The translations under genes were made by a program, and so were the position numbers. Below, one piece after another: positions 1 through 64,000 of a stretch of 64,000 bases of DNA (positions are counted from its first letter, which is position 1; each line of letters starts with the position of its first letter). Below the pieces are notes generated by a model, which saw only the letters and a list, made by a program, of their open reading frames with translations, was not told the origin of the DNA and made no database searches. The stretch is from Candidatus Thorarchaeota archaeon (GTDB taxonomy: Archaea > Asgardarchaeota > Thorarchaeia > Thorarchaeales > Thorarchaeaceae): NCBI GenBank assembly GCA_016840385.1, contig JAEOSL010000003.1, forward strand, positions 58,402-122,401, in the 5' to 3' direction.

Positions 1-1842
1 ATCAGAGTTGCGCTTTGGGATGACATGACCAAGGCAATATCTGAGGATCACATTTCGGTTGGAAGTATCATTCAGGTTCGAGGAGCATACGTCAAGATGG
101 GACTCGGAAACACTATTGAACTCAATCTGGGCCGAATGGGGACCATCAGACAACTCGAAAACGATGAGATTGAAGAGCTTGGTGTTGATTTCAGCACTGC
201 ATCAAAAGATGTAATGAAAGTAAGCGAACTCCAAGAAAATACCTATGATGTATCTATCAAGGTAAAGATACAGAGGGTATTCAGAGTTTCAACATTCACC
301 AAAAAGGATGGTAATGATGGAAAAGTACTCGCAATGGTTGTTGCAGACGATTCAGGAAGTACCCGCCTTGTTTTTTGGGATGAAAAAGCAGATGAAGTCG
401 ATGGAATTGCAGCTGGAGAAGTCATTAGAGTAGATCATGCATATACAAAACCAAATCGTGATGGAACTGAAACTGAAATCCATGTTGGTAGATCATCTAC
501 AATTGAGCGCGGACTTAAAGATAAAATCGATGCAACAGTATCAACTCCAACATTCTCAGGTAGTACAGAACCTCTCGGTATGAAGAAAGTAGCCGAGTTA
601 GAAACAGGAATGAACGACGTAGACATAGAGGGAAAGATTGCTACGATTTATGAGGTGAAGACCTTCACACGAAAGGATGGTGGAGAAGGTAGTGTACAAA
701 ATATTGTGATTGCAGATAAGACAAGCAAGATTAGGGTGACTTTCTGGAGTGAAGATATTGAACAGATTGCAAAAGCAAAGGAAGGCGACGTGATTCGGAT
801 TCTTCATGGATATGTGAAAGAAGGTTTCAGGGGTGGAGTTGAATATCAAGTAGGAAGGAAGTCAGAGATTACATTGAACCCCAAAGGGTCAAAATTGAAA
901 CAACTTGATTTGTCAAAAATCACTGAAGATGTATCATCATCATCGGGTACTGGAACTAGCTTTGAGCCCATTGGAAAAACAAACATCGGAGATCTTGCCC
1001 TAGGAATGGGAGATGTTGATGTAGAGGGAAAAGTAGTAACTGCTTATGATGTAAAAACTTTCACCAGAAAAGATGGAGATGAAGGGAAACTAAGGAATGT
1101 GGTCATTGCAGATCAGACTAGCAAGATTAGAGTGACCTTCTGGGGCGATGATGTGGAAACAGTCGCCGATATTCAGGAAGGTGATGTGATCAGAATTCTC
1201 CACGGTTATGTGAAAGAAGGTTACAGAGGTGGTTTAGAGTACCAAGTGGGTCGAAAGGGAGAGATTGTGCTGAATCCCAAGGATTCTGACCTCAAACAGT
1301 TAGATCTAACAGATGTTGCCTTTGAAACTGTTGCAACTAAGGCTTCGAGGGTTCTTATTGGTGAAATAGATGAAACCAATGAGGGAAGAAATGTTGAGAT
1401 TTGTGGAATAATCGTAGATATGGGACAGAATCGTGTCTATTACGAAGCATGTCCAACATGTAACAAGAAGCTTGAAGCTGTTGATGATGGCTATACTTGC
1501 AGATCATGTGGAAAAGTGGAGAAACCAGAACCACGAATGCTCTACAAGATAACAATTGATGATGGTTCAGGTTCAATTCGAGCGACATTGTTCGGTCAAG
1601 TTGGTGAAAAACTTCTTGGAATGACTGCTGAGGAGGCTCAAAAATTAATAGCGAAATCAGGTAAGGATGATGAACCGATTAGAGCAACCTCTGACAAGAT
1701 ACGTGGTAGATACATTGCAATGCATGGACGTGTCAAGAAGTTTGGAGATGCTATCGAGATATCCTCGAATGGGTTTGAATTTGCAGATCCACTTCAAGAA
1801 ATCAAACGTCTAAAAGAAGTAATTCAGAAAGAAGTAAGCTAG
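1..1842 (+). CDS. RPA-like multi-OB-fold ssDNA-binding protein (5' partial)
   Basis: The reading frame is open from base 1, so the gene starts upstream of the window. The first in-window ATG (25) lies inside an OB repeat: the residues just before it (IRVALWDD) match the internal repeat IRVTFWSED. Four OB-like repeats are visible, each with an FTxKDG motif and a (I/V)R(V/L)xFW strand. Repeats three and four are nearly the same protein sequence, which suggests a recent duplication. A C-terminal zinc-ribbon OB fold (CPTC...CRSC) follows, as in archaeal and eukaryal RPA large subunits. It should coat single-stranded DNA in replication and repair. The family call is strong; N-terminal content is unknown. 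Confidence 0.9.
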   Translation: MRVALWDDMTKAISEDHISVGSIIQVRGAYVKMGLGNTIELNLGRMGTIRQLENDEIEELGVDFSTASKDVMKVSELQENTYDVSIKVKIQRVFRVSTFTKKDGNDGKVLAMVVADDSGSTRLVFWDEKADEVDGIAAGEVIRVDHAYTKPNRDGTETEIHVGRSSTIERGLKDKIDATVSTPTFSGSTEPLGMKKVAELETGMNDVDIEGKIATIYEVKTFTRKDGGEGSVQNIVIADKTSKIRVTFWSEDIEQIAKAKEGDVIRILHGYVKEGFRGGVEYQVGRKSEITLNPKGSKLKQLDLSKITEDVSSSSGTGTSFEPIGKTNIGDLALGMGDVDVEGKVVTAYDVKTFTRKDGDEGKLRNVVIADQTSKIRVTFWGDDVETVADIQEGDVIRILHGYVKEGYRGGLEYQVGRKGEIVLNPKDSDLKQLDLTDVAFETVATKASRVLIGEIDETNEGRNVEICGIIVDMGQNRVYYEACPTCNKKLEAVDDGYTCRSCGKVEKPEPRMLYKITIDDGSGSIRATLFGQVGEKLLGMTAEEAQKLIAKSGKDDEPIRATSDKIRGRYIAMHGRVKKFGDAIEISSNGFEFADPLQEIKRLKEVIQKEVS

Positions 1843-1894
1843 AATAAGAATAAAGTGGAGTCTGCACCTCAATAAAGGGCAGACTTCACTTATC

Positions 1895-3163
1895 TCAAGC
1901 ACTTGTTTCGATGAGGGTTTCTAATCCATCAAGAAAAGCTTTCACGTCGTCCATGTTATTGTAAAGATAGAAGCTTGCACGGGCTGTACCCTTCTTTGGA
2001 TCAATTCCCATCTGATAATGAAACGGGCCGGCGCAATGCCATCCGGAGCGCACCATAATATTGAATTCATCATTGAGGAATGTTGCCACATCATGTGCTG
2101 ACGGGACTGTGTCTACACTAAATGTAACTAGACCTGTTTTGATGCTGATATCCTCAGTTCCCAGAATATTAACATGTTCCATATCAAGCATCTTCTTTAG
2201 TGCTACTTCTAGAAGCGACCGTTCATGTTTCTCGATTTTGTGCATTCCAATTGATTGAAGATATTCAGCTGCTGCCCCTGCACCGATAGCACCAGCATAG
2301 TTCTGAAGACCAGCTTCAAATTTTTCGGGCGGTGGTAGATATTCGGGCATTATCTTACCATCTACAAATTTGACGTCACTGACTGTGTCGCCACCATAAA
2401 GAGCCATTTTCATTGATTCAAGATGTTCCATCTTACCATAAAGAACTCCCATGCCTGTAGGTCCACACATTTTGTGAACTGAGATTGCAGAGAAATCTAC
2501 ATCTGCTGCTTGAACATCAAGAGGATGATGGGGAGCATATTGGGCATCATCACACATCACAAGAGCTCCACGATCGTGAGCGATTTCGACAATATCTTTC
2601 ATCGGGGCTACAGTTCCTGTGACATTGGATGAGTGAACAACAGATACCAGACTTGTTTTGCTGTCAATTGCATTCTTCCAGTCTTCAAGATCAAAAGTTC
2701 CATCATTTTGAGCTTTAACAATCTCAATCTCTAAGCCATCTCTCTTTGCCCTCTCAACAAAAGGAAGAGAACCACTATGATGTTCAAGAGAGGTGGTAAT
2801 GATTTTGGAACCTTTTGGTAAATCAACAGAACTTGCTACAATATTTAGTGATTCTGTTGCATTTCTGGTCCAGATGCATTCCTCTTCACGAGCTGCGTTC
2901 AGGAATTTGGCAAATTTCCCTCGCGCTGCGGTGTATGCTTCAGAGGCATCCTTTCCAAATCTATGGATACTTCTACCACCACAGGCAGGATACATCTCAT
3001 AGTATTCATTCATGGCATCAATAACCTGTCGAGGTTTAAGTGCCATACATGCACTGTCCAGATAGACGACTGGACGACCGTTTATTTTTCGTTCGAGAGC
3101 TGGGAAATCTCCCCTAATCTTTGTCCAGTCAACCATTGAGATCAATCCTAGACGAGTTGCCAC
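1895..3163 (-). CDS. sufS: Cysteine desulfurase, SufS/CsdA-type (class V aminotransferase)
   Basis: PLP-dependent enzyme that would take sulfur from cysteine for Fe-S cluster or thiocofactor assembly. Visible are the Schiff-base lysine in SVHKMCGPTG and the persulfide cysteine in RSGWHCAGP; length (about 420 aa) is normal for SufS. The start is ambiguous. GTG at 3163 has GGGAGG six bases upstream but overlaps the preceding small gene by 16 bp. An internal ATG at 3136 (MVDWTKIRGDFP) aligns better with the usual SufS N-terminus. The gene is coupled to the winged-helix-like protein upstream on the same strand. Function is confident; the specific sulfur acceptor cannot be read here. Confidence 0.92.
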   Translation of the reverse strand: MATRLGLISMVDWTKIRGDFPALERKINGRPVVYLDSACMALKPRQVIDAMNEYYEMYPACGGRSIHRFGKDASEAYTAARGKFAKFLNAAREEECIWTRNATESLNIVASSVDLPKGSKIITTSLEHHSGSLPFVERAKRDGLEIEIVKAQNDGTFDLEDWKNAIDSKTSLVSVVHSSNVTGTVAPMKDIVEIAHDRGALVMCDDAQYAPHHPLDVQAADVDFSAISVHKMCGPTGMGVLYGKMEHLESMKMALYGGDTVSDVKFVDGKIMPEYLPPPEKFEAGLQNYAGAIGAGAAAEYLQSIGMHKIEKHERSLLEVALKKMLDMEHVNILGTEDISIKTGLVTFSVDTVPSAHDVATFLNDEFNIMVRSGWHCAGPFHYQMGIDPKKGTARASFYLYNNMDDVKAFLDGLETLIETSA

Positions 3164-3375
3164 CTATAGCCTCCCTTGCCAAACTTCTTAGTTATGAGGC
3201 CTTGCTCGACAAGCTGATTCGCAGCTGCAACAAATGCATCTCCGCCAGCACAATCCGTACAGATATCCGCATATTCCTTCTTGCGAGCTAGTTCGAGAAT
3301 CTCTGTAGTAGTTAATGATTCAGCAGTTCCAAGAACCTTGAGCACACACTGGGCGTTGTTTGAGAGGTCTGACAT
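3148..3375 (-). CDS. Small winged-helix-like protein with Cys pair, upstream of cysteine desulfurase
   Basis: A 75-aa protein. The pattern of an N-terminal helical segment (TTTEILELARKKEY), then helices and a C-terminal beta wing (GLITKKFGKGGYRWQL) looks like a winged helix. A CTDCAGG motif could hold a metal or an Fe-S cluster. ATG at 3375 is preferred; extending the frame to TTG at 3402 adds nine residues with no better ribosome site. The 3' end overlaps the cysteine desulfurase, so the two are probably co-translated. A role as an Fe-S-responsive regulator or sulfur-transfer partner is inference from context only. Confidence 0.65.
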   Translation of the reverse strand: MSDLSNNAQCVLKVLGTAESLTTTEILELARKKEYADICTDCAGGDAFVAAANQLVEQGLITKKFGKGGYRWQLV

Positions 3376-3532
3376 GGTCAATCGAGCCGGCACATTCGGC
3401 AATAAGAAAGCTTCGAAATGGATGACGTGTCACTTAACAAAATGCTTAAATTAACACCTGAGCCGCAAAGCCTGCTCATTTCTTTCGGGGCTCATGTTCT
3501 GTTAGGTGTGAAATAGATATAGGTGAATCATA

Positions 3533-3784
3533 ATGGGAAGAAGACGAAGACAAAAAGTACGTCGCCGACCACAGAAACGCATTCCAGATGTTTATCCATG
3601 TCCAGACTGTGGAAATACTGCAATCAAAATCCAACTCTATAGAGATAATGGAATGGCAACCGTAAAGTGTGGGTCATGTGGAATAGAAATGACAATCGAT
3701 GAAGTCAACCCCTTGACTGAGCCTGTAGATATTTATGGATCATTCATAGACAAGTTCTACGAACGTCGCAGTGTTGAAGCATAA
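3533..3784 (+). CDS. elf1: Elf1-type transcription elongation factor (zinc ribbon)
   Basis: An 83-aa protein starting with a very basic tail (MGRRRRQKVRRRPQKR), then a zinc ribbon with CPDC and CGSC knuckles about 22 residues apart and an acidic/aromatic C-terminus. This is the layout of Elf1/Elof1 proteins, which bind elongating RNA polymerase II-type enzymes in eukaryotes and occur in some archaea. The ATG is preceded by AGGTGAATCATA, a good ribosome site. It probably works with the archaeal polymerase whose subunits are encoded elsewhere in the window. Confidence 0.88.
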   Translation: MGRRRRQKVRRRPQKRIPDVYPCPDCGNTAIKIQLYRDNGMATVKCGSCGIEMTIDEVNPLTEPVDIYGSFIDKFYERRSVEA

Positions 3785-3849
3785 TCAGTACAGCTGTTAT
3801 TATTCAGCAATGATTATAAGCGGACCTAGTCCGAGGGCACAAGATTGCA

Positions 3850-3963
3850 ATGCAGATTGAATCCTTTACCTCAATATACTTCATCTTGCTAATGGCAATG
3901 GGTATTCTAGCAGTTTTACTCACGATGGGATACATGATTTATGGTGAAGAAGAAGAAGAATAG
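3850..3963 (+). CDS. Single-pass membrane microprotein (37 aa)
   Basis: ATG at 3850 opens a 37-codon frame ending in TAG. It has one strongly hydrophobic segment (roughly residues 8-30, YFILLMAMGILAVLLTMG) and a poly-glutamate tail (GEEEEE), so the acidic tail would lie on one side of the membrane. It sits 21 bp before the next gene and about 65 bp after elf1, on the same strand. The GAGG upstream is far (about 14 nt), so initiation may be weak or leaderless. No family recognised. Confidence 0.5.
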   Translation: MQIESFTSIYFILLMAMGILAVLLTMGYMIYGEEEEE

Positions 3964-3984
3964 TTTACCGGGACGTTATTCCCA

Positions 3985-4212
3985 ATGACAGAATCTGTTA
4001 TACGAACTGCTTTTGATAATATTGCTTCACACATTTCTAATATTGACAGTATTAGATCACTAGTTGATACACTAGAGTCTGCCAATCTGCCAACTGATGA
4101 GGTCATTGATACTTTGCAGAAAAAGATTGAAGACGCAGAGGTGACTCTCAGGACCGACATACGCATCTTAATCAATGAATGTCGTCATCTGGAGAGTAGG
4201 ATGAAAAGCTGA
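3985..4212 (+). CDS. Helical/coiled-coil protein of unknown function, coupled to Lhr helicase
   Basis: A 75-aa, almost entirely helical protein with heptad-like spacing of hydrophobic residues (SIRSLVDTLES..DTLQKKIEDAEVTLRTDIRILI). Its TGA overlaps the ATG of the downstream helicase by one base (TGATG), a classical translational-coupling arrangement, so the product probably acts with or near the helicase. No signal peptide, membrane segment or recognised domain. Confidence 0.7.
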   Translation: MTESVIRTAFDNIASHISNIDSIRSLVDTLESANLPTDEVIDTLQKKIEDAEVTLRTDIRILINECRHLESRMKS

Positions 4213-7049
4213 TGAGTGCACGCACTCCCCTGAGTAAAGAGATGGTCCAATTTCTCAAGTTAAAAGGAATTGTAAAACCTACACCTATTCAGGAAAAAGC
4301 AATCCCATTATTGCTTAGGGGAAAGAATAATTCACTACTTCTTGCACCTACAGGGAGTGGAAAAACTGAAGCTGCACTTCTACCACTCTTGAACACGTTG
4401 CAACAGATGAGTAAGGAAAGAGAATTGTTTGGATTCTACATTATCTATATCACTCCTCTAAAAGCACTGAATCGTGATGTTTTCAAAAGAATCATTGAAC
4501 TCTGTGAACATCTTGACATAACTGCCGATGTTCGTCATGGTGATACAACACAATATGCCAGAAGAAAACAGGCAATAAAACCCCCAAACTTATTGATCAC
4601 TACTCCAGAAACACTTCAAGCAATTCTTCCAGGAAAGCGGCTCAGGTATCATCTCAAAACAGTCTTTGCGGTTGTTGTAGATGAAGTACATGATTTAGCA
4701 AGTAGTAAGAGAGGAACCCAGCTTAGTTTGGGATTAGAGCGTCTAGAACGTTTAGTCGGCTCAAAAATAATGCGCGTAGGACTATCTGCAACTGTTGGAA
4801 ATCCGAAGGAAGTAGCTAAACTTCTAGGAGGAAATAAGGATATCAAGACTGTATGGGCAGGATATGATGATAGAAAGGTAGATCTTCAGGTAGCAATGCC
4901 CGCACCAACTGACCAGCATAAGAAACTGGCTCGAAAATTGTCATACCCGCCTCATTCTATGGCTAGACTAGAAACTATTGTGGATTTGATTGAAAAACAC
5001 CAATCCACTCTTGTCTTCACTAATACACGATCCTTTGCAGAAGTTCTTGGTGCAAAGATGAGAGCTTTGAAACCACCTTACGAGTTTGATGTACATCATG
5101 GTTCATTGTCCAAAGACGCGCGTCTTTCCGCGGAAGATAGGTTGAAGACTGGAGTTTCTAAAGCAATTATTGCAACATCAAGTCTAGAATTGGGCATCGA
5201 TATAGGACAGGCCGATCTTGTAATCCAATATTCATCTCCCAGAGAGGTTTCTAGATTAGTTCAACGCTTTGGGAGATCAGGTCATGGTATAGGGCGCATA
5301 TCAAAGGGGGTTGTAATCTCAACCATAAATCTAGATGATATTTCAGAGTCTGGGGTAATTATCAAACGTGCCAAGTCGAATAAGGTAGAGAATGCGAGAA
5401 TACCAAAGAAGGCGTGGGATGTTCTTTGTCATCAAATAACAGGAGTGCTTCTTGATTGTGATACGATTGAGAAAGAATCATTGTTGGAAGTTGTGAATGC
5501 GGCCTATCCGTTTTCAGAGGTATCAGCAGCAGAGCTTGATACACTTCTGAAATTTATGGAAGGAAGACGTCTTCTTGAACTACATGATTCCGAGGTTTCT
5601 AGAGGTGCAAGAACACGAATCTTCTATTATGATCGACTAAGTACGATTCCTGACACTAGACAAGTTAGTGCAGTAGATATTACAACACGTACATCAATTG
5701 GCGTTCTCGATGAGGATTATGTAGCTGCAAATGTCGAACCAGGTTCGGTATTTGTCATTCGTGGGAGACCCTGGAATGTTGTTAGTATTGATGATGAAAG
5801 TGGGGAAGTGATGTGTGCTCCAGCAACAAGCACCGACACTGATGCACCAAGGTGGGTGGGAGAGATGATTCCAGTACCCTTTGAGGTGGCTTCGGATGTT
5901 GCAAAGATGTGGAACTCAATTCTCGATCAAAGTATCGGGAATATTGATGCTTGGTTGGCGGATTTCGGAATATTGGGTGAGTCTACTAAGCATCTTGTTG
6001 AAACGCTCAGACAGAGTAAGGATGTATTAGGAGAAATTCCTTCGCCAGATTTGTACATCTTGGAAACATTTGGTGCAGGTATAGTTCTACATTCTCCGTT
6101 AGGAACTAGAGCAAATGAAACCTTGGGAATAGTGATAGCTGCTCTTCTAACAACACGTCTGGGTATTGTAGTGGCAGTTGAAAGAGACCCCTATCGTATC
6201 TTGTTTACAGCCAAGGAGGGATTGAAATCAAGTCATATACTTGATGTACTCAAAGATTATTCCGGCGATCAGGCTTCACACATACTACGAATAGCTGTAA
6301 AACAAACTCAAAATTTTGCGTCAAGGTTTGTTCAAGTTGGTCGTAGAATGGATATCATACGAAAAGATGCAAAGTCAAAACAGGTTCCCGTTAGGTGGCT
6401 CATCAAGTCATTCGAGAAGACTCCTGTATTTGAAGAAGCAATGCGAGAGGTCCTCGTAGAGAAGATGGATGAAAAGAGAGCCATGGAGGTCTTTGATAGA
6501 TATTCTGAAGGAACTCTTAATTTTCATGAAGTGAAGACATTGAAGCCATCTCCTTTAGCGCGATTAATAATAGAAGAAAAGACTCGTTTTGAAGTGATGG
6601 GGGAAATCACAGAAGAGGATGAAGTATTGCGAATGATCGAAGAACGGCTTCTCTCAAAGCAGTTCAGACTGATCTGTATGGCAGAGAACCATTGGAACTC
6701 AGTAAGAACGATTACCACGCTAGAAGAGGTTGTCACCTGTCCTATCTGCGATTCAAAAATGATTGGAGTCTTACAACTTTCAGACAAGGACTTCCCAAAG
6801 TTACTTGAGAAACGCAGGAGAGGAGAACCATTAACGAAAGAAGAAGAAAAGAAATACAGAGCTGCATCGCTAACAGCAGAGCAGGTATCCAGATATGGAA
6901 AAACAGCGCTCTTGGTTTTAGCTGGTCGAGGTATTGGTGCGACAACTGCATCACGAATTCTGAGTCCAGCGTTAAAGGAAAGACTTCAAATCCTACGAGC
7001 AATAGCAAAGGGTGAGCTTCAATATGAAAGAACAAGACCCTACTGGTAA
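4212..7049 (+). CDS. lhr: Lhr-type superfamily 2 helicase
   Basis: A 945-aa SF2 helicase. Visible motifs are the Q-motif region (TPIQEKAI), Walker A APTGSGKTEA near residue 45, DEVH near 157 followed by the Lhr-typical TKRG-like SSKRGTQLSLGLERLE, the SAT motif LSATVG, and motif VI QRFGRSGHG near 355. The long C-terminal part (winged helix and beta-barrel in this family) ends with a CPIC motif that may bind zinc. Lhr enzymes unwind DNA:DNA or DNA:RNA duplexes in repair and transcription-linked processes. It overlaps engB downstream. A metallophosphoesterase of the Lhr-associated type lies about 2.2 kb away. Confidence 0.92.
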   Translation: MSARTPLSKEMVQFLKLKGIVKPTPIQEKAIPLLLRGKNNSLLLAPTGSGKTEAALLPLLNTLQQMSKERELFGFYIIYITPLKALNRDVFKRIIELCEHLDITADVRHGDTTQYARRKQAIKPPNLLITTPETLQAILPGKRLRYHLKTVFAVVVDEVHDLASSKRGTQLSLGLERLERLVGSKIMRVGLSATVGNPKEVAKLLGGNKDIKTVWAGYDDRKVDLQVAMPAPTDQHKKLARKLSYPPHSMARLETIVDLIEKHQSTLVFTNTRSFAEVLGAKMRALKPPYEFDVHHGSLSKDARLSAEDRLKTGVSKAIIATSSLELGIDIGQADLVIQYSSPREVSRLVQRFGRSGHGIGRISKGVVISTINLDDISESGVIIKRAKSNKVENARIPKKAWDVLCHQITGVLLDCDTIEKESLLEVVNAAYPFSEVSAAELDTLLKFMEGRRLLELHDSEVSRGARTRIFYYDRLSTIPDTRQVSAVDITTRTSIGVLDEDYVAANVEPGSVFVIRGRPWNVVSIDDESGEVMCAPATSTDTDAPRWVGEMIPVPFEVASDVAKMWNSILDQSIGNIDAWLADFGILGESTKHLVETLRQSKDVLGEIPSPDLYILETFGAGIVLHSPLGTRANETLGIVIAALLTTRLGIVVAVERDPYRILFTAKEGLKSSHILDVLKDYSGDQASHILRIAVKQTQNFASRFVQVGRRMDIIRKDAKSKQVPVRWLIKSFEKTPVFEEAMREVLVEKMDEKRAMEVFDRYSEGTLNFHEVKTLKPSPLARLIIEEKTRFEVMGEITEEDEVLRMIEERLLSKQFRLICMAENHWNSVRTITTLEEVVTCPICDSKMIGVLQLSDKDFPKLLEKRRRGEPLTKEEEKKYRAASLTAEQVSRYGKTALLVLAGRGIGATTASRILSPALKERLQILRAIAKGELQYERTRPYW

Positions 7050-7647
7050 AAATCAACCCTTGATTGTATTTGCTGGAAGAAGCAATGTTGGAAAGAGTAG
7101 CACTATTCGTGTGCTTACTGGAGAGAAAGTAAGAGTAGGAAAAAAACCTGGAAGTACTCGTTGGGAGAAAATGATCAATTTAGATCCTGTAACTATAGTA
7201 GATATTCCCGGATTCGGTTTTATGAAAGGAAAAAGTAAGACCGAAATTGAAGAAACTAAGGACCGGATAATCGAAAATCTAGAAAACTGGAGTAATAAAT
7301 TATTACTAGTGGTACTCATTGTTGATATTTCACTATTCAGAGTCCTCTTTGAACGATGGTCATCTCGTGGAGAAGTACCTGTAGAAGTGGAATTCTATTC
7401 GTTTCTTTGTGAGATTTCCCCTCGGGTAATAGTACTAGCAAATAAGATGGACAAGGTAAAGAAAAGACATATCGATGATGAATTGGAGTTTCTAAGGTTT
7501 CAACTAAGAGAAGCTGTAGTTAAGAGAGAACCTACAATATTATTGTCTGCTGCATCGAAAAGACAGGGCATGAGGGAATTAAGAGATCTTATTGATGAGA
7601 TTCTTAAAGAAGAGGGCTTAGATAGGCCACAATGGGCCCTTACCTAA
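7024..7647 (+). CDS. engB: EngB/YihA-family GTPase
   Basis: Small P-loop GTPase with G1 AGRSNVGKSS, G3 DIPGFGFM, G4 ANKMDK and a G5-like SAAS, the diagnostic order for EngB. The family is linked to large ribosomal subunit maturation. ATG at 7024 follows GGGTGA eight bases upstream; an alternative GTG lies at 7012. The start overlaps the end of the helicase gene by 26 bp, suggesting coupled expression. The end overlaps by 8 bp the convergent membrane-protein gene. Confidence 0.9.
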   Translation: MKEQDPTGKNQPLIVFAGRSNVGKSSTIRVLTGEKVRVGKKPGSTRWEKMINLDPVTIVDIPGFGFMKGKSKTEIEETKDRIIENLENWSNKLLLVVLIVDISLFRVLFERWSSRGEVPVEVEFYSFLCEISPRVIVLANKMDKVKKRHIDDELEFLRFQLREAVVKREPTILLSAASKRQGMRELRDLIDEILKEEGLDRPQWALT

Positions 7648-8731
7648 GCTTCTTCAAAAGATAGAATGCAACACCAATTATCAGAATTACACCAGAAATA
7701 ATCAACATTGGAGCAATAGCACTTGGAGCTATTACGAAACCTTCGGATAGCCAATCAAGAATATTCATGAATAATTTTGAATTATCTGCAGCATTGATCC
7801 ATTGAAGTTCGGATGTTGGTACATCAAGTATTCTTCCGGTAAACATCATTGTGGATCCAACCATGGTCACTCTGCTTACACCATACTCAAACGCTGAGAG
7901 CCATGTTGGAATAGTTGAATTCAATGCGGAATAAGCTAGAGGATGCAAAGCATACTCAGCAAGGGTCATGTTAGGCATGGAATAGTTACCCCATGAATTG
8001 GGATCCCTTTTGTATTGAGCAAACGTGCTTTCGTAACTATTACCAATTCCACTGGCCAATCCAATTGGCTTCAGAGTGGAGGTCATTGTTATGATTTCGT
8101 TAATATTCCTGAAGATTGGATGAGTGGTATCCCAAGTGGTGGAATCTAACTGAAAAACCCAAGGAGTAGTGTCATTCAGAGCATGGTCATAATCGAACAT
8201 TGTGTCAGACCAAGTATCTGATCCAGTTTCATTGATACTGAAACGAGGTCCAGTCATGTTTATCCCATCAAGAAATGTGTTCAATGCAAAGTTGTCACCC
8301 ATATCTTGCATTGGTCCGTCTGGCCAATAACTGGTATCATCAGAGATTGCAGCATCTCCAAGGAGAAACAGTGAGCTTCCATTGGCGAGCATTTCAGCAA
8401 TTCCTGCGTTTTCCTCAGCACTAAAGGGACTTGAACTATCTGAACCTGCAACTATCAAAATGTCAACATCATTGAGGACTTCATCATCGAGTAAACCATC
8501 TTCATGTACATAGATAACATAACGTGTGGATGTATTCACCATGTCAAACATTAGTTTCAAACCTAATTCTTCATCAAAAGCATCAAATTGTGGTGAGTGA
8601 CTTGCATCAAATAGCACAACAACTGGATCAAAATCAGCCTGAGCTGGTACTGTAGCTTGGAAACTTGAGAGAAGTATCATCAAGGCTAGAATTGTTGCAA
8701 ATACTCTGGGAATCTTTTTGAACTGATTCAT
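7640..8731 (-). CDS. Exported, membrane-anchored protein with glutamine-amidotransferase-like fold
   Basis: The N-terminus (MNQFKKIPRVFATILALMILLSSF...PAQA) is a good signal peptide if translation starts at ATG 8731; the frame is open to ATG 8800. The body alternates strands and helices (PVVVLFDASHS..., DVDILIVAGSD, GSSLFLLGDAA), as in the class I amidotransferase-like or DUF4350-type folds often found in archaeal exported proteins, but no catalytic Cys-His pair is evident. Several NxS/T sites suggest N-glycosylation. A transmembrane helix (LIISGVILIIGVAFYLL) and a basic end (KKLR) anchor it with the bulk outside. It follows the SWIM protein gene; function unknown. Confidence 0.75.
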   Translation of the reverse strand: MNQFKKIPRVFATILALMILLSSFQATVPAQADFDPVVVLFDASHSPQFDAFDEELGLKLMFDMVNTSTRYVIYVHEDGLLDDEVLNDVDILIVAGSDSSSPFSAEENAGIAEMLANGSSLFLLGDAAISDDTSYWPDGPMQDMGDNFALNTFLDGINMTGPRFSINETGSDTWSDTMFDYDHALNDTTPWVFQLDSTTWDTTHPIFRNINEIITMTSTLKPIGLASGIGNSYESTFAQYKRDPNSWGNYSMPNMTLAEYALHPLAYSALNSTIPTWLSAFEYGVSRVTMVGSTMMFTGRILDVPTSELQWINAADNSKLFMNILDWLSEGFVIAPSAIAPMLIISGVILIIGVAFYLLKKLR

Positions 8732-8821
8732 GGAACGCATCCGACCTCTAAGTGCTGTCAGCGAGCCAGACTTAGGGTCGTGTTTTAAAGTTATCTTCAT
8801 AATTCAATGTCGAGAAAGTAA

Positions 8822-9208
8822 TTAATCAGTCCTGCGCCATTCCACATACAACTTTCGTCTAGCAGTATCAGTGGAATCTACAGTTTCGTATTGTTCTCGA
8901 ATTTCTGCAATTTGTTGAGCGAGTAAGTGATAACACATGCTACTCTCTCGAGATATTACTACTTCTTGGTAGAAACTACGACAGGTGCAATAGACCTTGG
9001 GTATCACCATATAATGACGGGCACGACCTTTCACTACCCAGGTTGTAGATTCACTAGGTTTGAACTGATATTTTTCCACTTTCTTCTCTTCAACAACACG
9101 AAGAGCTCTAACGAACTTTTTTCCATACTTGTTGCGAAAGTAATCAATGTCACTCTGTGTGAGGTTTTCTTGTGAAAGCTTCTTCTCCTCTGTTAGTGAA
9201 AGTGCCAT
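8822..9208 (-). CDS. SWIM zinc-finger protein
   Basis: A 128-aa protein with a SWIM-type signature CxC...CxH (YCTCRSF...SSMCYHLLA, roughly residues 73-95). SWIM domains bind DNA or protein partners, and archaeal ones have been linked to recombination factors. The N-terminal half is basic and amphipathic. It is divergently transcribed from the metallophosphoesterase gene with only about 60 bp between, so the two may share a control region. Confidence 0.78.
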   Translation of the reverse strand: MALSLTEEKKLSQENLTQSDIDYFRNKYGKKFVRALRVVEEKKVEKYQFKPSESTTWVVKGRARHYMVIPKVYCTCRSFYQEVVISRESSMCYHLLAQQIAEIREQYETVDSTDTARRKLYVEWRRTD

Positions 9209-9271
9209 AATCCTCTTGCATTTTCACGTACAATGAGATTAAAATGTTGTACCTTCGAACACAAATTGACA

Positions 9272-10123
9272 ATGGAGATAATATTTGAAGACAGAGGCCT
9301 GATTATTCAGAATGAAAGTCTTTCTGCACTGATTATATCCGATCTTCATCTCGGGATAGAAGATGAGATCTCAGAAGAGAGAGGAATTCATTTTCCATTA
9401 CAGGACACTAGTATCATTGACCGAATCAAATTGCTTGTCAAAAAGTATGAACTATCTACATTGTACATTGTCGGGGATGTCAAACATACGATTTTGACTG
9501 ATATTCCATATAATTGGGAAATTATTCCAGAATTCATGCAAAGTCTTACTGAAATTGTTCAAACGACAATCATACCAGGCAATCATGACGGAGATCTAGA
9601 GTCACTACTTCCACGTGATGTTGAACTAGCTGATGTTCATGGAATAGTGATAGGAACTGGGAACGAGAAGGTTGGTCTCTTTCATGGACATTCTTGGCCA
9701 GCTCCAGAGTTACTTGATACTTCACTGATTATTGCTGGTCATAGTCATCCAGCAGTCAGTAGATTTAGAGTCGTATCGAAACCCGAGATTGGTCGAGGTG
9801 ATAGAAGGAGGTATGCGGGCTCCGTACCTGTTGTACTAAGTTCACAATTAGGCAAGAATTGTATTCGACGTCGTCTTGGACTGTTAGAGATTCCAGATGA
9901 TGATAAAGCTACACTCACTACACTACCCAGTTTCAATCAGCTTATTTCAGGAATTGCTGTGAATTCACCCCATTCTGAGTTTCAAGGTCCGCTCTTTGAA
10001 AATTCATGTGTAGATGTTCTTGAAACAGAGATATTAAGCATAGATGGGTTATACCTTGGTACTATTGGATGGATGAGAGAACGTTTTAACGAAATGATTA
10101 AATCCAAGCCAGAGAGCGAGTGA
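9272..10123 (+). CDS. ICC-like metallophosphoesterase (COG1407-type)
   Basis: Calcineurin-like phosphoesterase with the ordered metal motifs DLHLG, GDVKH, GNHD and GHSHP. GNHD plus the late HGHSW/GHSHP pair is typical of the COG1407 group, often found beside Lhr-type helicases and ligases in DNA repair loci. ATG at 9272 (MEIIFEDRGL) fits the family N-terminus; an upstream ATG at 9233 adds 13 residues without support. It probably hydrolyses phosphodiester or phosphomonoester bonds in nucleic acid ends. The Lhr gene lies on the same strand 2.2 kb upstream, which supports a repair role. Confidence 0.85.
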   Translation: MEIIFEDRGLIIQNESLSALIISDLHLGIEDEISEERGIHFPLQDTSIIDRIKLLVKKYELSTLYIVGDVKHTILTDIPYNWEIIPEFMQSLTEIVQTTIIPGNHDGDLESLLPRDVELADVHGIVIGTGNEKVGLFHGHSWPAPELLDTSLIIAGHSHPAVSRFRVVSKPEIGRGDRRRYAGSVPVVLSSQLGKNCIRRRLGLLEIPDDDKATLTTLPSFNQLISGIAVNSPHSEFQGPLFENSCVDVLETEILSIDGLYLGTIGWMRERFNEMIKSKPESE

Positions 10124-10133
10124 TTCTAGCCAT

Positions 10134-10210
10134 GGGTCGGTGGTCTAGCTTGGTATGATTCTTGGTTCGGATCCAAGGGATCGTGAGTTCAAATCTCATC
10201 CGGCCCACCA
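10134..10210 (+). tRNA. tRNA-Pro (anticodon CGG)
   Basis: Acceptor GGGTCGG pairs with CCGGCCC (one T-G pair). Anticodon stem CTTGG/CCAAG encloses TTCGGAT with anticodon CGG. The T-arm has the TTCAAAT loop and the 3' CCA is encoded. No intron. It lies between the metallophosphoesterase and the convergent SPOUT-like gene, whose stop codon begins right after the CCA. Confidence 0.95.
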
Positions 10211-10696
10211 CTACTTCTCTTGACCGATTAGTGAATAGAGAAGGATAGCTGCAGAGCCAGAGGGACCAATATCTACCTCAGCTTCCAAGCTTTTACAATC
10301 ACCCAAGTCCATTTCTTTTCTAGAGAAAGAGCTGTTACTTCCTGAAAGTACTATGGCAATCTTCTCCCCAGACTTAGCTCGTTGAGATAATTGATCTAAA
10401 TCAACATGTTCCTTTACAAGCTTCGGAGAAGTGATTAATACTGCATAGTCGAAATTCAGGATCTCAAGGACATCCTTCAAATCTGGCAAGACCATGAAGT
10501 TTTGCTTCATCCTAATTGCTAAACGGTTTGCATCAGGAACACCAGACTGTGCAGCTGATCCTTCAGCTTTTGATACAACAAAATTCGGAAAACCAAGTCC
10601 ATAGACTACCTGAGCTGTTTCAATGGTTTTTGAGGCAGAATGGACATTGTGTAATACGATATAGACGTTCTTTAGAAATTCATTCAATGTGTGCAC
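10211..10696 (-). CDS. SPOUT/SpoU-like RNA methylase-family protein (COG4080-like)
   Basis: About 160 aa. The opening YIVLHNVHSASKTIETAQVVYGLG, the middle KAEGSAAQSGVPDA and the end GPSGSAAILLYSL resemble the archaeal COG4080 group, predicted SpoU-type methylases (often mislabelled RecB-like). SPOUT enzymes use S-adenosylmethionine to methylate RNA, but the substrate here is unknown. No ATG is available. GTG at 10696 follows AGGAGG closely and TTG at 10711 is the longest option. It overlaps the upstream C5 methyltransferase gene by about 17 bp, so the two are one unit. Confidence 0.7.
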   Translation of the reverse strand: MHTLNEFLKNVYIVLHNVHSASKTIETAQVVYGLGFPNFVVSKAEGSAAQSGVPDANRLAIRMKQNFMVLPDLKDVLEILNFDYAVLITSPKLVKEHVDLDQLSQRAKSGEKIAIVLSGSNSSFSRKEMDLGDCKSLEAEVDIGPSGSAAILLYSLIGQEK

Positions 10697-11651
10697 GAAC
10701 CTCCTGTGCAATTAGGTGAGATACTAATGGGGGGACACTCTCACCCACTTGATTGTATTGGCTGTCTTTAGGTCCAACAAAAACAAATGAATCAGGATAA
10801 CTCATGAGTCTTGCATGTTCTCGTACTGACAGTAATCTGTGTTCATATGGATGTACATAACGAGAGAGACCATTAATTGATGTTGCAAGTCGATCTGGAA
10901 ATAAACGGACCCAATTGGGAAGACTCCGTTTCTTTGATACACGGAAATGTTTGGCGCCTTGACCCCAACGTGTCTTTCGCACAGACTTCATTTTATCATC
11001 AGCCAAAGGATAGATTTCATGATTAGGAATTCTCTCCCCTGGATTGAAAATCTCATTGAGATCAAGTGAAGGAAGGTCTCCTATTGTTTCCATGACCGTA
11101 GGTGGGTACTTTCTAGGTGGTTTCAGTTGGATATTACTAATGAAAACACGTAATCGTTTTGATGGATTTCCATGTTGATGTGCTCTTATCAGATTGAACT
11201 CGATATTTTCAATACCAACACGTTCAAACTCACGTTTGATAATTTCCTTTCCTCCATCTAGAAGAAGTGCAGCAACATTCTCGATAACGAATACCTTTGG
11301 AGTCAAGTCCCCAATTATTCGAATTGCATCCAGTAACAACTTTGCAGTTCCTTCGCCGTAAATCCTCTCTTCTGCTGACCTTCGACTATTGGGATTAGCT
11401 TTGCTGAACTCTTCACAGGGTGGTGAGGCGATAATGATGTCAGGAGAGCCACCTAGTTCTTCTTCGATTTGTTGTGAGTGGAGTTTGTTGATATCCGTCT
11501 GTAATATTGTAGAATTGGGATGGTTGAGTTTGTAGGTTTCCAATGCATGTTCATCTATGTCAATAGCAAGATGAGTATCTTTTGAGAGTGAGGAGAATCC
11601 CTGAAAGAAACCACCAGCACCACAGAACAGATCAAGTATTTTCAAAGACAA
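10680..11651 (-). CDS. DNA (cytosine-5) methyltransferase
   Basis: A 323-aa C5 methyltransferase: motif I DLFCGAGG (residues 7-14), motif IV SPPCEEFS with catalytic Cys79, motif VI ENVAAL, motif VIII-like GNPSKRLRVF and motif X NQVGESVPPLVSHLIAQEV. The start is TTG at 11651 or, better spaced from GGAG, TTG at 11645. No restriction endonuclease gene is adjacent, so it looks like an orphan methylase. It is coupled to a SPOUT-like protein. Target specificity cannot be read. Confidence 0.9.
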   Translation of the reverse strand: MSLKILDLFCGAGGFFQGFSSLSKDTHLAIDIDEHALETYKLNHPNSTILQTDINKLHSQQIEEELGGSPDIIIASPPCEEFSKANPNSRRSAEERIYGEGTAKLLLDAIRIIGDLTPKVFVIENVAALLLDGGKEIIKREFERVGIENIEFNLIRAHQHGNPSKRLRVFISNIQLKPPRKYPPTVMETIGDLPSLDLNEIFNPGERIPNHEIYPLADDKMKSVRKTRWGQGAKHFRVSKKRSLPNWVRLFPDRLATSINGLSRYVHPYEHRLLSVREHARLMSYPDSFVFVGPKDSQYNQVGESVPPLVSHLIAQEVRAHIE

Positions 11652-11790
11652 GTACTCCAGGTGTCTATTTCTATCCAGGATTCAACAATAATCTTGTGTT
11701 AGGAAAGAAGTTCGATTAATGTCGACGGAAGAGTTCAAAAGTAGCGATTGACTACGGCGCTTTCACAGGTCAAATAGTGGGCGAGATATC

Positions 11791-12732
11791 ATGGGAACAG
11801 GCTCAGGTAAAGGTAAAGCAATTCTGTTTGGTGAACACTTTGTGGTTTACGGACTTCCAGCCATAGCAGCAGGAATCTCATCAGTGACTACTGCCAAATT
11901 GACAAGGGTACGCTCCTTCGGACATACACTTGTTGATAATCGGCCTGCAATGCCAGGTTACAAAGAGAAGAAGTATGATGAACAGAAGGCTTCGCTAGAA
12001 CTAATACTCAAACATCTCAATATTGATACTACAAAAATTGGATTTCAGATTGATCTCGAGGGAGACCTTGTGTGTGCCTCAGGGATTGGAGCAAGTGCAG
12101 CGAGTTGTGTAGCAATTGTAAGGTCTCTGAATGATGAATTCAAGCTTGGACTTAGTGATGAGCAAGTAAATGAGGCTGCATATGAAGGTGAGAAAGGATA
12201 TCATGGAACTCCGTCAGGGCTAGATAACACTGCATCCACGTATGGAGGATTAGTCTGGTTTGAACGCGATTTGAGTGGCGGACCTCCAAAATTCGAAAAA
12301 CTGAAGCTTAGCAATGCAGTCCATCTTGTTATCGCATCAACAGGTATCACTGCAAGTACCAAGATTGTTGTTGGAGCCGTAAAAATAAGAAAAGATGCAG
12401 ATCCCAAATGGTGGGATGAAATTTCAGAAAAGTACAATCAACTTGTTCATGATGGTAAAGAGGCATTGATTCAGCTGGACCTTCCTAAAGTTGGAGAACT
12501 AATGAACAAGAATCACGAATTACTTCAAGAATTGACTGTTTCCTGCGAAGAATTGAATAATTTGGTTAAAGTAGCACGTGAAAATGGTGCCATAGGTGCG
12601 AAGATGACTGGAACTGGACGCGGGGGTAATATGATTGCGCTTGCACCTGACGAAGCCACAGCAAAACAAATTGCTGAAGCTCTTGAAAAAGCTAAAGCAC
12701 CTGGAGTATGGCTAACATCATTCGGACTTTGA
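11791..12732 (+). CDS. mvk: Mevalonate kinase
   Basis: GHMP-kinase fold: N-terminal GKAILFGEHFVVYGLPAIA, the ATP loop GIGASAASCVAI and the C-terminal GAKMTGTGRGGNMIAL. GEHFVVYG is the mevalonate kinase signature. It phosphorylates mevalonate to mevalonate 5-phosphate for isoprenoid (archaeal lipid) synthesis. The next three genes encode the archaeal continuation of the pathway with only 2-10 bp between them, so this is the first gene of an operon. In many archaea mvk lies beside the rpoD-uS2 cluster; here that cluster is adjacent but convergent. Confidence 0.95.
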   Translation: MGTGSGKGKAILFGEHFVVYGLPAIAAGISSVTTAKLTRVRSFGHTLVDNRPAMPGYKEKKYDEQKASLELILKHLNIDTTKIGFQIDLEGDLVCASGIGASAASCVAIVRSLNDEFKLGLSDEQVNEAAYEGEKGYHGTPSGLDNTASTYGGLVWFERDLSGGPPKFEKLKLSNAVHLVIASTGITASTKIVVGAVKIRKDADPKWWDEISEKYNQLVHDGKEALIQLDLPKVGELMNKNHELLQELTVSCEELNNLVKVARENGAIGAKMTGTGRGGNMIALAPDEATAKQIAEALEKAKAPGVWLTSFGL

Positions 12733-12742
12733 GGTGGGTTTC

Positions 12743-14050
12743 ATGATACTTGAACAGTACATAAAAAAACTTCAGCAAGATGGAAAGATTACCACTATCA
12801 GCAAGAGTATCTCTAAGAATCTAGAGATTGCTGGTGTATTGAAGAGCCTCGAACCACAACCTGTGTTGTTTGAAAATGTTAAGGAAAGTGAGTTTCGAGT
12901 TGCTGGTAACTTGTTCTGCAATAAGATACAGATAGCAGATTATTTTGGAATTACCACTGAACAGATAATTCCAACTCTCGCAAAATCTATCGAAGAACGA
13001 AGCAAACCTGAGGTTACTGACAAGGCTCCGTGCCAAGAAGTTGTCGAAGACAAGGTTGACCTTGATAAAATACCAATTTTGATGCATAACAAGGTCGATG
13101 GTGGACCATACATCTCCTCGGGTGTGGTAGTAGCGTCAGACCCTGAATTTGGTCAGAATCTGGACTTTCATCGATCCATGCAGATAAGCAAGGACAAGAT
13201 GGTTGCTAGAGTAGTCAGAGGAAGAGATTTCCACAAGTTTCTGGAACGAAATGGTGAGGTTGATGTTGCATTTTGTATTGGAAATACTCCAGAAGTGCTG
13301 ATTGCAGCAGCAACATCAGTTGAAACTGGAATAGACGAATTAGAGATAGCAAATGCTCTTAGTAAGATATCCGTAACTCGAGCTAAAACGGTTGATCTAA
13401 TGATTCCAGCAGATTCAGAATTTGTTATTGAAGGAAGAATTATACTGGAGGAGAGGCATGCTGAAGGACCATTCATTGATTTGACTGAAACCGTTGATGT
13501 TGTTCGTCAGGAACCAATCTTCGAAGTGAAGAAGATAACCCACAGAAAGACTGCAATATGGCAGGGTCTCCTGCCAGGACGAGATGAGCATAAGATTCTG
13601 ATGGGAATGCCTAGAGAACCAACTGTCTTCAGGAAGGTCAAGGAAAGAGGTATTGATGTTCTAGACGTATACATCACTCCCGGTGGAGCAAGTTGGTTAC
13701 ATGTTGCAGTAAAAATCAAGAAGAAGAATGAAGATGATGGCATTCAAGCTCTTGAAGGTGCATTCTCAGGTCATAAGAGTGCCAAGCACATCTGGGTATA
13801 TGATGATGATATTGACATCTACTCCAATGAGGAAAGAGAATGGGCAATGGCTACTCGATTCCAAGCAGATGTTGATCTTTTAATCAAGGACCAAGAGTCA
13901 GGTAGTTCTTTGGATCCCAGTGCAGAACCTGGTACAAAGATGACAACGAAATGTGGTTTTGATTGCACAAAGGATATGGACACCAAGGGAAAGAGTTTCG
14001 ACAAAGCAAAGTTTCCTGAGGTTGATTTGAAGAAGTTTCTAGGTGAGTAG
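12743..14050 (+). CDS. UbiD-family decarboxylase, probable trans-anhydromevalonate-5-phosphate decarboxylase
   Basis: A UbiD-like protein (prenylated-FMN dependent family) with GGPYISSGVVVASDP, EGRIILEERHAEGPF and the late GPFIDLTE-type segment. In the archaeal mevalonate pathway a UbiD homologue decarboxylates trans-anhydromevalonate phosphate to isopentenyl phosphate. Its position between mevalonate kinase and both subunits of the dehydratase makes that role very likely. ATG at 12743 follows GAGGTG by six bases; the frame also opens at GTG 12734. A UbiX-type prenyl-FMN synthase would be needed and is not in this window. Confidence 0.9.
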   Translation: MILEQYIKKLQQDGKITTISKSISKNLEIAGVLKSLEPQPVLFENVKESEFRVAGNLFCNKIQIADYFGITTEQIIPTLAKSIEERSKPEVTDKAPCQEVVEDKVDLDKIPILMHNKVDGGPYISSGVVVASDPEFGQNLDFHRSMQISKDKMVARVVRGRDFHKFLERNGEVDVAFCIGNTPEVLIAAATSVETGIDELEIANALSKISVTRAKTVDLMIPADSEFVIEGRIILEERHAEGPFIDLTETVDVVRQEPIFEVKKITHRKTAIWQGLLPGRDEHKILMGMPREPTVFRKVKERGIDVLDVYITPGGASWLHVAVKIKKKNEDDGIQALEGAFSGHKSAKHIWVYDDDIDIYSNEEREWAMATRFQADVDLLIKDQESGSSLDPSAEPGTKMTTKCGFDCTKDMDTKGKSFDKAKFPEVDLKKFLGE

Positions 14051-14052
14051 TA

Positions 14053-15240
14053 ATGGGTCTCACTCTAACAACAGAAGAGAAAGAGATGCTTGAAGGTAAG
14101 CATGGAAAAGCAGCTCAGAAAGCAATGGAAATCATCACAACTTTGGGTGAAATCTATGGTGCAGAGCGACTAATTCCAGTTTCTAGTGTCCAGATAGCAG
14201 GTGTTTCTTATCATAATCTTGGAGAGGCAGGTCTTGAATATCTCTCAGAAATGGCAGAAGATGGACGTGCCCGGGTTCTAACAACACTAAACCCTGCAGG
14301 TATGGACATGCTGGAATGGAAGAAACATGGAATTAGTGAGGATTTTGCAGCAAATCAGGAACGTGTAATTGAAGCATTTGAGAAAATGGGAGTAATCACA
14401 ACCTGTACCTGTACACCGTATCTGATTGGGAATTTGCCGCACTTTGGAGAACATATTGCATGGGCTGAATCCTCTGCTGTATGTTTTGCTAACTCAGTCA
14501 TTGGAGCATTGACAAACAGAGAAGGAGGTCCCAGTGCTTTGGCAACTGCACTCACTGGAAAAACTGCAGAGTATGGATTTCATCTTGAAGAGAACAGAAT
14601 CGCACAGGTCAAGTATGATATTCAAACGGAACTAAAGGACACTGATGATTTCGGGCTTCTTGGACAGGTAATTGGAACCAGAACTGGCAAGACAATTCCA
14701 TACATCACAGGTATCGAGAGTGCAACTACTGAAGAACTCAAGTCATTCTGTGCATCAGTTGCAACATACGGGGGTGTGGCAATCTTCCATATGGAGGGAA
14801 TTACACCAAATAAAACCACTATCCCTGACAAGACTGAGATAGTAACTGAAGAGGATTTACAAGCTGCACGAGTAGAGCTTGATGATGAAGATGTGGATAT
14901 TGACTTCATCAGTGTAGGTTGTCCACATGCAAGCATCAAGGAGATTGCAGAGATAGCAAAAATGCTTGATGGAAAGAAAGTTGCAGATGGAAAAACAGTC
15001 TGGATTACAACTGCTAAGCCCACAAAGGACCTTGCAATCAAAATGGGATTCTATGACACAATCGAAAATGCAGGCGCCTTTCTTGTTGCTGATGCATGTT
15101 GTGCAGTAGCACCTTTGAAGGGGAAATTTACAAGTCTCATGACGGACTCAGCGAAAGCATGTTACTATGCACGTGGGAAAAACAAATTCAAGACTGAAAT
15201 ACGGACAGTTGAACAGTGTATCAAGGAGGCAATAGCATAA
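14053..15240 (+). CDS. Phosphomevalonate dehydratase large subunit (aconitase X catalytic domain)
   Basis: A 395-aa aconitase-X type protein. Conserved stretches include PVSSVQIAGVSYHNLG, the cysteine segment CTCTPY, SVGCPHAS and ADACCAVAP, the candidate Fe-S ligands. With the small swivelling subunit encoded next it would dehydrate mevalonate 5-phosphate to trans-anhydromevalonate phosphate, the archaeal-specific step. It starts three bases after the decarboxylase stop and its own stop overlaps the next ATG (TAATG). Confidence 0.92.
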   Translation: MGLTLTTEEKEMLEGKHGKAAQKAMEIITTLGEIYGAERLIPVSSVQIAGVSYHNLGEAGLEYLSEMAEDGRARVLTTLNPAGMDMLEWKKHGISEDFAANQERVIEAFEKMGVITTCTCTPYLIGNLPHFGEHIAWAESSAVCFANSVIGALTNREGGPSALATALTGKTAEYGFHLEENRIAQVKYDIQTELKDTDDFGLLGQVIGTRTGKTIPYITGIESATTEELKSFCASVATYGGVAIFHMEGITPNKTTIPDKTEIVTEEDLQAARVELDDEDVDIDFISVGCPHASIKEIAEIAKMLDGKKVADGKTVWITTAKPTKDLAIKMGFYDTIENAGAFLVADACCAVAPLKGKFTSLMTDSAKACYYARGKNKFKTEIRTVEQCIKEAIA

Positions 15241-15629
15241 TGCAAGGCAGGAAGATCTTCAAGGGAAAAGTAGTAGGAGAAGCCCTAGTTACAGGTGACG
15301 ATATATCGTTCTACGGTGGTTGTGATCCTGAAACAGGAGAGATTGTTGAGAAGGACCATCATCTAGAAGGAAAATCAGTATCAGGAAAAATTCTAGTCTT
15401 TCCAAGTGGAAAAGGTTCCACTGTAGGATCTTATGTTCTCTATGCATTGAAGAAAGCGGATAAAGCTCCCCTTGCGATTGTCAATAAAGTAATGGATCCT
15501 GTTGTTGCAGTAGGTTGCATCATTTCAGAGATACCTGCAGTTGATCAAATTGATATTGGGAAAATTAAGAATGGACAAAAGATAGAGGTAGACGCCGATA
15601 ACGGCGTCGTGACTCTTATTGAAGGATGA
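15240..15629 (+). CDS. Phosphomevalonate dehydratase small subunit (aconitase X swivel domain)
   Basis: A 129-aa swivel domain (GKVVGEALVTGDDISFYGGCDPETG...FPSGKGSTVGSYVLYAL). ATG at 15240 overlaps the large-subunit stop by one base and follows GGAGG about ten bases upstream. It closes the four-gene mevalonate operon. The stop lies only 4 bp from the convergent uS2 gene end, leaving no room for a separate terminator. Confidence 0.93.
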   Translation: MQGRKIFKGKVVGEALVTGDDISFYGGCDPETGEIVEKDHHLEGKSVSGKILVFPSGKGSTVGSYVLYALKKADKAPLAIVNKVMDPVVAVGCIISEIPAVDQIDIGKIKNGQKIEVDADNGVVTLIEG

Positions 15630-15633
15630 ACAA

Positions 15634-16269
15634 TTAGAACCTCTGTACTTGAGGTTCAAAGTCATCTGGTGTGTAGATTGGCTCGCCGTCTTCGGGCATA
15701 TCGCCTCTCTCTTTGAGAACTTGTGTAGTTAGAAGATAGTATACTAATGCTAGTGATTTCCTACCTCTGTTATTGGTGGGAATAACCAAGTCAATATTGG
15801 TTGTAGCATTGTCAGTATCGCATAATGCAACTACAGGTACTCCAATTCTTGCAGCCTCATTGAGTGCTTGCTGGTCTGTACGAGGGTCAGTGAGTATCAC
15901 TACATCTGGCTCAATGTACGTTCTTGGACCTGCAATGTTAGGATTGGTTAATGTACCAGGAACAAATCTCTCAGTGAATGCGCTGGCTCCAATGTAATAG
16001 GAAAAGGTCTCTACGGGCCTCTTACCATAAACACGACCAGATACCACAACAATCTTGGAGGGATCAAATCGAGCTAAGAACTTTCCAGCTACTCTTATCC
16101 TCTCGTCGGTCTTACGAACATCAAGAACGTACAGGCCGATTGGGCGTTGTCTGTAGACAAATGGTTCCATATCTTGGGTTTTCACTTGAGTTCCGATATG
16201 GCAACCTGCGGCCAAAAATCGATCCATGGAAATTAGTAGGTTCTCATCTGTAACGTCAATCTCACTCAT
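15634..16269 (-). CDS. rps2: Ribosomal protein uS2
   Basis: A 211-aa uS2 with archaeal hallmarks [29 protein letters not shown] ([13 protein letters not shown]) and [21 protein letters not shown]. Small-subunit protein near the central pseudoknot. Last gene of the rpoD-eL18-uL13-uS9-rpoN-uS2 run. The rpoK and enolase genes that lie here in many archaea are absent from this locus. Confidence 0.96.
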
Positions 16270-16272
16270 GTT

Positions 16273-16488
16273 CTAAGTTCCCTCCGTTGGCTGGGTCGTG
16301 GCAAATGCCATAAAGGAGTCAATAATATCAATGTGGGCAAGTAGCATTCGTCGACAGCAATACCTGTTCAGTCCAAGATTATCTAGAACTACGGCAGGGT
16401 CTTCTCCCTGTCGAATTTCACGCTTGAACTGCTCATATTTGTCCGCTACTACTTTGCCACAAGTGAAACATCTTACTGGAATAATCAT
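16273..16488 (-). CDS. rpoN: RNA polymerase subunit N (Rpb10)
   Basis: A 71-aa zinc-bundle subunit with the diagnostic start [21 protein letters not shown] and the atypical CC pair [14 protein letters not shown]; these four cysteines bind one zinc. The frame continues upstream but ATG at 16488 is the family start. It helps join RpoD/RpoL to the large subunits. It lies 4 bp from uS2 and about 10 bp from uS9. Confidence 0.96.
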
Positions 16489-16498
16489 TGTTTTCCCA

Positions 16499-16897
16499 TC
16501 ACCTGTATGATTTCTGGTATCGTGAACGTGCTGAAGGGCCACCGAACTTCTTTGGTTCAGTTCGTCGGGGGTCACCAACTAGCATAGTTCTATCGTGTTC
16601 AATCATCTTTGAACGAGCCTCGAAATCTTGGCTCATTTTAATCAAGCCTGTTGCTATCGCCATTCTGATTGCATCAGCTTGACTCATGAATCCACCTCCT
16701 TTGACTCTAACTTTGATGTCATAGCGTTTCCAGCCTTCACCAAAGAGAATCAAAGGTTCAATAATTCTCATTCGAGCAAGCTCTGGTTGATGAACTTCCA
16801 GAGGTATTCCATTAATTCTAATTCGACCAGTACCGTCTCTCACTGTTGCTTTAGCAAGACTGGTTTTTCTTTTACCTGTACTGACTACTACTTTCAT
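16499..16897 (-). CDS. rps9: Ribosomal protein uS9
   Basis: A 132-aa protein with [23 protein letters not shown] and the C-terminal [13 protein letters not shown] tail that reaches the P-site tRNA. ATG at 16897 ([13 protein letters not shown]) follows GGAGG nine bases upstream and starts one base after the uL13 stop. Part of the polymerase/ribosomal operon. Confidence 0.96.
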
Positions 16898-16898
16898 T

Positions 16899-17351
16899 TC
16901 ATGCAACCTCCGGGTGTGTCCAACCTAGCTCTTTGCACAGTTCTTGTATAACAATGTGCTTCTGTGTCATGCTTCGGTAACGTGATTTTTCTAGCACTAT
17001 CTTTTCAGCATCGGCATATTTCTCAGGAGTGCCAATGTATACCCTGATACGCTTGTATGCAGCCTTACCTCGTGGGGTTGGCCATGGTAGCATTCCCCTA
17101 ATCATCCTTCGAACCATTTTGTCAGGTCGACGGTGGTGGAATGGACCTCTCCATGGTTTGTAAGAGGTGCGAATGTTGAATTTTTCTTTCCATGCTGCGA
17201 TTAGTGTTCGTGGATCGCCAGTGAGTATGGCTTTTTCTGCATTCACTATGATGATTGTATCACCCAATATTGCAGCTTTAGCAACTTTGGAACCAAGTCG
17301 GCCAACAACCATTTGCTCGGCATCGTAAACTTTGAATGTGTCTGTACTCAT
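16899..17351 (-). CDS. rpl13: Ribosomal protein uL13
   Basis: About 150 aa with the uL13 pattern (VYDAEQMVVGRLGSKVAKAAILGD; GPFHHRRPDKMVRRMIRGMLPW). ATG at 17351 follows GGTGAT four bases upstream; a GTG at 17360 is also in frame. Operon member between eL18 and uS9. Confidence 0.96.
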   Translation of the reverse strand: MSTDTFKVYDAEQMVVGRLGSKVAKAAILGDTIIIVNAEKAILTGDPRTLIAAWKEKFNIRTSYKPWRGPFHHRRPDKMVRRMIRGMLPWPTPRGKAAYKRIRVYIGTPEKYADAEKIVLEKSRYRSMTQKHIVIQELCKELGWTHPEVA

Positions 17352-17360
17352 ATGAATCAC

Positions 17361-17732
17361 CTACACAATAATCGCAATACCGCTCCCTTTGGGAATCTGC
17401 TTTAGTAACTCATCAATAGTAATTAGTGAGCCACCTGCTCCAACTATCGCAGATCTTGCGGTAGAAGATGCGTTTAGTGCCGCAACTGTTACCTTATGGG
17501 ACATGTTTCCAGAACCTAGAACTTTTCCAGGCACTACAACTATGTCTCCTGCGTTAGTATGTCTTTCAATTTTTCCTACATTTACGGTAGGGCGCTGACG
17601 AGTAGGTCGGGCTACAAGCTCGGCAACTCGTTTCCATATTCTAACATCGTGTTTCGTAGATGTCTTTCGGAGTGCATTGATTAGCGCGCGTGTATTTGGG
17701 TCCGTTGGTCCGGATCTAATAGATCTCTCCAT
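17361..17732 (-). CDS. rpl18e: Ribosomal protein eL18
   Basis: Archaeal/eukaryal-specific L18e of about 123 aa: RSIRSGPTDPNTRALINALRK, VPGKVLGSGNMSHKVTVAAL and the IPKGSGI ending. ATG at 17732 follows GAGGTG seven bases upstream; ATG at 17747 overlaps the rpoD stop and is less likely. Operon member. Confidence 0.95.
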   Translation of the reverse strand: MERSIRSGPTDPNTRALINALRKTSTKHDVRIWKRVAELVARPTRQRPTVNVGKIERHTNAGDIVVVPGKVLGSGNMSHKVTVAALNASSTARSAIVGAGGSLITIDELLKQIPKGSGIAIIV

Positions 17733-17743
17733 GGTATCACACC

Positions 17744-18544
17744 TCATACTGAATTTGCATAATCTAAAGCTAATCTGATTCTCTCTTTGAGAATCTCGGC
17801 TGATTTTTCTACAATTTCTTCAGGAGTAAGGGCTCCTGTTGATTCGACCTTGAACAGAAAGCTGTTCTTTTTGGAATCTATTGTGATTGCTCCGGGTTCG
17901 CAGACTTCGACGCAAGCCTCACAGAGGCTACAGTCCAGAGTGTTTTGTGTCGCGATTGTATCACCCTCAACAAGAAGGATATTCTTAGGGCATACTTTGA
18001 CACAGTCCCCACATTGATTGCATTTGTCCTTGTTAACTTCGACAATTGGAACATATTTGTACGATACTGTTGAAACTGGTTGGAACTTTGCGTTTTCTAC
18101 ACCCTTTCCAAGACGAGCATATGCTTCAATGATCAGACGTTGATTAGGAGCAAGCTTCACTAGGGGAATTTCACCTAATGCAGGAACAATTTTCGGATCT
18201 TGTGACGATAAGTCACGAGAATAGACCATTTCCTCTTCATCGCCAGCCTGTTTTTCAAGTGTGAGTGTACATTGACAAAGGCTACAGCCTTTTCCTTCAC
18301 AGTCACACACCTCTGGGAGATTATAACTCTCCAAATCTGTTACTAGAGGTACAAGGCCCATTCTATGAGCTAGCATTTCATCGTACATGACGCTAGTATT
18401 TTCAAGGACAAGTACTTCATCTATTGCCATCGCCGGCAATCTAGTAAGCATGGTTCTCCTAAGCGCGTTTGCAAAGGCGACATCCAACCCTTCAGCTAAG
18501 AAGTGAACGATGTTTTCTTGCTTGCGTATAATTGTGATTTCCAT
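17744..18544 (-). CDS. rpoD: RNA polymerase subunit D (Rpb3) with two [4Fe-4S] motifs
   Basis: A 266-aa alpha-like subunit. The dimerisation core (FANALRRTMLTRLPAMAIDEV) is split by an insert holding a short Cys-rich CDCEGKGCSLCQC segment and a ferredoxin-like domain with two full CxxCxxCxxxC motifs (CNQCGDCVKVC and CSLCEACVEVC). Archaeal RpoD proteins vary in how many clusters they keep; both appear intact here. ATG at 18544 follows AGGTGA. It heads the operon. uS13, uS4 and uS11, which often precede it, are absent from this locus. Confidence 0.95.
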   Translation of the reverse strand: MEITIIRKQENIVHFLAEGLDVAFANALRRTMLTRLPAMAIDEVLVLENTSVMYDEMLAHRMGLVPLVTDLESYNLPEVCDCEGKGCSLCQCTLTLEKQAGDEEEMVYSRDLSSQDPKIVPALGEIPLVKLAPNQRLIIEAYARLGKGVENAKFQPVSTVSYKYVPIVEVNKDKCNQCGDCVKVCPKNILLVEGDTIATQNTLDCSLCEACVEVCEPGAITIDSKKNSFLFKVESTGALTPEEIVEKSAEILKERIRLALDYANSV

Positions 18545-18677
18545 ATACTCACCTGACCGCGGATGTTCATTGGTACCCAAAAGACATGTTCTTCCCGGAT
18601 GGACTCGCCAAATGGTTCAGAGAACTCAACTGGCTCATTCGCCCATGCCTTGGGCAATTTGCTCTTTTTTACTCTTT

Positions 18678-18687
18678 GTATAAAAGC
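18678..18687 (-). promoter_or_regulatory. Candidate TATA box of the rpoD operon
   Basis: On the minus strand the sequence is GCTTTTATAC, an archaeal-type TATA element. Transcription would begin near 18652, leaving a leader of about 105 nt before rpoD. A second weaker box (CTTTATAC) lies about 20 bp further upstream. The 18545-18677 leader shows no protein gene. Confidence 0.45.
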
Positions 18688-18749
18688 CTTGTCCTACGTA
18701 TAAAGATAGAGAGCCTTCTGGTACAATGAACTGTTGCTACTGAGAACTA

Positions 18750-19247
18750 TCATGCAGCAACTTGGACCATATCACGTAATCCGTTAACAATGAGTTTGTA
18801 GCCGTTCAGACGTTCTTTAGGATTGATTGCAACCATTCCAAAAGTTGGAACTCCTAGCAGATCCTGTACAGATTCTGGTCGCATTGATCCAGGTAGGTCT
18901 TGCTTGTTTGCTACTGCGATTACTTTTGCTCCACGTAGATTGTCCTTGTACTTTTCGAGGAGTTGACGTGTTTTGAGAACAGCCTTTGGATTACTCTCAG
19001 TGACTACAACAACCATTGTGCTACCTCTCATAAAATCAGGCCATAGAAACTCAAAATGTTGTTGCCCACCCATCTCAACTAGTGAAACCTTTGTATTAGC
19101 GTCAATTGTGATGGTTCCACAATTCATTCCTGGTGTTGGCTGGTAATTAGTTTCTAATTTTTGTACTCCATCAGTAAGGAGTTTAATCAGAGTCGATTTA
19201 CCTGCGTAACCGGAACCCATTAGGGCGACTTTGACATATTCAGTCAT
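18750..19247 (-). CDS. Arf/Sar-like small GTPase
   Basis: A small GTPase of about 165 aa: G1 GSGYAGKST (residues 11-19), a switch I with conserved Thr (PTPGMNCGTI), the Arf-like switch II GGQQHFEFLWPDF, and G4 NKQDLP (114-119). The usual Asp of DxxGGQ is replaced (VEMGGQ), and the G5 SAK is replaced by AINP. ATG at 19247 has GGAG eight bases upstream; a GTG at 19316 would add 23 residues. There is no N-terminal amphipathic helix or lipidation motif with the short start. Such GTPases are abundant in Asgard archaea; the partner is unknown. Divergent from egsA. Confidence 0.85.
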   Translation of the reverse strand: MTEYVKVALMGSGYAGKSTLIKLLTDGVQKLETNYQPTPGMNCGTITIDANTKVSLVEMGGQQHFEFLWPDFMRGSTMVVVVTESNPKAVLKTRQLLEKYKDNLRGAKVIAVANKQDLPGSMRPESVQDLLGVPTFGMVAINPKERLNGYKLIVNGLRDMVQVAA

Positions 19248-19384
19248 GAGAGCTGTCTCCGAGTTGAACACGTTTGGTGAATGTATAGACTGTAGTATTT
19301 CAGGGGTAACACTCACTTCTGAACAGACGCCCGCTTGTATCTATACTTAAGAATACTGTAAGGCAGATAGATTTGGCGCGATAG

Positions 19385-19403
19385 AAGCTCTTAACAAGAG
19401 CTT
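19385..19403 (+). promoter_or_regulatory. egsA: Inverted repeat in the egsA leader
   Basis: A perfect 8-bp inverted repeat with 3-nt loop (AAGCTCTT AAC AAGAGCTT) lies between a TATA-like CTTAAGAATA (about 19348) and the AAAGGAG ribosome site of glycerol-1-phosphate dehydrogenase. It could be an operator or an RNA hairpin in the leader. Role not known. Confidence 0.4.
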
Positions 19404-19431
19404 GAGTTTCGAAGAAAAAGGAGCTAAATAG

Positions 19432-20424
19432 ATGTCCTGTACTGGGCCAGCAACAATTGTAATTGCAGATGGAGCCCTAGAGGAACTCAGGACTATATTG
19501 AAAGATTACTCTAGTCCATTGATTGTGACTGATGAAGTGATTCATGCTCAGTATTCGAATACTTTGGAAGAGATAATTGAAGCACCTTGTAAATGGGTAA
19601 TGGCTTCTGCATATCCCCGTAACTCACCTCTCTCTCTCGAGGGTGTAGACATCGTGATAGGATTCGGGGGAGGTGCAAGTCTAGACGTTGCAAAACTCAT
19701 AGCTCGGGATACAAATCTTGACTGGATATCAGTACCTACAGCGGCTTCTCATGATGGAATTGCTAGTGAAGTAGCCTCAGTTAGTCATGGTGGATACAAA
19801 TATTCAGAGAAATGTAAAGGTCCTCTTGCAGTCATTGCTGACACATCTATCATCTCAAAGGCACCACCCAGGCTAAAATTAGCAGGTCTTGGGGATATCA
19901 TCTGTAAGACATCCAGTCTAGCAGAGTGGAAATTAGCTCATGAAATAAAGGGTGAACCCTTTGATGCGCAGGTCTACGAGATTGTGGACAATGCGCTAAC
20001 ATCAGTATTGAAGGATGACAGCTTTGAAACTTTGATCAGAGCCGAGATTGATGCAGGTAGAGCAATGAGTATGTTTGGTAGTTCACGTCCCTGTTCAGGT
20101 ACTGAGCATGCAATCTCACATGCTATGGATAGAATTGACTCAGATTTGCATGGACTCCAAGTTGCATTTGCCACACCAATCTGTCTCTACTATCTACAAG
20201 AAGCAGGATATATCGAGTATAAACCAGAGAAAATCCAAGAATTCATGGTCAATCAACAGATGCCTACTACTTTTGATGCAATTAACACCAATCTGGCAGC
20301 ATTTGTAGAGGATATTCATCATGCACTGAAAATCATGAAGAAACGAGATCGCTACTCAGTTCTAGAACATCTCAATGTAGATGATGGAAATCTTACGATG
20401 GCATTGAAGGATTTAGGCTATTAA
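19432..20424 (+). CDS. egsA: sn-Glycerol-1-phosphate dehydrogenase
   Basis: A 330-aa iron/zinc alcohol dehydrogenase-like enzyme with the NAD(P) glycine stretch GFGGGASLDVAKLIA, PTAASHDGIASEVAS and the metal-binding HAISHAMD and LHGLQVAF segments. It reduces dihydroxyacetone phosphate to glycerol-1-phosphate, giving archaeal lipids their stereochemistry. The mevalonate operon lies 4 kb upstream, so two committed steps of archaeal membrane synthesis are encoded close together. The ATG has AAAGGAG eight bases upstream. Confidence 0.95.
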   Translation: MSCTGPATIVIADGALEELRTILKDYSSPLIVTDEVIHAQYSNTLEEIIEAPCKWVMASAYPRNSPLSLEGVDIVIGFGGGASLDVAKLIARDTNLDWISVPTAASHDGIASEVASVSHGGYKYSEKCKGPLAVIADTSIISKAPPRLKLAGLGDIICKTSSLAEWKLAHEIKGEPFDAQVYEIVDNALTSVLKDDSFETLIRAEIDAGRAMSMFGSSRPCSGTEHAISHAMDRIDSDLHGLQVAFATPICLYYLQEAGYIEYKPEKIQEFMVNQQMPTTFDAINTNLAAFVEDIHHALKIMKKRDRYSVLEHLNVDDGNLTMALKDLGY

Positions 20425-20462
20425 CAACTGTGAAATGAATTTTCAATATGCTAGTTCGACAG

Positions 20463-20471
20463 TTTTAAAAG
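20463..20471 (+). promoter_or_regulatory. Candidate TATA box for the eL8-eS28-eL24 operon
   Basis: TTTTAAAAG, about 90 bp before the eL8 ATG. This predicts a leader of roughly 60 nt containing the C/D-like element next listed. Confidence 0.5.
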
Positions 20472-20522
20472 AATCAGGTCAGACGGCGCAGAAGAGTCTG
20501 TTCCTGTAGGAATAGGCAAAAT

Positions 20523-20546
20523 ACCGATGAAGAAATAAACTGAGGT
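20523..20546 (+). promoter_or_regulatory. Possible K-turn (box C/D-like) in the eL8 leader, overlapping the ribosome site
   Basis: The leader contains GATGA (20526-20530) and CTGA (20540-20543). G-A-T-G can pair with C-T-G-A to form the tandem sheared pairs of a kink-turn, and flanking TACC/GGTA are complementary. The CTGA shares bases with the Shine-Dalgarno GAGGT. eL8 (L7Ae) binds exactly this motif, so binding would block its own translation; such autoregulation is known in other archaea. The bulge geometry is not canonical, so the call is tentative. Confidence 0.4.
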
Positions 20547-20554
20547 AAATGGTA

Positions 20555-20926
20555 ATGCCAAAACCAAGTTTTGTTGAATGGGAAGCCACAGAGGAACTTC
20601 AGAAGAAGGCCCTTGAGGCTCTTGAAATAGCCAAGGATACTGGTAGAATAAAGAAGGGAATTAACGAAGCGACCAAGAGTATTGAGCGTGGAGTGGCCCG
20701 TTTAGTGATTGTTGCTGAGGATGTAGAACCCCCAGAGATAATTATGTACCTTCCAGGTCTTTGTGATGACAAAAAGATCCCCTACATATTCGTGCGGAAT
20801 AAGGGAGATCTTGGTAAAGCTGTTGGAATAGAAAGACCTACTGCTGCTGTCGCAATAATTGTTGATGGTAAAGCAAAGGATCTGGTTGACGACCTAGTCG
20901 AGAAGATCAACGGCCTCCGCAAGTAA
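20555..20926 (+). CDS. rpl7ae: Ribosomal protein eL8 (L7Ae), K-turn binding protein
   Basis: About 123 aa with the L7Ae RNA-binding core ([48 protein letters not shown]). It works in the large subunit, box C/D and H/ACA RNPs and RNase P. ATG at 20555 follows GAGGT by eight bases; an ATG at 20549 is too close. First gene of the eL8-eS28-eL24 operon. Confidence 0.96.
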
Positions 20927-20945
20927 GATTCAGGTGATGCTTTCG

Positions 20946-21170
20946 ATGAGCAAAGATGAAGAAGCAACTCCAGCTATTCCTGCCGAAGTAATCCAGCTCT
21001 TAGGACGAACAGGTGTGACCGGTGAGATTACACAAGTTCGTGTAAAGATTCTGGATGGTAGGGATAGAGGACGAGTCCTGACTCGAAATGTTAAGGGGCC
21101 TGTAAGAGAAGGAGATATTCTCATTCTACGAGAAACTGAGCGAGAAGCTCGCAAAATGCGGAAACGGTGA
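20946..21170 (+). CDS. rps28e: Ribosomal protein eS28
   Basis: About 74 aa with the eS28 pattern ([45 protein letters not shown], ending [14 protein letters not shown]). ATG at 20946 follows AGGTGAT seven bases upstream; GTG 20934 and ATG 20937 lie in that site. Operon member. Confidence 0.95.
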
Positions 21171-21176
21171 TAAATC

Positions 21177-21377
21177 ATGGTTGGAACGCAAAAATGCAGT
21201 TTCTGTGGGAAAGATATCGAACCTGGAACTGGTATGGCTTTCGTCCAAACTAAGGACGGAGCAGTATTCTGGTTCTGTTCTAACAAGTGCAAAGTTAACA
21301 GAGTAAAACGTGGTATGAAGCCTAGAGATACAAAATGGACTGCCGGATATCAAAAAGGCGGTAAGGCTTCACGCTAG
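21177..21377 (+). CDS. rpl24e: Ribosomal protein eL24
   Basis: A 66-aa zinc-finger ribosomal protein with CSFCGKDIEPGTG and FCSNKCKVNRVKRGMKPR. The ATG follows GGTGA six bases upstream, seven bases after the eS28 stop. Last gene of the rightward operon before a bidirectional terminator. Confidence 0.96.
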   Translation: MVGTQKCSFCGKDIEPGTGMAFVQTKDGAVFWFCSNKCKVNRVKRGMKPRDTKWTAGYQKGGKASR

Positions 21378-21400
21378 ACGATTATTTCTGTTTAGAAAAA

Positions 21401-21434
21401 GAAACCAAGGGTGGCTTTTGCCACCTTAGGTTTC
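21401..21434. terminator. Convergent hairpin terminator between eL24 and ndk
   Basis: A long near-perfect stem (GAAACCAAGGGTGGC, loop TTTT, GCCACCTTAGGTTTC) followed on the plus strand by a T-rich run (CTGTTTTTT). It touches the ndk stop codon and can serve both converging transcripts. Confidence 0.6.
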
Positions 21435-22099
21435 TAATCTGTTTTTTCTACCTCTTCAATTATGAAGTCAAACACGACCTTGGCGAGTGTGTCTGTATCA
21501 TTCTTATCGATGCCAGCAGCATCTTTTGCGAAGAGATTTTTCAATGAATTAAGGACATTATCTGAAGTATCACGATGCTCAATTGCATCTTTTACAGCAC
21601 TTCGTAGATCCATAGTATAATCAGCATCACCTGTGAGGTGTTTCTGGATGTAGGATTTTGCAACCTCCTCAGCATCTGCAGACTCCTTGAGACCACTCTC
21701 TGTGGTCCATAGTTTCACCTCATCTGAAGCAGTTTCAGGAGCGTCTGAAGCATGAGCGATGTTGATTCCTGCCCAGATACCATATTTACCTCTTAGTGAA
21801 TCAGGGTCTGCTTTTTGAACAAAAGTTGCTCCAAGGGCATCACGAACACCTTGAATTACATCATCAGCTTCGAAAATCATAGTAAGAACAGGAGCCGAAG
21901 ATATGAAATCCACTAACCATGGAAAGAATGGCTTTTCTTTGTGGACTCCGTAATGTAATTTAGCTAAAGACTCTGGTACTTTCATCTCTTGGAATGCCAC
22001 AAGCTTGTAGCCTCTGTCTAGGAGTGCCTTGAGAACCAGTGCACTAACTCTACGACGTGCAGTACCATCAGGTTTGATAATTACAAATGATCGTTCCAA
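21434..22099 (-). CDS. ndk: Nucleoside diphosphate kinase with C-terminal extension
   Basis: Residues 1-142 form the NDK domain (SFVIIKPDGTARR, catalytic His116 in NIAHASD, SDEVKLW). It transfers the gamma phosphate between nucleoside tri- and diphosphates. A 75-residue acidic/helical extension (after KLWTTESGL) is longer than the usual 135-150 aa protein. The start is TTG at 22099 behind GGTGAT. In many archaea ndk lies between eL24 and infB on the same strand; here it occupies that slot but is inverted. Confidence 0.92.
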   Translation of the reverse strand: MERSFVIIKPDGTARRRVSALVLKALLDRGYKLVAFQEMKVPESLAKLHYGVHKEKPFFPWLVDFISSAPVLTMIFEADDVIQGVRDALGATFVQKADPDSLRGKYGIWAGINIAHASDAPETASDEVKLWTTESGLKESADAEEVAKSYIQKHLTGDADYTMDLRSAVKDAIEHRDTSDNVLNSLKNLFAKDAAGIDKNDTDTLAKVVFDFIIEEVEKTD

Positions 22100-22192
22100 A
22101 TCAAATCACCTATAGTTTGATACATATTGACCGTATCTACACTTCTCGCTGTGAGATTGAAGAATATAATCCATTTCATTCAGGAGTAAAAT

Positions 22193-22207
22193 ATGAATGA
22201 TGGTTGA
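22193..22207 (+). other. Four-codon upstream ORF before infB
   Basis: AGGAG (22182-22186) stands six bases before ATG AAT GAT GGT TGA. A second frame (ATG at 22200, seven codons) overlaps it and ends at 22223. The best ribosome site in the leader thus serves a tiny ORF rather than infB, which could make infB translation depend on reinitiation. Alternatively it marks an old infB start lost by an indel. Confidence 0.3.
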
Positions 22208-22268
22208 AACGACACTTTCATAACTGTTGTACAAAAACCAACAGCCAATTCCTTGTGAGGTGTCACCC

Positions 22269-24050
22269 TTGACAGAAGCAGGTAAACTACGTTCACCAAT
22301 TGTAACGGTGCTAGGTCATATTGATCATGGAAAGACATCGCTTCTTGATAAGATGCGAGGAACCGGAGTGCAAGATAGAGAAGCAGCAGGAATTACGCAA
22401 CATATCGGTGCATCATTCTTTCCAACTGAAACGATTCTATCAATCTGTGGAGACCTTCTCAAGGCTGTTAAGACTGAACTAACTATTGATGGTCTTCTTT
22501 TCATTGACACTCCAGGACATGAAGCGTATCTCAATTTACGAAGACGTGGAGGAGCAATTGCAGACATTGCTATCCTTGTAGTTGATATTAACGAGGGTCC
22601 ACTCACTCAATCATATGAATCATTGAAGATTCTTCTTTCCGGAAAAACACCATTTTTGATTGCTGCGAATAAACTTGACAAAGTACCGGGCTGGAGAAAG
22701 AAAGAGGGAATGTCCCTCTTTGAAGCTATTAAGGCACAGGGAATGTCAACTCAATCTGAAGTAGATAGAAGAATTTACGAAATTGTTGGAGCACTCTCTT
22801 CAAACAAAATCCAATCAGAACGGTTTGATCGTGTTGAAGATTTTCAAAAAACAGTAGCAATTGTACCTACAAGTGCTAAAACTGGTACTGGAATCCCAGA
22901 ACTTCTGATGGTACTTTCAGGCCTGACCCAGCAATACATGAAAGAGCGACTTGCTGTGTCAACGGGACCTGCAGTAGGAGCTGTTCTTGAAGTAAGAGAA
23001 GAAATTGGTCTTGGGATTACTCTTGATACTATCATCTATGATGGAGTGTTGAAGAAGACCGACACTGTAGTTATCGGTGGACTTGATGGAGTAATTGTGA
23101 CTAAAATCAGAGCATTACTTCAACCAAAACCTCTTGATGAGATTCGAGACCCTAAGGAAAAGTTCACACATGTAGATATTGTTCATGCAGCAGCAGGTGT
23201 TAAGATAGTAGCCCCCGATATTGAAGGAGCAGTAGCAGGTGCACCTGTCTATGCTGTTACAAATCCTGAAAAACTTGAAGAAATCAAGCAAAAAGTTGCA
23301 GATGAGGTTGGTTCAATCAGAATTCAAACTGATACATCAGGTATCATTGTGAAGACTGATACACTAGGGTCTCTAGAAGCTGTAACACAGTTTTTGCAGG
23401 ATCGGCATATTCCAGTACGTGCTGCGGATGTTGGTCCTGTTGTGAAGCGTGATATCGTAGAGGCTCAGGCTTCTGGTGATGGGGACCCACTTAATTCAGT
23501 AGTTTTAGGATTCAACGTGAAAATTGCTTCAGAGATAGAAGATCTCGCTGCTGAACTAGGTGTTGAAGTGTTCATAAATGAGGTCATCTATAGATTATAC
23601 GATGATTACTATGCTTGGCTAATTGTGAAAAGAGAACAAGCAAAAGCTGAGTCATTGGGCTCAATTATTAGACCGGGAAAGATAGTGCTCAATCCAGATT
23701 ATGTGTTCAGAAATAAAAATCCAGCAGTTGTAGGTGTCAAGGTTCATGGTGTAATAAAACCAAGAACCGCACTAATCAATGAAGAAGGCAAGAGAGTTGG
23801 TACAATTCTTCAGATTCAGGACCGTAGTGTATCCATAGATGAAGCAACTGATGGAATGGAAGTTGCTGTATCAATAAGAGGTCCTACTATTGGACGACAG
23901 GTCAAGAGTGATGAGATTCTGTATATAGATGTCCCAGACAAGCAGATACTTGCTATCAGGAAGAAATTCAAAGATGATTTGTCTCCTCCAGAGAAAGAAG
24001 TCTTGGAAGAACTCACCACCATTAAGCGTGCTGCGGGTCGCTTTGTATAG
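22269..24050 (+). CDS. infB: Translation initiation factor aIF5B (aIF2/5B)
   Basis: About 593 aa. GTPase domain with GHIDHGKTSLLD, switch segment GITQHIGASF, DTPGHEAY and NKLDKVPGW, then the eIF5B-type beta barrels and C-terminal domains; the long bacterial IF2 N-terminus is absent. It promotes subunit joining and placement of initiator tRNA. No ATG precedes the domain. TTG at 22269 has GAGGTG six bases upstream and puts LTEAGKLRSPIVTVLGH at the N-terminus; TTG at 22227 is the longest frame. Confidence 0.95.
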   Translation: MTEAGKLRSPIVTVLGHIDHGKTSLLDKMRGTGVQDREAAGITQHIGASFFPTETILSICGDLLKAVKTELTIDGLLFIDTPGHEAYLNLRRRGGAIADIAILVVDINEGPLTQSYESLKILLSGKTPFLIAANKLDKVPGWRKKEGMSLFEAIKAQGMSTQSEVDRRIYEIVGALSSNKIQSERFDRVEDFQKTVAIVPTSAKTGTGIPELLMVLSGLTQQYMKERLAVSTGPAVGAVLEVREEIGLGITLDTIIYDGVLKKTDTVVIGGLDGVIVTKIRALLQPKPLDEIRDPKEKFTHVDIVHAAAGVKIVAPDIEGAVAGAPVYAVTNPEKLEEIKQKVADEVGSIRIQTDTSGIIVKTDTLGSLEAVTQFLQDRHIPVRAADVGPVVKRDIVEAQASGDGDPLNSVVLGFNVKIASEIEDLAAELGVEVFINEVIYRLYDDYYAWLIVKREQAKAESLGSIIRPGKIVLNPDYVFRNKNPAVVGVKVHGVIKPRTALINEEGKRVGTILQIQDRSVSIDEATDGMEVAVSIRGPTIGRQVKSDEILYIDVPDKQILAIRKKFKDDLSPPEKEVLEELTTIKRAAGRFV

Positions 24051-24068
24051 ACATGTACCATCAACAAT

Positions 24069-24077
24069 GTTTTTAGG
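24069..24077 (+). promoter_or_regulatory. TATA box of SRP RNA
   Basis: CAACAATGTTTTTAGGG lies with its T-rich core about 27 bases before the predicted SRP RNA 5' end. The same CAA/CACAATGTTT core occurs upstream of both tRNA-Ser genes, so it looks like the strong promoter type used for stable RNAs here. Confidence 0.5.
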
Positions 24078-24098
24078 GATTCCCTCGAAACCTCAGAT

Positions 24099-24417
24099 TG
24101 CGATGGGTAGGGCCGGGTCGTTTGGCGCGACCTGTAATCGGTAAATGTCAATAGCCGAGGTCAGTAACCCGCATCGAGGATGAACCGGAACGTCGTTGGG
24201 TCCAGTCGCAGGACGTTGACGTGTGGTCTCTGGAGTCTGTCTCTGACATACCAGCATTCGTAGGTTTGCTGCGATTGTCATAAACTTCCGAAATGTGTCA
24301 GGCCCTGGCGGGAGCAGCACTAAGGATGAGGGGTGGAGCCCCAGAGAGTGCCGCATTGAGAATTGCACTGATCCGCCCTTCGATTACCGACATTCGGAAT
24401 GTAGGAGCCGTCGCACC
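24099..24417 (+). ncRNA. Signal recognition particle RNA (7S)
   Basis: The 5' TGCGATGG pairs with the 3' CCGTCGCA to close helix 1. The 5' domain has the archaeal pattern AGGGCCGGGTCG...CCTGTAATCGG with the loops of helices 3 and 4. Helix 8 is clear near 24297: GTGTCAGGCCC TGGC GGGAGCAGCAC, with the asymmetric loop that binds SRP54; the tetraloop TGGC is unusual against the common GNAR. Length about 320 nt fits archaeal SRP RNA. A five-T run follows (24418-24422) as terminator. Ends are predicted to within a few bases. Confidence 0.9.
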
Positions 24418-24450
24418 TTTTTGGTTTGTTCGAAGATATTCAACACACAA

Positions 24451-25629
24451 CTACTGTATCATCTCAGTTCTGATTTTAACTCGTTTTCTTCTACGATAGA
24501 ATAATCCACCTGTAATAATCACTGCAACACCAATAATACTACCAACGATAGCAATAAACAATGGATCAGTCATTCCATTCCAGAGACGTGCTCCAAGGTC
24601 TGTCCCTCGTGTTGTCTTCAGTATCGTTCCACCATACCCAACAGCCCACCCATAAGTGCTGTTCAGGAAATCGAGTGCCATCATTCGACCATTGACTTGG
24701 CTTGAAACACTCTGGGCATACCAAGTATTCCCTCCGTCGGGGGTATACCTGATAGGGATTTCCAGTGCCACAATCCATCCATTTTCCTCAATGAAGAGGA
24801 TGTCAGTTAGATAGGGTAGCGTGAATCCACCAAATGGTGCACGACCAGGGATTGGCATTTGCTTCCAATCAATCCCATTTGATGTATGCATCAGATATCC
24901 ATCACCCACTGCCCAGCCCTCGTTATCATCCAACATGGAGAGAGACCAGCCACCATAGTCGTACACACGCGTCCATGTTTCAGCTCCATCAGTGCTATGA
25001 TATATACCATGAAAACCAGTAGCAAATACTTCAGTGTCTGATACAAAATGGAGATTGCGAGGGACATCATTAAATATCCAATCTGGAACGGAAATCCAGT
25101 TTGCTCCTCCATCAATGGTCTTGTACAACGTACTATTGGTTGCAGTCCACCCTGTATACTCATCAATGAATTTCACAAAGACAATCAAGTTCTGACCATC
25201 AACGATAACATGCTTCTCCCAGGTTTCCCCACAGTCGGAAGAGTGATAGAGCACCCCCCATGCAGATACCCAGATAGACTCGTCACTGATTATTTCAATT
25301 CGGTAATATTCCAAGTCAGTACCATTCTTCAGTTGTGTTTCCCATGTTTCTCCCGCATCAGCAGTATGCATAACAATTCCATTACCAGAGCTTCCATCAG
25401 TCCATTGACCTACTACCCACCCATGGGTCTCATTGAGAAATGCTACATCACTGAATACTGCATCTGTATAGTTCTGTTCCATTGCTATCCAAGTAGTTGT
25501 GTTTTGGTTTTCTGTTACAGTCCCAGAAACAATCACTAAAGAGGGGCATGTTGTGAGTACTAATCCAATAAGAACTAGAATGGCCATCAAATGTGATCTC
25601 TTGACCTGTGAGTCAATGATACGTTTCAT
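24451..25629 (-). CDS. Exported beta-propeller protein (YCF48/BNR-like), membrane anchored
   Basis: A 392-aa protein with N-terminal signal segment (MAILVLIGLVLTTCPSLVIV), then repeated units of the form GW(A/V)VG...G(I/Y)xxHTxDGGxTW (for example THGWVVGQ, HTADAGETWE, HSSDCGETWE, KTIDGGANW, HSTDGAETW, YTPDGGNTW). These are Asp-box/BNR repeats building a propeller, similar to YCF48. A C-terminal helix (PLFIAIVGSIIGVAVIITGGLF) plus RRRKRVK anchors it, with the propeller outside. Ligand unknown. Confidence 0.8.
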   Translation of the reverse strand: MKRIIDSQVKRSHLMAILVLIGLVLTTCPSLVIVSGTVTENQNTTTWIAMEQNYTDAVFSDVAFLNETHGWVVGQWTDGSSGNGIVMHTADAGETWETQLKNGTDLEYYRIEIISDESIWVSAWGVLYHSSDCGETWEKHVIVDGQNLIVFVKFIDEYTGWTATNSTLYKTIDGGANWISVPDWIFNDVPRNLHFVSDTEVFATGFHGIYHSTDGAETWTRVYDYGGWSLSMLDDNEGWAVGDGYLMHTSNGIDWKQMPIPGRAPFGGFTLPYLTDILFIEENGWIVALEIPIRYTPDGGNTWYAQSVSSQVNGRMMALDFLNSTYGWAVGYGGTILKTTRGTDLGARLWNGMTDPLFIAIVGSIIGVAVIITGGLFYRRRKRVKIRTEMIQ

Positions 25630-25685
25630 AGTTCAGATCATCTGCCTGAGCACAGATAGGGGTAATCTTCGAATAACCCTTTCGA

Positions 25686-27692
25686 CTATATCGGTACTGG
25701 ATCACCACCAGGTTTACCACCGCCACCACCATCATCATACGGTAGTGTGACATACTGCGTATCGCATCCAAGATAGTGGTTTGCAGAGTCAAATGCCTGT
25801 ACAGTTACCAACATCTGGACATATCCCGAAAGTAGCGACCAGCTTAGATAGTAATCACCATAGTATGTCGGAGTAGAATCAGTGCCAACTAGCATATTAC
25901 CAGTCCATTGACCATAGCTGTTTTTGTATTTCACATAGACCTTCACATAGTCCATCGCAGTGTAGTGATTTGCTCGTACATACCCTGTTGTACCACTAGA
26001 CTGCCAAGCACTATATGTAAGCGCCGGTGCGTTGATTGGGTCATACGTATTATTAGGATTATAGCCCCATGCTATCTCTTGACCATCACTGAGAATGTCA
26101 CCATCCGTACTCCATGCTGTTGGAATCGTACCATAGATGTGGACTTCATCCCCGTCCAAGAGTCCATCGTTATCTGAATCATCATCAAGGGGATTTGTGC
26201 CGTATACAAACTCATCACCATCTGATAAGTTATCGAAATCGGAATCAGGATTCAGTGGATCGGTATCATAGTAAAGGTATTCATCTCCATCAGAAAGCCC
26301 GTCATTATCACTATCCCAATCATACTTGTCTGTTCCATACCTGTATGTTTCCATGTCGTCGTCTAATCCATCTCCATCCGAATCACTATCGAATCTAAGC
26401 CACGTTTCTACACTAGGAAATACTGCGCCTGTATCTTTGATAAGTGCACTATGACCTATATCTAAGAACGTGGGGGACTCTACTGCAAAGGAGAGTTTTG
26501 CTCTGGTTATTCCAACCAAAGGATCACTTGATTCATGATGAAGTAAATACAATAGTGCACTCGGTATTGCATCATGTCCCGCAGCAGTAAACCAACGGAT
26601 TCCTTCCGAGTATGATTCAGGATCATCATTTAAATCATTCATGAAATCACTCCCAGGGTAAACAGAGTAGAAAACTGGACTAGGCCAATACTGCAAATTT
26701 TGAAAGAGACCGAGTAAAGTCAAATAATATGTAAGTAAGTTGTTTTCATTAGCAAGAAACGTCCCTAAGTGAGGGGTTCCAAACGTAATGATGGTACCAA
26801 AGTCAATCCCAGCAGCTTCAAGTTGTGTACGATTTTGCAACAGCATCTGCCGAGCGATAATCCCCCCCAAACTATGTGCTACAATATTCACCTGTGTTCC
26901 AGGAGTATGATTTTGAAGAAGAACAGCCGCAAATATGTTTGCATAATCAGAGATTGTTGTGATCTGGTGTAAGAGATTCTTCATTAGAATATCAGATGTA
27001 GATATCCCAAATGCATCAAAATACGAAAAATCAAGAAATTGGTCATAAAGCCCGTTTGCACCAAGTAAACCTTGAGATTGAAGCTCATTCTTCATATTTA
27101 TGAACTCTGATTTATCTCCAAAATATCCATGGACAAAGTACACCACTCGTGAGAGAGGGTGATTGAGTGACTTTTGAGCCTCAATTGCTCTGTCAAACAA
27201 ATTCCGATTCATATCTTTCAGACCGAGTACTTCTGATAGATGCCATACGCCAATTATCGCCCCTGCCTCAGCATCAATCACTCCACTAAAACCGAATATC
27301 CTAGAATCTGGAATGGATGGGGAATGACAAGCTAACACAATAGTATGTAGTGGATTCCGCCTTTCTATCATATCATACAAAAAGGTCCATGATATTGTTC
27401 CATCAGAAACTACAACCCCGTTTTCAGATCCATGACCGATAAGTGCTATTGTATCTGAATATTTGGGTATGTTGTCCAATAGATTCAGCGTTGTTTCCTT
27501 GACTGTGCATCCAGCAGAAGTCATCTCATTCTTGAATGTCTGAGCAGCAAGCATCATGCTCTCATCTGGGTTCTCTGCATAGACTATCCAAATGGATGGT
27601 TGCTCTGCAGTGTTCTGTATTCCTATAGCTAGAATTGGCACAAGTAGAGCTATCACTATAACTAGACTCATACCACGTGTTTTCCTATTCAT
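25686..27692 (-). CDS. Exported protein: Cys-peptidase-like domain, alpha/beta-hydrolase and TSP3-like calcium repeats
   Basis: ATG at 27692 follows GAGGTG by six bases and starts a signal peptide (MNRKTRGMSLVIVIALLVPILAIG). Residues about 33-155 have a strand-GHGS...strand-ACHS layout (His87, Cys122), as in caspase-fold/CHAT-like peptidases. Residues about 180-400 are an alpha/beta hydrolase with VYFVHGYFG (oxyanion) and nucleophile Ser274 in VAHSLGG, like PGAP1/lipase proteins. Then come five DxDxDGLxDxxE repeats typical of thrombospondin type-3 calcium-binding stalks and a beta-rich end closing with a Gly/Pro tail. Likely surface hydrolase; substrate unknown. Confidence 0.75.
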   Translation of the reverse strand: MNRKTRGMSLVIVIALLVPILAIGIQNTAEQPSIWIVYAENPDESMMLAAQTFKNEMTSAGCTVKETTLNLLDNIPKYSDTIALIGHGSENGVVVSDGTISWTFLYDMIERRNPLHTIVLACHSPSIPDSRIFGFSGVIDAEAGAIIGVWHLSEVLGLKDMNRNLFDRAIEAQKSLNHPLSRVVYFVHGYFGDKSEFINMKNELQSQGLLGANGLYDQFLDFSYFDAFGISTSDILMKNLLHQITTISDYANIFAAVLLQNHTPGTQVNIVAHSLGGIIARQMLLQNRTQLEAAGIDFGTIITFGTPHLGTFLANENNLLTYYLTLLGLFQNLQYWPSPVFYSVYPGSDFMNDLNDDPESYSEGIRWFTAAGHDAIPSALLYLLHHESSDPLVGITRAKLSFAVESPTFLDIGHSALIKDTGAVFPSVETWLRFDSDSDGDGLDDDMETYRYGTDKYDWDSDNDGLSDGDEYLYYDTDPLNPDSDFDNLSDGDEFVYGTNPLDDDSDNDGLLDGDEVHIYGTIPTAWSTDGDILSDGQEIAWGYNPNNTYDPINAPALTYSAWQSSGTTGYVRANHYTAMDYVKVYVKYKNSYGQWTGNMLVGTDSTPTYYGDYYLSWSLLSGYVQMLVTVQAFDSANHYLGCDTQYVTLPYDDGGGGGKPGGDPVPI

Positions 27693-27821
27693 TTTTAGCA
27701 CCTCAAATACACACATGCTATGTATTTCATACCTATTAAGGTAAACTAATCATATGAACGAAAATAATGGATATACTAATCTAATATTCATCGCACCTTC
27801 GTTCTCTCAAACCTACAACAA

Positions 27822-27832
27822 TGTTTAAGAGA
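27822..27832 (+). promoter_or_regulatory. TATA region of the disrupted tRNA-Ser
   Basis: CAACAATGTTTAAGAG precedes the tRNA 5' end by about 30 bases, matching the SRP RNA and intact tRNA-Ser promoters. The broken gene therefore keeps its native promoter. Confidence 0.5.
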
Positions 27833-27856
27833 AAAAAGCGGTCAGCACGTTCTCAA

Positions 27857-27953
27857 GCTCAGGTATCCAAGCCTGGTATGGAGCTGGATTGCTATAGGCA
27901 GCTATACGCAGTCCTGCAAACATCCAGTGTGCTTTGCACTCGAGAGTTCAAAT
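27857..27953 (+). pseudogene. tRNA-Ser(GCU) 5' portion, broken after the T-loop
   Basis: Acceptor strand GCTCAGG, TA, D-stem TCC/GGA around AAGCCTGGTAT, anticodon stem CTGGA/TCCAG with loop TTGCTA+A (anticodon GCT), a 27-nt intron at 37/38 (27895-27921), class II variable arm GTGC TTT GCAC, then T-stem GAGAG and T-loop TTCAAAT. The 3' strand (CTCTC plus CCTGAGC-G-CCA) is missing here; it is found 16 kb downstream at 43858-43873 and, less well kept, at 44431 and 41169. Either the gene was split by integration or the halves are joined in trans; integration is simpler. Confidence 0.8.
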
Positions 27954-29402
27954 CTCATATTTTTGCAGAATTTGCTTGTATACCTGCTCGGGTTTATCTT
28001 CAATATCCCCGACACCAGGAGAATGTTGTTGAAGATAACATAGATTGATTGCATATATTATTTCAATCAAGTTATGTGCAGTAACATCCTTTTCATCCAA
28101 AATATCGAAAACAGTGCCTTTAAATTTCTCAAGATTGTTCTCGATTTTTGTGGATTCGATGTGTTTTATTATGATTTGAGTTACTAAATTGCGAAAATTT
28201 TCTTCGCACCAAGGATAAGGAGAATTCTGCACTGAAGTTTCATATGATGGTCTGAGATTTGCTTTCAAAATTTCCACACCAGCATTTGAACCAATACGTG
28301 CATCTAGATAATCAAACATCATTTTCAGTCGTAGTAATGATGGTGGATGAGAACCATGTGAAGAATTCTGAAGATTGGTTTCACTGCATTCGTAATTCTC
28401 AACGTCCCGCTCTAATTCATCAAAACCTTCAGTGTTTAGTGATACTTCTTCGAGTAAACCTTCTTTCCTCTTCTCTATTTGATTAAGTAAATCAGAGAGA
28501 ACTGATACGATTGCAGCAGTATTTTTTTTCATTTCATTTGTTCTTTCAAATGCTAACAGTGAATCTAAATCAAGAATTGCAGCAGTTCCAAAGAATTCGG
28601 TCATAACGGCATCTGAAAAAAATTCTTTAAACCAGTTCAGTATCCAATAGCGATTAGCAGAATAGCCTACTTTATCCATTACAAGTGGTTGAATATCTTT
28701 CTGGATTGCTTCGTTCAGATAAGAATATAGAATATGTCCTACTTCATGACCTAGCGGAAGCCAGCTGAGAATATTCTGATATTGTGAAAGAGGTATTTGT
28801 ACGATATATTGATTCAATTTCTTTTCGGTACCAACAAGCTCGATTACTGAAAATATATCGCCAAGAACGAATATAGCCTGTGGATCAATATTCAGTCGTT
28901 CTAACATTTTCGTTACTAGAAGAGCTGGGATTTTGATTGCTTTTTTCAGTTCAACATCTTCTATTTGTCTCAAATACATGTGTAGAACAAGAGGGATTTT
29001 TTCTGAAAGAATATCAATATGGTTTTCCAATTTCATTGCGAGGGGAAATATATCCAAAATGATTGAAGATATTTCAGTTATCCAGTTCCTAGCTTCTTGG
29101 ATATCATCAACTGTTGAATCTGCTTGTTCGATACGTAAAAGAATTGCAGGACCTACTAGTGCTAACATAGGAAACTCATGAATTTTAGTCTGAACAATTT
29201 CAAGAGATTTTTCAGTTTCTGTAACCGTGTTTTGGAGAGCATGGAACGTATTTGAAAGAGTATCATTCTGACTATTTATCCGCTGAACCTCAGCTTCAGC
29301 AAACATAAGTTTCCTTCTCATACTGTTCAATCGACGCCCTATAGTAGTTAGAGGATCATCTTTTTCCCAAAGCGTACGTTCTGTCATTGCTGGAACATCC
29401 AT
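27948..29402 (-). CDS. Gluzincin-type metallopeptidase with N-terminal coiled coil
   Basis: 484 aa. Residues about 25-75 are a coiled coil. The zinc motif HEVGH (His219, Glu220, His223) is followed by FKEFFSD (Glu260, Asp264) and a late SHPPSLLRLKMM, the spacing and motifs of M48/M78-like peptidases (HExxH...ExxxD...HPP). No membrane helices or signal peptide are evident, so it is probably cytosolic. The stop codon lies inside the T-loop of the broken tRNA-Ser, so the coding end coincides with the island edge. Role in the element unknown. Confidence 0.7.
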   Translation of the reverse strand: MDVPAMTERTLWEKDDPLTTIGRRLNSMRRKLMFAEAEVQRINSQNDTLSNTFHALQNTVTETEKSLEIVQTKIHEFPMLALVGPAILLRIEQADSTVDDIQEARNWITEISSIILDIFPLAMKLENHIDILSEKIPLVLHMYLRQIEDVELKKAIKIPALLVTKMLERLNIDPQAIFVLGDIFSVIELVGTEKKLNQYIVQIPLSQYQNILSWLPLGHEVGHILYSYLNEAIQKDIQPLVMDKVGYSANRYWILNWFKEFFSDAVMTEFFGTAAILDLDSLLAFERTNEMKKNTAAIVSVLSDLLNQIEKRKEGLLEEVSLNTEGFDELERDVENYECSETNLQNSSHGSHPPSLLRLKMMFDYLDARIGSNAGVEILKANLRPSYETSVQNSPYPWCEENFRNLVTQIIIKHIESTKIENNLEKFKGTVFDILDEKDVTAHNLIEIIYAINLCYLQQHSPGVGDIEDKPEQVYKQILQKYEI

Positions 29403-29500
29403 CTGTTAAAAGCTAATTATTGATTGATATTCATACACACTGGAATGAAGTATCAACATACAATTACATTGTTCGAGTGATTTTGAGCTATAGTGCTAAT

Positions 29501-31957
29501 TTACACCCACCACTCATCAAAGGGAAGTCCTTCGTGATATAATTCTTTGCGTGCTTTCATAAGTTTGCGTGGATTATTCTGTATCCATTCTTTCACAGCA
29601 TTTCGTTTTTGTACATCATTGGGAGGGCATGTTATTCCCCATTTCATCGCTTCATGAGAACCAGTTGTAGCAGTACTCCAGTATACAGATACTCTTCCAG
29701 TTTTTGGTGAATATCTAATTTGTTCGAAATTAGAATTAGTTTGAATCCCTAGATTTTCAGTCATTTTACGCTCATCATTCATAAGGTTGCTTTCGTAATT
29801 GTAGATTATATCCAGTAATTCCTTTGCAGTTGTTGAAACATCTCCGTTTTCTGAAGTTGAAAGTTCTTGTAATGCTCCACGATGAATATATTTTCTTGAT
29901 GTTGCTCTATGTGTTTTTCCTTCCTGTTCGAGAAGTGAAATATGCTCAGGATTTATTTCGGATTTGATTCCATATTTCTCCGTATTCTCCTTCCCAGCAG
30001 CTATTACGACGGTTCGAGACCATTTGAATCCAGTCTTCTCGTTAAAGTTGCCATCTTCAGGGATCAGCTCTTGAAGGTATACAATTTGATTTTGAACTGA
30101 CATTCTTTCAACATCAAGAGGAAGTTTCTCATTGCTTATTGATTTATCACCTGGGCGAAAGCCTTGGTGCAGCAAAACCTTCCCTAATGGAGTAGGAAAA
30201 CTTGTTTCGATTGCATTGTTATCTTTTCTATAGTATCGTTTTAGTTCGATGTCACCCCAAGCACTTAGATTTCTCTCAACTTGATTGAATCGCTCCACAT
30301 TTCCTTCACAGTAATCTACGTATCCTTTTGGACCTAATGAACCATCACTCACGATAATTGCGGTTAACCGAGTAATTTCTCGTTCCAAATCGGTTCCTTC
30401 TGGGAATTTTGGTGATCTAATCCCACCAACACCACTCTTTCCTGCAATTTTGGTGACACATCCCTCAAGGTCAGAGAGCCTTGTGTCTGTAGAATCGAGA
30501 TACATTCGGATGACTTTTCCCTCAAGTCGAGAAACCTTTCCCCCAATTGGTATTGTTCTTGAATGTTCACCATCATCTCCCACAGTTAATTGTCGAGTTA
30601 CTTCATTCAACTGTTTGAGTGCTTCATGATAATTCCCTTTAATTCCAAGATGTTTTTGTAATTCTCCAGCAATATGACCGATCTCACGGTTATCTTTGAA
30701 GTAATAGAACTGGTCTTCATAGGCACCAACCAATTCATCTTTCCTAATCTTTGGAGTCCATGTGTAAATCTTCTCGTTAACTAATGCTACTCGTATTCGG
30801 GAATTCTCAAGGCCAAGCCTCTTCGATACTGCTTCTTCTATCTCTTTGTGATGATCTTGCAGGACTTTCTGCATTTCAGATATCTTCTCAGGGATCAGTT
30901 CCCCTTGAATATCAGCATAACGAATCCTCACATCTTCACCCAAGTTTGGCTGAAGCAACTTTTCTGCTGTCTTCATGATATCCTCTTTTACTATAGATTC
31001 TCTTTCTCTCAGATGTGATGTAGCTTCTCGAACAACTTGTTCATTCATTTTATGAATACCTGTTCGCCCATCATCAACTTCTTTTCTTTCTTGTAGCTCG
31101 CTTTGTCTGAATTCTCTGATCTTTTCCTCGCTAATCTGAGGTCTACTCTCACTCCACTCCTTGATGATACGTTCTTCTTCTCTCTCACGTAATCTTTGTA
31201 TTTGAGTTGGTTCAATATCATTTCTCCAGTAACCAATGTGTGTGTGACTTACATTGTGTTCTTCAGCAAGTTCCTCTCTTCTGACCTCATACTGATCCCT
31301 TACCTCAAAATAGACCTTACAATGTCTATATTGTTCATCAAATCTCTTACGTTCTTTTTCTTCAGAATAATCTTCAAGGTACTTGTCCACATCATGCATT
31401 GATTCAATTCTAACCTCTGGTGGACCATCATGGACTGTTTCATACAACCGCCTTGTTTCTCGTTTCTCAATCTCATAATCGGTCAGGTCGTCATACTTCG
31501 ACCCTATTTCTGTCCGCAACTCTGGTTCAGTATCGTTAACTGGGTCCTCAACTACCTCTTTGGGCTTAATTTTACCCTCATTATTTTCCCCGGTCGATGT
31601 TCCCATGCCCATCGATTCTGACAACTCTGATTCATTATCGTGAATTGACCCTCCTATCTCTTCGAGTGCTTCCTTGATCTTACTCTCAGTGGTTTCCTTC
31701 CTTGATTCCATCTCTCGAAGTTCACCAATAGCTTCTTCCAGACCTTGGGATATGTTCTCCTCCCTACTTTCCCGAGCACGTACTTCCCTGATAGCATCGC
31801 GGACCAAGCGCTCTGCATCCCCCATGGACTCCTGACGTTCCTTGGCATCTGCAACGATTTCTTCTGCGCTTTTCACCTCGTCTACTTCTTCGCTCTCGCG
31901 GATTTCATCTACCTCACGCCTGTGCCTACGACGTCGCTCAGAAGTACCCTCCACCAT
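29501..31957 (-). CDS. Coiled-coil/HTH protein with LAGLIDADG-like endonuclease region
   Basis: About 818 aa. The first 300 residues are highly charged and helical, with a helix-turn-helix-like LAEEHNVSHTHIGYW near 245-260. In the C-terminal half ITRLTAIIVSDGSLG (near 570) and IVYLQELIPEDGNF (near 675) look like the two helices and acidic residues of a LAGLIDADG homing endonuclease. ATG at 31957 follows GAGGGGG; ATG at 31981 overlaps the upstream ATPase gene. Its place next to a VirB4/HerA ATPase suggests a role in mobilisation or integration. The nuclease call is tentative. Confidence 0.5.
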   Translation of the reverse strand: MVEGTSERRRRHRREVDEIRESEEVDEVKSAEEIVADAKERQESMGDAERLVRDAIREVRARESREENISQGLEEAIGELREMESRKETTESKIKEALEEIGGSIHDNESELSESMGMGTSTGENNEGKIKPKEVVEDPVNDTEPELRTEIGSKYDDLTDYEIEKRETRRLYETVHDGPPEVRIESMHDVDKYLEDYSEEKERKRFDEQYRHCKVYFEVRDQYEVRREELAEEHNVSHTHIGYWRNDIEPTQIQRLREREEERIIKEWSESRPQISEEKIREFRQSELQERKEVDDGRTGIHKMNEQVVREATSHLRERESIVKEDIMKTAEKLLQPNLGEDVRIRYADIQGELIPEKISEMQKVLQDHHKEIEEAVSKRLGLENSRIRVALVNEKIYTWTPKIRKDELVGAYEDQFYYFKDNREIGHIAGELQKHLGIKGNYHEALKQLNEVTRQLTVGDDGEHSRTIPIGGKVSRLEGKVIRMYLDSTDTRLSDLEGCVTKIAGKSGVGGIRSPKFPEGTDLEREITRLTAIIVSDGSLGPKGYVDYCEGNVERFNQVERNLSAWGDIELKRYYRKDNNAIETSFPTPLGKVLLHQGFRPGDKSISNEKLPLDVERMSVQNQIVYLQELIPEDGNFNEKTGFKWSRTVVIAAGKENTEKYGIKSEINPEHISLLEQEGKTHRATSRKYIHRGALQELSTSENGDVSTTAKELLDIIYNYESNLMNDERKMTENLGIQTNSNFEQIRYSPKTGRVSVYWSTATTGSHEAMKWGITCPPNDVQKRNAVKEWIQNNPRKLMKARKELYHEGLPFDEWWV

Positions 31958-31967
31958 GAATTCCCCC

Positions 31968-34715
31968 TCAGATACTCTCATTCCTGATGGCTACGAGGAT
32001 ATCTGAGAGGACCGTGGTTTCCTTTGGTTCCAGAAGAACACCTGCAGCATGTAGAAGAAGTCGCTCTGTAAAGGGAATGAGGTCTCCCTCTGAGGAACAG
32101 AACTTATTCGCTACCACAGTCAACATCTTAGCCACAGGAAGAGAGTTCCCCTGATTAGCGGACCTAATTCGATTAAGATACTCCTCAGCGAACATGGGTG
32201 AACTGACTATTTCCGAGATATCGGTTTCTGGACCTTTGGAAATGTACACTGCCTGTGGGTGCGTGGGAACTCCTTGACCTCTGGGTGGTACTGACTGACG
32301 AACTCCTTTGAGTAAATCCTTCAGTTCATCTGATAGAGGGTGGCTCTCCCTAAGTTCGGGATGTGCTTCGAATACTTCCGCCATAGTGTCCCTGACTAGA
32401 GGGTCATTCCATTCTCGACTTGGTAGTGGAATATTTACAAGTTCAGCAAGAGGAAGAACCTGAAGATTTGCTGGCACATTCCTAGTTTGTATCCTCATGA
32501 CAGCTTCTCCAATTCCCATACCTCCAATGTGCTTGATCTGGGCATCAGTGCAAAGAGCTTGCCTCCCAACTAGCAGACGTTCCTCAAGGTCAGTCAGATT
32601 GTGAATGATGACATTTCCAGGGAGTTTTACTGCTTCTGGAACCATACTCCCAGGGAGCTGGTCGATCAGGAGTAGACTGAGACCATTTCCCCTCTGGGTA
32701 CGAAGCATCTCTACGATGTTGTCGATTGCCTTTTGCTTGGAGGTTGGCTCTGCATATCCCGAAGGACCTGTAGCGCGCTTGAGCAAGTGATGGGCTTCTT
32801 CCAATACTAGAAGATAACTGACCTGCTTCTTTGGATTGGCAATGAGATATTCACTGATACCAGCAGTAAGGGCTCCAGTAAGGAGAGCTCGGTCCTCAGG
32901 TGACAGGTCTCTAGTTTCAATGATGGTGGGATGGGCAAGTAATTCTGGAATTGAGAGCCCCTTCGGAGTATTGAGCATGTCTACCAGTATATCGTTTCTG
33001 AACATGCTGCGAAGACGAGCATCAAGAGCCCCGTAAAAATCCCTACTCATTTCCTCTCCATAGGTAATATGGCTCGTGGCTACCTGCTGAAAGGCTTGAT
33101 AGAGATCTGCAAGAACTATGGGGCGACCTCGGACATTTCCCATGCGTCCCCAACCGCAGTTCTCATACATGGTGTTGAAGATATCATCAAAGTGCATAGA
33201 GATGACACCATCATTGGGGAGCGCTGCAGTGTGAACATCAGTCAATCTATCGATGTATTTGCCTACAGGAACTCCTGGAGGTACATCCCACATATTGTAG
33301 CGTAGGGGTGCAATGTCTGGGTTTCCCGCAGTGAAAATACGAAATTCAGGAAATAGATCCTTGAGAAGGCGCCAGTCACCAACATTTCCTGGAGTGATAA
33401 TGATGGTGATGATCTGATTTCGATAAGTCTGAGCTACTAGACTTACCGAGGTCGTGGTCTTTCCCGAGCCAGTATTCCCATAGATTCCAACATGTGAAGC
33501 CAACATCTCTGGAACAAGACCCTGAGGTTGTGTCTTCTGAGGTTCACCGTTCCTGAGAGTGTAGCCTAGGAAGATGAGCCTTTCTAAAGGATGAACCCAG
33601 AGACCCTTTCCTTTCTTCTTTTTCTCAGATTTGTATGTTGAACTTGTTCCCTGCTTCTGCTCCTGTTTCTCTCGAACATGTTTCTGCATAGGAGTTTCCT
33701 TAGGATTCTGTTGTGGCTCCTGTATCTCAGTGATATCTACACTACCTGTTGCGAACTCTTCCCGTCTTGATACTTTCAATCCAATATCACATTGTGGGAG
33801 TGTAAAGTAGGTCGTAGCCTCTTCAGGTGTGAGAATAGTATGGTTTCCCACAGGTCTACCAGCAAGAGCATTTTCAAATTCCTTCTTACCCTTCTTGGTC
33901 TTGACCTTCATGTCGTTCTCTTTGTCTGCAGGAGTTATCCCGCTCATGAGCATAGATATCACACTTTTTGCTTGGGATTCTGCATACTTCTTATCCTGAT
34001 GCCAGTGGGTGGTAATCACTGATACCTTTCCAAGATACTGACTACTCATCCGTTGGACCTGTCTCTTCAGACGTTCCGCCTCACGTTCTGCTCTAGCGTT
34101 AACCTTGGTAGTTGACTGTTGTGAATCAGAAGAGAAGAGCTTTGGAGATGAAACCATTGTCTGAGACCGAGATATGGCGTGTTCGTATTCTCTCTCTAGG
34201 CTCTTGACCTTTCTTTTGTTGTTCTTTGATGGGGTAATGAATATCTGAAAGAGGATATCGTCAATGCCCTGAATCATTTCACCTACTGCATCCATAGGGT
34301 CAATCTGAGGGAGCCCTAGGTTATTGTCCTCGGTGATCAGAGGTTCTCCAGTGAGACAAGCTGAAGCTCCTTCCATGTTGATACTGACAGTATGTCCAAT
34401 GAATTGTGAGTGGATGTTTGACTTGAACTTTGGTAGATGTGCATTGATTGTAGCAGAAAGAGAATGGATTCTGTTCTTGAGGAGTTCTTGATCATGACCC
34501 CAAGTCAGGAAGAAGACCTTAGTTCTTCCTTTGATGCGCTCTAGTCGAAGACCGACTGGGGTTTCAATCACCATCATTCCTCGCAAGATGTTTCTAAAGG
34601 CTTGACGGTAGACTGGATTCCTTTTTCCAGATTCAGAGAGCGATAGATAATCCTCTGGAATCTCCACTAACTCAACTGCTCCAATGAGCATGGGTCCTTT
34701 CCATGATTCAAACAT
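31968..34715 (-). CDS. VirB4/HerA-superfamily conjugation-type ATPase
   Basis: 915 aa. Walker A GNTGSGKTT at 413-421, Walker B LLVLEEAHHL at 635-644, and the HerA/VirB4-typical QRGNGLSLLLIDQLPGS and LPGNVIIHNL segments that follow. The N-terminal 400 residues resemble the partner-binding half of VirB4/TraC-type proteins and include a charged linker. Such ATPases power DNA transfer or pilus assembly. ATG follows AGGTGG. It leads a unit with the LAGLIDADG-like gene, which it overlaps. Could also be a HerA-like DNA pump of a plasmid or virus. Confidence 0.8.
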   Translation of the reverse strand: MFESWKGPMLIGAVELVEIPEDYLSLSESGKRNPVYRQAFRNILRGMMVIETPVGLRLERIKGRTKVFFLTWGHDQELLKNRIHSLSATINAHLPKFKSNIHSQFIGHTVSINMEGASACLTGEPLITEDNNLGLPQIDPMDAVGEMIQGIDDILFQIFITPSKNNKRKVKSLEREYEHAISRSQTMVSSPKLFSSDSQQSTTKVNARAEREAERLKRQVQRMSSQYLGKVSVITTHWHQDKKYAESQAKSVISMLMSGITPADKENDMKVKTKKGKKEFENALAGRPVGNHTILTPEEATTYFTLPQCDIGLKVSRREEFATGSVDITEIQEPQQNPKETPMQKHVREKQEQKQGTSSTYKSEKKKKGKGLWVHPLERLIFLGYTLRNGEPQKTQPQGLVPEMLASHVGIYGNTGSGKTTTSVSLVAQTYRNQIITIIITPGNVGDWRLLKDLFPEFRIFTAGNPDIAPLRYNMWDVPPGVPVGKYIDRLTDVHTAALPNDGVISMHFDDIFNTMYENCGWGRMGNVRGRPIVLADLYQAFQQVATSHITYGEEMSRDFYGALDARLRSMFRNDILVDMLNTPKGLSIPELLAHPTIIETRDLSPEDRALLTGALTAGISEYLIANPKKQVSYLLVLEEAHHLLKRATGPSGYAEPTSKQKAIDNIVEMLRTQRGNGLSLLLIDQLPGSMVPEAVKLPGNVIIHNLTDLEERLLVGRQALCTDAQIKHIGGMGIGEAVMRIQTRNVPANLQVLPLAELVNIPLPSREWNDPLVRDTMAEVFEAHPELRESHPLSDELKDLLKGVRQSVPPRGQGVPTHPQAVYISKGPETDISEIVSSPMFAEEYLNRIRSANQGNSLPVAKMLTVVANKFCSSEGDLIPFTERLLLHAAGVLLEPKETTVLSDILVAIRNESI

Positions 34716-35002
34716 AACTAGCCACCTATTACATAGTAAGAATTGATGACTAGAGTAATCATATGCTTTTACTCAACGACAGAAGTCCAACATGAGGTTA
34801 TTACATAGAAGAAGGGACTCTATGGACTACCTAAGTAGCTAAATTTCATCTAACAGGTATTTAGATTGAAGTGAGTGGTCTGGTGGTGGACTTCTGGGGT
34901 AGGTGAAGGCCTTGAATTGCAGGAATGAGGCATGTCGGTGAAATACAGTTAAGAGTGAAATGTGATGGCATTATTTTCTTGTAATACATAGGTGAGGATC
35001 TC
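34716..35002. other. Intergenic control region (287 bp)
   Basis: Divergent space between the ATPase (minus) and the 250-aa gene (plus). It is AT-rich and must hold both promoters, but no clear TATA box or repeat stands out. GGTGAGG at its right end is the ribosome site of the downstream TTG start. A minus-strand frame across 34861-35076 looks like a shadow of that gene. Confidence 0.35.
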
Positions 35003-35755
35003 TTGTACGAGGAAATAACCCCATATGAATTAACTCCAGATTTTCTGGCGAAAAATTTGAATTCGATGTCCATCACAATTCAAGAAACTTGCAAACGTTT
35101 TGAAGACTACGGATTTGAATTCAAATGGACTCCGACAATTTGGTTAAACATGATTGCTACGATTATTGATACACATCCTGATGCTGAAGAACTAGTGCAC
35201 AACAGTCTGTTTATCCATCGACTCTATGATACAATGTCTTCAATTACCTGGGCAATGGTATCCGTGTACTCAGCAGGTTATGAATCAGCATTGCGGGATC
35301 TTCGATTCTGGTCAGAGGATATTACTCAAGTCTACTATCTTGATCAAGAGCTTACAGATGCAACCAAATCAGAGAAAATATCACATATCGCCAAGTTAGA
35401 GAAGAGTAAACCTAGACTCTCAGGTACAACATTGATGAAGAAATGCGTAATGGATGAAAGGCTTAAACATGAATTCATCGAGATTTTCAGGTCTCTCAGT
35501 AAATATGTCCATCCTACGGAAAAAATGGAAAGAAATCCGCAGAATGCATCAGAATACGATTGGGGAATAAGTGAGAAACGATTTCGTCTTTGTATCGATT
35601 TTCATAGGAAGGTCTACGATTGCATAACAGCATTGATTCTCTCAACTTACTCCATTGCATTTATGAATCATGAAGATGGGTTGATGCCCTTAATACTACA
35701 ATTGATAAACCAAGCAGAATTTCCAGTCTCAAAATCTCTTCTTGGACTAGACTAG
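35003..35755 (+). CDS. Hypothetical helical protein of the island
   Basis: 250 aa, predicted mostly helical, starting at TTG behind GGTGAGG (five-base spacing). A notable stretch is FRSLSKYVHPTEKMERNP, where a conserved-looking KYVHP occurs in the last third; similar H-P motifs occur in helical bundles of phage-defence or HEPN-like proteins, but the match is weak. No membrane segment or signal peptide. It is the only rightward gene in the left half of the island, next to a small membrane protein. Function not recognised. Confidence 0.55.
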   Translation: MYEEITPYELTPDFLAKNLNSMSITIQETCKRFEDYGFEFKWTPTIWLNMIATIIDTHPDAEELVHNSLFIHRLYDTMSSITWAMVSVYSAGYESALRDLRFWSEDITQVYYLDQELTDATKSEKISHIAKLEKSKPRLSGTTLMKKCVMDERLKHEFIEIFRSLSKYVHPTEKMERNPQNASEYDWGISEKRFRLCIDFHRKVYDCITALILSTYSIAFMNHEDGLMPLILQLINQAEFPVSKSLLGLD

Positions 35756-35770
35756 GAACTCAATTTTAAA

Positions 35771-36058
35771 CTATGTTACCACAAAACTCGGTGGAAACAA
35801 TACAAAATATTCTATGACAATTGACAGCATGACTCCGCTGAAAACGAGACCCTTGCCCTTACTCTGATTGGTTTCAGTGAACCAGAGAATAGCTCCAATG
35901 AGCACTATTATCACACCAGAAATTTGACCGATGAAGATGAGAAAATCCCAAATCTCAATGAAGTAACTCACAATCAGATTTGCAAAATTCTGAAGAGGAC
36001 TCTGCATGAGTAATGAAGGCATAGTGATTGCTCCTGAGAATTTGGTATCAGGAACCAT
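35771..36058 (-). CDS. Small two-helix membrane protein (pilin/CedA1-like candidate)
   Basis: 95 aa with two or three hydrophobic segments (NLIVSYFIEIWDFLIFIGQISGVIIVLIGAILWF, then GLVFSGVMLSIVIEYFVLF) separated by a short basic loop (NQSKGKGL). Small helical-hairpin proteins like this occur beside VirB4/HerA ATPases as VirB2/TrbC-type pilins or archaeal CedA1-type DNA-transfer subunits. The context supports that reading but the sequence alone does not prove it. Confidence 0.5.
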   Translation of the reverse strand: MVPDTKFSGAITMPSLLMQSPLQNFANLIVSYFIEIWDFLIFIGQISGVIIVLIGAILWFTETNQSKGKGLVFSGVMLSIVIEYFVLFPPSFVVT

Positions 36059-36175
36059 TATGCAGAAATCAAAGGGTCAACAATGAATCCATAAGCATTC
36101 TCTGATACCGCCTCTCGGTGGTGGATGGTACCTTTTGAACTCGTCAGTTCCTCTCCAACAAATATAGTATGCATC

Positions 36176-37024
36176 CTACATTTCAAACTCCGGCAACTCT
36201 TTGAATCTCAGAAGGAGCCTGATTGAAGCTAAAAACGTATAGAAGAAAAATTCATACCATTCTTCAGTTGAATACTCTGATAGTTGGGACTTGTCGTGAT
36301 GTCGGATAGAGAATTTATTCAAGATTTGTCGTAGCATTGAATCATCTTTCTTTGGCATTATTATATTCAAGTCTCTCAGATATTCGAGGACGTCTCCGAG
36401 AGTTCGAATTGCATCTTTCTTTTCATCTAATGATGATCCATATCTTAGAAAAAGTGAAATCGCATATTGAATCTTTGAATCGATATTATCAGAATCATCT
36501 GTTTTGGGAATATTCTCTACTAGCTCTGTATAACCTTTCAAAATGCTCTCCCGAATCTCGCCGTCCTTTGAAAGTTCATACATTGTTTTTTTTCCATTGA
36601 TTATCAAGACATAATGATTCAGCAATTCGTTTACTCGTTTACGATAGTCTTCTTGAGCAGCTTTCTTTTGAAACCTGCTTGGATACCGATGACCTGCTTC
36701 TGTTTCAGGTATAGATACGAAATCGTAGAGGAACTCGATTATTGTGAAAAAAGTGATTTCATCAAATTTCATCAGATGATTATTGAGAGGCCATATATTT
36801 TCCATATGTAGATTCTTCAGTATGTAGGTTTGTGGATTAGGGTTCCAGATTCCCTTAGCCCACGTATAACCACCTGCTGCTTCAGCTAGATAGTGATTTT
36901 CATTTATATGACTAAAGACATCGTTCATGAAGACCTTCTTCACTTGTGGCAAACTAAGGGACTGACTATGCCCCTGTCGATGAGCATAGTATTTCCGTTT
37001 GGATTCTTTTTTTTCTTCACCCAT
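36176..37024 (-). CDS. Hypothetical protein, possible defence-type helical domain
   Basis: About 282 aa starting at ATG 37024 (MGEEKKESKRKYYAH). The C-terminal third (EKKDAIRTLGDVLEYLR...LNKFSIRHHDKSQ...EWYEFFFYTFLASIRLLLR) resembles the all-helical C-terminal domains of bacterial proteins with a conserved N-x-IRHH motif, some in defence islands and possibly HEPN-like. No ribonuclease site can be asserted. It lies just downstream (on the minus strand) of the intact tRNA-Ser. Confidence 0.5.
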   Translation of the reverse strand: MGEEKKESKRKYYAHRQGHSQSLSLPQVKKVFMNDVFSHINENHYLAEAAGGYTWAKGIWNPNPQTYILKNLHMENIWPLNNHLMKFDEITFFTIIEFLYDFVSIPETEAGHRYPSRFQKKAAQEDYRKRVNELLNHYVLIINGKKTMYELSKDGEIRESILKGYTELVENIPKTDDSDNIDSKIQYAISLFLRYGSSLDEKKDAIRTLGDVLEYLRDLNIIMPKKDDSMLRQILNKFSIRHHDKSQLSEYSTEEWYEFFFYTFLASIRLLLRFKELPEFEM

Positions 37025-37085
37025 CTTACACACAGATTCACTATTCCATTGGGGAAATAAAAGGGTTTCATAGAAAAGAGAGAAG

Positions 37086-37228
37086 TGGCGCTGCGGGAGA
37101 GAATTTCAGACCTCATGGAAATCATGAAACCATTTGAACTCTCGAGTGCAAAGCACACTGGATGTTTGCAGGATTACGTATAGTTTCCTATAGCAATCCA
37201 GCTCCATACCAGGCTTGGATACCGCAGC
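37086..37228 (-). tRNA. tRNA-Ser (anticodon GCU) with anticodon-loop intron and T-arm insertion
   Basis: Acceptor GCTGCGG pairs fully with CCGCAGC; discriminator G and CCA are encoded (37086-37088). The anticodon stem CTGGA/TCCAG carries a 27-nt intron (37164-37190) after TTGCTA. The variable arm is GTGC TTT GCAC. T-stem GAGAG and loop TTCAAAT are separated from CTCTC by 30 nt (37102-37131) with an internal TCATG/CATGA hairpin, as expected for a second, noncanonical intron. The spliced length would be 86 nt. It shares promoter, intron and body with the broken copy at 27857, but the acceptor stem has covaried. It could supply the function lost there. Confidence 0.85.
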
Positions 37229-37254
37229 ACTGATTTGTTCGGAAATTAGATTTC

Positions 37255-37270
37255 TCTCATAAACATTGTG
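37255..37270 (-). promoter_or_regulatory. Promoter of the intact tRNA-Ser
   Basis: On the minus strand CACAATGTTTATGAGAG lies about 30-35 bases before the tRNA 5' end. It matches the promoters of the broken tRNA-Ser and SRP RNA, and a copy occurs upstream of the cyclase gene (43801-43822). Confidence 0.5.
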
Positions 37271-37327
37271 ACAGGACTTAGTGCAACAGTAATAACAATG
37301 GAAAGACAATATCTTTCAAATAATCGA

Positions 37328-40312
37328 TTACTCAACGTGCCATCCCTTGTCTGGATCGAAAATTAATTGGTTGTCCCCCTTCTTTTTCACTAGGATTCTA
37401 GATTTTTCGAACGCCTTTTTGCTATCCTCAATTTCACCAAGCTCTTCATATGCTCTTGCCAAATTATGCCAAGCACTATAATTTTCAGGTTCAAGTTCCA
37501 AAGCTTTGATTGTTGCTTCTTTTGCCTTGGTGTGTTTTTTCAATCGTAAACTGGTGGCTCCAAGATTTAACCAGTGAGAAAATGACTCTGGTTTTTCTTG
37601 GACCAGTTGATCTAAACATATCTCAGCAATCTCGTTTAATCCCTCTTTTAGTAGCATAATCACAAATGCTTCAAGAATTTCTATGTAATCATTAGCTTTC
37701 CTAATCTGGTATGGAATATCTGATACATATTCCACAACTAGGGATTTGTTTCCTTTTGAGAGAATGAATGAAAGATATTGAAAGTATAATTTTGATGATT
37801 CACACATAATTTTTACTGCATGTATAAAATTCTGTTTTGCTAATTCCATATTTGCAATTTCATAGTATACAATTGATAGATTCAGGTAGATTTCTGCTTT
37901 TTCAAAACCAAGGTTGATAGCTTTCTCAAAAGGTTCTATCGATTCCTTGAATTTTCCCTGTCTATGAAACAGCTGACCATTAAGTACATGAAAATTCGCA
38001 TTGTTTTCAACATCACCCGTTTTATTTGCTTCTAATAGATGAAAACTCGATTCTTCGATTTTTCCTTGATTCAGATAGTATGAGCTTAGATTTAGGTGAG
38101 GTAGAGCAAAACTAGGATCTAGTAATAGAGCACGTTTATACAACTGGAATGCTTCAGCCTCGTCACCCCTGTTTTGCATAATTATTCCTTTGCTGTTCAG
38201 TAACGAAGCGTTCACAAGGTTTCTGGATGCTGCTTCACTAATTACAAGTTCTGCATCGGGATATCTCTGTTTAGCAATTAGGACATAGCTTAATCCAGCA
38301 TAGAAACTATCCTCATCTGGTTCAGTTTGTATGGCCTTTCTCATGTTACTGATTGCTTCATCAATGATGTCTTCAGATTCTGCAGTTTCATATTGCATCA
38401 TTCCTAATTGAAAAAGAAATCGTGCGGTAGTCGGCTCAAGTTCTAAGGCGTTTTTCATGAGTGCAATTGCTTCCTTTCCATCTCCAAGGTCCCAAAGAAT
38501 ACCTGATAAATTAGATATTGTAGATGGATTTCTGTTTTGTGAGAGTGATATTTCAAGTTCAATACGTGCTTTTTCAAGTTCTCCTTTCAATGACAGGACT
38601 AAGCCCAAATTTGATCGACCCTGATAGAATTGATAATCTATATCTAATGCTTGCCGAATTGCTTTCTCAGCATCGTCAAGTTTATTCTTTTTCAGAAAAT
38701 ATGCACTTAGATTATGTAGACAATAGACAATATTAGAATCAGGAGGGTTTATTGAATCTATCAAAATCTCTATTAATTTTTCAATTTCGTTTTCAGCTGA
38801 GTAAATAGAAAGTACAAAGAGAAAAGTAGAACTAAAGAGATTTGGAACACTTTGATGTATTGTTTGAAGATATTTAAGATAAACAAGCACAATTTCTGTT
38901 TCCAGACATGTTTTTTCATCTAAATTCAAAATTCTTCTAAGTGAAGAAGAAGTTTCAGTATAGATAAGTTGAGCAATTGTTTGGTGAGTGAAGATTAGAA
39001 ATTGTTTCTGGGAAGGACCTACGAAGATTTCACGGATTAGCTGAGATTCAACAAGATCATCTACTATAATCTGGATATTTTGCCCAATCTTTTCCTCGAT
39101 AAAATCCTTCAGTACAACAGAGCCCATTCTTGAAAAGAAAGAGAGAAATCCTAGACACAAAGCACCTAATTCTCTATCTTGGACTTTATCGAGATGACGG
39201 TTGAGTGTGAATTGAGGTAGATTTGGTGGTATCATTTGAGTGGGTGTTTTGCTATCATCTTTGATACTATTTTCAATCCATCTCAATACTTCGCAAAACT
39301 CCGCAATATTTCCAGATTCATTGAATATATCATCAAAATCAATATCTTCCTCAATTTCTCCAAGCTCTAAGAATCTTTGAAAAAGTGTGTGGGCAATTTC
39401 TTCTCCAGCACTAATCAGAATTCCCGGTTTTCTTCCCAGAAGTCCTTCGTATTTGGGAGAATAGGTGCTGGTTAGTTCAAAACCAACTTGTGTTCCTGTT
39501 TCAGTCTGTATCTCAGCAACGCGTTTACTTCCAATCGTTTTAGGAAAATCTGTAGGTGGCTTTGATTTGACCGTATGAGCAATAGTTTCTATATACAAAA
39601 CTCGTATCTTTGTTCTAAATCTTAGAGAACTGAACTGTAAGAGTTGTTCTATTGCATCGAGGAGTAAGATTGCTTCTTGTCTTTTTGTATGAACATTATC
39701 TATAATCAATAGGTTTTTTGATCTCAATGTTTGAAACCACAGTTTAATCTCAGTAATCAAGTTTGTATTTAGTGCTTGAGAAGCATCTGCATAGTACACT
39801 TTCCATCCAAGTGAAGATAGATCATTCGCAAACCGCAAAGAGGTTGTTGTCTTACCGCAACCCGATGGACCAGCAATTACTGCTTGACTGAGTTTCTTCT
39901 TTGTTTCCGTATTATTCGTAACTTTCAGAGGTTTTTTGAATTTTACTTCCAATTTCTTCACGAGAAGAGAACAGATGTTTTTTGGCAAAACTACATAGTT
40001 CTTTTCAAAATCAACTCTGAAAGGAAATGGTTCTCTTAGTAATTTCGGACTTTCATTTTCCATCTCAGGGAACATATATTCAAAGGATTTTATCCCTGTA
40101 GGAATTTGACTTACCTCAAAATAATCCACTATCCATAGGACAATGGTCCCACCAAACAAAATTATTCCAACAATACCGTCTATTGTTTGCAATGCATCTG
40201 TTAGATTTTGACCAAAGTGAATCCGAAAGATTTCAAGGAGATAAATCAATATCAAGCAAAATATAACTAGAGAAAGAAAAACTGCTACTCTTTTTGAAAT
40301 TGTGATTCTCAA
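37328..40312 (-). CDS. Membrane-anchored STAND-type P-loop ATPase with TPR array
   Basis: 994 aa. Two N-terminal membrane helices (residues about 8-30 and 43-63) precede a P-loop NTPase: Walker A AGPSGCGKTT (148-157) and Walker B LLIIDN (201-206). A helical and winged-helix-like middle region follows, then at least ten tetratricopeptide units from about 530 (for example LDDAEKAIRQALDID, KAKEATIKALELEPENYSAWHNLARAYEELG). NTPase plus repeats is the architecture of STAND sensors, including Avs-type antiphage proteins, where the repeats recognise a ligand. Here the membrane segment could be the effector or an anchor. A defence role is inferred from fold and island context. Confidence 0.75.
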   Translation of the reverse strand: MRITISKRVAVFLSLVIFCLILIYLLEIFRIHFGQNLTDALQTIDGIVGIILFGGTIVLWIVDYFEVSQIPTGIKSFEYMFPEMENESPKLLREPFPFRVDFEKNYVVLPKNICSLLVKKLEVKFKKPLKVTNNTETKKKLSQAVIAGPSGCGKTTTSLRFANDLSSLGWKVYYADASQALNTNLITEIKLWFQTLRSKNLLIIDNVHTKRQEAILLLDAIEQLLQFSSLRFRTKIRVLYIETIAHTVKSKPPTDFPKTIGSKRVAEIQTETGTQVGFELTSTYSPKYEGLLGRKPGILISAGEEIAHTLFQRFLELGEIEEDIDFDDIFNESGNIAEFCEVLRWIENSIKDDSKTPTQMIPPNLPQFTLNRHLDKVQDRELGALCLGFLSFFSRMGSVVLKDFIEEKIGQNIQIIVDDLVESQLIREIFVGPSQKQFLIFTHQTIAQLIYTETSSSLRRILNLDEKTCLETEIVLVYLKYLQTIHQSVPNLFSSTFLFVLSIYSAENEIEKLIEILIDSINPPDSNIVYCLHNLSAYFLKKNKLDDAEKAIRQALDIDYQFYQGRSNLGLVLSLKGELEKARIELEISLSQNRNPSTISNLSGILWDLGDGKEAIALMKNALELEPTTARFLFQLGMMQYETAESEDIIDEAISNMRKAIQTEPDEDSFYAGLSYVLIAKQRYPDAELVISEAASRNLVNASLLNSKGIIMQNRGDEAEAFQLYKRALLLDPSFALPHLNLSSYYLNQGKIEESSFHLLEANKTGDVENNANFHVLNGQLFHRQGKFKESIEPFEKAINLGFEKAEIYLNLSIVYYEIANMELAKQNFIHAVKIMCESSKLYFQYLSFILSKGNKSLVVEYVSDIPYQIRKANDYIEILEAFVIMLLKEGLNEIAEICLDQLVQEKPESFSHWLNLGATSLRLKKHTKAKEATIKALELEPENYSAWHNLARAYEELGEIEDSKKAFEKSRILVKKKGDNQLIFDPDKGWHVE

Positions 40313-40380
40313 TGAAATCCCACCGGTCCTAATTGTCTTCTCTCAATAGAAGATAATAAAGTTCCCTGAGTGCATTATAA

Positions 40381-40734
40381 TCATTCATCACTAAATGAAA
40401 GAGAGGGGTAAAGGATATTGTATGGGGGATCATAGTACAGAATCAGCAGCCCTTCTGCGTTCTTATATTCATCTTCTGGTAGAGTAAACCATGCAAAAGA
40501 GCCAAAGGGAATTCGTTTATCCGTATCATAAAGTCCTCACTATCCCACTGACTTAATCTTCTTCTGAGATTCGCAGCCCTACCGATATAGCGAAGAGATC
40601 CACCCCCAATAAAGTGCGTAAACACCTACTTCATTGGGTGCATTCAAGTAATTCTGTTTCTGGTCTTTATCCCACTCAAATACCGTGAAATCATTATTTT
40701 CTAAGAACCGTTTCAACCATCCAGGAGATACCAT
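40381..40734 (-). pseudogene. GIY-YIG nuclease-like gene broken by two frameshifts
   Basis: From ATG 40734 the frame reads into GVYALY and then stops at 40579. A one-base shift restores IGGGSLRYIGRAANLRRRLSQW (the GIY and YIG strands plus catalytic-type Arg). A second shift restores IPFGSFAWFTLPEDEYKNAEGLLILYYDPPYN, the family's Glu-containing end. Joined, the three pieces give a complete small GIY-YIG domain. Either a decayed gene or two sequencing errors. Confidence 0.65.
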
Positions 40735-40856
40735 TATTATGCCCTCCTTCCATATGGAATATGATTTCTTAGCATATGACTAATTTTCTCTGTGAAACCG
40801 AGTAAATTCAGTAAAGTGCCGACAATTGTCAGAGTCTATAGATTCTCATTCCTTAA

Positions 40857-41147
40857 ATGCACTCAAAACAAGATATCGATATGAGAAGAACAAGGACCAT
40901 CAAAAGAGGTAAACACTTTTTCGCAGCAGGGTGGGGTAAGTATGGTCCTTTTGCTGTTTATACAAGACGACTTAGAAAAAGGACCTATGCTAAGACGTCG
41001 GTGGGTCTAAAGGGCGTGTTAGCAGGGCTCAAGTACTCAGGTAGGCGAGTTTCAGCACAGGGTATGGTTAATCTGATATCAGGAAAGCCCTCTGTTTCGA
41101 TTTCCAGAAAATCTCGAAGAAGGCGAAGACGTCGTAAAAGATATTGA
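40857..41147 (+). CDS. Arginine-rich basic protein of unknown function
   Basis: 96 aa with about one third Arg/Lys. A compact middle (RGKHFFAAGWGKYGPFAVYTRRL) is followed by a C-terminal run SRKSRRRRRRRKRY. It could bind nucleic acid, as in small ribosomal or packaging proteins, but no family is recognised. ATG at 40857 or 40881 (MRRTRTIKRGK) could start it; neither has a clear ribosome site. It lies alone on the plus strand in the island. Confidence 0.5.
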   Translation: MHSKQDIDMRRTRTIKRGKHFFAAGWGKYGPFAVYTRRLRKRTYAKTSVGLKGVLAGLKYSGRRVSAQGMVNLISGKPSVSISRKSRRRRRRRKRY

Positions 41148-41168
41148 AAGATAGAAACTTCAATTATT

Positions 41169-41198
41169 CACCTCCCTGATCGCCACTTTTCCTTAGTA
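41169..41198 (+). repeat. Degenerate tRNA-Ser 3'-end repeat (att-like), copy 1
   Basis: ACCTCCCTGATCGCCA followed by a CTTTTCCTTAGT tail. Against copy 2 it has two T-stem changes and one acceptor change. It lies between the Arg-rich gene and the nuclease-TPR gene and marks the left side of that cassette. Confidence 0.55.
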
Positions 41199-41371
41199 AA
41201 CTTGATCGATGCACTTTCACAGGAAAATATTGGAAAGATGAAGGGAAACCATCTAACCTGATTGGACTTGGTTAATTGAGTTATACTCTTGATGTAATTG
41301 CTTGGATTGAATTGCAAACTGGTTCATCAAAGATTTAGAGCACATTCTGGAACACTTTTAGTTTCAATAAT

Positions 41372-42976
41372 TCAGTTCTTAGAAAATCCTTTCAGTATCT
41401 CTGAACTACCTGTTGACAATTCTGCAGCTTTTTGCAATGCAGTCTGAGATTCTTGATGTTTCCCTTGTTTGTAAAGTAGTTTTCCTAGCAACTGCCATGC
41501 TTCAGCAGAATCCTTACTGAGAGATAGTGCCGTTTTTAGAGAATGTTCAGCATCTTCAAGTTCATCTAGTGAAACTTGTATTTTGGCAAGGGATAACCAA
41601 AGATCATAATTTTCATTTTCTATTTCTAGTGCTTTTCGAAAGACTTCTTCAGCTTGTTCAAATTGCTTATTATCAATAAAAATCAATCCTAGGCCTTGCA
41701 ACAGAAACAGGTGATTAGGATCCATATCTAAGCCTTTGAAAAGTATCTCACTTGCTTCTTCAAGTTTCCCCATTTCATATAGTATGGAACCTAAAGATGC
41801 AATGTAATTCAAATTTTCTGGTTCTATTTCAAGAGCTTTGGATATAGCTTCTTTAGCTTCGTTTAGATTACGCGTTAGATAGCTAATCGCACCTATTCCA
41901 AACCATGCAGTAGAATATTTTGAATCAATTTCAATAGCCTTTTGAAATGCGGTTTTTGCTTCTGGTAGTTTGTCTAATTCTTGAAGTGTCATTCCCAAGC
42001 CACACCAAGCAGTTGGATTCGTTCTATCATATTCGATTGCTTGTCTGTATGTTTCCTCAGATTTTGCTAGATGTCCTTCGGTATAATAGGTTGCAGCCAA
42101 TTCAACAAGATTCTCAGGCTCGATTCCTTCGTAAACACGCAAAGGCTCGTCAGAACCAGAAGATACGAGCAATTTGATGTTCCAATCAGTTTCTGCTTTC
42201 TTTACAAAATCAATCGGAATGCCTTTGAATTCGTATCCAATTATAATACCACGAATTTTCTCTCCAAGACTATAACTCAACGTAGCATGGGCCCATTCAA
42301 TGTACTTCCGTATTCGATAGATACTATCTTTATCAGCAATGATTTTCGCTTCTATTATTATTGGACCTTCAGAATCTTTTCCGAGGTAGTCAATATAGCC
42401 AATTCGACCAGCCTTAAACTGTAATGAATTTTCGTCATCAGTAATTGGTTCTATTTCTTGGAACTCATTAGGAAGGAATTTTCGTAATTTTTCAATTGTT
42501 AATAAACCAAAAAGATGACTTGTAATCTTCGCAAAATCCTTGGAATCCTCTATAATTTCAAGTGAGGCAGAAATAGGAGTTGTGATTTTAGATTCATCTT
42601 GAATTCTATATTCAATTTCGAGTTTGAATGTCCATGTTCCTGATGTGTCAATACCATAATATAATGGAAGAACTGAATCCCAGACGTAACTTTTCATTTC
42701 GTTTGGGCGAAGAAACACTCTGACTCTTTCGTTTGATATGAAGAATTTATTTGGAATAAAATCTCCTTTAGATTTATCATAGACTCCTTTGAAATCAGAT
42801 TCAAACCACAATGGACAATAATAACCGAGAATCCATATAGGTGTATCAGATGTATTTTCCACGCTCCAATAGAGCTGAATCGAATCTTCGAGTTCGATTG
42901 GGGATTTCGATTTCCCGTCACTCCTAATTTGAAATTGTACATTCAAATCGTGCTTTTCTTTCTCTATTCTTGACAT
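41372..42976 (-). CDS. PD-(D/E)XK nuclease-TPR fusion protein
   Basis: 534 aa in three parts. Residues 1-145 are beta-rich and Ig-like (LYWSVENTSDTPIWILG). Residues about 150-275 have a PD-(D/E)XK nuclease pattern, GYIDYLG...IIIEAK (Asp196, Glu209, Lys211), with RIRKYIEWA after it as in NucS/DUF91-type domains. From about 295 there are six or seven TPRs. The start overlaps the cyclase gene end by 13 bp, so the two are co-translated. A cyclic-nucleotide-triggered effector role is inference; no nucleotide-binding domain is recognised, though the beta domain or TPRs could serve. Confidence 0.7.
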   Translation of the reverse strand: MSRIEKEKHDLNVQFQIRSDGKSKSPIELEDSIQLYWSVENTSDTPIWILGYYCPLWFESDFKGVYDKSKGDFIPNKFFISNERVRVFLRPNEMKSYVWDSVLPLYYGIDTSGTWTFKLEIEYRIQDESKITTPISASLEIIEDSKDFAKITSHLFGLLTIEKLRKFLPNEFQEIEPITDDENSLQFKAGRIGYIDYLGKDSEGPIIIEAKIIADKDSIYRIRKYIEWAHATLSYSLGEKIRGIIIGYEFKGIPIDFVKKAETDWNIKLLVSSGSDEPLRVYEGIEPENLVELAATYYTEGHLAKSEETYRQAIEYDRTNPTAWCGLGMTLQELDKLPEAKTAFQKAIEIDSKYSTAWFGIGAISYLTRNLNEAKEAISKALEIEPENLNYIASLGSILYEMGKLEEASEILFKGLDMDPNHLFLLQGLGLIFIDNKQFEQAEEVFRKALEIENENYDLWLSLAKIQVSLDELEDAEHSLKTALSLSKDSAEAWQLLGKLLYKQGKHQESQTALQKAAELSTGSSEILKGFSKN

Positions 42977-43734
42977 GGATTATCAATATCCTCCTTTTCC
43001 ATAATTTTATGAGCTAGTCGTAGTGAGCTACGATATTTGCCATCTTCATATCGGTGTTTACCAATTTCAAACTCCATGAAATCCCTAATCCTCACCTCAT
43101 CTGGTTTAGCCCAAGTGATTGCATATGTATTTACTAGTCCCTTCTTTGTTGGTACGTCCCATCTCACTATTGTCCTTGGTGTTTTACTATCAAGCCAAGC
43201 CAATAACTTACAATACCGTTCCTTGTATTCTGGCGAAATCCAGTCTGGAGGAATAAATGCAATCCCAACCCATTCTTGTGAACCCTCAAAATTAACAGCT
43301 TCCTCCACTGCTTTTCCAGCAAAATAGTTCATGTTAGAAGATCCTAAGTCACGATTAGCCGCAACGAACCCCATAGATATTCCTCCTCTTATAGGAAGAT
43401 TGTCTTCGAAACAGCTTCCTTGAAGTTCCTGTAGAATTCTACTTAGCATGTACAATTGATTCTTGTCAATTAGAGTTTCACTGGAAAGAGGTTCAAGAAC
43501 TATAAACACACTATCTGAGAATCCTGTAATTTTGAATTCTTCCCCTAATCCTTTGGTTACCTCATCAACAATGCTATAAAACTTGGTAATAAAATTCCAT
43601 GCACGTTCAATTTGATCATCCAATATCGGCCAACCATAGAATTCTTGATTCTTTAGAATGGAAGAATACCCCAGTAAATCAAGAAAGACTATGACTCGTT
43701 CTTTTCGTTCCCCACCGACTAGCTCGCTCACCAA
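42964..43734 (-). CDS. Class III nucleotidyl cyclase-like protein
   Basis: 256 aa. FLDLLGYSSIL (Asp19) and GFSDSVFIVL (Asp74) place two metal-binding aspartates as in class III cyclases. PIRGGISMGF and the late GKAVEEAVNFE match the substrate-facing strand and helix seen in stand-alone cyclase homologues, including pyrimidine cyclases of Pycsar defence. Nucleotide choice cannot be read. It is the first gene of a two-gene unit with the nuclease-TPR protein, and the pair exactly fills the space between two tRNA 3'-end repeats. A tRNA-type promoter lies upstream at 43801-43822. Confidence 0.7.
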   Translation of the reverse strand: MVSELVGGERKERVIVFLDLLGYSSILKNQEFYGWPILDDQIERAWNFITKFYSIVDEVTKGLGEEFKITGFSDSVFIVLEPLSSETLIDKNQLYMLSRILQELQGSCFEDNLPIRGGISMGFVAANRDLGSSNMNYFAGKAVEEAVNFEGSQEWVGIAFIPPDWISPEYKERYCKLLAWLDSKTPRTIVRWDVPTKKGLVNTYAITWAKPDEVRIRDFMEFEIGKHRYEDGKYRSSLRLAHKIMEKEDIDNPCQE

Positions 43735-43800
43735 CTCACACCCTATTTGGAGATATAAAATAGTCTAATATCTCAGTACTAATATTGAGTTGGACCTTCA

Positions 43801-43822
43801 TTAGATTCACATAAACATTGTG
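43801..43822 (-). promoter_or_regulatory. tRNA-Ser-type promoter copy upstream of the cyclase
   Basis: On the minus strand CACAATGTTTATGTGAATCTAA closely matches the intact tRNA-Ser promoter, which has CACAATGTTTATGAG and then AATCTAAT. No tRNA body follows. It lies 67-88 bp before the cyclase ATG and could drive the cassette operon. Confidence 0.5.
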
Positions 43823-43857
43823 AAGTTTTGATTTCTGTTCATTTAATATTCGGTAGG

Positions 43858-43887
43858 CTCTCCCTGAGCGCCATTTCTTTTCCTAAT
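43858..43887 (+). repeat. tRNA-Ser 3'-end repeat (att-like), copy 2
   Basis: CTCTCCCTGAGCGCCA is the exact 3' half (T-stem CTCTC, acceptor CCTGAGC, discriminator G, CCA) required by the tRNA 5' portion at 27857. It is followed by TTTCTTTTCCTAAT, a T-rich terminator-like tail that also supplies the stop codon of the convergent membrane-protein gene. Confidence 0.75.
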
Positions 43888-44341
43888 CAACAACTTCACT
43901 GATTTGTGACCATAGAAGATAAGATACAATAAGAAAATGAAATGGTAAAGGAATGACTGAGTCTAGCCAACTGCCCCAGACAAAGAATCCAACAACAATT
44001 GTAACTACAATCTGTAATATCAACAGACAGAGTGTGAGTGTCCATACTGACTTCGTATCTATCAGTCCTACATAACACCGATGCAGAGAATAGCTAACAT
44101 AGAGCCCACACCCAAACCAGAAAAGACCTAGGACTGAGAGAATGAATGGGGATGAGGGTGAAAAGAGGATAATGATTCTACCGAGATCCAACCAATTCCC
44201 AAAATCGTGCAGATATGTCCATAGCGGAAATAACCAGTATTGATTCGTAGTCATTATTGGAGTGCCTGTTGTCACAAAGCCGTACGGTAAAATTATGCTT
44301 GATGCAATTGATAGATACAGTAGACGTAAATGCTTCTGCAC
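43883..44341 (-). CDS. Polytopic membrane protein, single gene of a cassette
   Basis: 152 aa with about four hydrophobic helices (LYLSIASSIILPYG, IIILFSPSSPFILSVLGLFWFGCGLYV, LTLCLLILQIVVTIVVGFFVW, FHFLIVSYLLW). No signal or catalytic motif. It lies alone between two tRNA 3'-end repeats and its TAG stop is inside the left one. Function unknown. Confidence 0.6.
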   Translation of the reverse strand: MQKHLRLLYLSIASSIILPYGFVTTGTPIMTTNQYWLFPLWTYLHDFGNWLDLGRIIILFSPSSPFILSVLGLFWFGCGLYVSYSLHRCYVGLIDTKSVWTLTLCLLILQIVVTIVVGFFVWGSWLDSVIPLPFHFLIVSYLLWSQISEVVD

Positions 44342-44430
44342 GTAGAACCCCTTCCTGGTAGCATATTTACATGTGATTGCATATTAGTTTAGTGAGAGGT
44401 ATTACTGAAGATACAAAGTAAAAGAAAAAC

Positions 44431-44458
44431 AGTCTCCCTGAGCGCCATCTTTTCTTAA
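44431..44458 (+). repeat. tRNA-Ser 3'-end repeat (att-like), copy 3
   Basis: GTCTCCCTGAGCGCCA plus TCTTTTCTTAAT. It is identical to copy 2 through acceptor and CCA with one T-stem change. Rightmost copy; it may be the original chromosomal tRNA end. Confidence 0.7.
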
Positions 44459-44520
44459 TTAAATGTGATTCAATCTAAACGCTGTGAGAAATGAGAAGAA
44501 AGAGAAAAGGAGAAGGCGGA

Positions 44521-44537
44521 GAGATAGAAACTATCTC
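44521..44537 (-). terminator. Hairpin terminator of the microprotein pair
   Basis: A perfect GAGATAG AAA CTATCTC hairpin overlaps the stop codon of the second microprotein. On the minus strand it is followed by a pyrimidine-rich tract (CTTCTCCTTTTCTC). Confidence 0.55.
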
Positions 44538-44625
44538 AGCGCCTGTAGGAGAAAGCGTAAGTGAGTGCCTGAGTTGAGATTGGCTTGTTAGGAGCCTGTT
44601 TCTTGGTTGTCTTAGCGAGTGCCAT
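44536..44625 (-). CDS. Microprotein B (29 aa) of a tandem pair
   Basis: ATG at 44625 with GAGGT seven bases upstream. The sequence begins MALAKTTKKQ and ends STQALTYAFSYRR. It shares with microprotein A the MAL start, a Lys/Thr/Asn-rich middle and an S-T-x-A-x-x-Y-A-x-x-x-x-R end, so the two look like diverged duplicates. Basic, not membrane-spanning. No family recognised; the shared pattern and good ribosome site argue that it is real. Confidence 0.55.
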   Translation of the reverse strand: MALAKTTKKQAPNKPISTQALTYAFSYRR

Positions 44626-44630
44626 GATAA

Positions 44631-44732
44631 TTACCTCACAACAGTTGCGTAAGCGTAAGCAACAGCATCGGTAGATACCTTGCGTTTGTTCTTCATTGCG
44701 GAGTTAGTTCGGTTGTTAGTTGTTAGAGCCAT
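44631..44732 (-). CDS. Microprotein A (33 aa) of a tandem pair
   Basis: ATG at 44732, about 35 nt after a strong TATA element. The sequence begins MALTTNNRTNSA and ends STDAVAYAYATVVR. Its stop is five bases before the ATG of the paralogous microprotein B, whose ribosome site lies over its last codons. Possible roles (leader, toxin-like or RNA-binding peptides) are open. Confidence 0.55.
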   Translation of the reverse strand: MALTTNNRTNSAMKNKRKVSTDAVAYAYATVVR

Positions 44733-44762
44733 AATAGTTCACAAGATATACTGCTCAGATTT

Positions 44763-44773
44763 AGTATATATAC
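44763..44773 (-). promoter_or_regulatory. Strong TATA box of the microprotein pair
   Basis: TATATATACTAA on the minus strand, with the first ATG about 32 bases downstream. This is the most consensus-like TATA element seen in the window and predicts a very short or absent leader. Confidence 0.55.
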
Positions 44774-44830
44774 CGAAGCCACTCACAGAGGTCACTAAAG
44801 GGAGTCACATCACGTGACTATCACAGAACG

Positions 44831-45253
44831 TCATTTAATGTGTAATCTAGTGTCACAGAATGGACACAGAAAAACGTCAGTTTCAACAGGAACTGCATTG
44901 ACAAGCTCAAAAGACATGCCACAATTTGCACAGCGTATTGTATCACTGAGTTCTGCTTGTTCAACAGGAAGGGCATGTTTTCTCATAGATTCAAGGATTT
45001 CATCATCTTCATTGATATCAGTATGTGCTACATCACGACCTTGTGCCCAGCGAAATGTGTAGTATAGAAAGAAAACGACCATAGGGGTGTAGATGAACAT
45101 GTACCAGTAAATGAACTCAAGTGGAATGCTTATGATAATCCCATAGATACCCAACACACCAAGAATAAGACCAAGGACAAAAACAGCCCATCTCCCCATA
45201 TTTGGGGTGGGATCTTGTTGGTATGGATCATCATAGTAGTCATCATTCATCAT
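44831..45253 (-). CDS. Two-helix membrane protein with C-terminal zinc ribbon
   Basis: 140 aa: an acidic/Tyr/Pro N-terminus (DDYYDDPYQQDPTPN), two adjacent membrane helices (WAVFVLGLILGVLGIYGIIISIPL and FIYWYMFIYTPMVVFFLYYTF), then a soluble tail with CANC and CPFC knuckles (rubredoxin-like zinc ribbon, ending TRLHIK). The topology puts both ends on the same side, probably the cytosol. No function recognised. Confidence 0.65.
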   Translation of the reverse strand: MMNDDYYDDPYQQDPTPNMGRWAVFVLGLILGVLGIYGIIISIPLEFIYWYMFIYTPMVVFFLYYTFRWAQGRDVAHTDINEDDEILESMRKHALPVEQAELSDTIRCANCGMSFELVNAVPVETDVFLCPFCDTRLHIK

Positions 45254-45493
45254 GAGTTGTGCACCCTACCTGCATTAGCGGCATGAAGCTTAAAGAATAT
45301 ACTTGCATATTCAAAAGCAATCTCATTACAAAATGCAGAAGAGAGGTGAGATTTTCACATTTTTATCGTGTAAGATTCTACATCAGTTTCGTAATTACTA
45401 AAATAATAATCAAGAATTCTTATTTCTAGAAAATTGATTTGTTCTAGAATTCAGAATATCAAAACTAACACTACATTTGGATTCTTAGAATTG

Positions 45494-45930
45494 TATGAGC
45501 TCAAATACTCTCTGGCTATAGTAATGAGTATGATAGGACTAGGTAAGTGGGAATACTCTGTTTATGCAGGGAAACGCTCACGACTGAAAGCCCAGAGGAA
45601 GTCATCCAAAGGGAAGTCCTTACTCTCTGAAAAGGAACCATCATCAGGTTCTGGAGAGTCCGCGGCTGTTCACTTTGTCCAATCGGACCTCGCTAGTTTC
45701 AGCGATGGAACTATCAAGAGTGATAATGACCTCGCCGTGGTAAGAACTGTGGGAACGCTCTCTGTTGTTGGAAGTGATACTCCAACACCAATACAGGAGA
45801 AGGAAGCCAGGTCTTCAGGAGGGATCCCATCCCGATGAACGTTGACAAAGCTCTTGCTAATTTTTGTAATTCTTCGGAATTACGAAGAAGTGGTGACGCT
45901 GGCAGGGGAAGGGTGGAACATAGAAATTTC
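45494..45930 (+). mobile_element. IS605/TnpB-derived remnant A (3' coding tail plus right end)
   Basis: The 134-aa frame 45434-45838 matches the C-terminal extension of the tnpB gene at 62857 from GLGKW through KEARSSGGIPSR and stop, but the nuclease domain is absent. Homology continues past the stop: GGGAT CCC ATCCC hairpin (45821-45833), GTAATTC TTCG GAATTAC hairpin (45866-45883) and an end GAACATAGAAATTTC at 45930. Coding tail plus downstream RNA-like end is the region that gives omegaRNA in TnpB elements. It lies just downstream of EF-1A (convergent). Confidence 0.7.
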
Positions 45931-46035
45931 TCAGAGTTGAGTAATATTCAACAGATTGAGATATAGGTCAGAGAAGGTATTAGAAGGCATCATTTCAGCT
46001 GAAAAATGAAGATTATGAAAAAGAAAGAAGGAACA

Positions 46036-46052
46036 CGGGCCTAGTTGGCCCG
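46036..46052 (-). terminator. EF-1A terminator hairpin
   Basis: CGGGCC TAGTT GGCCCG, about 20 bp after the EF-1A stop on the minus strand, followed by a T/C-rich run (TTCCTTCTTTCTTTTT). Confidence 0.65.
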
Positions 46053-46068
46053 GTTCTCAAGTTTACAA

Positions 46069-47373
46069 TTATTTCCTTTTAGTTACCTTGGTAACGATAC
46101 CAACAGCTACGGTCATACCCATGTCACGGACAGCAAACCTGCCGAGTTGTGGGAATTTCTTGTAGGACTCAATGACCATTGGTTTGAGAGGTACCAACTT
46201 GGCAATCATGGACTCGCCTTTCTTGATAAAGTCGGGGTTCTCTTCAATAACCTGTCCGCTACGCTGGTCAATCTTCTGGAGAATCTGATCGAACCTGCAG
46301 GCTACCTGAGCAGTGTGTGCGTGAATGACTGGTGTATAACCAACAGTGATAGCACTTGGGTGCTGAATAACCATTACCTGACCGGTATAGTCAGCAGCAA
46401 CTGTGGGTGGCTTATCTGTTGGACCAGCAACATCTCCACGGCCGAGGTCCTGTCTGTCGACTCCTCGAATGTTGAAACCGATGTTATCACCAGGAACTGC
46501 CTCATCCATGATTTCATGGTGCATCTCAATGGACTTGACTTCTCCAGTCTTGTCAGGAGGCATGAAGGTCACACTCTGACCAGATTTCATGATCCCAGTT
46601 TCAACACGACCGACTGGTACTGTACCAACACCCTTGATTGAGTACACATCGTTGATTGGTACACGCAAGTCCTTGTCAGTTGGTTTTGGTGGGAGTGCAA
46701 CTGCATCAAGTGCTTCAAGAAGGCAGGGGCCCTTGTACCATGGTGTAAAGTCAGGGGTCTTCTCCTTCAGGTTAGCTGCATCAAGTGCGGAGGTTGGAAT
46801 GAATGGTACTGTACCCTTCTTGTAGCCGATTCCAGCAAGGAACTCTTCTACTTCTTCCTTAACCTCATTGTACCTGTCTTCGCTGTACTTGACACTGTCG
46901 TCATCCATCTTGTTAACACAAACAATCAAGCTTGGTACACCAAGAGTCATAGCAAGGTAAGCATGCTCCTTGGTCTGGCCACCAGGGCCAACACCAGCTT
47001 CGAACTCTCCTCGCTTTCCGGATACAACAAGCAGACCAACATCAGCCTGTGAAGCACCGGTAATCATATTTTTGATAAAATCTTTATGACCGGGAGCATC
47101 GATAATTGTGTAATAGTACTTGTCAGTGAGGAACTTAAAGAAGGCAATATCAATAGTAAGACCTCTTTCTCTCTCTTCTTTCAGCCTATCAAGTGCGAAA
47201 GCCCAAGCCCAGGAAGGTCTTCCTAGCTTCTCAGCTTCTGCTTTGTGTGCTTGAAAGGTTCGCTCATCTACTGCACCTGTTTCATATAGCAATCTGCCCG
47301 TCATAGTGCTTTTACCGTGGTCTACGTGCCCTATGACGACGAGATTGAGGTGCTCTTTCTTCTTTTTGCTCAA
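46069..47373 (-). CDS. tuf: Elongation factor 1-alpha (EF-1A/EF-Tu)
   Basis: 434 aa with [24 protein letters not shown] and NKMDD plus the archaeal/eukaryal domain 2 signature ([16 protein letters not shown]). It carries aminoacyl-tRNA to the ribosome. The start is TTG at 47373 with GGTGA six bases upstream, notable for such a highly expressed gene. In archaeal genomes it usually follows uS7/EF-2; here it is 3.6 kb from uS7 with unrelated genes between, and EF-2 and uS10 are absent. A TATA-like TTAAAAG lies near 47430. Confidence 0.97.
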
Positions 47374-47492
47374 TCTTATTCACCACGTTGTTTTAGTCTG
47401 TCCTCTGAATCGGTCAGACTTTTGCTGTGACCCTTGACTGTGCTTTTAATGCTTTCGCCAAGACCCATTGACCATAGAGAAAGAGAGCCTTT

Positions 47493-48761
47493 TCAAGACA
47501 TTTTCATTCGTTTATATCTGAATAATACAATAATTGCAATGACCCCGATTCCAGACACTGATAGTATTCCTAAAGTGAATAATATAGTATCATCCGAACT
47601 ACCAACGATTGAGGGTAGGATGTAATCACGGAATAAATCGAACTCAGGATCATATCCATCATCTGGAATGCCTGCTGTGAATGCAACAACCAAGTTGTGT
47701 TCGGGAGCTACCATGATTTTCTGTCCATGACGACCCCATGCGTAGTAGATTCCAAGATCTGCTCTTATCCACCAATGCCATCCATAATCAAAAACTGAAC
47801 CAAACAAATTCTGTATTTCAATAGGTCTTGTGGCATTTGATACAAAAACAGAAGGAAGTATCTAAGTTCCATTCCAAGTACCATTGTTCAGATATAGAAA
47901 ACCTAGTTTGGCAATATCACGCGTTGTAAGACGGAGTCCACTAGGTGCATTACACCATCCACCAGACACTGTCAGCCAATCAGAGGAACCAAAACCAAGG
48001 GGCTCGAAAAGAAACTCTTCTGCAAACTCTTCTGTTGTTTGATTTGCGACCTGCTGGATTATTGCTCCCAGCAAAATGGAAGCTCCAGCACTATAGGCCC
48101 AGTGTTCTCCTGGTGTATGTGACATAGGTCGATCAAGAATATATTGAACTGAGTCAGGACTTGCCATCATCTCCATCTGGCTATTACCTGAACCGTATTC
48201 ATAGGGAACTCCCTGTTCATACCATTCAAGACCAGCTGTCATGGTGAGCAGATCTTCAATTGTCATGTTATCTTTTCGAGAATCAGGATTTGCGATAACA
48301 TACTCCGGAAAGAAGCTTAGAACAGTTTCATTAACTCCACCGATGAGACCCTGCTCTATGGCTATTCCAATTAGAGTAGAAGTGAAGCTCTTGCTGACTG
48401 AATGGAGGAGTTTGAGATGACTGGCAGTATAGTACTCATGCGGATATACCTCAAAGACAGCATAGCCATTCCTTATCACCAATACAGAATGGATGGGGTA
48501 GTCCTCTTCTTCAATGACGTCCAACATTGCATTCAATGTGTCATTATCCAATCCCTGTTCTTCGGGTGTGCTATATCTCCAACCATCTGTTGGCCAATAG
48601 TCAGGTATCGAATTCTCTTGGGTAACTGAAAATTCGGGATTAATGTCGTTGGCAAGGTAGTTGGATATTGGAATGAAGATGAGTGATATAGATAGAAGTA
48701 TGAAGAGCGTTGTTATTGTAACTTCTCTCAAATTTGTAATAGAACCACGCATTGAAACCAT
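47493..48761 (-). pseudogene. Exported beta-lactamase-family serine hydrolase with in-frame TAG
   Basis: The frame is intact from 48761 to 47493 except for one TAG at 47862-47864. It begins with a signal-anchor (TLFILLSISLIFIPISNYL). The penicillin-binding type SxxK is visible in HSVSKSFTSTLIG, the YxN-like motif in HWAYSAGASILLG, and the C-terminal part WHWW...GRHGQKIMVAPEHNLVVAFTAG, then a membrane helix. The family consensus at the break is GxWNGxQIL, so CAG (Gln) to TAG is the likely change. Other genes here end normally with TAG, so this is probably a nonsense mutation rather than recoding. Confidence 0.75.
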
Positions 48762-48824
48762 CCAACGAAGACTCTTTGTATTGTATCTATAAGGAGAATG
48801 AACACAGCAATAGTTTGTACTGAA

Positions 48825-48893
48825 TCACTGAACTATTTTATTGATCCAACCACGAATCTGATCCCAATCACGGAAGTCTATTTTCTCTGGCAT
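48825..48893 (-). pseudogene. Remnant duplicate of a flavodoxin C-terminus
   Basis: ATG at 48893 opens 22 codons whose product contains KIDFRDWDQIRGWI, nearly the same as the flavodoxin ending RIDLRDWDQIRIWA just upstream. It looks like what remains of a second flavodoxin gene after deletion, or a tandem tail duplication. Confidence 0.5.
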
Positions 48894-48904
48894 TTTTTCA
48901 CCAG

Positions 48905-49453
48905 TTATGCTTCAAAGGGATCAGGGGAGAGATTTTCAGCCCATATACGAATCTGGTCCCAGTCACGGAGGTCGATACGTTCTGGTTGTTCTTCATCTTC
49001 TCCAACCATTTCCTTCACAAGAGATTTCATGATACCCTTAATCATGCGATTACCCTTTGTGGAATCAATTACTCCCCCAAAGAGACCCATCGAGATTGGG
49101 ACTATTTCTGGAAAATCTAAGATAATTTTGTCAAGATAATCTGTACGTCCCTGATCGGAAGTTTCAGGTTTGGTAGCACTCATACAGGATACAAAGAGCG
49201 CAACCTTCTTTCTTGATAGAGTTTCACGGTTCTTTTTGAGGAATTTCAGAGGTTCTTTGGTCCATCTTCCCATCTGAATTCCGCTACCAATAACCACTAG
49301 ATTATAGGACTCTAGGTCCTTTGCTTTACCTTTCTTCAAATTTACAACTTCTACTGTGGCTCCACGACTACCTAAAATCTCACCAATATTCTCAGCAATT
49401 TCACCGGCAGAACCGTATCTTGTACCATAGCAGACTAGGACCTTATCATTCAT
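48905..49453 (-). CDS. Flavodoxin-domain protein (HemG-like)
   Basis: About 182 aa. FMN phosphate loop CYGTRYGSAGEIAENIG, then VVIGSGIQMGRWTKEPLKFL and VALFVSCMSA, the pattern of the flavodoxin_5/HemG-type group that includes menaquinone-dependent protoporphyrinogen oxidase. ATG at 49453 overlaps the transporter stop by 8 bp. A redox partner role is likely; a haem pathway role is not supported by neighbours. Confidence 0.8.
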   Translation of the reverse strand: MNDKVLVCYGTRYGSAGEIAENIGEILGSRGATVEVVNLKKGKAKDLESYNLVVIGSGIQMGRWTKEPLKFLKKNRETLSRKKVALFVSCMSATKPETSDQGRTDYLDKIILDFPEIVPISMGLFGGVIDSTKGNRMIKGIMKSLVKEMVGEDEEQPERIDLRDWDQIRIWAENLSPDPFEA

Positions 49454-50402
49454 TGTTATCATTCTCAACAAAATCGTCAGGCGTTATAAGGTCTTTACCA
49501 GAGTTTTTCCGTATTTGGGTCATCTGTGCAAGAATTACTCCGATAACGGTGAGAAAACCACCAGCGATTTGGAGTATAGTTATTGTTTCATGAAGAATAG
49601 TGATTGAGAATAGAACTCCCCACACAGCAATCAAATTCAGGATGATTTGAACTCTTCCTGCTTCGATATGCTTCATTGATTCGTAATAGAGAATAAATGA
49701 AAATACTGTGTTTACAATTGCGACCCATGCAATAACTAACCAGGCCTCAAGACTCATTGTAAGTAGTACTGTAATATCATCAAGCAACGCAGCAGACACC
49801 CAAATGAAGGGCACTGCGGATAATGTACTATAGAAAGTGACTGATACTGCATTTTCATATTTGACCGCAATCTTCCCAGCGATACCATTGATTGCAAAGA
49901 ATAAAGTTGACACGATCACGAGAATGTCGCCAATTATCCTCTGAAACTGGGGAATGGAGGGTTCAGGTGATGTATTCAGAATAATAAGGGTCACACCAAT
50001 AGTTGCGATTAGAAGACCAAGGAACTTGTCAAGTGTTATCTTCTCTTTTAGCACTGGAGCCGCGATAATCACAGCAAAAATAGGTGTGAGATTCAGTAGT
50101 AATAGTGCATCACTTGCAGTTGTCATTCCAAGACCAATATACTGCAGGATTTGTGAGATGAAAGGACCACTAAGACCTGCAATTAGTACAGCTTTCCAGT
50201 TTTTTCTGATATTTCCAATATTCTTCCCTCTATTTAGCTGGAAGGTCAATAGCAGAAGAAATGGGGTAGCAAGTGTGTATCTTAGCGCTACAAATACTAT
50301 CGGACCTACTTCATCAACAATGATTTTGAAGAATATTAGAGAGGAGGCCCATGCGATTGTTGTTAAAACCAGTGCAATATACGCTACTGATGTTCTGTTC
50401 AT
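49446..50402 (-). CDS. EamA/DMT-family transporter
   Basis: 318 aa, ten hydrophobic helices in two EamA repeats (first half AYIALVLTTIAWASSLIFFKIIVDEVGPIVFVALRY; second half ILVIVSTLFFAINGIAGKIAVKYENAVSVTFYS). Drug/metabolite superfamily exporters or permeases; substrate unknown. First gene of a pair with the flavodoxin. Probably part of a block inserted between uS7 and EF-1A. Confidence 0.88.
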   Translation of the reverse strand: MNRTSVAYIALVLTTIAWASSLIFFKIIVDEVGPIVFVALRYTLATPFLLLLTFQLNRGKNIGNIRKNWKAVLIAGLSGPFISQILQYIGLGMTTASDALLLLNLTPIFAVIIAAPVLKEKITLDKFLGLLIATIGVTLIILNTSPEPSIPQFQRIIGDILVIVSTLFFAINGIAGKIAVKYENAVSVTFYSTLSAVPFIWVSAALLDDITVLLTMSLEAWLVIAWVAIVNTVFSFILYYESMKHIEAGRVQIILNLIAVWGVLFSITILHETITILQIAGGFLTVIGVILAQMTQIRKNSGKDLITPDDFVENDNNE

Positions 50403-50480
50403 GTCATGTTCCTCGCCAATGAGATAGAAAATCCAAGCTTCTGATAAGATGAACTGATTGGGACCTAAAAAGAGGGATAG

Positions 50481-50501
50481 TGCACGGGGATTACCCGTGC
50501 A
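50481..50501. repeat. Perfect inverted repeat upstream of the transporter
   Basis: TGCACGGG GATTA CCCGTGCA, eight-base arms. It lies between the transporter start (minus) and TnpB remnant B (plus). It could be an operator, or an end hairpin of the IS-derived element. Confidence 0.4.
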
Positions 50502-50534
50502 GTTGATAATGAATGGAGGTCTTTGTTTCAGAAA

Positions 50535-50960
50535 ATGTACGAGCTAATATATTCATTATCAATATGGAATTGTATGCCAGGACTAGGTAAGTGGGCTAGT
50601 ATTGATGTACGAAGCACACGACTGAAAGCCCGGAGGAGATATTCCAAAGGGAAGTCCTTACTCTCTAAGAAAGAACCCTCATCAGGTTCTGGAGAGTCCG
50701 CGGCTGTTCACTTTGTCCAATCGGACCTTGTCAGTTTCAGTGATGAAGCTGGGAAGAGTGATAATGACCTTGCCGTGGTAAAAACTATAGAAATCCTCAC
50801 TGTCGTTGGGAGTGATGTACCAGCATCAGTACAGGAGAAGGAAGCCAGGTCTTCAGGAGGGATCCCATCCCAATGAACGTTGACAAAGCTCCTACTAACT
50901 CTGGATTCTCAAAAAATCTGGGGAGTGGTGACACCGGTAGGAAACGGGTAGAATATAGAA
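50535..50960 (+). mobile_element. IS605/TnpB-derived remnant B
   Basis: The 117-aa frame 50523-50876 shares with remnant A both the short lead-in (MYELxYSLxI...GLGKW) and the tail to SSGGIPSQ-stop. The GGGAT CCC ATCCC hairpin is kept. The second hairpin has decayed (TGGATTCTCAAAAAATCTGG) and the right end is only partly recognisable (GAATATAGAAAC), so this is the most degraded copy. It lies just downstream of uS7 (convergent). Confidence 0.65.
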
Positions 50961-50965
50961 ACAAA

Positions 50966-50990
50966 TTACGTTGAGATATTCTCAACGTAA
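50966..50990. terminator. uS7 terminator hairpin
   Basis: A perfect 11-bp inverted repeat with 3-nt loop: arms TTACGTTGAGA and TCTCAACGTAA. It starts 11 bp after the uS7 stop codon on the minus strand and also faces the end of remnant B. Confidence 0.65.
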
Positions 50991-51001
50991 AATGTAGGTC
51001 A

Positions 51002-51652
51002 TTATCTTGCAGAACGGGCTATTCGCTCTCGTTCATCTTTCCTAGCAACTGCAAAGCTACCAGGATCGCTCTTGAAAGCAAGAAGTAGTTCGTCTACTAT
51101 ACACTCTTCGAATGACTTTGCGTTCTTGTGGGCTGAACGAACGGCACCAACACAGAGATACTTTAGAGCAAGGTCGATTCTACGCTGAGGAGCAACATCC
51201 ACTGAACGCGGATATGCCATTCCACCGTAAGAAATTCTAGTAGTTTCTTCTGAAGGAGCAGAGTTTTCGATTGCTGTTACAAGAACTTGGATTGGGTTCA
51301 GTCCAGTTCTGTAATCAATCATCTCAAAGACACGCTTCAATGTGTTCAATGCCTTCAATTTCTTTCCAGCATTTCTTCCCATTCGGGTCCTCTTATCCTT
51401 CCTGCGTCCTGCGTTGAGCATCTTGTTGACAAAACGCTCTACAATTGGGACATTGGATTTGTGGAATCTTTTGTGTGCGTGTCTACCAGAAGTATGTGGA
51501 ATAAGCACGGGTCTCAGAGAGATGTATCTAACAAGACCAATATCTTTGATCTGAACATCTGTAGGGTCCCACTTACCAAACATGAGAAGTTCTGGTGGTA
51601 TGTGTGAAGATGCCGCTTCAACAACTGGTTCAATCGATTCTTCTTCTGCCAT
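51002..51652 (-). CDS. rps7: Ribosomal protein uS7
   Basis: About 216 aa, archaeal-type uS7 (LMFGKWDPTDVQIKDIGLVRYISL; GRRKDKRTRMGRNAGKKLKALN; GGMAYPRSVDVAPQRRIDLALKYL; ERIARSAR end). ATG at 51652 follows GGTGG; a GTG at 51661 is also in frame. Immediately downstream of uS12. Confidence 0.96.
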   Translation of the reverse strand: MAEEESIEPVVEAASSHIPPELLMFGKWDPTDVQIKDIGLVRYISLRPVLIPHTSGRHAHKRFHKSNVPIVERFVNKMLNAGRRKDKRTRMGRNAGKKLKALNTLKRVFEMIDYRTGLNPIQVLVTAIENSAPSEETTRISYGGMAYPRSVDVAPQRRIDLALKYLCVGAVRSAHKNAKSFEECIVDELLLAFKSDPGSFAVARKDERERIARSAR

Positions 51653-51661
51653 AATTACCAC

Positions 51662-52141
51662 CTAACGTATTGGTTTCTCCTTTCTACCGTAAATCAGGGA
51701 CTCTAATCCAACGCCATTAACTTTCACAACTTTCCACGAAACTCCGGGTAAATCTCCGACTGGACCACCCTGAGCACCACCGATACCTTCTATGAGTACA
51801 GTATCATGTTCGTCGATGTATTTCAGCCCACCGTCCCCAGGAATGAATGCAGTGATCTGCTTTCCATTCTTGGATAACTGAATCCTGACTGCTTTTCGAA
51901 TAGCTGAGTTTGGCTGTTTTGATTCGATACCTACCTTCTCTAGTACGATCCCTCGAGCTTGGGGAGCACCCTCTAATGGGTCACTCTTTTTCCTGAGCTT
52001 CAGGACTCTTCTTTTGTAGGAGGGCTTCTTCCAGCGGAACTTCTTTCTTTTTCGTAGAAGAGGTCGCGCTGCGAACTCGCCAACTGGGGATTTTGAACCT
52101 GTCAAATTGTCTAACCTCGTAGAGATAGAGCACCCATTCAT
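51662..52141 (-). CDS. rps12: Ribosomal protein uS12
   Basis: About 159 aa with [23 protein letters not shown], the decoding-site loop [17 protein letters not shown] and [14 protein letters not shown]. The N-terminus before KSPVGEFAA is some 15 residues longer than usual. ATG at 52141 is the best in-frame start; the frame is open to 52162. Directly precedes uS7. Confidence 0.95.
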
Positions 52142-52234
52142 GGTATACTCTATGTGGTGCAAACGCTTCCGGCTAGTGTTTCCTTAAAAGCCTTATCAAA
52201 TAAGCTCGATTTTGAATGGCAAAAAATAGATGTC

Positions 52235-52669
52235 CTAAGCAATCACTACGTTATCCAAATTGAAATGACGCTTGACAAGAATTCGGGCGCGAGCAACATT
52301 TCTTCCTTCGCGACCTATAGCAATACCGCGGTCTTCATTCTTCACAGTAACTGAAGCAACCTTGTTTCCATCACGATGCTCAATGATTTTTACTCCTTCA
52401 ACTCGAGCAGGAGCAAGAGCGCTCTTCACAAATTCTTCAGCTGTTTCAGCCATCTCGACAACATCGACAGCTCGACCAAAAACATCAGAGGCAGCTTTGA
52501 CATTTACTCCACCCCTGCCTATTGCTTTTCCAAGCTGCTTGGCTCGGACAACAATGATAATACGTTCGCCTTCGTCATCACGGATAACATCGACAGCTGC
52601 AGCGCCAGTAATTTGCTCAAATTTGGCAATCATTGCCATGTCATCCATTGACAACTTGACTTTTCCCAA
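52235..52669 (-). CDS. nusA: Archaeal NusA-like KH-domain transcription factor
   Basis: 144 aa consisting of two KH domains (IGRGGVNVKAASDVFG and IGREGRNVARARIL). Archaeal NusA lacks the polymerase-binding N-terminus of bacterial NusA. It lies in its usual place between eL30 and uS12. Confidence 0.95.
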   Translation of the reverse strand: MGKVKLSMDDMAMIAKFEQITGAAAVDVIRDDEGERIIIVVRAKQLGKAIGRGGVNVKAASDVFGRAVDVVEMAETAEEFVKSALAPARVEGVKIIEHRDGNKVASVTVKNEDRGIAIGREGRNVARARILVKRHFNLDNVVIA

Positions 52670-52679
52670 GATACTCGCC

Positions 52680-52973
52680 TCAAACCATCTTCAAAATCTT
52701 GGAGTCACCGGGTTTAATGATTGCAATAGCAGAAACCATGAATGGTTTACCTACAGTTTCACCGAGATCCCATGATGTGCCTTCAAACACTTGAACTTTG
52801 ATTTCAGCTAGCTGAGCATATCTCTCAATGTCTGCAGCTTCATTCTTTGGGCAGTTCGCAGCTACTACTACTAATTTTGCCTCACCTTTCTTTATGGCAT
52901 CGATTGATGACTTTGCTCCGATTTTGCATTCACCTGTGCTTACTGCGCTTGCAATTGGTTGATTCAGGCTCAT
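52680..52973 (-). CDS. rpl30e: Ribosomal protein eL30 (L30e)
   Basis: 97 aa, L7Ae-fold: GECKIGAKSSIDAIKKGEAKLVVVAANCPKNEAADIERYAQLAEIKVQVFEGTSWDLG. ATG follows GAGGT. Standard position after rpoA2. A leader with TATA-like TTTAAAC precedes it at about 53005, so an internal promoter is possible. Confidence 0.95.
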   Translation of the reverse strand: MSLNQPIASAVSTGECKIGAKSSIDAIKKGEAKLVVVAANCPKNEAADIERYAQLAEIKVQVFEGTSWDLGETVGKPFMVSAIAIIKPGDSKILKMV

Positions 52974-53069
52974 ATTATGGACCTCATTGATGTTTGTTTA
53001 AACACCTGATTAAGTTGCGTCAAAAGGCATTCTGTTTTAATGCTTCCGTCGTGGACTCTCCAGGTGTTC

Positions 53070-54422
<1,353 letters not shown>

Positions 54423-54434
54423 CTAGACCTCCCC

Positions 54435-57092
54435 TTATTCGACTCTTGCTTTTCCGATGACTTTCTCGATAACTATGTCTATGTTCACAGAACGACCGTG
54501 ATCGGATTTACTCGGATCAACACCATCATCTCCAAAGCGGAATTGTACAATTCTTCCAGGAGCTGTTCGAACGGTACCATCAGTTTCAACCTTAAGGTCT
54601 TGAAGAGCAGTCATGAGACGTCTCTGCATGTATCCTGAGGTTGAAGTTCGTACTGCAGTGTCTACGAGTCCTTCGCGACCACCTGCTGCATGGAACCAGT
54701 ATTCAATGGGATCCAGACCACTCTTGTAACTCGATGTGACAAATCCTCGTGCTCTTGCACCAAGATTTCCTCTCTCGAAGTGTGGTAGAGTTCTTCCAAC
54801 ATATCCTCTGCTAATTCGTTCACCACGAACCGCTTGCTGTCCTACAACAGCAGCCATCTGAGATAGGTTAAGCCGTGAACCTCGAGCACCAGTTTGTGCC
54901 ATGATAACTGCAGTGTTCTCCAGACCAAGGTGTTCTCCTGCAACAGCACCGGCTGAGTCACGTGCTTCAGCTAAAGTGGCCATAATTCGCTGTTCCAATG
55001 TTTCCAAAAGAGTCTGACCTGGGTTGGGATCAAGTTCACCTCTTTGATAGGTTTCAATGAGTTGATTCACTTTCGCATCAGCGTCTGAAAGGATTCTCTT
55101 GATTCTCTGAGATGCAGCACGTGGAAGTGTTACATCATTCAGACCCATTGAAAAGCCCCTATCAGTAATCAATCGGACAAGGAGTTTTCCTACCGAGTCC
55201 ATAAAGATTCTGGCTGTAGTGGAACCATTCTCTTTGATTATTCGATGGAATAATGAGTCGGGTTCACCTGCACCGAAGGCTTTCTCATCAACAACACCAA
55301 ATGTCAGATTCCCATCACGAACTACCACGTAAGAATCAAAGTCACAGTCCTCACGCTTGCAAACAGTGCATTTTCTGCAGATGTTTGCCTTGAATGAGAT
55401 ATTGATTCCTTCAGGAATGAATATGCTAAAGATCTGTTTTCCAGTCCATAATTCGACTGGAGCCTTGATAGCTGGCGGTGGAAGTACGAGTTCGTAATCT
55501 GCTGTAGCCAATAACTGGTTTACTTGGTCCTTGGTAAGTAGATTGGATTTACGTGTTAGTAGAAATGCTGAGGAGATATAGTCCTGTAGTGCTCCAATGA
55601 TGGGACCACCGTATCGTGGTGACAGGATTTGTTCCTGCACACGCATGAGAACTCTTGCTTCTGCACGAGATTCTTCAGATTGTGGAACATGCAGGTTCAT
55701 TTCATCACCATCAAAGTCTGCGTTATATGGTGGACAGACATAAAGTGAAAGTCTGAATGTCCTATATGGCATGACCCGGACCTCGTGAGCCATGATTGAC
55801 ATTCTGTGTAGGGATGGCTGTCTGTTGAATAGTACAATATCACCGTTGGCTAGATGACGTTCAACGATGAATCCTGGTTCAATAGTATCTGCAATAATTG
55901 ATCTATCCTTGACAAATCTAAGGTCTACTCGACGACCATCAGTTCTAATCAAGTAATTACAACCAGGATGTCTGTCAGGACCTCGAATAACCAAATCCTT
56001 CATTTCTTGAATGTTCCACTCGGTGATACGTTGTGGAATTGTAAGAATCTTAGCTATCTGTTCTGGAACACCAACCTCGTTCATACTTAGGTTTGGATCT
56101 GGTGATATTACAGTACGGGCTGAGAAGTCGACTCGTTTTCCAGAAAGATTGGAACGGAAACGACCTTCCTTGCCCTTTAATCTCTGAGCCAGGGTCCTTA
56201 GTGCTCTGCCAGACCTATGTCTTGCTGGAGGAATTCCGCTCACTCCATTATCGAAATAGGTTGTACAATGATACTGAAGTAGTTCCCAAAGATCTTCAAC
56301 GATTAGTTGGGGTGCTCCAGCATCAAGATTCTCACGTAATCTTTGATTAATTCTGATGATGTCAATGAGTTTGTGGCTCAGGTCGTCCTCACTTCTAACT
56401 CCAGATTCTAGCGTAATAGATGGTCTCACAGTGACTGGGGGAACAGAAAGAACAGTCAAAATCGCCCATTCAAGACGAGCAGCTTCAGGGTTGATACCAA
56501 GAAGTCGATAGTCGTCATCTTGAATATTCTCAAGACGTGCTCTAACATCAATAGGGGTCAATCTTACTGAACCAGCTTCACCAACCTCGTAGATAGATGT
56601 AGGCTTCTCCAACTTCAATTTGAGTTGCGGTGCTTCACAGTGTGGACAAGCTTTGCCCTTTGCTGCACGTTTCAGAATCTCGTTAGAGAGATTAGCAGTC
56701 TTTTGACCAATTTCGGGGTATCTCTTGAAGAGCTTCTGGTAATGGTCAATCTCTTCATCACTCAGAAGAACTCTGTTGCATTCTCTGCATATTGCTCGAA
56801 GTACTTTGTGAATGACTTTTGCATAACCTTCATGCATGATTGGTCGTGCAAGCTCAATGTGACCAAAATGACCTGGGCAATTACCCACTCGATTTCCACA
56901 GGTCTTACAACGCTGACCCGGATCAATTACACCCAATTTGGGATCCATGATACCTGAGTCAATTGGATATCCGTCTTCGTCGTAAGTATCAGCTACTACA
57001 ATCTGTGCGATAGACATCTTACGGATATCTTCGGGGGATAATAGTCCAAATTCAATTGAATCAATCTTTTTTGTTGTGAGTCCCGAAATCAT
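54435..57092 (-). CDS. rpoA1: RNA polymerase subunit A'
   Basis: 885 aa. The catalytic NADFDGDEMN motif binds the two-metal active site. The zinc-binding N-terminus CKTCGNRVGNCPGHFGHIEL and the RFRSNLSGKRVDFSARTVISPDPNL switch region are intact. The A subunit is split into A' and A'' as in most archaea. It starts directly after the rpoB stop. Confidence 0.97.
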   Translation of the reverse strand: MISGLTTKKIDSIEFGLLSPEDIRKMSIAQIVVADTYDEDGYPIDSGIMDPKLGVIDPGQRCKTCGNRVGNCPGHFGHIELARPIMHEGYAKVIHKVLRAICRECNRVLLSDEEIDHYQKLFKRYPEIGQKTANLSNEILKRAAKGKACPHCEAPQLKLKLEKPTSIYEVGEAGSVRLTPIDVRARLENIQDDDYRLLGINPEAARLEWAILTVLSVPPVTVRPSITLESGVRSEDDLSHKLIDIIRINQRLRENLDAGAPQLIVEDLWELLQYHCTTYFDNGVSGIPPARHRSGRALRTLAQRLKGKEGRFRSNLSGKRVDFSARTVISPDPNLSMNEVGVPEQIAKILTIPQRITEWNIQEMKDLVIRGPDRHPGCNYLIRTDGRRVDLRFVKDRSIIADTIEPGFIVERHLANGDIVLFNRQPSLHRMSIMAHEVRVMPYRTFRLSLYVCPPYNADFDGDEMNLHVPQSEESRAEARVLMRVQEQILSPRYGGPIIGALQDYISSAFLLTRKSNLLTKDQVNQLLATADYELVLPPPAIKAPVELWTGKQIFSIFIPEGINISFKANICRKCTVCKREDCDFDSYVVVRDGNLTFGVVDEKAFGAGEPDSLFHRIIKENGSTTARIFMDSVGKLLVRLITDRGFSMGLNDVTLPRAASQRIKRILSDADAKVNQLIETYQRGELDPNPGQTLLETLEQRIMATLAEARDSAGAVAGEHLGLENTAVIMAQTGARGSRLNLSQMAAVVGQQAVRGERISRGYVGRTLPHFERGNLGARARGFVTSSYKSGLDPIEYWFHAAGGREGLVDTAVRTSTSGYMQRRLMTALQDLKVETDGTVRTAPGRIVQFRFGDDGVDPSKSDHGRSVNIDIVIEKVIGKARVE

Positions 57093-60000
57093 TTAGATCA
57101 TCTCCTTGAGTCTAAGCCTGGTTGCTAGGCCAAGTGACATCATTTCTTGTATGAGAAGTTTGAATGCATAGGAAACCACTACACTGCTAATCTTGGCATT
57201 TGTACCACAGATTGGACAATAGTATTGGTCCTTGTTACGATCATATACACCAATTAGACCACAGTCTTCACAGACGAGCATGTTACTTTTGTCAGATTCG
57301 TCTAGAAGTCGCCCTTTCAGAAGGATTGCAGCACCATGACCAATGAGTACGTCACGCTCCATCTCTCCGAATCTAAGACCACCTTCTCGTGCACGACCCT
57401 CTGTGGGTTGTCGTGTCAGGATCTGGACTGGTCCTCTTGCTCGAGCGTGGATTTTGTCTGCAACCATGTGGTGTAGTTTCTGGTAGAAGATTACACCTAT
57501 GAAAATGTCTACCTTGAGGCGCTCTCCTGTGATACCAGAATACATAGTTTCACGAGCATTATGCTTGAGACCATGTTTTCGAAGGATGTCAAAGAGTTCT
57601 TCCTCAGTAACTCCACAGAATGGAGTTGCATCTTGCTGCTTCCCAGCCATGCATCCTGCCTTTCCAGCAACCATCTCCAAAATCTGACCAATGGTCATTC
57701 GACTTGGGATAGCATGAGGATTGACTAGCAAATCAGGAACTACACCATCCTCAGTGAACGGCAAGTCCTGCTGTGGAACGATATATCCGATAACTCCCTT
57801 CTGACCATGACGTGATGCATATTTATCGCCAAGTTCTGGTACTCGAAGGTCGCGTACTTTCACTTTGACTAAGCGATTGCCATCAATAGTTTCAGTAAGG
57901 ATAACGCTGTCAACAACGCCTGCTTCACCATGACGTACAGCAACTGAAGTTTCACGACGATTCGGTGAAGCAATCTCAAATTCAGAGTATTCTTCTAAGA
58001 ATCTTGGTGGGGAAGTTCTACCAATGAGTACGTCGCCACCTAATACTTCTACTTCAGTTTCGATTATTCCATCTTCACCGAGATTCCTGTAAGATTCTGA
58101 TGCTCTGTATCCTCTAACGCTGCGATCTGGAATTTCGAAGCGATCTTCCTGACCGCCAGGATACTTTCGTTCTTCACTCTCGTAAACACGAGCGAATGTG
58201 CTTCTACCAAGACCACGCTCGATTGAAGCCTTGTTCATGATAAGTGCGTCTTCAATATTATAGCCTTCAAAGGACAATATTGCAACTACAAAGTTCTGTC
58301 CTGCTGGGCGTTCCTCATAACCAATAGAATCCATTGCACGAGTCTTTACCATTGGGATTTGTGGGTAATGGAAAAAGTGGGAACGTGTATCTGCACGGAA
58401 TCTGAAATTAGCAGCTGGAACTCCAACTGATTGTTTAGCCATACCAGCCATGTACACATTACGTGGTGACTGATTCCGCTCTGGAAATGGTATCAATGCA
58501 GCAGAAATACCAAGGATAGTAGATGGAACAATCTCCATGTGAGTTGTGTTATCTTGCATCTCTGGAGGGTACATTGCAATGAGTGCATTCTCTTCTTCCT
58601 CAGCATCAATAAACTCTACAATTCCGTTCCTGAGCAGGTCTGGAAAGCCCCACTCACCATCGACAACCATCCGCAGATGCTCGTCAGTAAGACGGCTCTT
58701 ATCTTTCTCAGTGACAATTACTGGTCTTCGTACCCTACCTGCATCACAATTGACTTGAACTTCATGGGTATCTTCGTAGTAAGCAACATTTGTTTGACCA
58801 TCGATTTCACCCGCTCGACGTTTCTGTCGCAGTGTTTTTACTAACACTTGGGGAGCATTGTGAATTCCGACTAGTCTTCCATTGAGAAAGACGTCTGATC
58901 CAGCACGACCACGTTTACCGAGTAGTTTCTCAATTGGTTCTGTTTCGGACTTGAGCATTACACGTTCGATGGCATCTTCATCGGTACCAACAGAGATGTA
59001 GGACATCATAGCGAGGTTCTTGACTAGCCCGCAATTTGGTCCTTCGGGGGTTTCGTTTGGACAGATTTTACCCCAGTGTGTGGAATGCAAGTCTCGTGCT
59101 TCGAAGTGTGGTTGTGAGCGTGAGAGTGGGGAAACAACTCTTCTGAGGTGTGAAAGTGAAGAGATATAATTTGTACGATCGAGTAGCTGTGAAACTCCAG
59201 CCTTGCCACCAACCCAATTTCCTGTGGCTAAAGCATGTTTCAGTCGCTGTGTGATTACATCTGCTCGAACTGCGGTTCGGATGTTAGGTTTCCGACCTCT
59301 TACTGCAGTACGTTCAAGCTGATATTTGATATCACGTGTTAGAGAATAAAGTGCAACTCTGAACAGTGACATGAGAAGGTCACCTGATAGTTTGAGTCTC
59401 TTGTTTGCATAGTGGTCCTTGTCATCAGGAGTTCGTTTGTTAAGAACGAGTTCAATTAAGCGTTCAACCATCTGACCAAGATAGTATGCCTTGTGAAGTC
59501 GGGTATCATCTTCAGTTCCAATATGGGGGAGCAGATAACGATCTAGTACTTTCTCGGCTCGTGCTAGTCTGTACTCTTTGGTCTGACCAACTGCAACACG
59601 TTTTCCAATGAAATCAAGAGCGTTTGTTCTTGTTGTACCACCTTCATCTTCCTTCATGGCATTGATTGGTGCTGACTGTTCAATTGTAACAATCAATTCG
59701 TTACGGAGTTCGTCGTCATCTGAGATAACGTCAACAATTTCTCTATCCTGCTCTAGTCCCAGAGCTTTCATGAGAATTGCTAGAGGAATCTTTCCTGGAA
59801 CAGATGGGAATGACACTCTAAGTTCACCAGTTCTTTTTCTTTCAATGGTGACAGGGGCTCTGAATCCTCGAGAGGTAGAGAATACTTTGGCAATGTGAGT
59901 AAAGCTCGAGCTCTTGCTAGCCTCTTCAATGAGGATTCGATTTGGCGCCAAATCTTCTTGTGTAACTAATACTCGTTCTGAGCCGTTGATAATGAAGTAA

Positions 60001-60461
60001 CCACCAGGGTCTTTCGGGTCTTCGCCAAGGGCAATCAATTCTTCAGCAGATTTGCCAAAGAGATGACATTGTTCGCTTCGAAGCATAATAGGCATGTTGC
60101 CAACATAGACCTTCAAGGTTTCAAGCCTTGTTGAAACCGACCCCTCTTTTCGAACAGGAGTCATATGAAGGAAGAGCTTGCTGGCATAGGTGAGATTTCT
60201 AATCCTAGCCTCGTTGGGGTTGAGGTTATGCTCACTCCCATCTGCTTCTCGGATCGTAGGTTTTCCAATCTCAATCTCGCCAAGTTCGACGATATAACCT
60301 TCGATCTTAGGAGTCAGCTTTCCGACACTGTCAACTACTTGCTGAAGCTCCTCTCGTATAAACCCATTAAATGAGTCAAGATGCTGGCCTACTAACCCGT
60401 AATGGTCGAAGAATGCCTCGATTACTGGCCAATACTTGTCTCTATCTGTACCCGATGCCAT
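57093..60461 (-). CDS. rpoB: RNA polymerase subunit B (unsplit)
   Basis: 1122 aa, a complete B subunit rather than the B'/B'' pair of some archaea. Features include NETPEGPNCGLVKNLA, GYNIEDALIMNKASIERGL, DKYASRHGQKGVIG and the C-terminal zinc site CEDCG...CPIC. ATG follows GGTGTGAT. RpoH, which often precedes rpoB in archaea, is not present; tRNA-Lys lies upstream instead. Confidence 0.97.
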   Translation of the reverse strand: MASGTDRDKYWPVIEAFFDHYGLVGQHLDSFNGFIREELQQVVDSVGKLTPKIEGYIVELGEIEIGKPTIREADGSEHNLNPNEARIRNLTYASKLFLHMTPVRKEGSVSTRLETLKVYVGNMPIMLRSEQCHLFGKSAEELIALGEDPKDPGGYFIINGSERVLVTQEDLAPNRILIEEASKSSSFTHIAKVFSTSRGFRAPVTIERKRTGELRVSFPSVPGKIPLAILMKALGLEQDREIVDVISDDDELRNELIVTIEQSAPINAMKEDEGGTTRTNALDFIGKRVAVGQTKEYRLARAEKVLDRYLLPHIGTEDDTRLHKAYYLGQMVERLIELVLNKRTPDDKDHYANKRLKLSGDLLMSLFRVALYSLTRDIKYQLERTAVRGRKPNIRTAVRADVITQRLKHALATGNWVGGKAGVSQLLDRTNYISSLSHLRRVVSPLSRSQPHFEARDLHSTHWGKICPNETPEGPNCGLVKNLAMMSYISVGTDEDAIERVMLKSETEPIEKLLGKRGRAGSDVFLNGRLVGIHNAPQVLVKTLRQKRRAGEIDGQTNVAYYEDTHEVQVNCDAGRVRRPVIVTEKDKSRLTDEHLRMVVDGEWGFPDLLRNGIVEFIDAEEEENALIAMYPPEMQDNTTHMEIVPSTILGISAALIPFPERNQSPRNVYMAGMAKQSVGVPAANFRFRADTRSHFFHYPQIPMVKTRAMDSIGYEERPAGQNFVVAILSFEGYNIEDALIMNKASIERGLGRSTFARVYESEERKYPGGQEDRFEIPDRSVRGYRASESYRNLGEDGIIETEVEVLGGDVLIGRTSPPRFLEEYSEFEIASPNRRETSVAVRHGEAGVVDSVILTETIDGNRLVKVKVRDLRVPELGDKYASRHGQKGVIGYIVPQQDLPFTEDGVVPDLLVNPHAIPSRMTIGQILEMVAGKAGCMAGKQQDATPFCGVTEEELFDILRKHGLKHNARETMYSGITGERLKVDIFIGVIFYQKLHHMVADKIHARARGPVQILTRQPTEGRAREGGLRFGEMERDVLIGHGAAILLKGRLLDESDKSNMLVCEDCGLIGVYDRNKDQYYCPICGTNAKISSVVVSYAFKLLIQEMMSLGLATRLRLKEMI

Positions 60462-60625
60462 AACTAATCACACCGTGAGCGTGAAGGACGGGGGAACTAC
60501 TGTTTGCATGTACGCTTCCCAACGCTTAGAACTCAGAAATCCGAGCTCACACATCTGCTACAATAGCCGCCCCGTTGTTTTTTACTCTGACAAATCTACA
60601 CTTGGTCCACACATGCCAAGGTCAG

Positions 60626-60734
60626 TGGCGGGCTCGGCGGGATTTGAACCCGCGGCCAGTCCCCGATACAAGAGATGACTCTCCTGATCATCAGGTTAAA
60701 AGCCTGCTGCGCTACCTATCTGCGCCACGAGCCC
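60626..60734 (-). tRNA. tRNA-Lys (anticodon UUU) with a noncanonical intron
   Basis: Acceptor GGGCTCG/CGAGCCC, discriminator G and encoded CCA; D-arm GCGC/GCGC; anticodon stem GCAGG with loop CTTTTAA; T-arm GCGGG TTCAAAT CCCGC. A 32-nt insert (60660-60691) lies between positions 42 and 43: removing it restores CCTGC opposite GCAGG and a five-base variable loop. A CCTGA TGA TCAGG hairpin at the junction suggests a bulge-helix-bulge splice site. Confidence 0.9.
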
Positions 60735-61031
60735 CTGATGTCCAGACGGACACTAGTCTAGGACCGTCAATGACCTCCTACATGACAAAAAGTCCCGTGT
60801 TTGTTACTTATGGTCATGCATGAATGGGAAGCAGTTCTGTCTGAGCAAAGGACGGGGAATTGTGTAACCATAAAAGGATTACGATAAAACAACGAAATGG
60901 CGTTACATCTAGGGGCGGTTTGGCTGTGTGAGCCAATTTAGTATACGCTTCGGACGGTAATAAACTTACTCAGCTTTTGATTCGCGTGTTGACCACAAGA
61001 GAAATTTGATACGAATATCCATCAAAAGGTC
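60735..61031. other. Intergenic region between tRNA-Lys and the HExxxH gene
   Basis: About 300 bp holding the tRNA-Lys promoter (minus) and the promoter of the plus-strand gene. No conserved gene is visible; a short frame crossing the tRNA is a shadow. A possible rightward TATA element is TTTAGTATAC near 60936. Confidence 0.35.
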
Positions 61032-62021
61032 ATGAACAAACCCATAGTCGTTGAATCAAATCTTGTTCCAAATCTTTTGCAGTTCATTCTAGTTGGATTA
61101 GAAGCTGGTGGATTTCATAAGATGGCTCATCCTGCTTATCGAGACGAGTATTCTTTGTGGATTTCGCAGGAAAGAAGAGATTTCTTTTCAGATGTTTTTA
61201 GTAAATTGGAAGGTGTGAGTTCTTCAACATGGTTTGCTCTATTGTATCAGATTCCAGCGTACCTTGCTGACGATACTCTTGATTCACTATTAGATGTGAT
61301 TGGGTTACTGAGTAAACAGGATACTAGGTCGGTCATTGAAAGATATCCTGAAAAAGCCGTTTTGATTGAACGATATATTCCAAAATCTGATTTTCATATG
61401 TATTTAGGATTCAAAGGAAAACCGATTGGATCTTGGCCGAAACTTTTGCAAGTATTTTCAGATATTGTTGAAGAAACCTACAATAATCTCTATGCTGAAC
61501 GATGGAAAATTATCAAACCGTCTCTTGTTACTGTCAGCCAACAGCTCAACAGTGATTTTTTGGGAGGATTTGATTGGGTTAATTGGTGGGAGGAAAGAAC
61601 AGGAATTAGTTTCGTATATCCCCACTTCCAAGTTGAACTAATAGATGCAATGACCACTATGGGAACTTCGTTGCTTGCTGAAAGAGATGGATTCTACGCT
61701 CATGTAGATCCCATACGCATTGCTACAATGATTTCGCATGAAATCTGTACTCATATGTTATTCAGTAAAGATGCTCTTACAAATGATGTAGTGGGTCCAT
61801 TAATGAGAGATAATTTAGAACAATACCTGAGGACTGTTGAAGTAATCTCCTGGGCGACTAATAGGGAGTTTGTTGATGAACTTGGATGGAAGTGGACTAT
61901 GGAGAAATCGTTTGACTGGATTGGACCTCAAAAAGACAAAGTTTCTGCTCTTGTAGGAAATATGGAAGTAGAAGATTATTGGGATATAATGAGAGAAGGC
62001 TATTCATTAATGGGAAAATGA
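61032..62021 (+). CDS. Hypothetical protein with HExxxH motif
   Basis: 329 aa, mostly helical, no signal peptide. HEICTH (His236, Glu237, His241) in the segment IATMISHEICTHMLF is a helix-borne HExxxH, as in some metal-dependent hydrolases; a downstream Glu/Asp ligand may be in DNLEQYLRTVEVISW. The family is not recognised. AT-rich, with an AAAGGTC ribosome-like site just before the ATG. It sits between the rpo cluster and TnpB-derived elements. Confidence 0.5.
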   Translation: MNKPIVVESNLVPNLLQFILVGLEAGGFHKMAHPAYRDEYSLWISQERRDFFSDVFSKLEGVSSSTWFALLYQIPAYLADDTLDSLLDVIGLLSKQDTRSVIERYPEKAVLIERYIPKSDFHMYLGFKGKPIGSWPKLLQVFSDIVEETYNNLYAERWKIIKPSLVTVSQQLNSDFLGGFDWVNWWEERTGISFVYPHFQVELIDAMTTMGTSLLAERDGFYAHVDPIRIATMISHEICTHMLFSKDALTNDVVGPLMRDNLEQYLRTVEVISWATNREFVDELGWKWTMEKSFDWIGPQKDKVSALVGNMEVEDYWDIMREGYSLMGK

Positions 62022-62069
62022 TCTGAACATTATAGCTTCTCCGACAAGTTTAATAGAAAACCAGAATTG

Positions 62070-62136
62070 TCGCAGTCGAACGGATGCCCGTTTAGTATAA
62101 TAGGTGCAATCCGGGTAGGCGAAACCCGGACTGCGA
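62070..62136. repeat. Structured palindromic element
   Basis: TCGCAGTC (62070-62077) pairs with GACTGCGA (62129-62136). Inside are an AACGG/CCGTT hairpin and a long GCAATCCGGGT/ACCCGGACTGC hairpin with loop AGGCGAA that competes with the outer stem. It is tRNA-sized but fails as a tRNA in either orientation (no U33, no T-loop). It lies about 50 bp after the HExxxH gene and before TnpB remnant C. Could be a terminator, an ncRNA or an IS-associated fold. Confidence 0.4.
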
Positions 62137-62188
62137 TTGAGTACATAATCCCTCTTGTAAACAAGAAGGGGAGTGAACTCGACTGACC

Positions 62189-62600
62189 GAAACTTCTGTG
62201 TTCCACCCTTTCCCTGCCAAGCGTCACCGCTTTCACGAAATTCGTGAATCAGCAGGAACTTTGTCAACAATCATCGGAATGGGATTCCTCCTGAAGTCCT
62301 GGTTTCTTTCTCCTGCGTTATACTAGATGTATCAGATCTTGTTGCAGAGAGTTTTCCCACAGTTCTTACCACGGCGAGGTCATCATCACTCAACTACATT
62401 TCGTCACCAAAATGTGGAAGGCTCGAATGAGCATAGTGAATAGCCGCGGACTCCCCAAGATTTGATACTGAATCCTTAGAGGAGAGTATAGACTTCCCTT
62501 TAGAAGAAGGCTTCTTCCTTCGAGCTTTCAGTCGCGCGCTTCGTGTTGAATACACAACACTAGCCCACTTACCTAGTCCAACAGTAAGTATCACTATTTC
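62189..62600 (-). mobile_element. IS605/TnpB-derived remnant C
   Basis: On the minus strand it begins with GLGKWASVVYSTRSARLKARR and keeps the tail, though its frame stops early at 62394. The downstream part keeps GGAAT CCC ATTCC and a TTCACGAA/TTCGTGAA hairpin, both changed on both arms relative to the other copies, and ends GAACACAGAAGTTTC at 62189. Coding capacity is lost but RNA structure is preserved. Confidence 0.65.
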
Positions 62601-62637
62601 ATCTATTAAGGTCGTAGATTTATTTTTCCTGTAGGGT

Positions 62638-62737
62638 AGTCCGGTTAGCCTGACCTGTTTCTGATTATTTCATTCATTTTCGTTCATAGGATGCTTTGTC
62701 CGGTCAGTAGTGAAGTCCGGCCAGCATGACCCATTTC
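62638..62737 (+). repeat. Short imperfect direct repeat next to the tnpB right end
   Basis: AGTCCGGTTAGCCTGACC (62638-62655) and AGTCCGGCCAGCATGACC (62714-62731) agree at 15 of 18 bases and are both followed by a T-rich stretch. Origin unknown. Confidence 0.35.
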
Positions 62738-62764
62738 ATAAAGTGAGTGAATATTATCTCTAGT

Positions 62765-62960
62765 GAAACTTCTGTGTTCTGCCCTTCTCATGCCAGTGTC
62801 GCCACCTCTTCGTAATTCTGAAGAATTACAAAAATTAGCAAGAGCATTGTCAGCTATCATCGGGATGGAATCCCTCCTGAAGACCTGGCTTCTTTCTCCT
62901 GTTTGATTGCTGGAGCATCAGTTCCAGCCACAGAGAGAGTTTCCACAGTTTTTACCACGG
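62765..62960 (-). ncRNA. Predicted omegaRNA/right-end RNA of the TnpB element
   Basis: Covers the last part of tnpB and the conserved noncoding end. Hairpins GGGAT TCC ATCCC (about 62860-62872) and GTAATTC TTCA GAATTAC (62812-62829) correspond to those in the three remnants, where compensating changes occur. The element ends GAACACAGAAGTTTC at 62765; the following bases (62764 downwards) would be the guide by analogy with ISDra2. The 5' end is a guess. Confidence 0.5.
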
Positions 62961-64000
62961 CGGGATCATTATCACTCTCACTAATTCCATCACTGAAATT
63001 AGCAAGGTCCGATTGGACAAAGTGAACAGCCGCGGACTCTCCAGAATCTGATGTTGATTCTTTTATGGAGAGTAAGGACTTCCCTTTGGAAGAAGATTTC
63101 TTCTTACGGGCTTTCAGTCGTGAGCGTTTCCCTGTCTGAACAGAGATAATCCACTTACCTAGTCCTCTCACAGAATGTAGTGACTTTGTGAGCGTAATAA
63201 GGCGTCCAGCGATATTGATGGCACCATTTCTATCTGCATTTGTTTGGTGACCACACGAGGAGCACTTGAAGTAGTTCTGCTTGGGCCTAGTTCCTTTAGT
63301 GCCACATTTCCAGCACATAATGGAAGTCCAAGCTTCAGGAACTGCACGAAATCTCGAATCTTTTCCATTAACAGACCAACCTTGTTGGGCTAGCCCGTGT
63401 TTAAGACTCTCAGTAATCCTAGCAAAAGCCCAAGAGTGTATCATTCCCCTGAACTTCCTTCCCCTGAAATTACCTTTCAGTGCTACATTCCTGATGTTCT
63501 TCAAACGACCTATTGCTACATAAAGAGTATACTTCTCAGATAGTTCTAAAATGTAATCTAATAGATCACTTACAAGAACACGGTCATACTCCCGAGATAT
63601 TTTCTCGCGTTTATGTCGCATCTGTTTCAACATTTGAAGAATACCGTCAGCATTCTTGTCCCTGTTGACTCGAGTAGAAACCTTTCGTTGAAGGTCTGCT
63701 ACTAGTTGGTCGTACTTCTTGATGGACTTAATTTTATCCCCCTGTTTGAAGAATCGAGTTTCACCTACCCTCATAGGTGTGACTAAGGAAGCACAAACAG
63801 CCTTCTCAATTCCAAGGTCTATTCCTAATACGGCTGGTGGATTGCTGGTATTAGGGACATCAATAATTGCTACGCGAACCGCAAAGGTAACCCACCACTT
63901 CCCTGAAGGATCTCTGAAGGCATGACAAGCTTTCACATCACCCCTACGAAACTGGTTGATATGAAAGGGTGATACTTTCAAGGGAACGAGTAATCTATCA
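62857..64000 (-). CDS. tnpB: TnpB-like RNA-guided nuclease of an IS200/IS605 element (5' partial)
   Basis: The frame stays open through base 64000, so the N-terminus is beyond the window (a TTG at 63981 is only the first in-window start). Numbering from it: RuvC-I GIDLGIEK (Asp55), zinc ribbon CWKCG...CSSCG (223-243), RuvC-III NADRNGAINIA (Asp250). At the RuvC-II place the expected Glu is Gly158 (VAIGRLKNIR); a rearranged Glu such as Glu191 may replace it. A 110-residue low-complexity tail follows and overlaps the RNA-encoding end. No TnpA is in view. Confidence 0.85.
   Translation of the reverse strand, partial: DRLLVPLKVSPFHINQFRRGDVKACHAFRDPSGKWWVTFAVRVAIIDVPNTSNPPAVLGIDLGIEKAVCASLVTPMRVGETRFFKQGDKIKSIKKYDQLVADLQRKVSTRVNRDKNADGILQMLKQMRHKREKISREYDRVLVSDLLDYILELSEKYTLYVAIGRLKNIRNVALKGNFRGRKFRGMIHSWAFARITESLKHGLAQQGWSVNGKDSRFRAVPEAWTSIMCWKCGTKGTRPKQNYFKCSSCGHQTNADRNGAINIAGRLITLTKSLHSVRGLGKWIISVQTGKRSRLKARKKKSSSKGKSLLSIKESTSDSGESAAVHFVQSDLANFSDGISESDNDPAVVKTVETLSVAGTDAPAIKQEKEARSSGGIPSR

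Follow-up and report, generated by a model that had tools for sequence, protein, structure and literature searches.

The broken tRNA-Ser(GCU) gene and its surroundings

The analyzed window is a stretch of 64,000 nt from a Candidatus Thorarchaeota contig. Its thorarchaeal origin is apparent from an aIF5B/IF-2-like protein, which shares up to 91% identity with records of Candidatus Thorarchaeota. The features at the locus are as follows:

22227..24050, plus strand: aIF5B/IF-2-like translation factor, the left anchor (Pfam; 91% to Thorarchaeota records)
24101-24413: archaeal SRP RNA, after the left-anchor factor (Rfam)
27857..27955, plus strand: 5′ part of the native tRNA-Ser(GCU) without its 3′ part, breaking off in the T arm (TTCAAATCTC; alignment to relatives)
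27948..29402, minus strand: p484 protein, stop codon in the tRNA letters, between p826 and the tRNA
29501..31981, minus strand: p826 of element A, a predicted LAGLIDADG endonuclease and candidate mobility protein
31968..34715, minus strand: HerA-like ATPase (DUF87 in Pfam; HerA in PADLOC and NCBIfam)
35003-35755, plus strand: small cargo gene, no Pfam family above the cut-off
35771-36058, minus strand: small cargo gene, no Pfam family above the cut-off
36176-37033, minus strand: small cargo gene, no Pfam family above the cut-off
37086..37228, minus strand: complete tRNA-Ser(GCU) in element A (sequence and fold)
37328..40312, minus strand: cargo protein, STAND-like NTPase with TPRs (nSTAND_NTPase5 match at E 1.4e-7, slightly below the cut-off)
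40857..41147, plus strand: small basic protein, cargo
41154..41185, plus strand: first displaced copy of the tRNA-Ser 3′ end, which includes T-arm letters and forms the right end of element A
41372-42976, minus strand: TPR protein of cassette B
42964-43734, minus strand: 256-aa protein of cassette B
43858..43873, plus strand: second displaced copy of the tRNA-Ser 3′ end, exact
43883..44341, minus strand: membrane-type protein, the one gene of cassette C
44432..44447, plus strand: third displaced copy of the tRNA-Ser 3′ end, which keeps the native right flank (flank alignment to L004, a locus of a relative)
44831..45253, minus strand: right anchor, conserved 140-aa gene (alignment to L004 and relatives)
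46069-47373: EF1A, after the 140-aa gene

The 5′ part of the native gene starts with GCTCAGG at 27857 and contains an intron in the anticodon arm, the variable arm, and GAGAG-TTCAAAT, followed by CTC of the T stem. Beyond about 27955 the tRNA letters give way to unrelated DNA, and the native gene is incomplete in the window. A previous sequence-only reading had placed the break directly behind the T loop, which needs a small correction: the gene breaks three letters past the loop, at about 27955. The 5′ part has not decayed, as positions 27841-27953 are identical to L004 (113/113 bases). This leaves three readings: a recent break, a recent conversion of the stretch, or continued use.

The break sits in a multi-copy sequence, which would favor an assembly error, i.e., a junction at 27955 that joins different molecules while the native gene is intact. 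However, members of the p484 cluster are present on two contigs (cluster members; the junction itself was not seen there), and a comparable pair of a broken and a complete tRNA gene exists in another genome (L172). An assembly error is thus regarded as very unlikely.

The 3′-end sequence CTCTCCCTGAGCGCCA is found exactly at 43858, with one mismatch at 44432, and with three mismatches at about 41170, in all cases on the plus strand and with a T-rich tail. When up to three mismatches were allowed, the window contained five matches, versus a mean of 0.31 in shuffled sequences, and five or more were reached in none of 100 shuffles. The pattern search and the shuffles support the earlier proposal that three copies of the 3′ end in the same orientation bound inserted cassettes. 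The two further matches (37086 on the minus strand and 58143 on the plus strand) are no separators. The match at 37086 belongs to a second, complete tRNA-Ser(GCU) gene, whose 3′ end it forms. The earlier reading had missed this gene, as well as the T-loop introns that relatives have at the position of the break and p826 as the likely mobility protein. Neither of the two tRNA-Ser genes was reported by ARAGORN or Rfam, and therefore both were read by eye and by alignment.

Two further observations concern the region to the right. A dispersed repeat family with small ORFs inside is represented by four copies of about 400-480 bases (45489-45970, 50532-50959, 62189-62579, and 62765-63170), two per strand, which all match L004 18850-19344 at 71-82%. 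A beta-lactamase-family hydrolase (47493-48761) appears as two ORFs that both match neighboring stretches of L079.

The empty site in relatives

In 20 of 21 relatives examined, the tRNA-Ser gene at the same place is complete to its 3′ end, and the remaining one (L011) is cut by the contig. At L006, L008, L009, and L012, the 140-aa gene lies within about 25 bases of tRNA-Ser and is followed by EF1A; in the window, both genes stand beyond 44447. The empty site, which the earlier reading had suggested looking for, was thus found as an intact tRNA-Ser followed by the 140-aa gene and EF1A. The right flank of the window from 44433 aligns with L004 from 16298 (82%), which identifies the copy at 44432 as the native 3′ end. 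L004 has inserts (3.9 kb) of its own at the tRNA-Ser place, with a 3′-end copy at 14010 and a decayed copy near 16290. The ORFs of at least 70 aa in these cassettes are too short for p826, and no p826 match was present on the L004 contig.

Taken together, the intact gene in relatives, the displaced copies, and the native right flank back the serial integration at the tRNA 3′ end that had been proposed. From these sequence comparisons, it is well supported that the 3′ end of tRNA-Ser(GCU) serves here as a hotspot of serial insertion.

Gene content of element A and cassettes B and C

Element A extends from about 27956 to 41185 (about 13 kb). Matches to the HerA-like ATPase were found in 15 of 29 genomes and alignment matches to p826 in 18 of 29. 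A 285-aa protein has a single, partial relative in the 29 genomes. For p484, the database search retrieved its own cluster alone, and the 29 genomes contain no relative. Of the functions previously assigned to the cassettes, the STAND-like and the membrane-type protein were retained, whereas the nuclease and the cyclase proposed for the two proteins of cassette B have no Pfam support.

The HerA-like protein yielded partial matches of less than 60% identity in 43 plasmid records. p826 had no match in phage records, and two tRNA-Ser strings had no exact match in viral contigs. Neither the HerA-like protein nor A1 has a relative encoded by the pattern matches in viral contigs.

The p826 family and its targets

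Among 7992 candidates, the database contained at least 30 p826 matches at E 1e-3 or better, p826 itself included, and the eight that carry an organism name, among those listed, are all Thorarchaeota. The structure model of p826 includes a LAGLIDADG endonuclease fold at about residues 527-808, and fold matches barely cover the N-terminal half. The acidic residue D546 is present in 30 of 30 aligned rows, and position 643 is D in 25 and E in 5 of 30 rows. These two residues we take to be the catalytic residues of the two LAGLIDADG motifs.

In 29 thorarchaeal genomes, 80 p826 matches were found, and the 59 that reach profile position 840 or more were examined. At 32 of the 59, the C-terminal end is convergent beside, or just overlapping, the 3′ end of a conserved gene. 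The 32 targets comprise 15 tRNAs (L097, L098, L099, L101, L102, L103, L107, L109, L112, L113, L119, L123, L128, L139, and L152; those of L097, L098, L099, L113, and L123 were recognized by eye), two 5S rRNAs (L141 and L150), and 15 protein genes. The latter are LSm (5), SAHH (3), rubredoxin (3), and one each of class-V aminotransferase, OTC, uS19, and ScpB, assigned by Pfam in 8 of 15 cases and by likeness in the others. In the ScpB case, p826 overlaps the target 3′ end by 12 bases. The targets of L154 and L155 are partly interpretable. If 46 tRNAs per 3.1 Mb and a reach of 150 bases are assumed, the chance of 15 of 59 ends lying at tRNAs is about 6e-27.

No target was recognized at 25 of the 59 ends. 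Several of these 25 have another same-strand gene after p826, and at L108 and L110, tRNA-Asn is located about 600 bases beyond p826. A tRNA-Ser target was found at none of the 59 ends.

A quick tree (SH-aLRT only) was calculated from 52 rows, i.e., 51 loci and the window, excluding C-terminal pieces of less than 110 aa. The 26 target-labelled rows represent 14 targets and required 14 changes (minimum 13), versus 17 to 22 in 60 shuffles. In this sequence tree, the p826 clades follow their targets.

Several observations were made beside individual genes. C-terminal scraps of p826 stand alone at L142, L144, L145, L147, L149, L151, and L153, most of them beside SAHH, rubredoxin, or LSm; they may be either remnants of elements that have decayed or ends that insertion left behind. 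A same-strand protein of 200-310 aa follows p826 at L108, L116, L120, L126, L143, L146, L148, L114, L124, and L100, directly, and the similarity of several of these proteins suggests an accessory protein of one family branch. The tRNA-Ala beside p826 has an intron-like D-loop insert in L090 (about 6074-6180) and none in L096 (13288-13364). At L155 (G016:C140, about 36460-36620), a tRNA-Ala 3′ remnant and an inverted p826 scrap lie about 1 kb from an intact tRNA-Ala, which can be read as a second, facing insertion.

Displaced 3′ ends at p826 loci

A second copy of the target 3′ end on the side of the element was detected at 7 of 24 loci tested; the other 17 had no displaced copy. This count leaves out the short matches of L099 and L128, as well as the shortest of those at L129 and L130. 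The seven displaced copies are:

L090: tRNA-Ala 3′ end, 48 nt, 12 kb off
L096: tRNA-Ala 3′ end, weak match, E 0.15
L159: tRNA-Val 3′ end
L161: class-V aminotransferase 3′ end, 84 nt, 90%
L162: LSm 3′ end
L171: OTC 3′ end
L173: tRNA-Phe 3′ end, two copies

These 7 of 24 related loci have a layout like that of fungal mORF elements, with a complete target by the endonuclease gene and the old 3′ end displaced. The window differs in that it has no rebuilt end. A candidate for a hidden tRNA 3′ remnant beside p826 (29403-29515) was rejected, as its score of 14.5 was reached by 67% of shuffles. At L172, a broken tRNA-Val 5′ part lies just upstream of a complete, p826-abutting tRNA-Val. Among 18 loci checked within about 1.7 kb, it is the only one with such a pair.

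Displaced 3′ ends are the usual mark of tyrosine recombinases, for which tRNA 3′ ends are the classic attB sites. Thus, a tyrosine recombinase that was lost or acted in trans might have inserted all elements, p826 would be a passenger, and the break of the tRNA would be a later deletion that was tolerated because of the duplicate. The junction in the window does look deletion-like, because p484 runs into the tRNA. However, no Pfam match to a tyrosine recombinase family was found in the window genes tested or in five non-p826 proteins of the L090 element. In addition, p826 genes abut many different targets with a clade-linked specificity, and at L161 the p826 homologue is the only large ORF between the target ends. 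These results make insertion by a tyrosine recombinase unlikely, although a divergent or trans-acting one may be involved. With regard to an integron-type cassette array, Pfam gave no integrase family in the window genes tested.

The complete cargo tRNA and T-loop introns

The acceptor stem of the complete tRNA-Ser(GCU) in element A (GCTGCGG/CCGCAGC) differs from the native one and is fully paired. The gene has one intron in the anticodon arm and a T-loop intron of 30 nt (37102-37131), it folds with all arms when the introns are removed, and it is preceded by a promoter-like sequence as in relatives. Six window genes use AGY codons at 65 of their 4604 positions. When the cargo tRNA was used as query, 13 of 29 genomes had matches, one apiece (the gene of G022 was split into two rows), and therefore no second copy was seen in those 13 genomes.

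These results bear on the alternative of the earlier reading, a functional split tRNA whose 5′ part is joined in trans to one of the 3′ copies. In its favor, pairing between the halves is perfect in both the acceptor and the T stem, and the identity with L004 over 113 bases argues that the 5′ part is not decaying. However, the same island contains the complete, foldable gene at 37086-37228, and complementary leaders that would join the halves were not found. The duplex energies of the break flank with the three copies were -6.5, -9.7, and -14.6; shuffles, made for the middle pair alone, had their median at -10.4 and their 5% point at -15.4. Furthermore, natural T-loop introns form a clear hairpin, unlike the flanks of the broken halves. 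Trans-splicing was therefore rejected as highly improbable.

T-loop introns occur in the tRNA-Ser of 7 of 20 relatives (L001, L003, L004, L012, L022, L023, and L030), at most three letters from the position of the break in the window. When 12 of 15 T-loop introns were folded singly, nearly all gave a T stem carrying a central hairpin. An intron model built from the 15, with 150 candidates scored per genome (all where there were fewer), gave at least 106 matches in 29 genomes, 98 of them at intron length (54-60 nt). Of the 15 tRNAs abutted by p826, seven carry a T-loop intron (L097, L098, L099, L112, L113, L123, and L139), with binomial values of 3e-5, 1e-4, and 1e-3 at assumed backgrounds of 7, 8.5, and 12%. 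These seven tRNAs are among those from which the model was made, their rows are related to one another (four Asn, two Phe), and the tRNA-Ser genes of L012 and L023 have a T-loop intron and no island. The enrichment of T-loop introns beside p826 is therefore only suggestive.

The displaced copies at L159 and, by our reading, at L004 14010 contain intron letters, so a T-loop intron is no full block to insertion. At L173, a T-loop intron is present in the complete tRNA-Phe but absent from the displaced copy at 5904, as if the intron had arrived with the element.

Proposed mechanism of serial insertion

We consider it probable that elements driven by p826-type proteins inserted serially at the 3′ end of tRNA-Ser(GCU) and that the essential tRNA was brought along as cargo. 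It is well supported that elements insert at the T arm and that each insertion shifts the older 3′ end outward, which left the copies at 41172, 43858, and 44432. The p826-family protein most likely cuts one particular conserved gene at its 3′ end and thereby initiates insertion, an activity predicted from the gene position, the target-linked clades, and the fold. After the cut, repair would install the element together with the element's own 3′ end. In the window, the 3′ half may never have been rebuilt or may have been lost later. The native 5′ part would then be a relic, and putative expression of the cargo tRNA-Ser(GCU) would cover the loss; the cell is presumably viable because element A carries this complete, intron-bearing gene. 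Cassettes B and C have no p826 and may have been moved in trans or have lost it. Several points speak against this mechanism. The window is atypical of the family, with p484 between p826 and the tRNA and neither a rebuilt 3′ half nor a 3′ remnant beside p826. None of the 59 family ends stands at a tRNA-Ser, and the ORFs of at least 70 aa in the tRNA-Ser cassettes of L004 are too short to encode p826. Moreover, 17 of the 24 loci gave no displaced copy, 25 of the 59 ends lack a recognized target, and the native 5′ part has not decayed.

A poison-antidote version is possible but doubtful. Here, p826 would cut the intronless T arm of the host's sole tRNA-Ser(GCU), the substitute with a T-loop intron would be uncuttable, and the host would become dependent on it. 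If this were true, T-loop introns of archaeal tRNAs would in part be resistance marks from such elements.

Comparison with known systems

The nearest tRNA precedent by analogy is tRNA-Thr(GGU) of Caldiarchaeum subterraneum, for which excerpts of Sugahara 2012 (PMC3293823) describe a 5′ fragment and a complete copy with two introns. Its authors proposed integration as the source of the intron and a possible role of introns as protection from renewed invasion. Both cases share a native 5′ tRNA fragment, a complete intron-gaining gene, and a link to a mobile element. However, the complete Caldiarchaeum gene lies at the element border in the same orientation, whereas that of the window is enclosed by a 13-kb element and runs on the opposite strand. 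The Caldiarchaeum element is 1.8 kb long and carries a putative recombinase (PMC3293823); in the window, the candidate enzyme is a LAGLIDADG protein and the intron is in the T loop.

In fungal mitochondrial mORFs, as described in the excerpted text of PMC3630166, a LAGLIDADG (or GIY-YIG) endonuclease element replaces the 3′ end of a gene and the old end is displaced beyond it. The p826 loci resemble this in having an endonuclease gene at the target 3′ end and an older end displaced. Unlike mORFs, p826 genes are located on an archaeal chromosome, are convergent to the target, and include tRNA and 5S rRNA targets; some p826 elements also have a large cargo and a HerA-like partner (PMC3630166). 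The likeness described here is one of layout.

Located between 16S rRNA and tRNA-Arg, HeimM2 of Heimdallarchaeum couples a homing-endonuclease homologue with an LRR protein (excerpts of PMC8813620). It is likewise an Asgard mobile element with a homing-endonuclease homologue by a tRNA gene, and an LRR protein is also present in L090. It is a single 8-kb case, its endonuclease is described as similar to rRNA-intron enzymes, and it is set beside p826 by description (PMC8813620). Elements of the SSV/pNOB8 type share the tRNA 3′-end target and the direct repeat of the 3′ end (excerpts of PMC8371274 and PMC3293823). However, they need a tyrosine recombinase, for which the tested window genes gave no family match, and they rebuild the tRNA at the border, whereas the native gene of the window is incomplete. 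The terms LAGLIDADG and Asgard are absent from the excerpted text of a review on archaeal tyrosine recombinases (PMC8371274). Our literature search found no element of this kind that combines LAGLIDADG and HerA, HeimM2 being the nearest. In its layout, the system is an archaeal, cargo-bearing analogue of homing elements that replace 3′ ends, with a putative tRNA replacement in the window.

In summary, the apparent split tRNA opens a view on endonuclease-bearing elements of Thorarchaeota that occupy 3′ ends of genes for tRNA, 5S rRNA, and proteins. Each target provides a defined DNA site with and without the intron, and it becomes directly testable whether, as has long been asked, mobile elements are the source of tRNA introns and tRNA fragments in archaea and whether these give protection from such elements.
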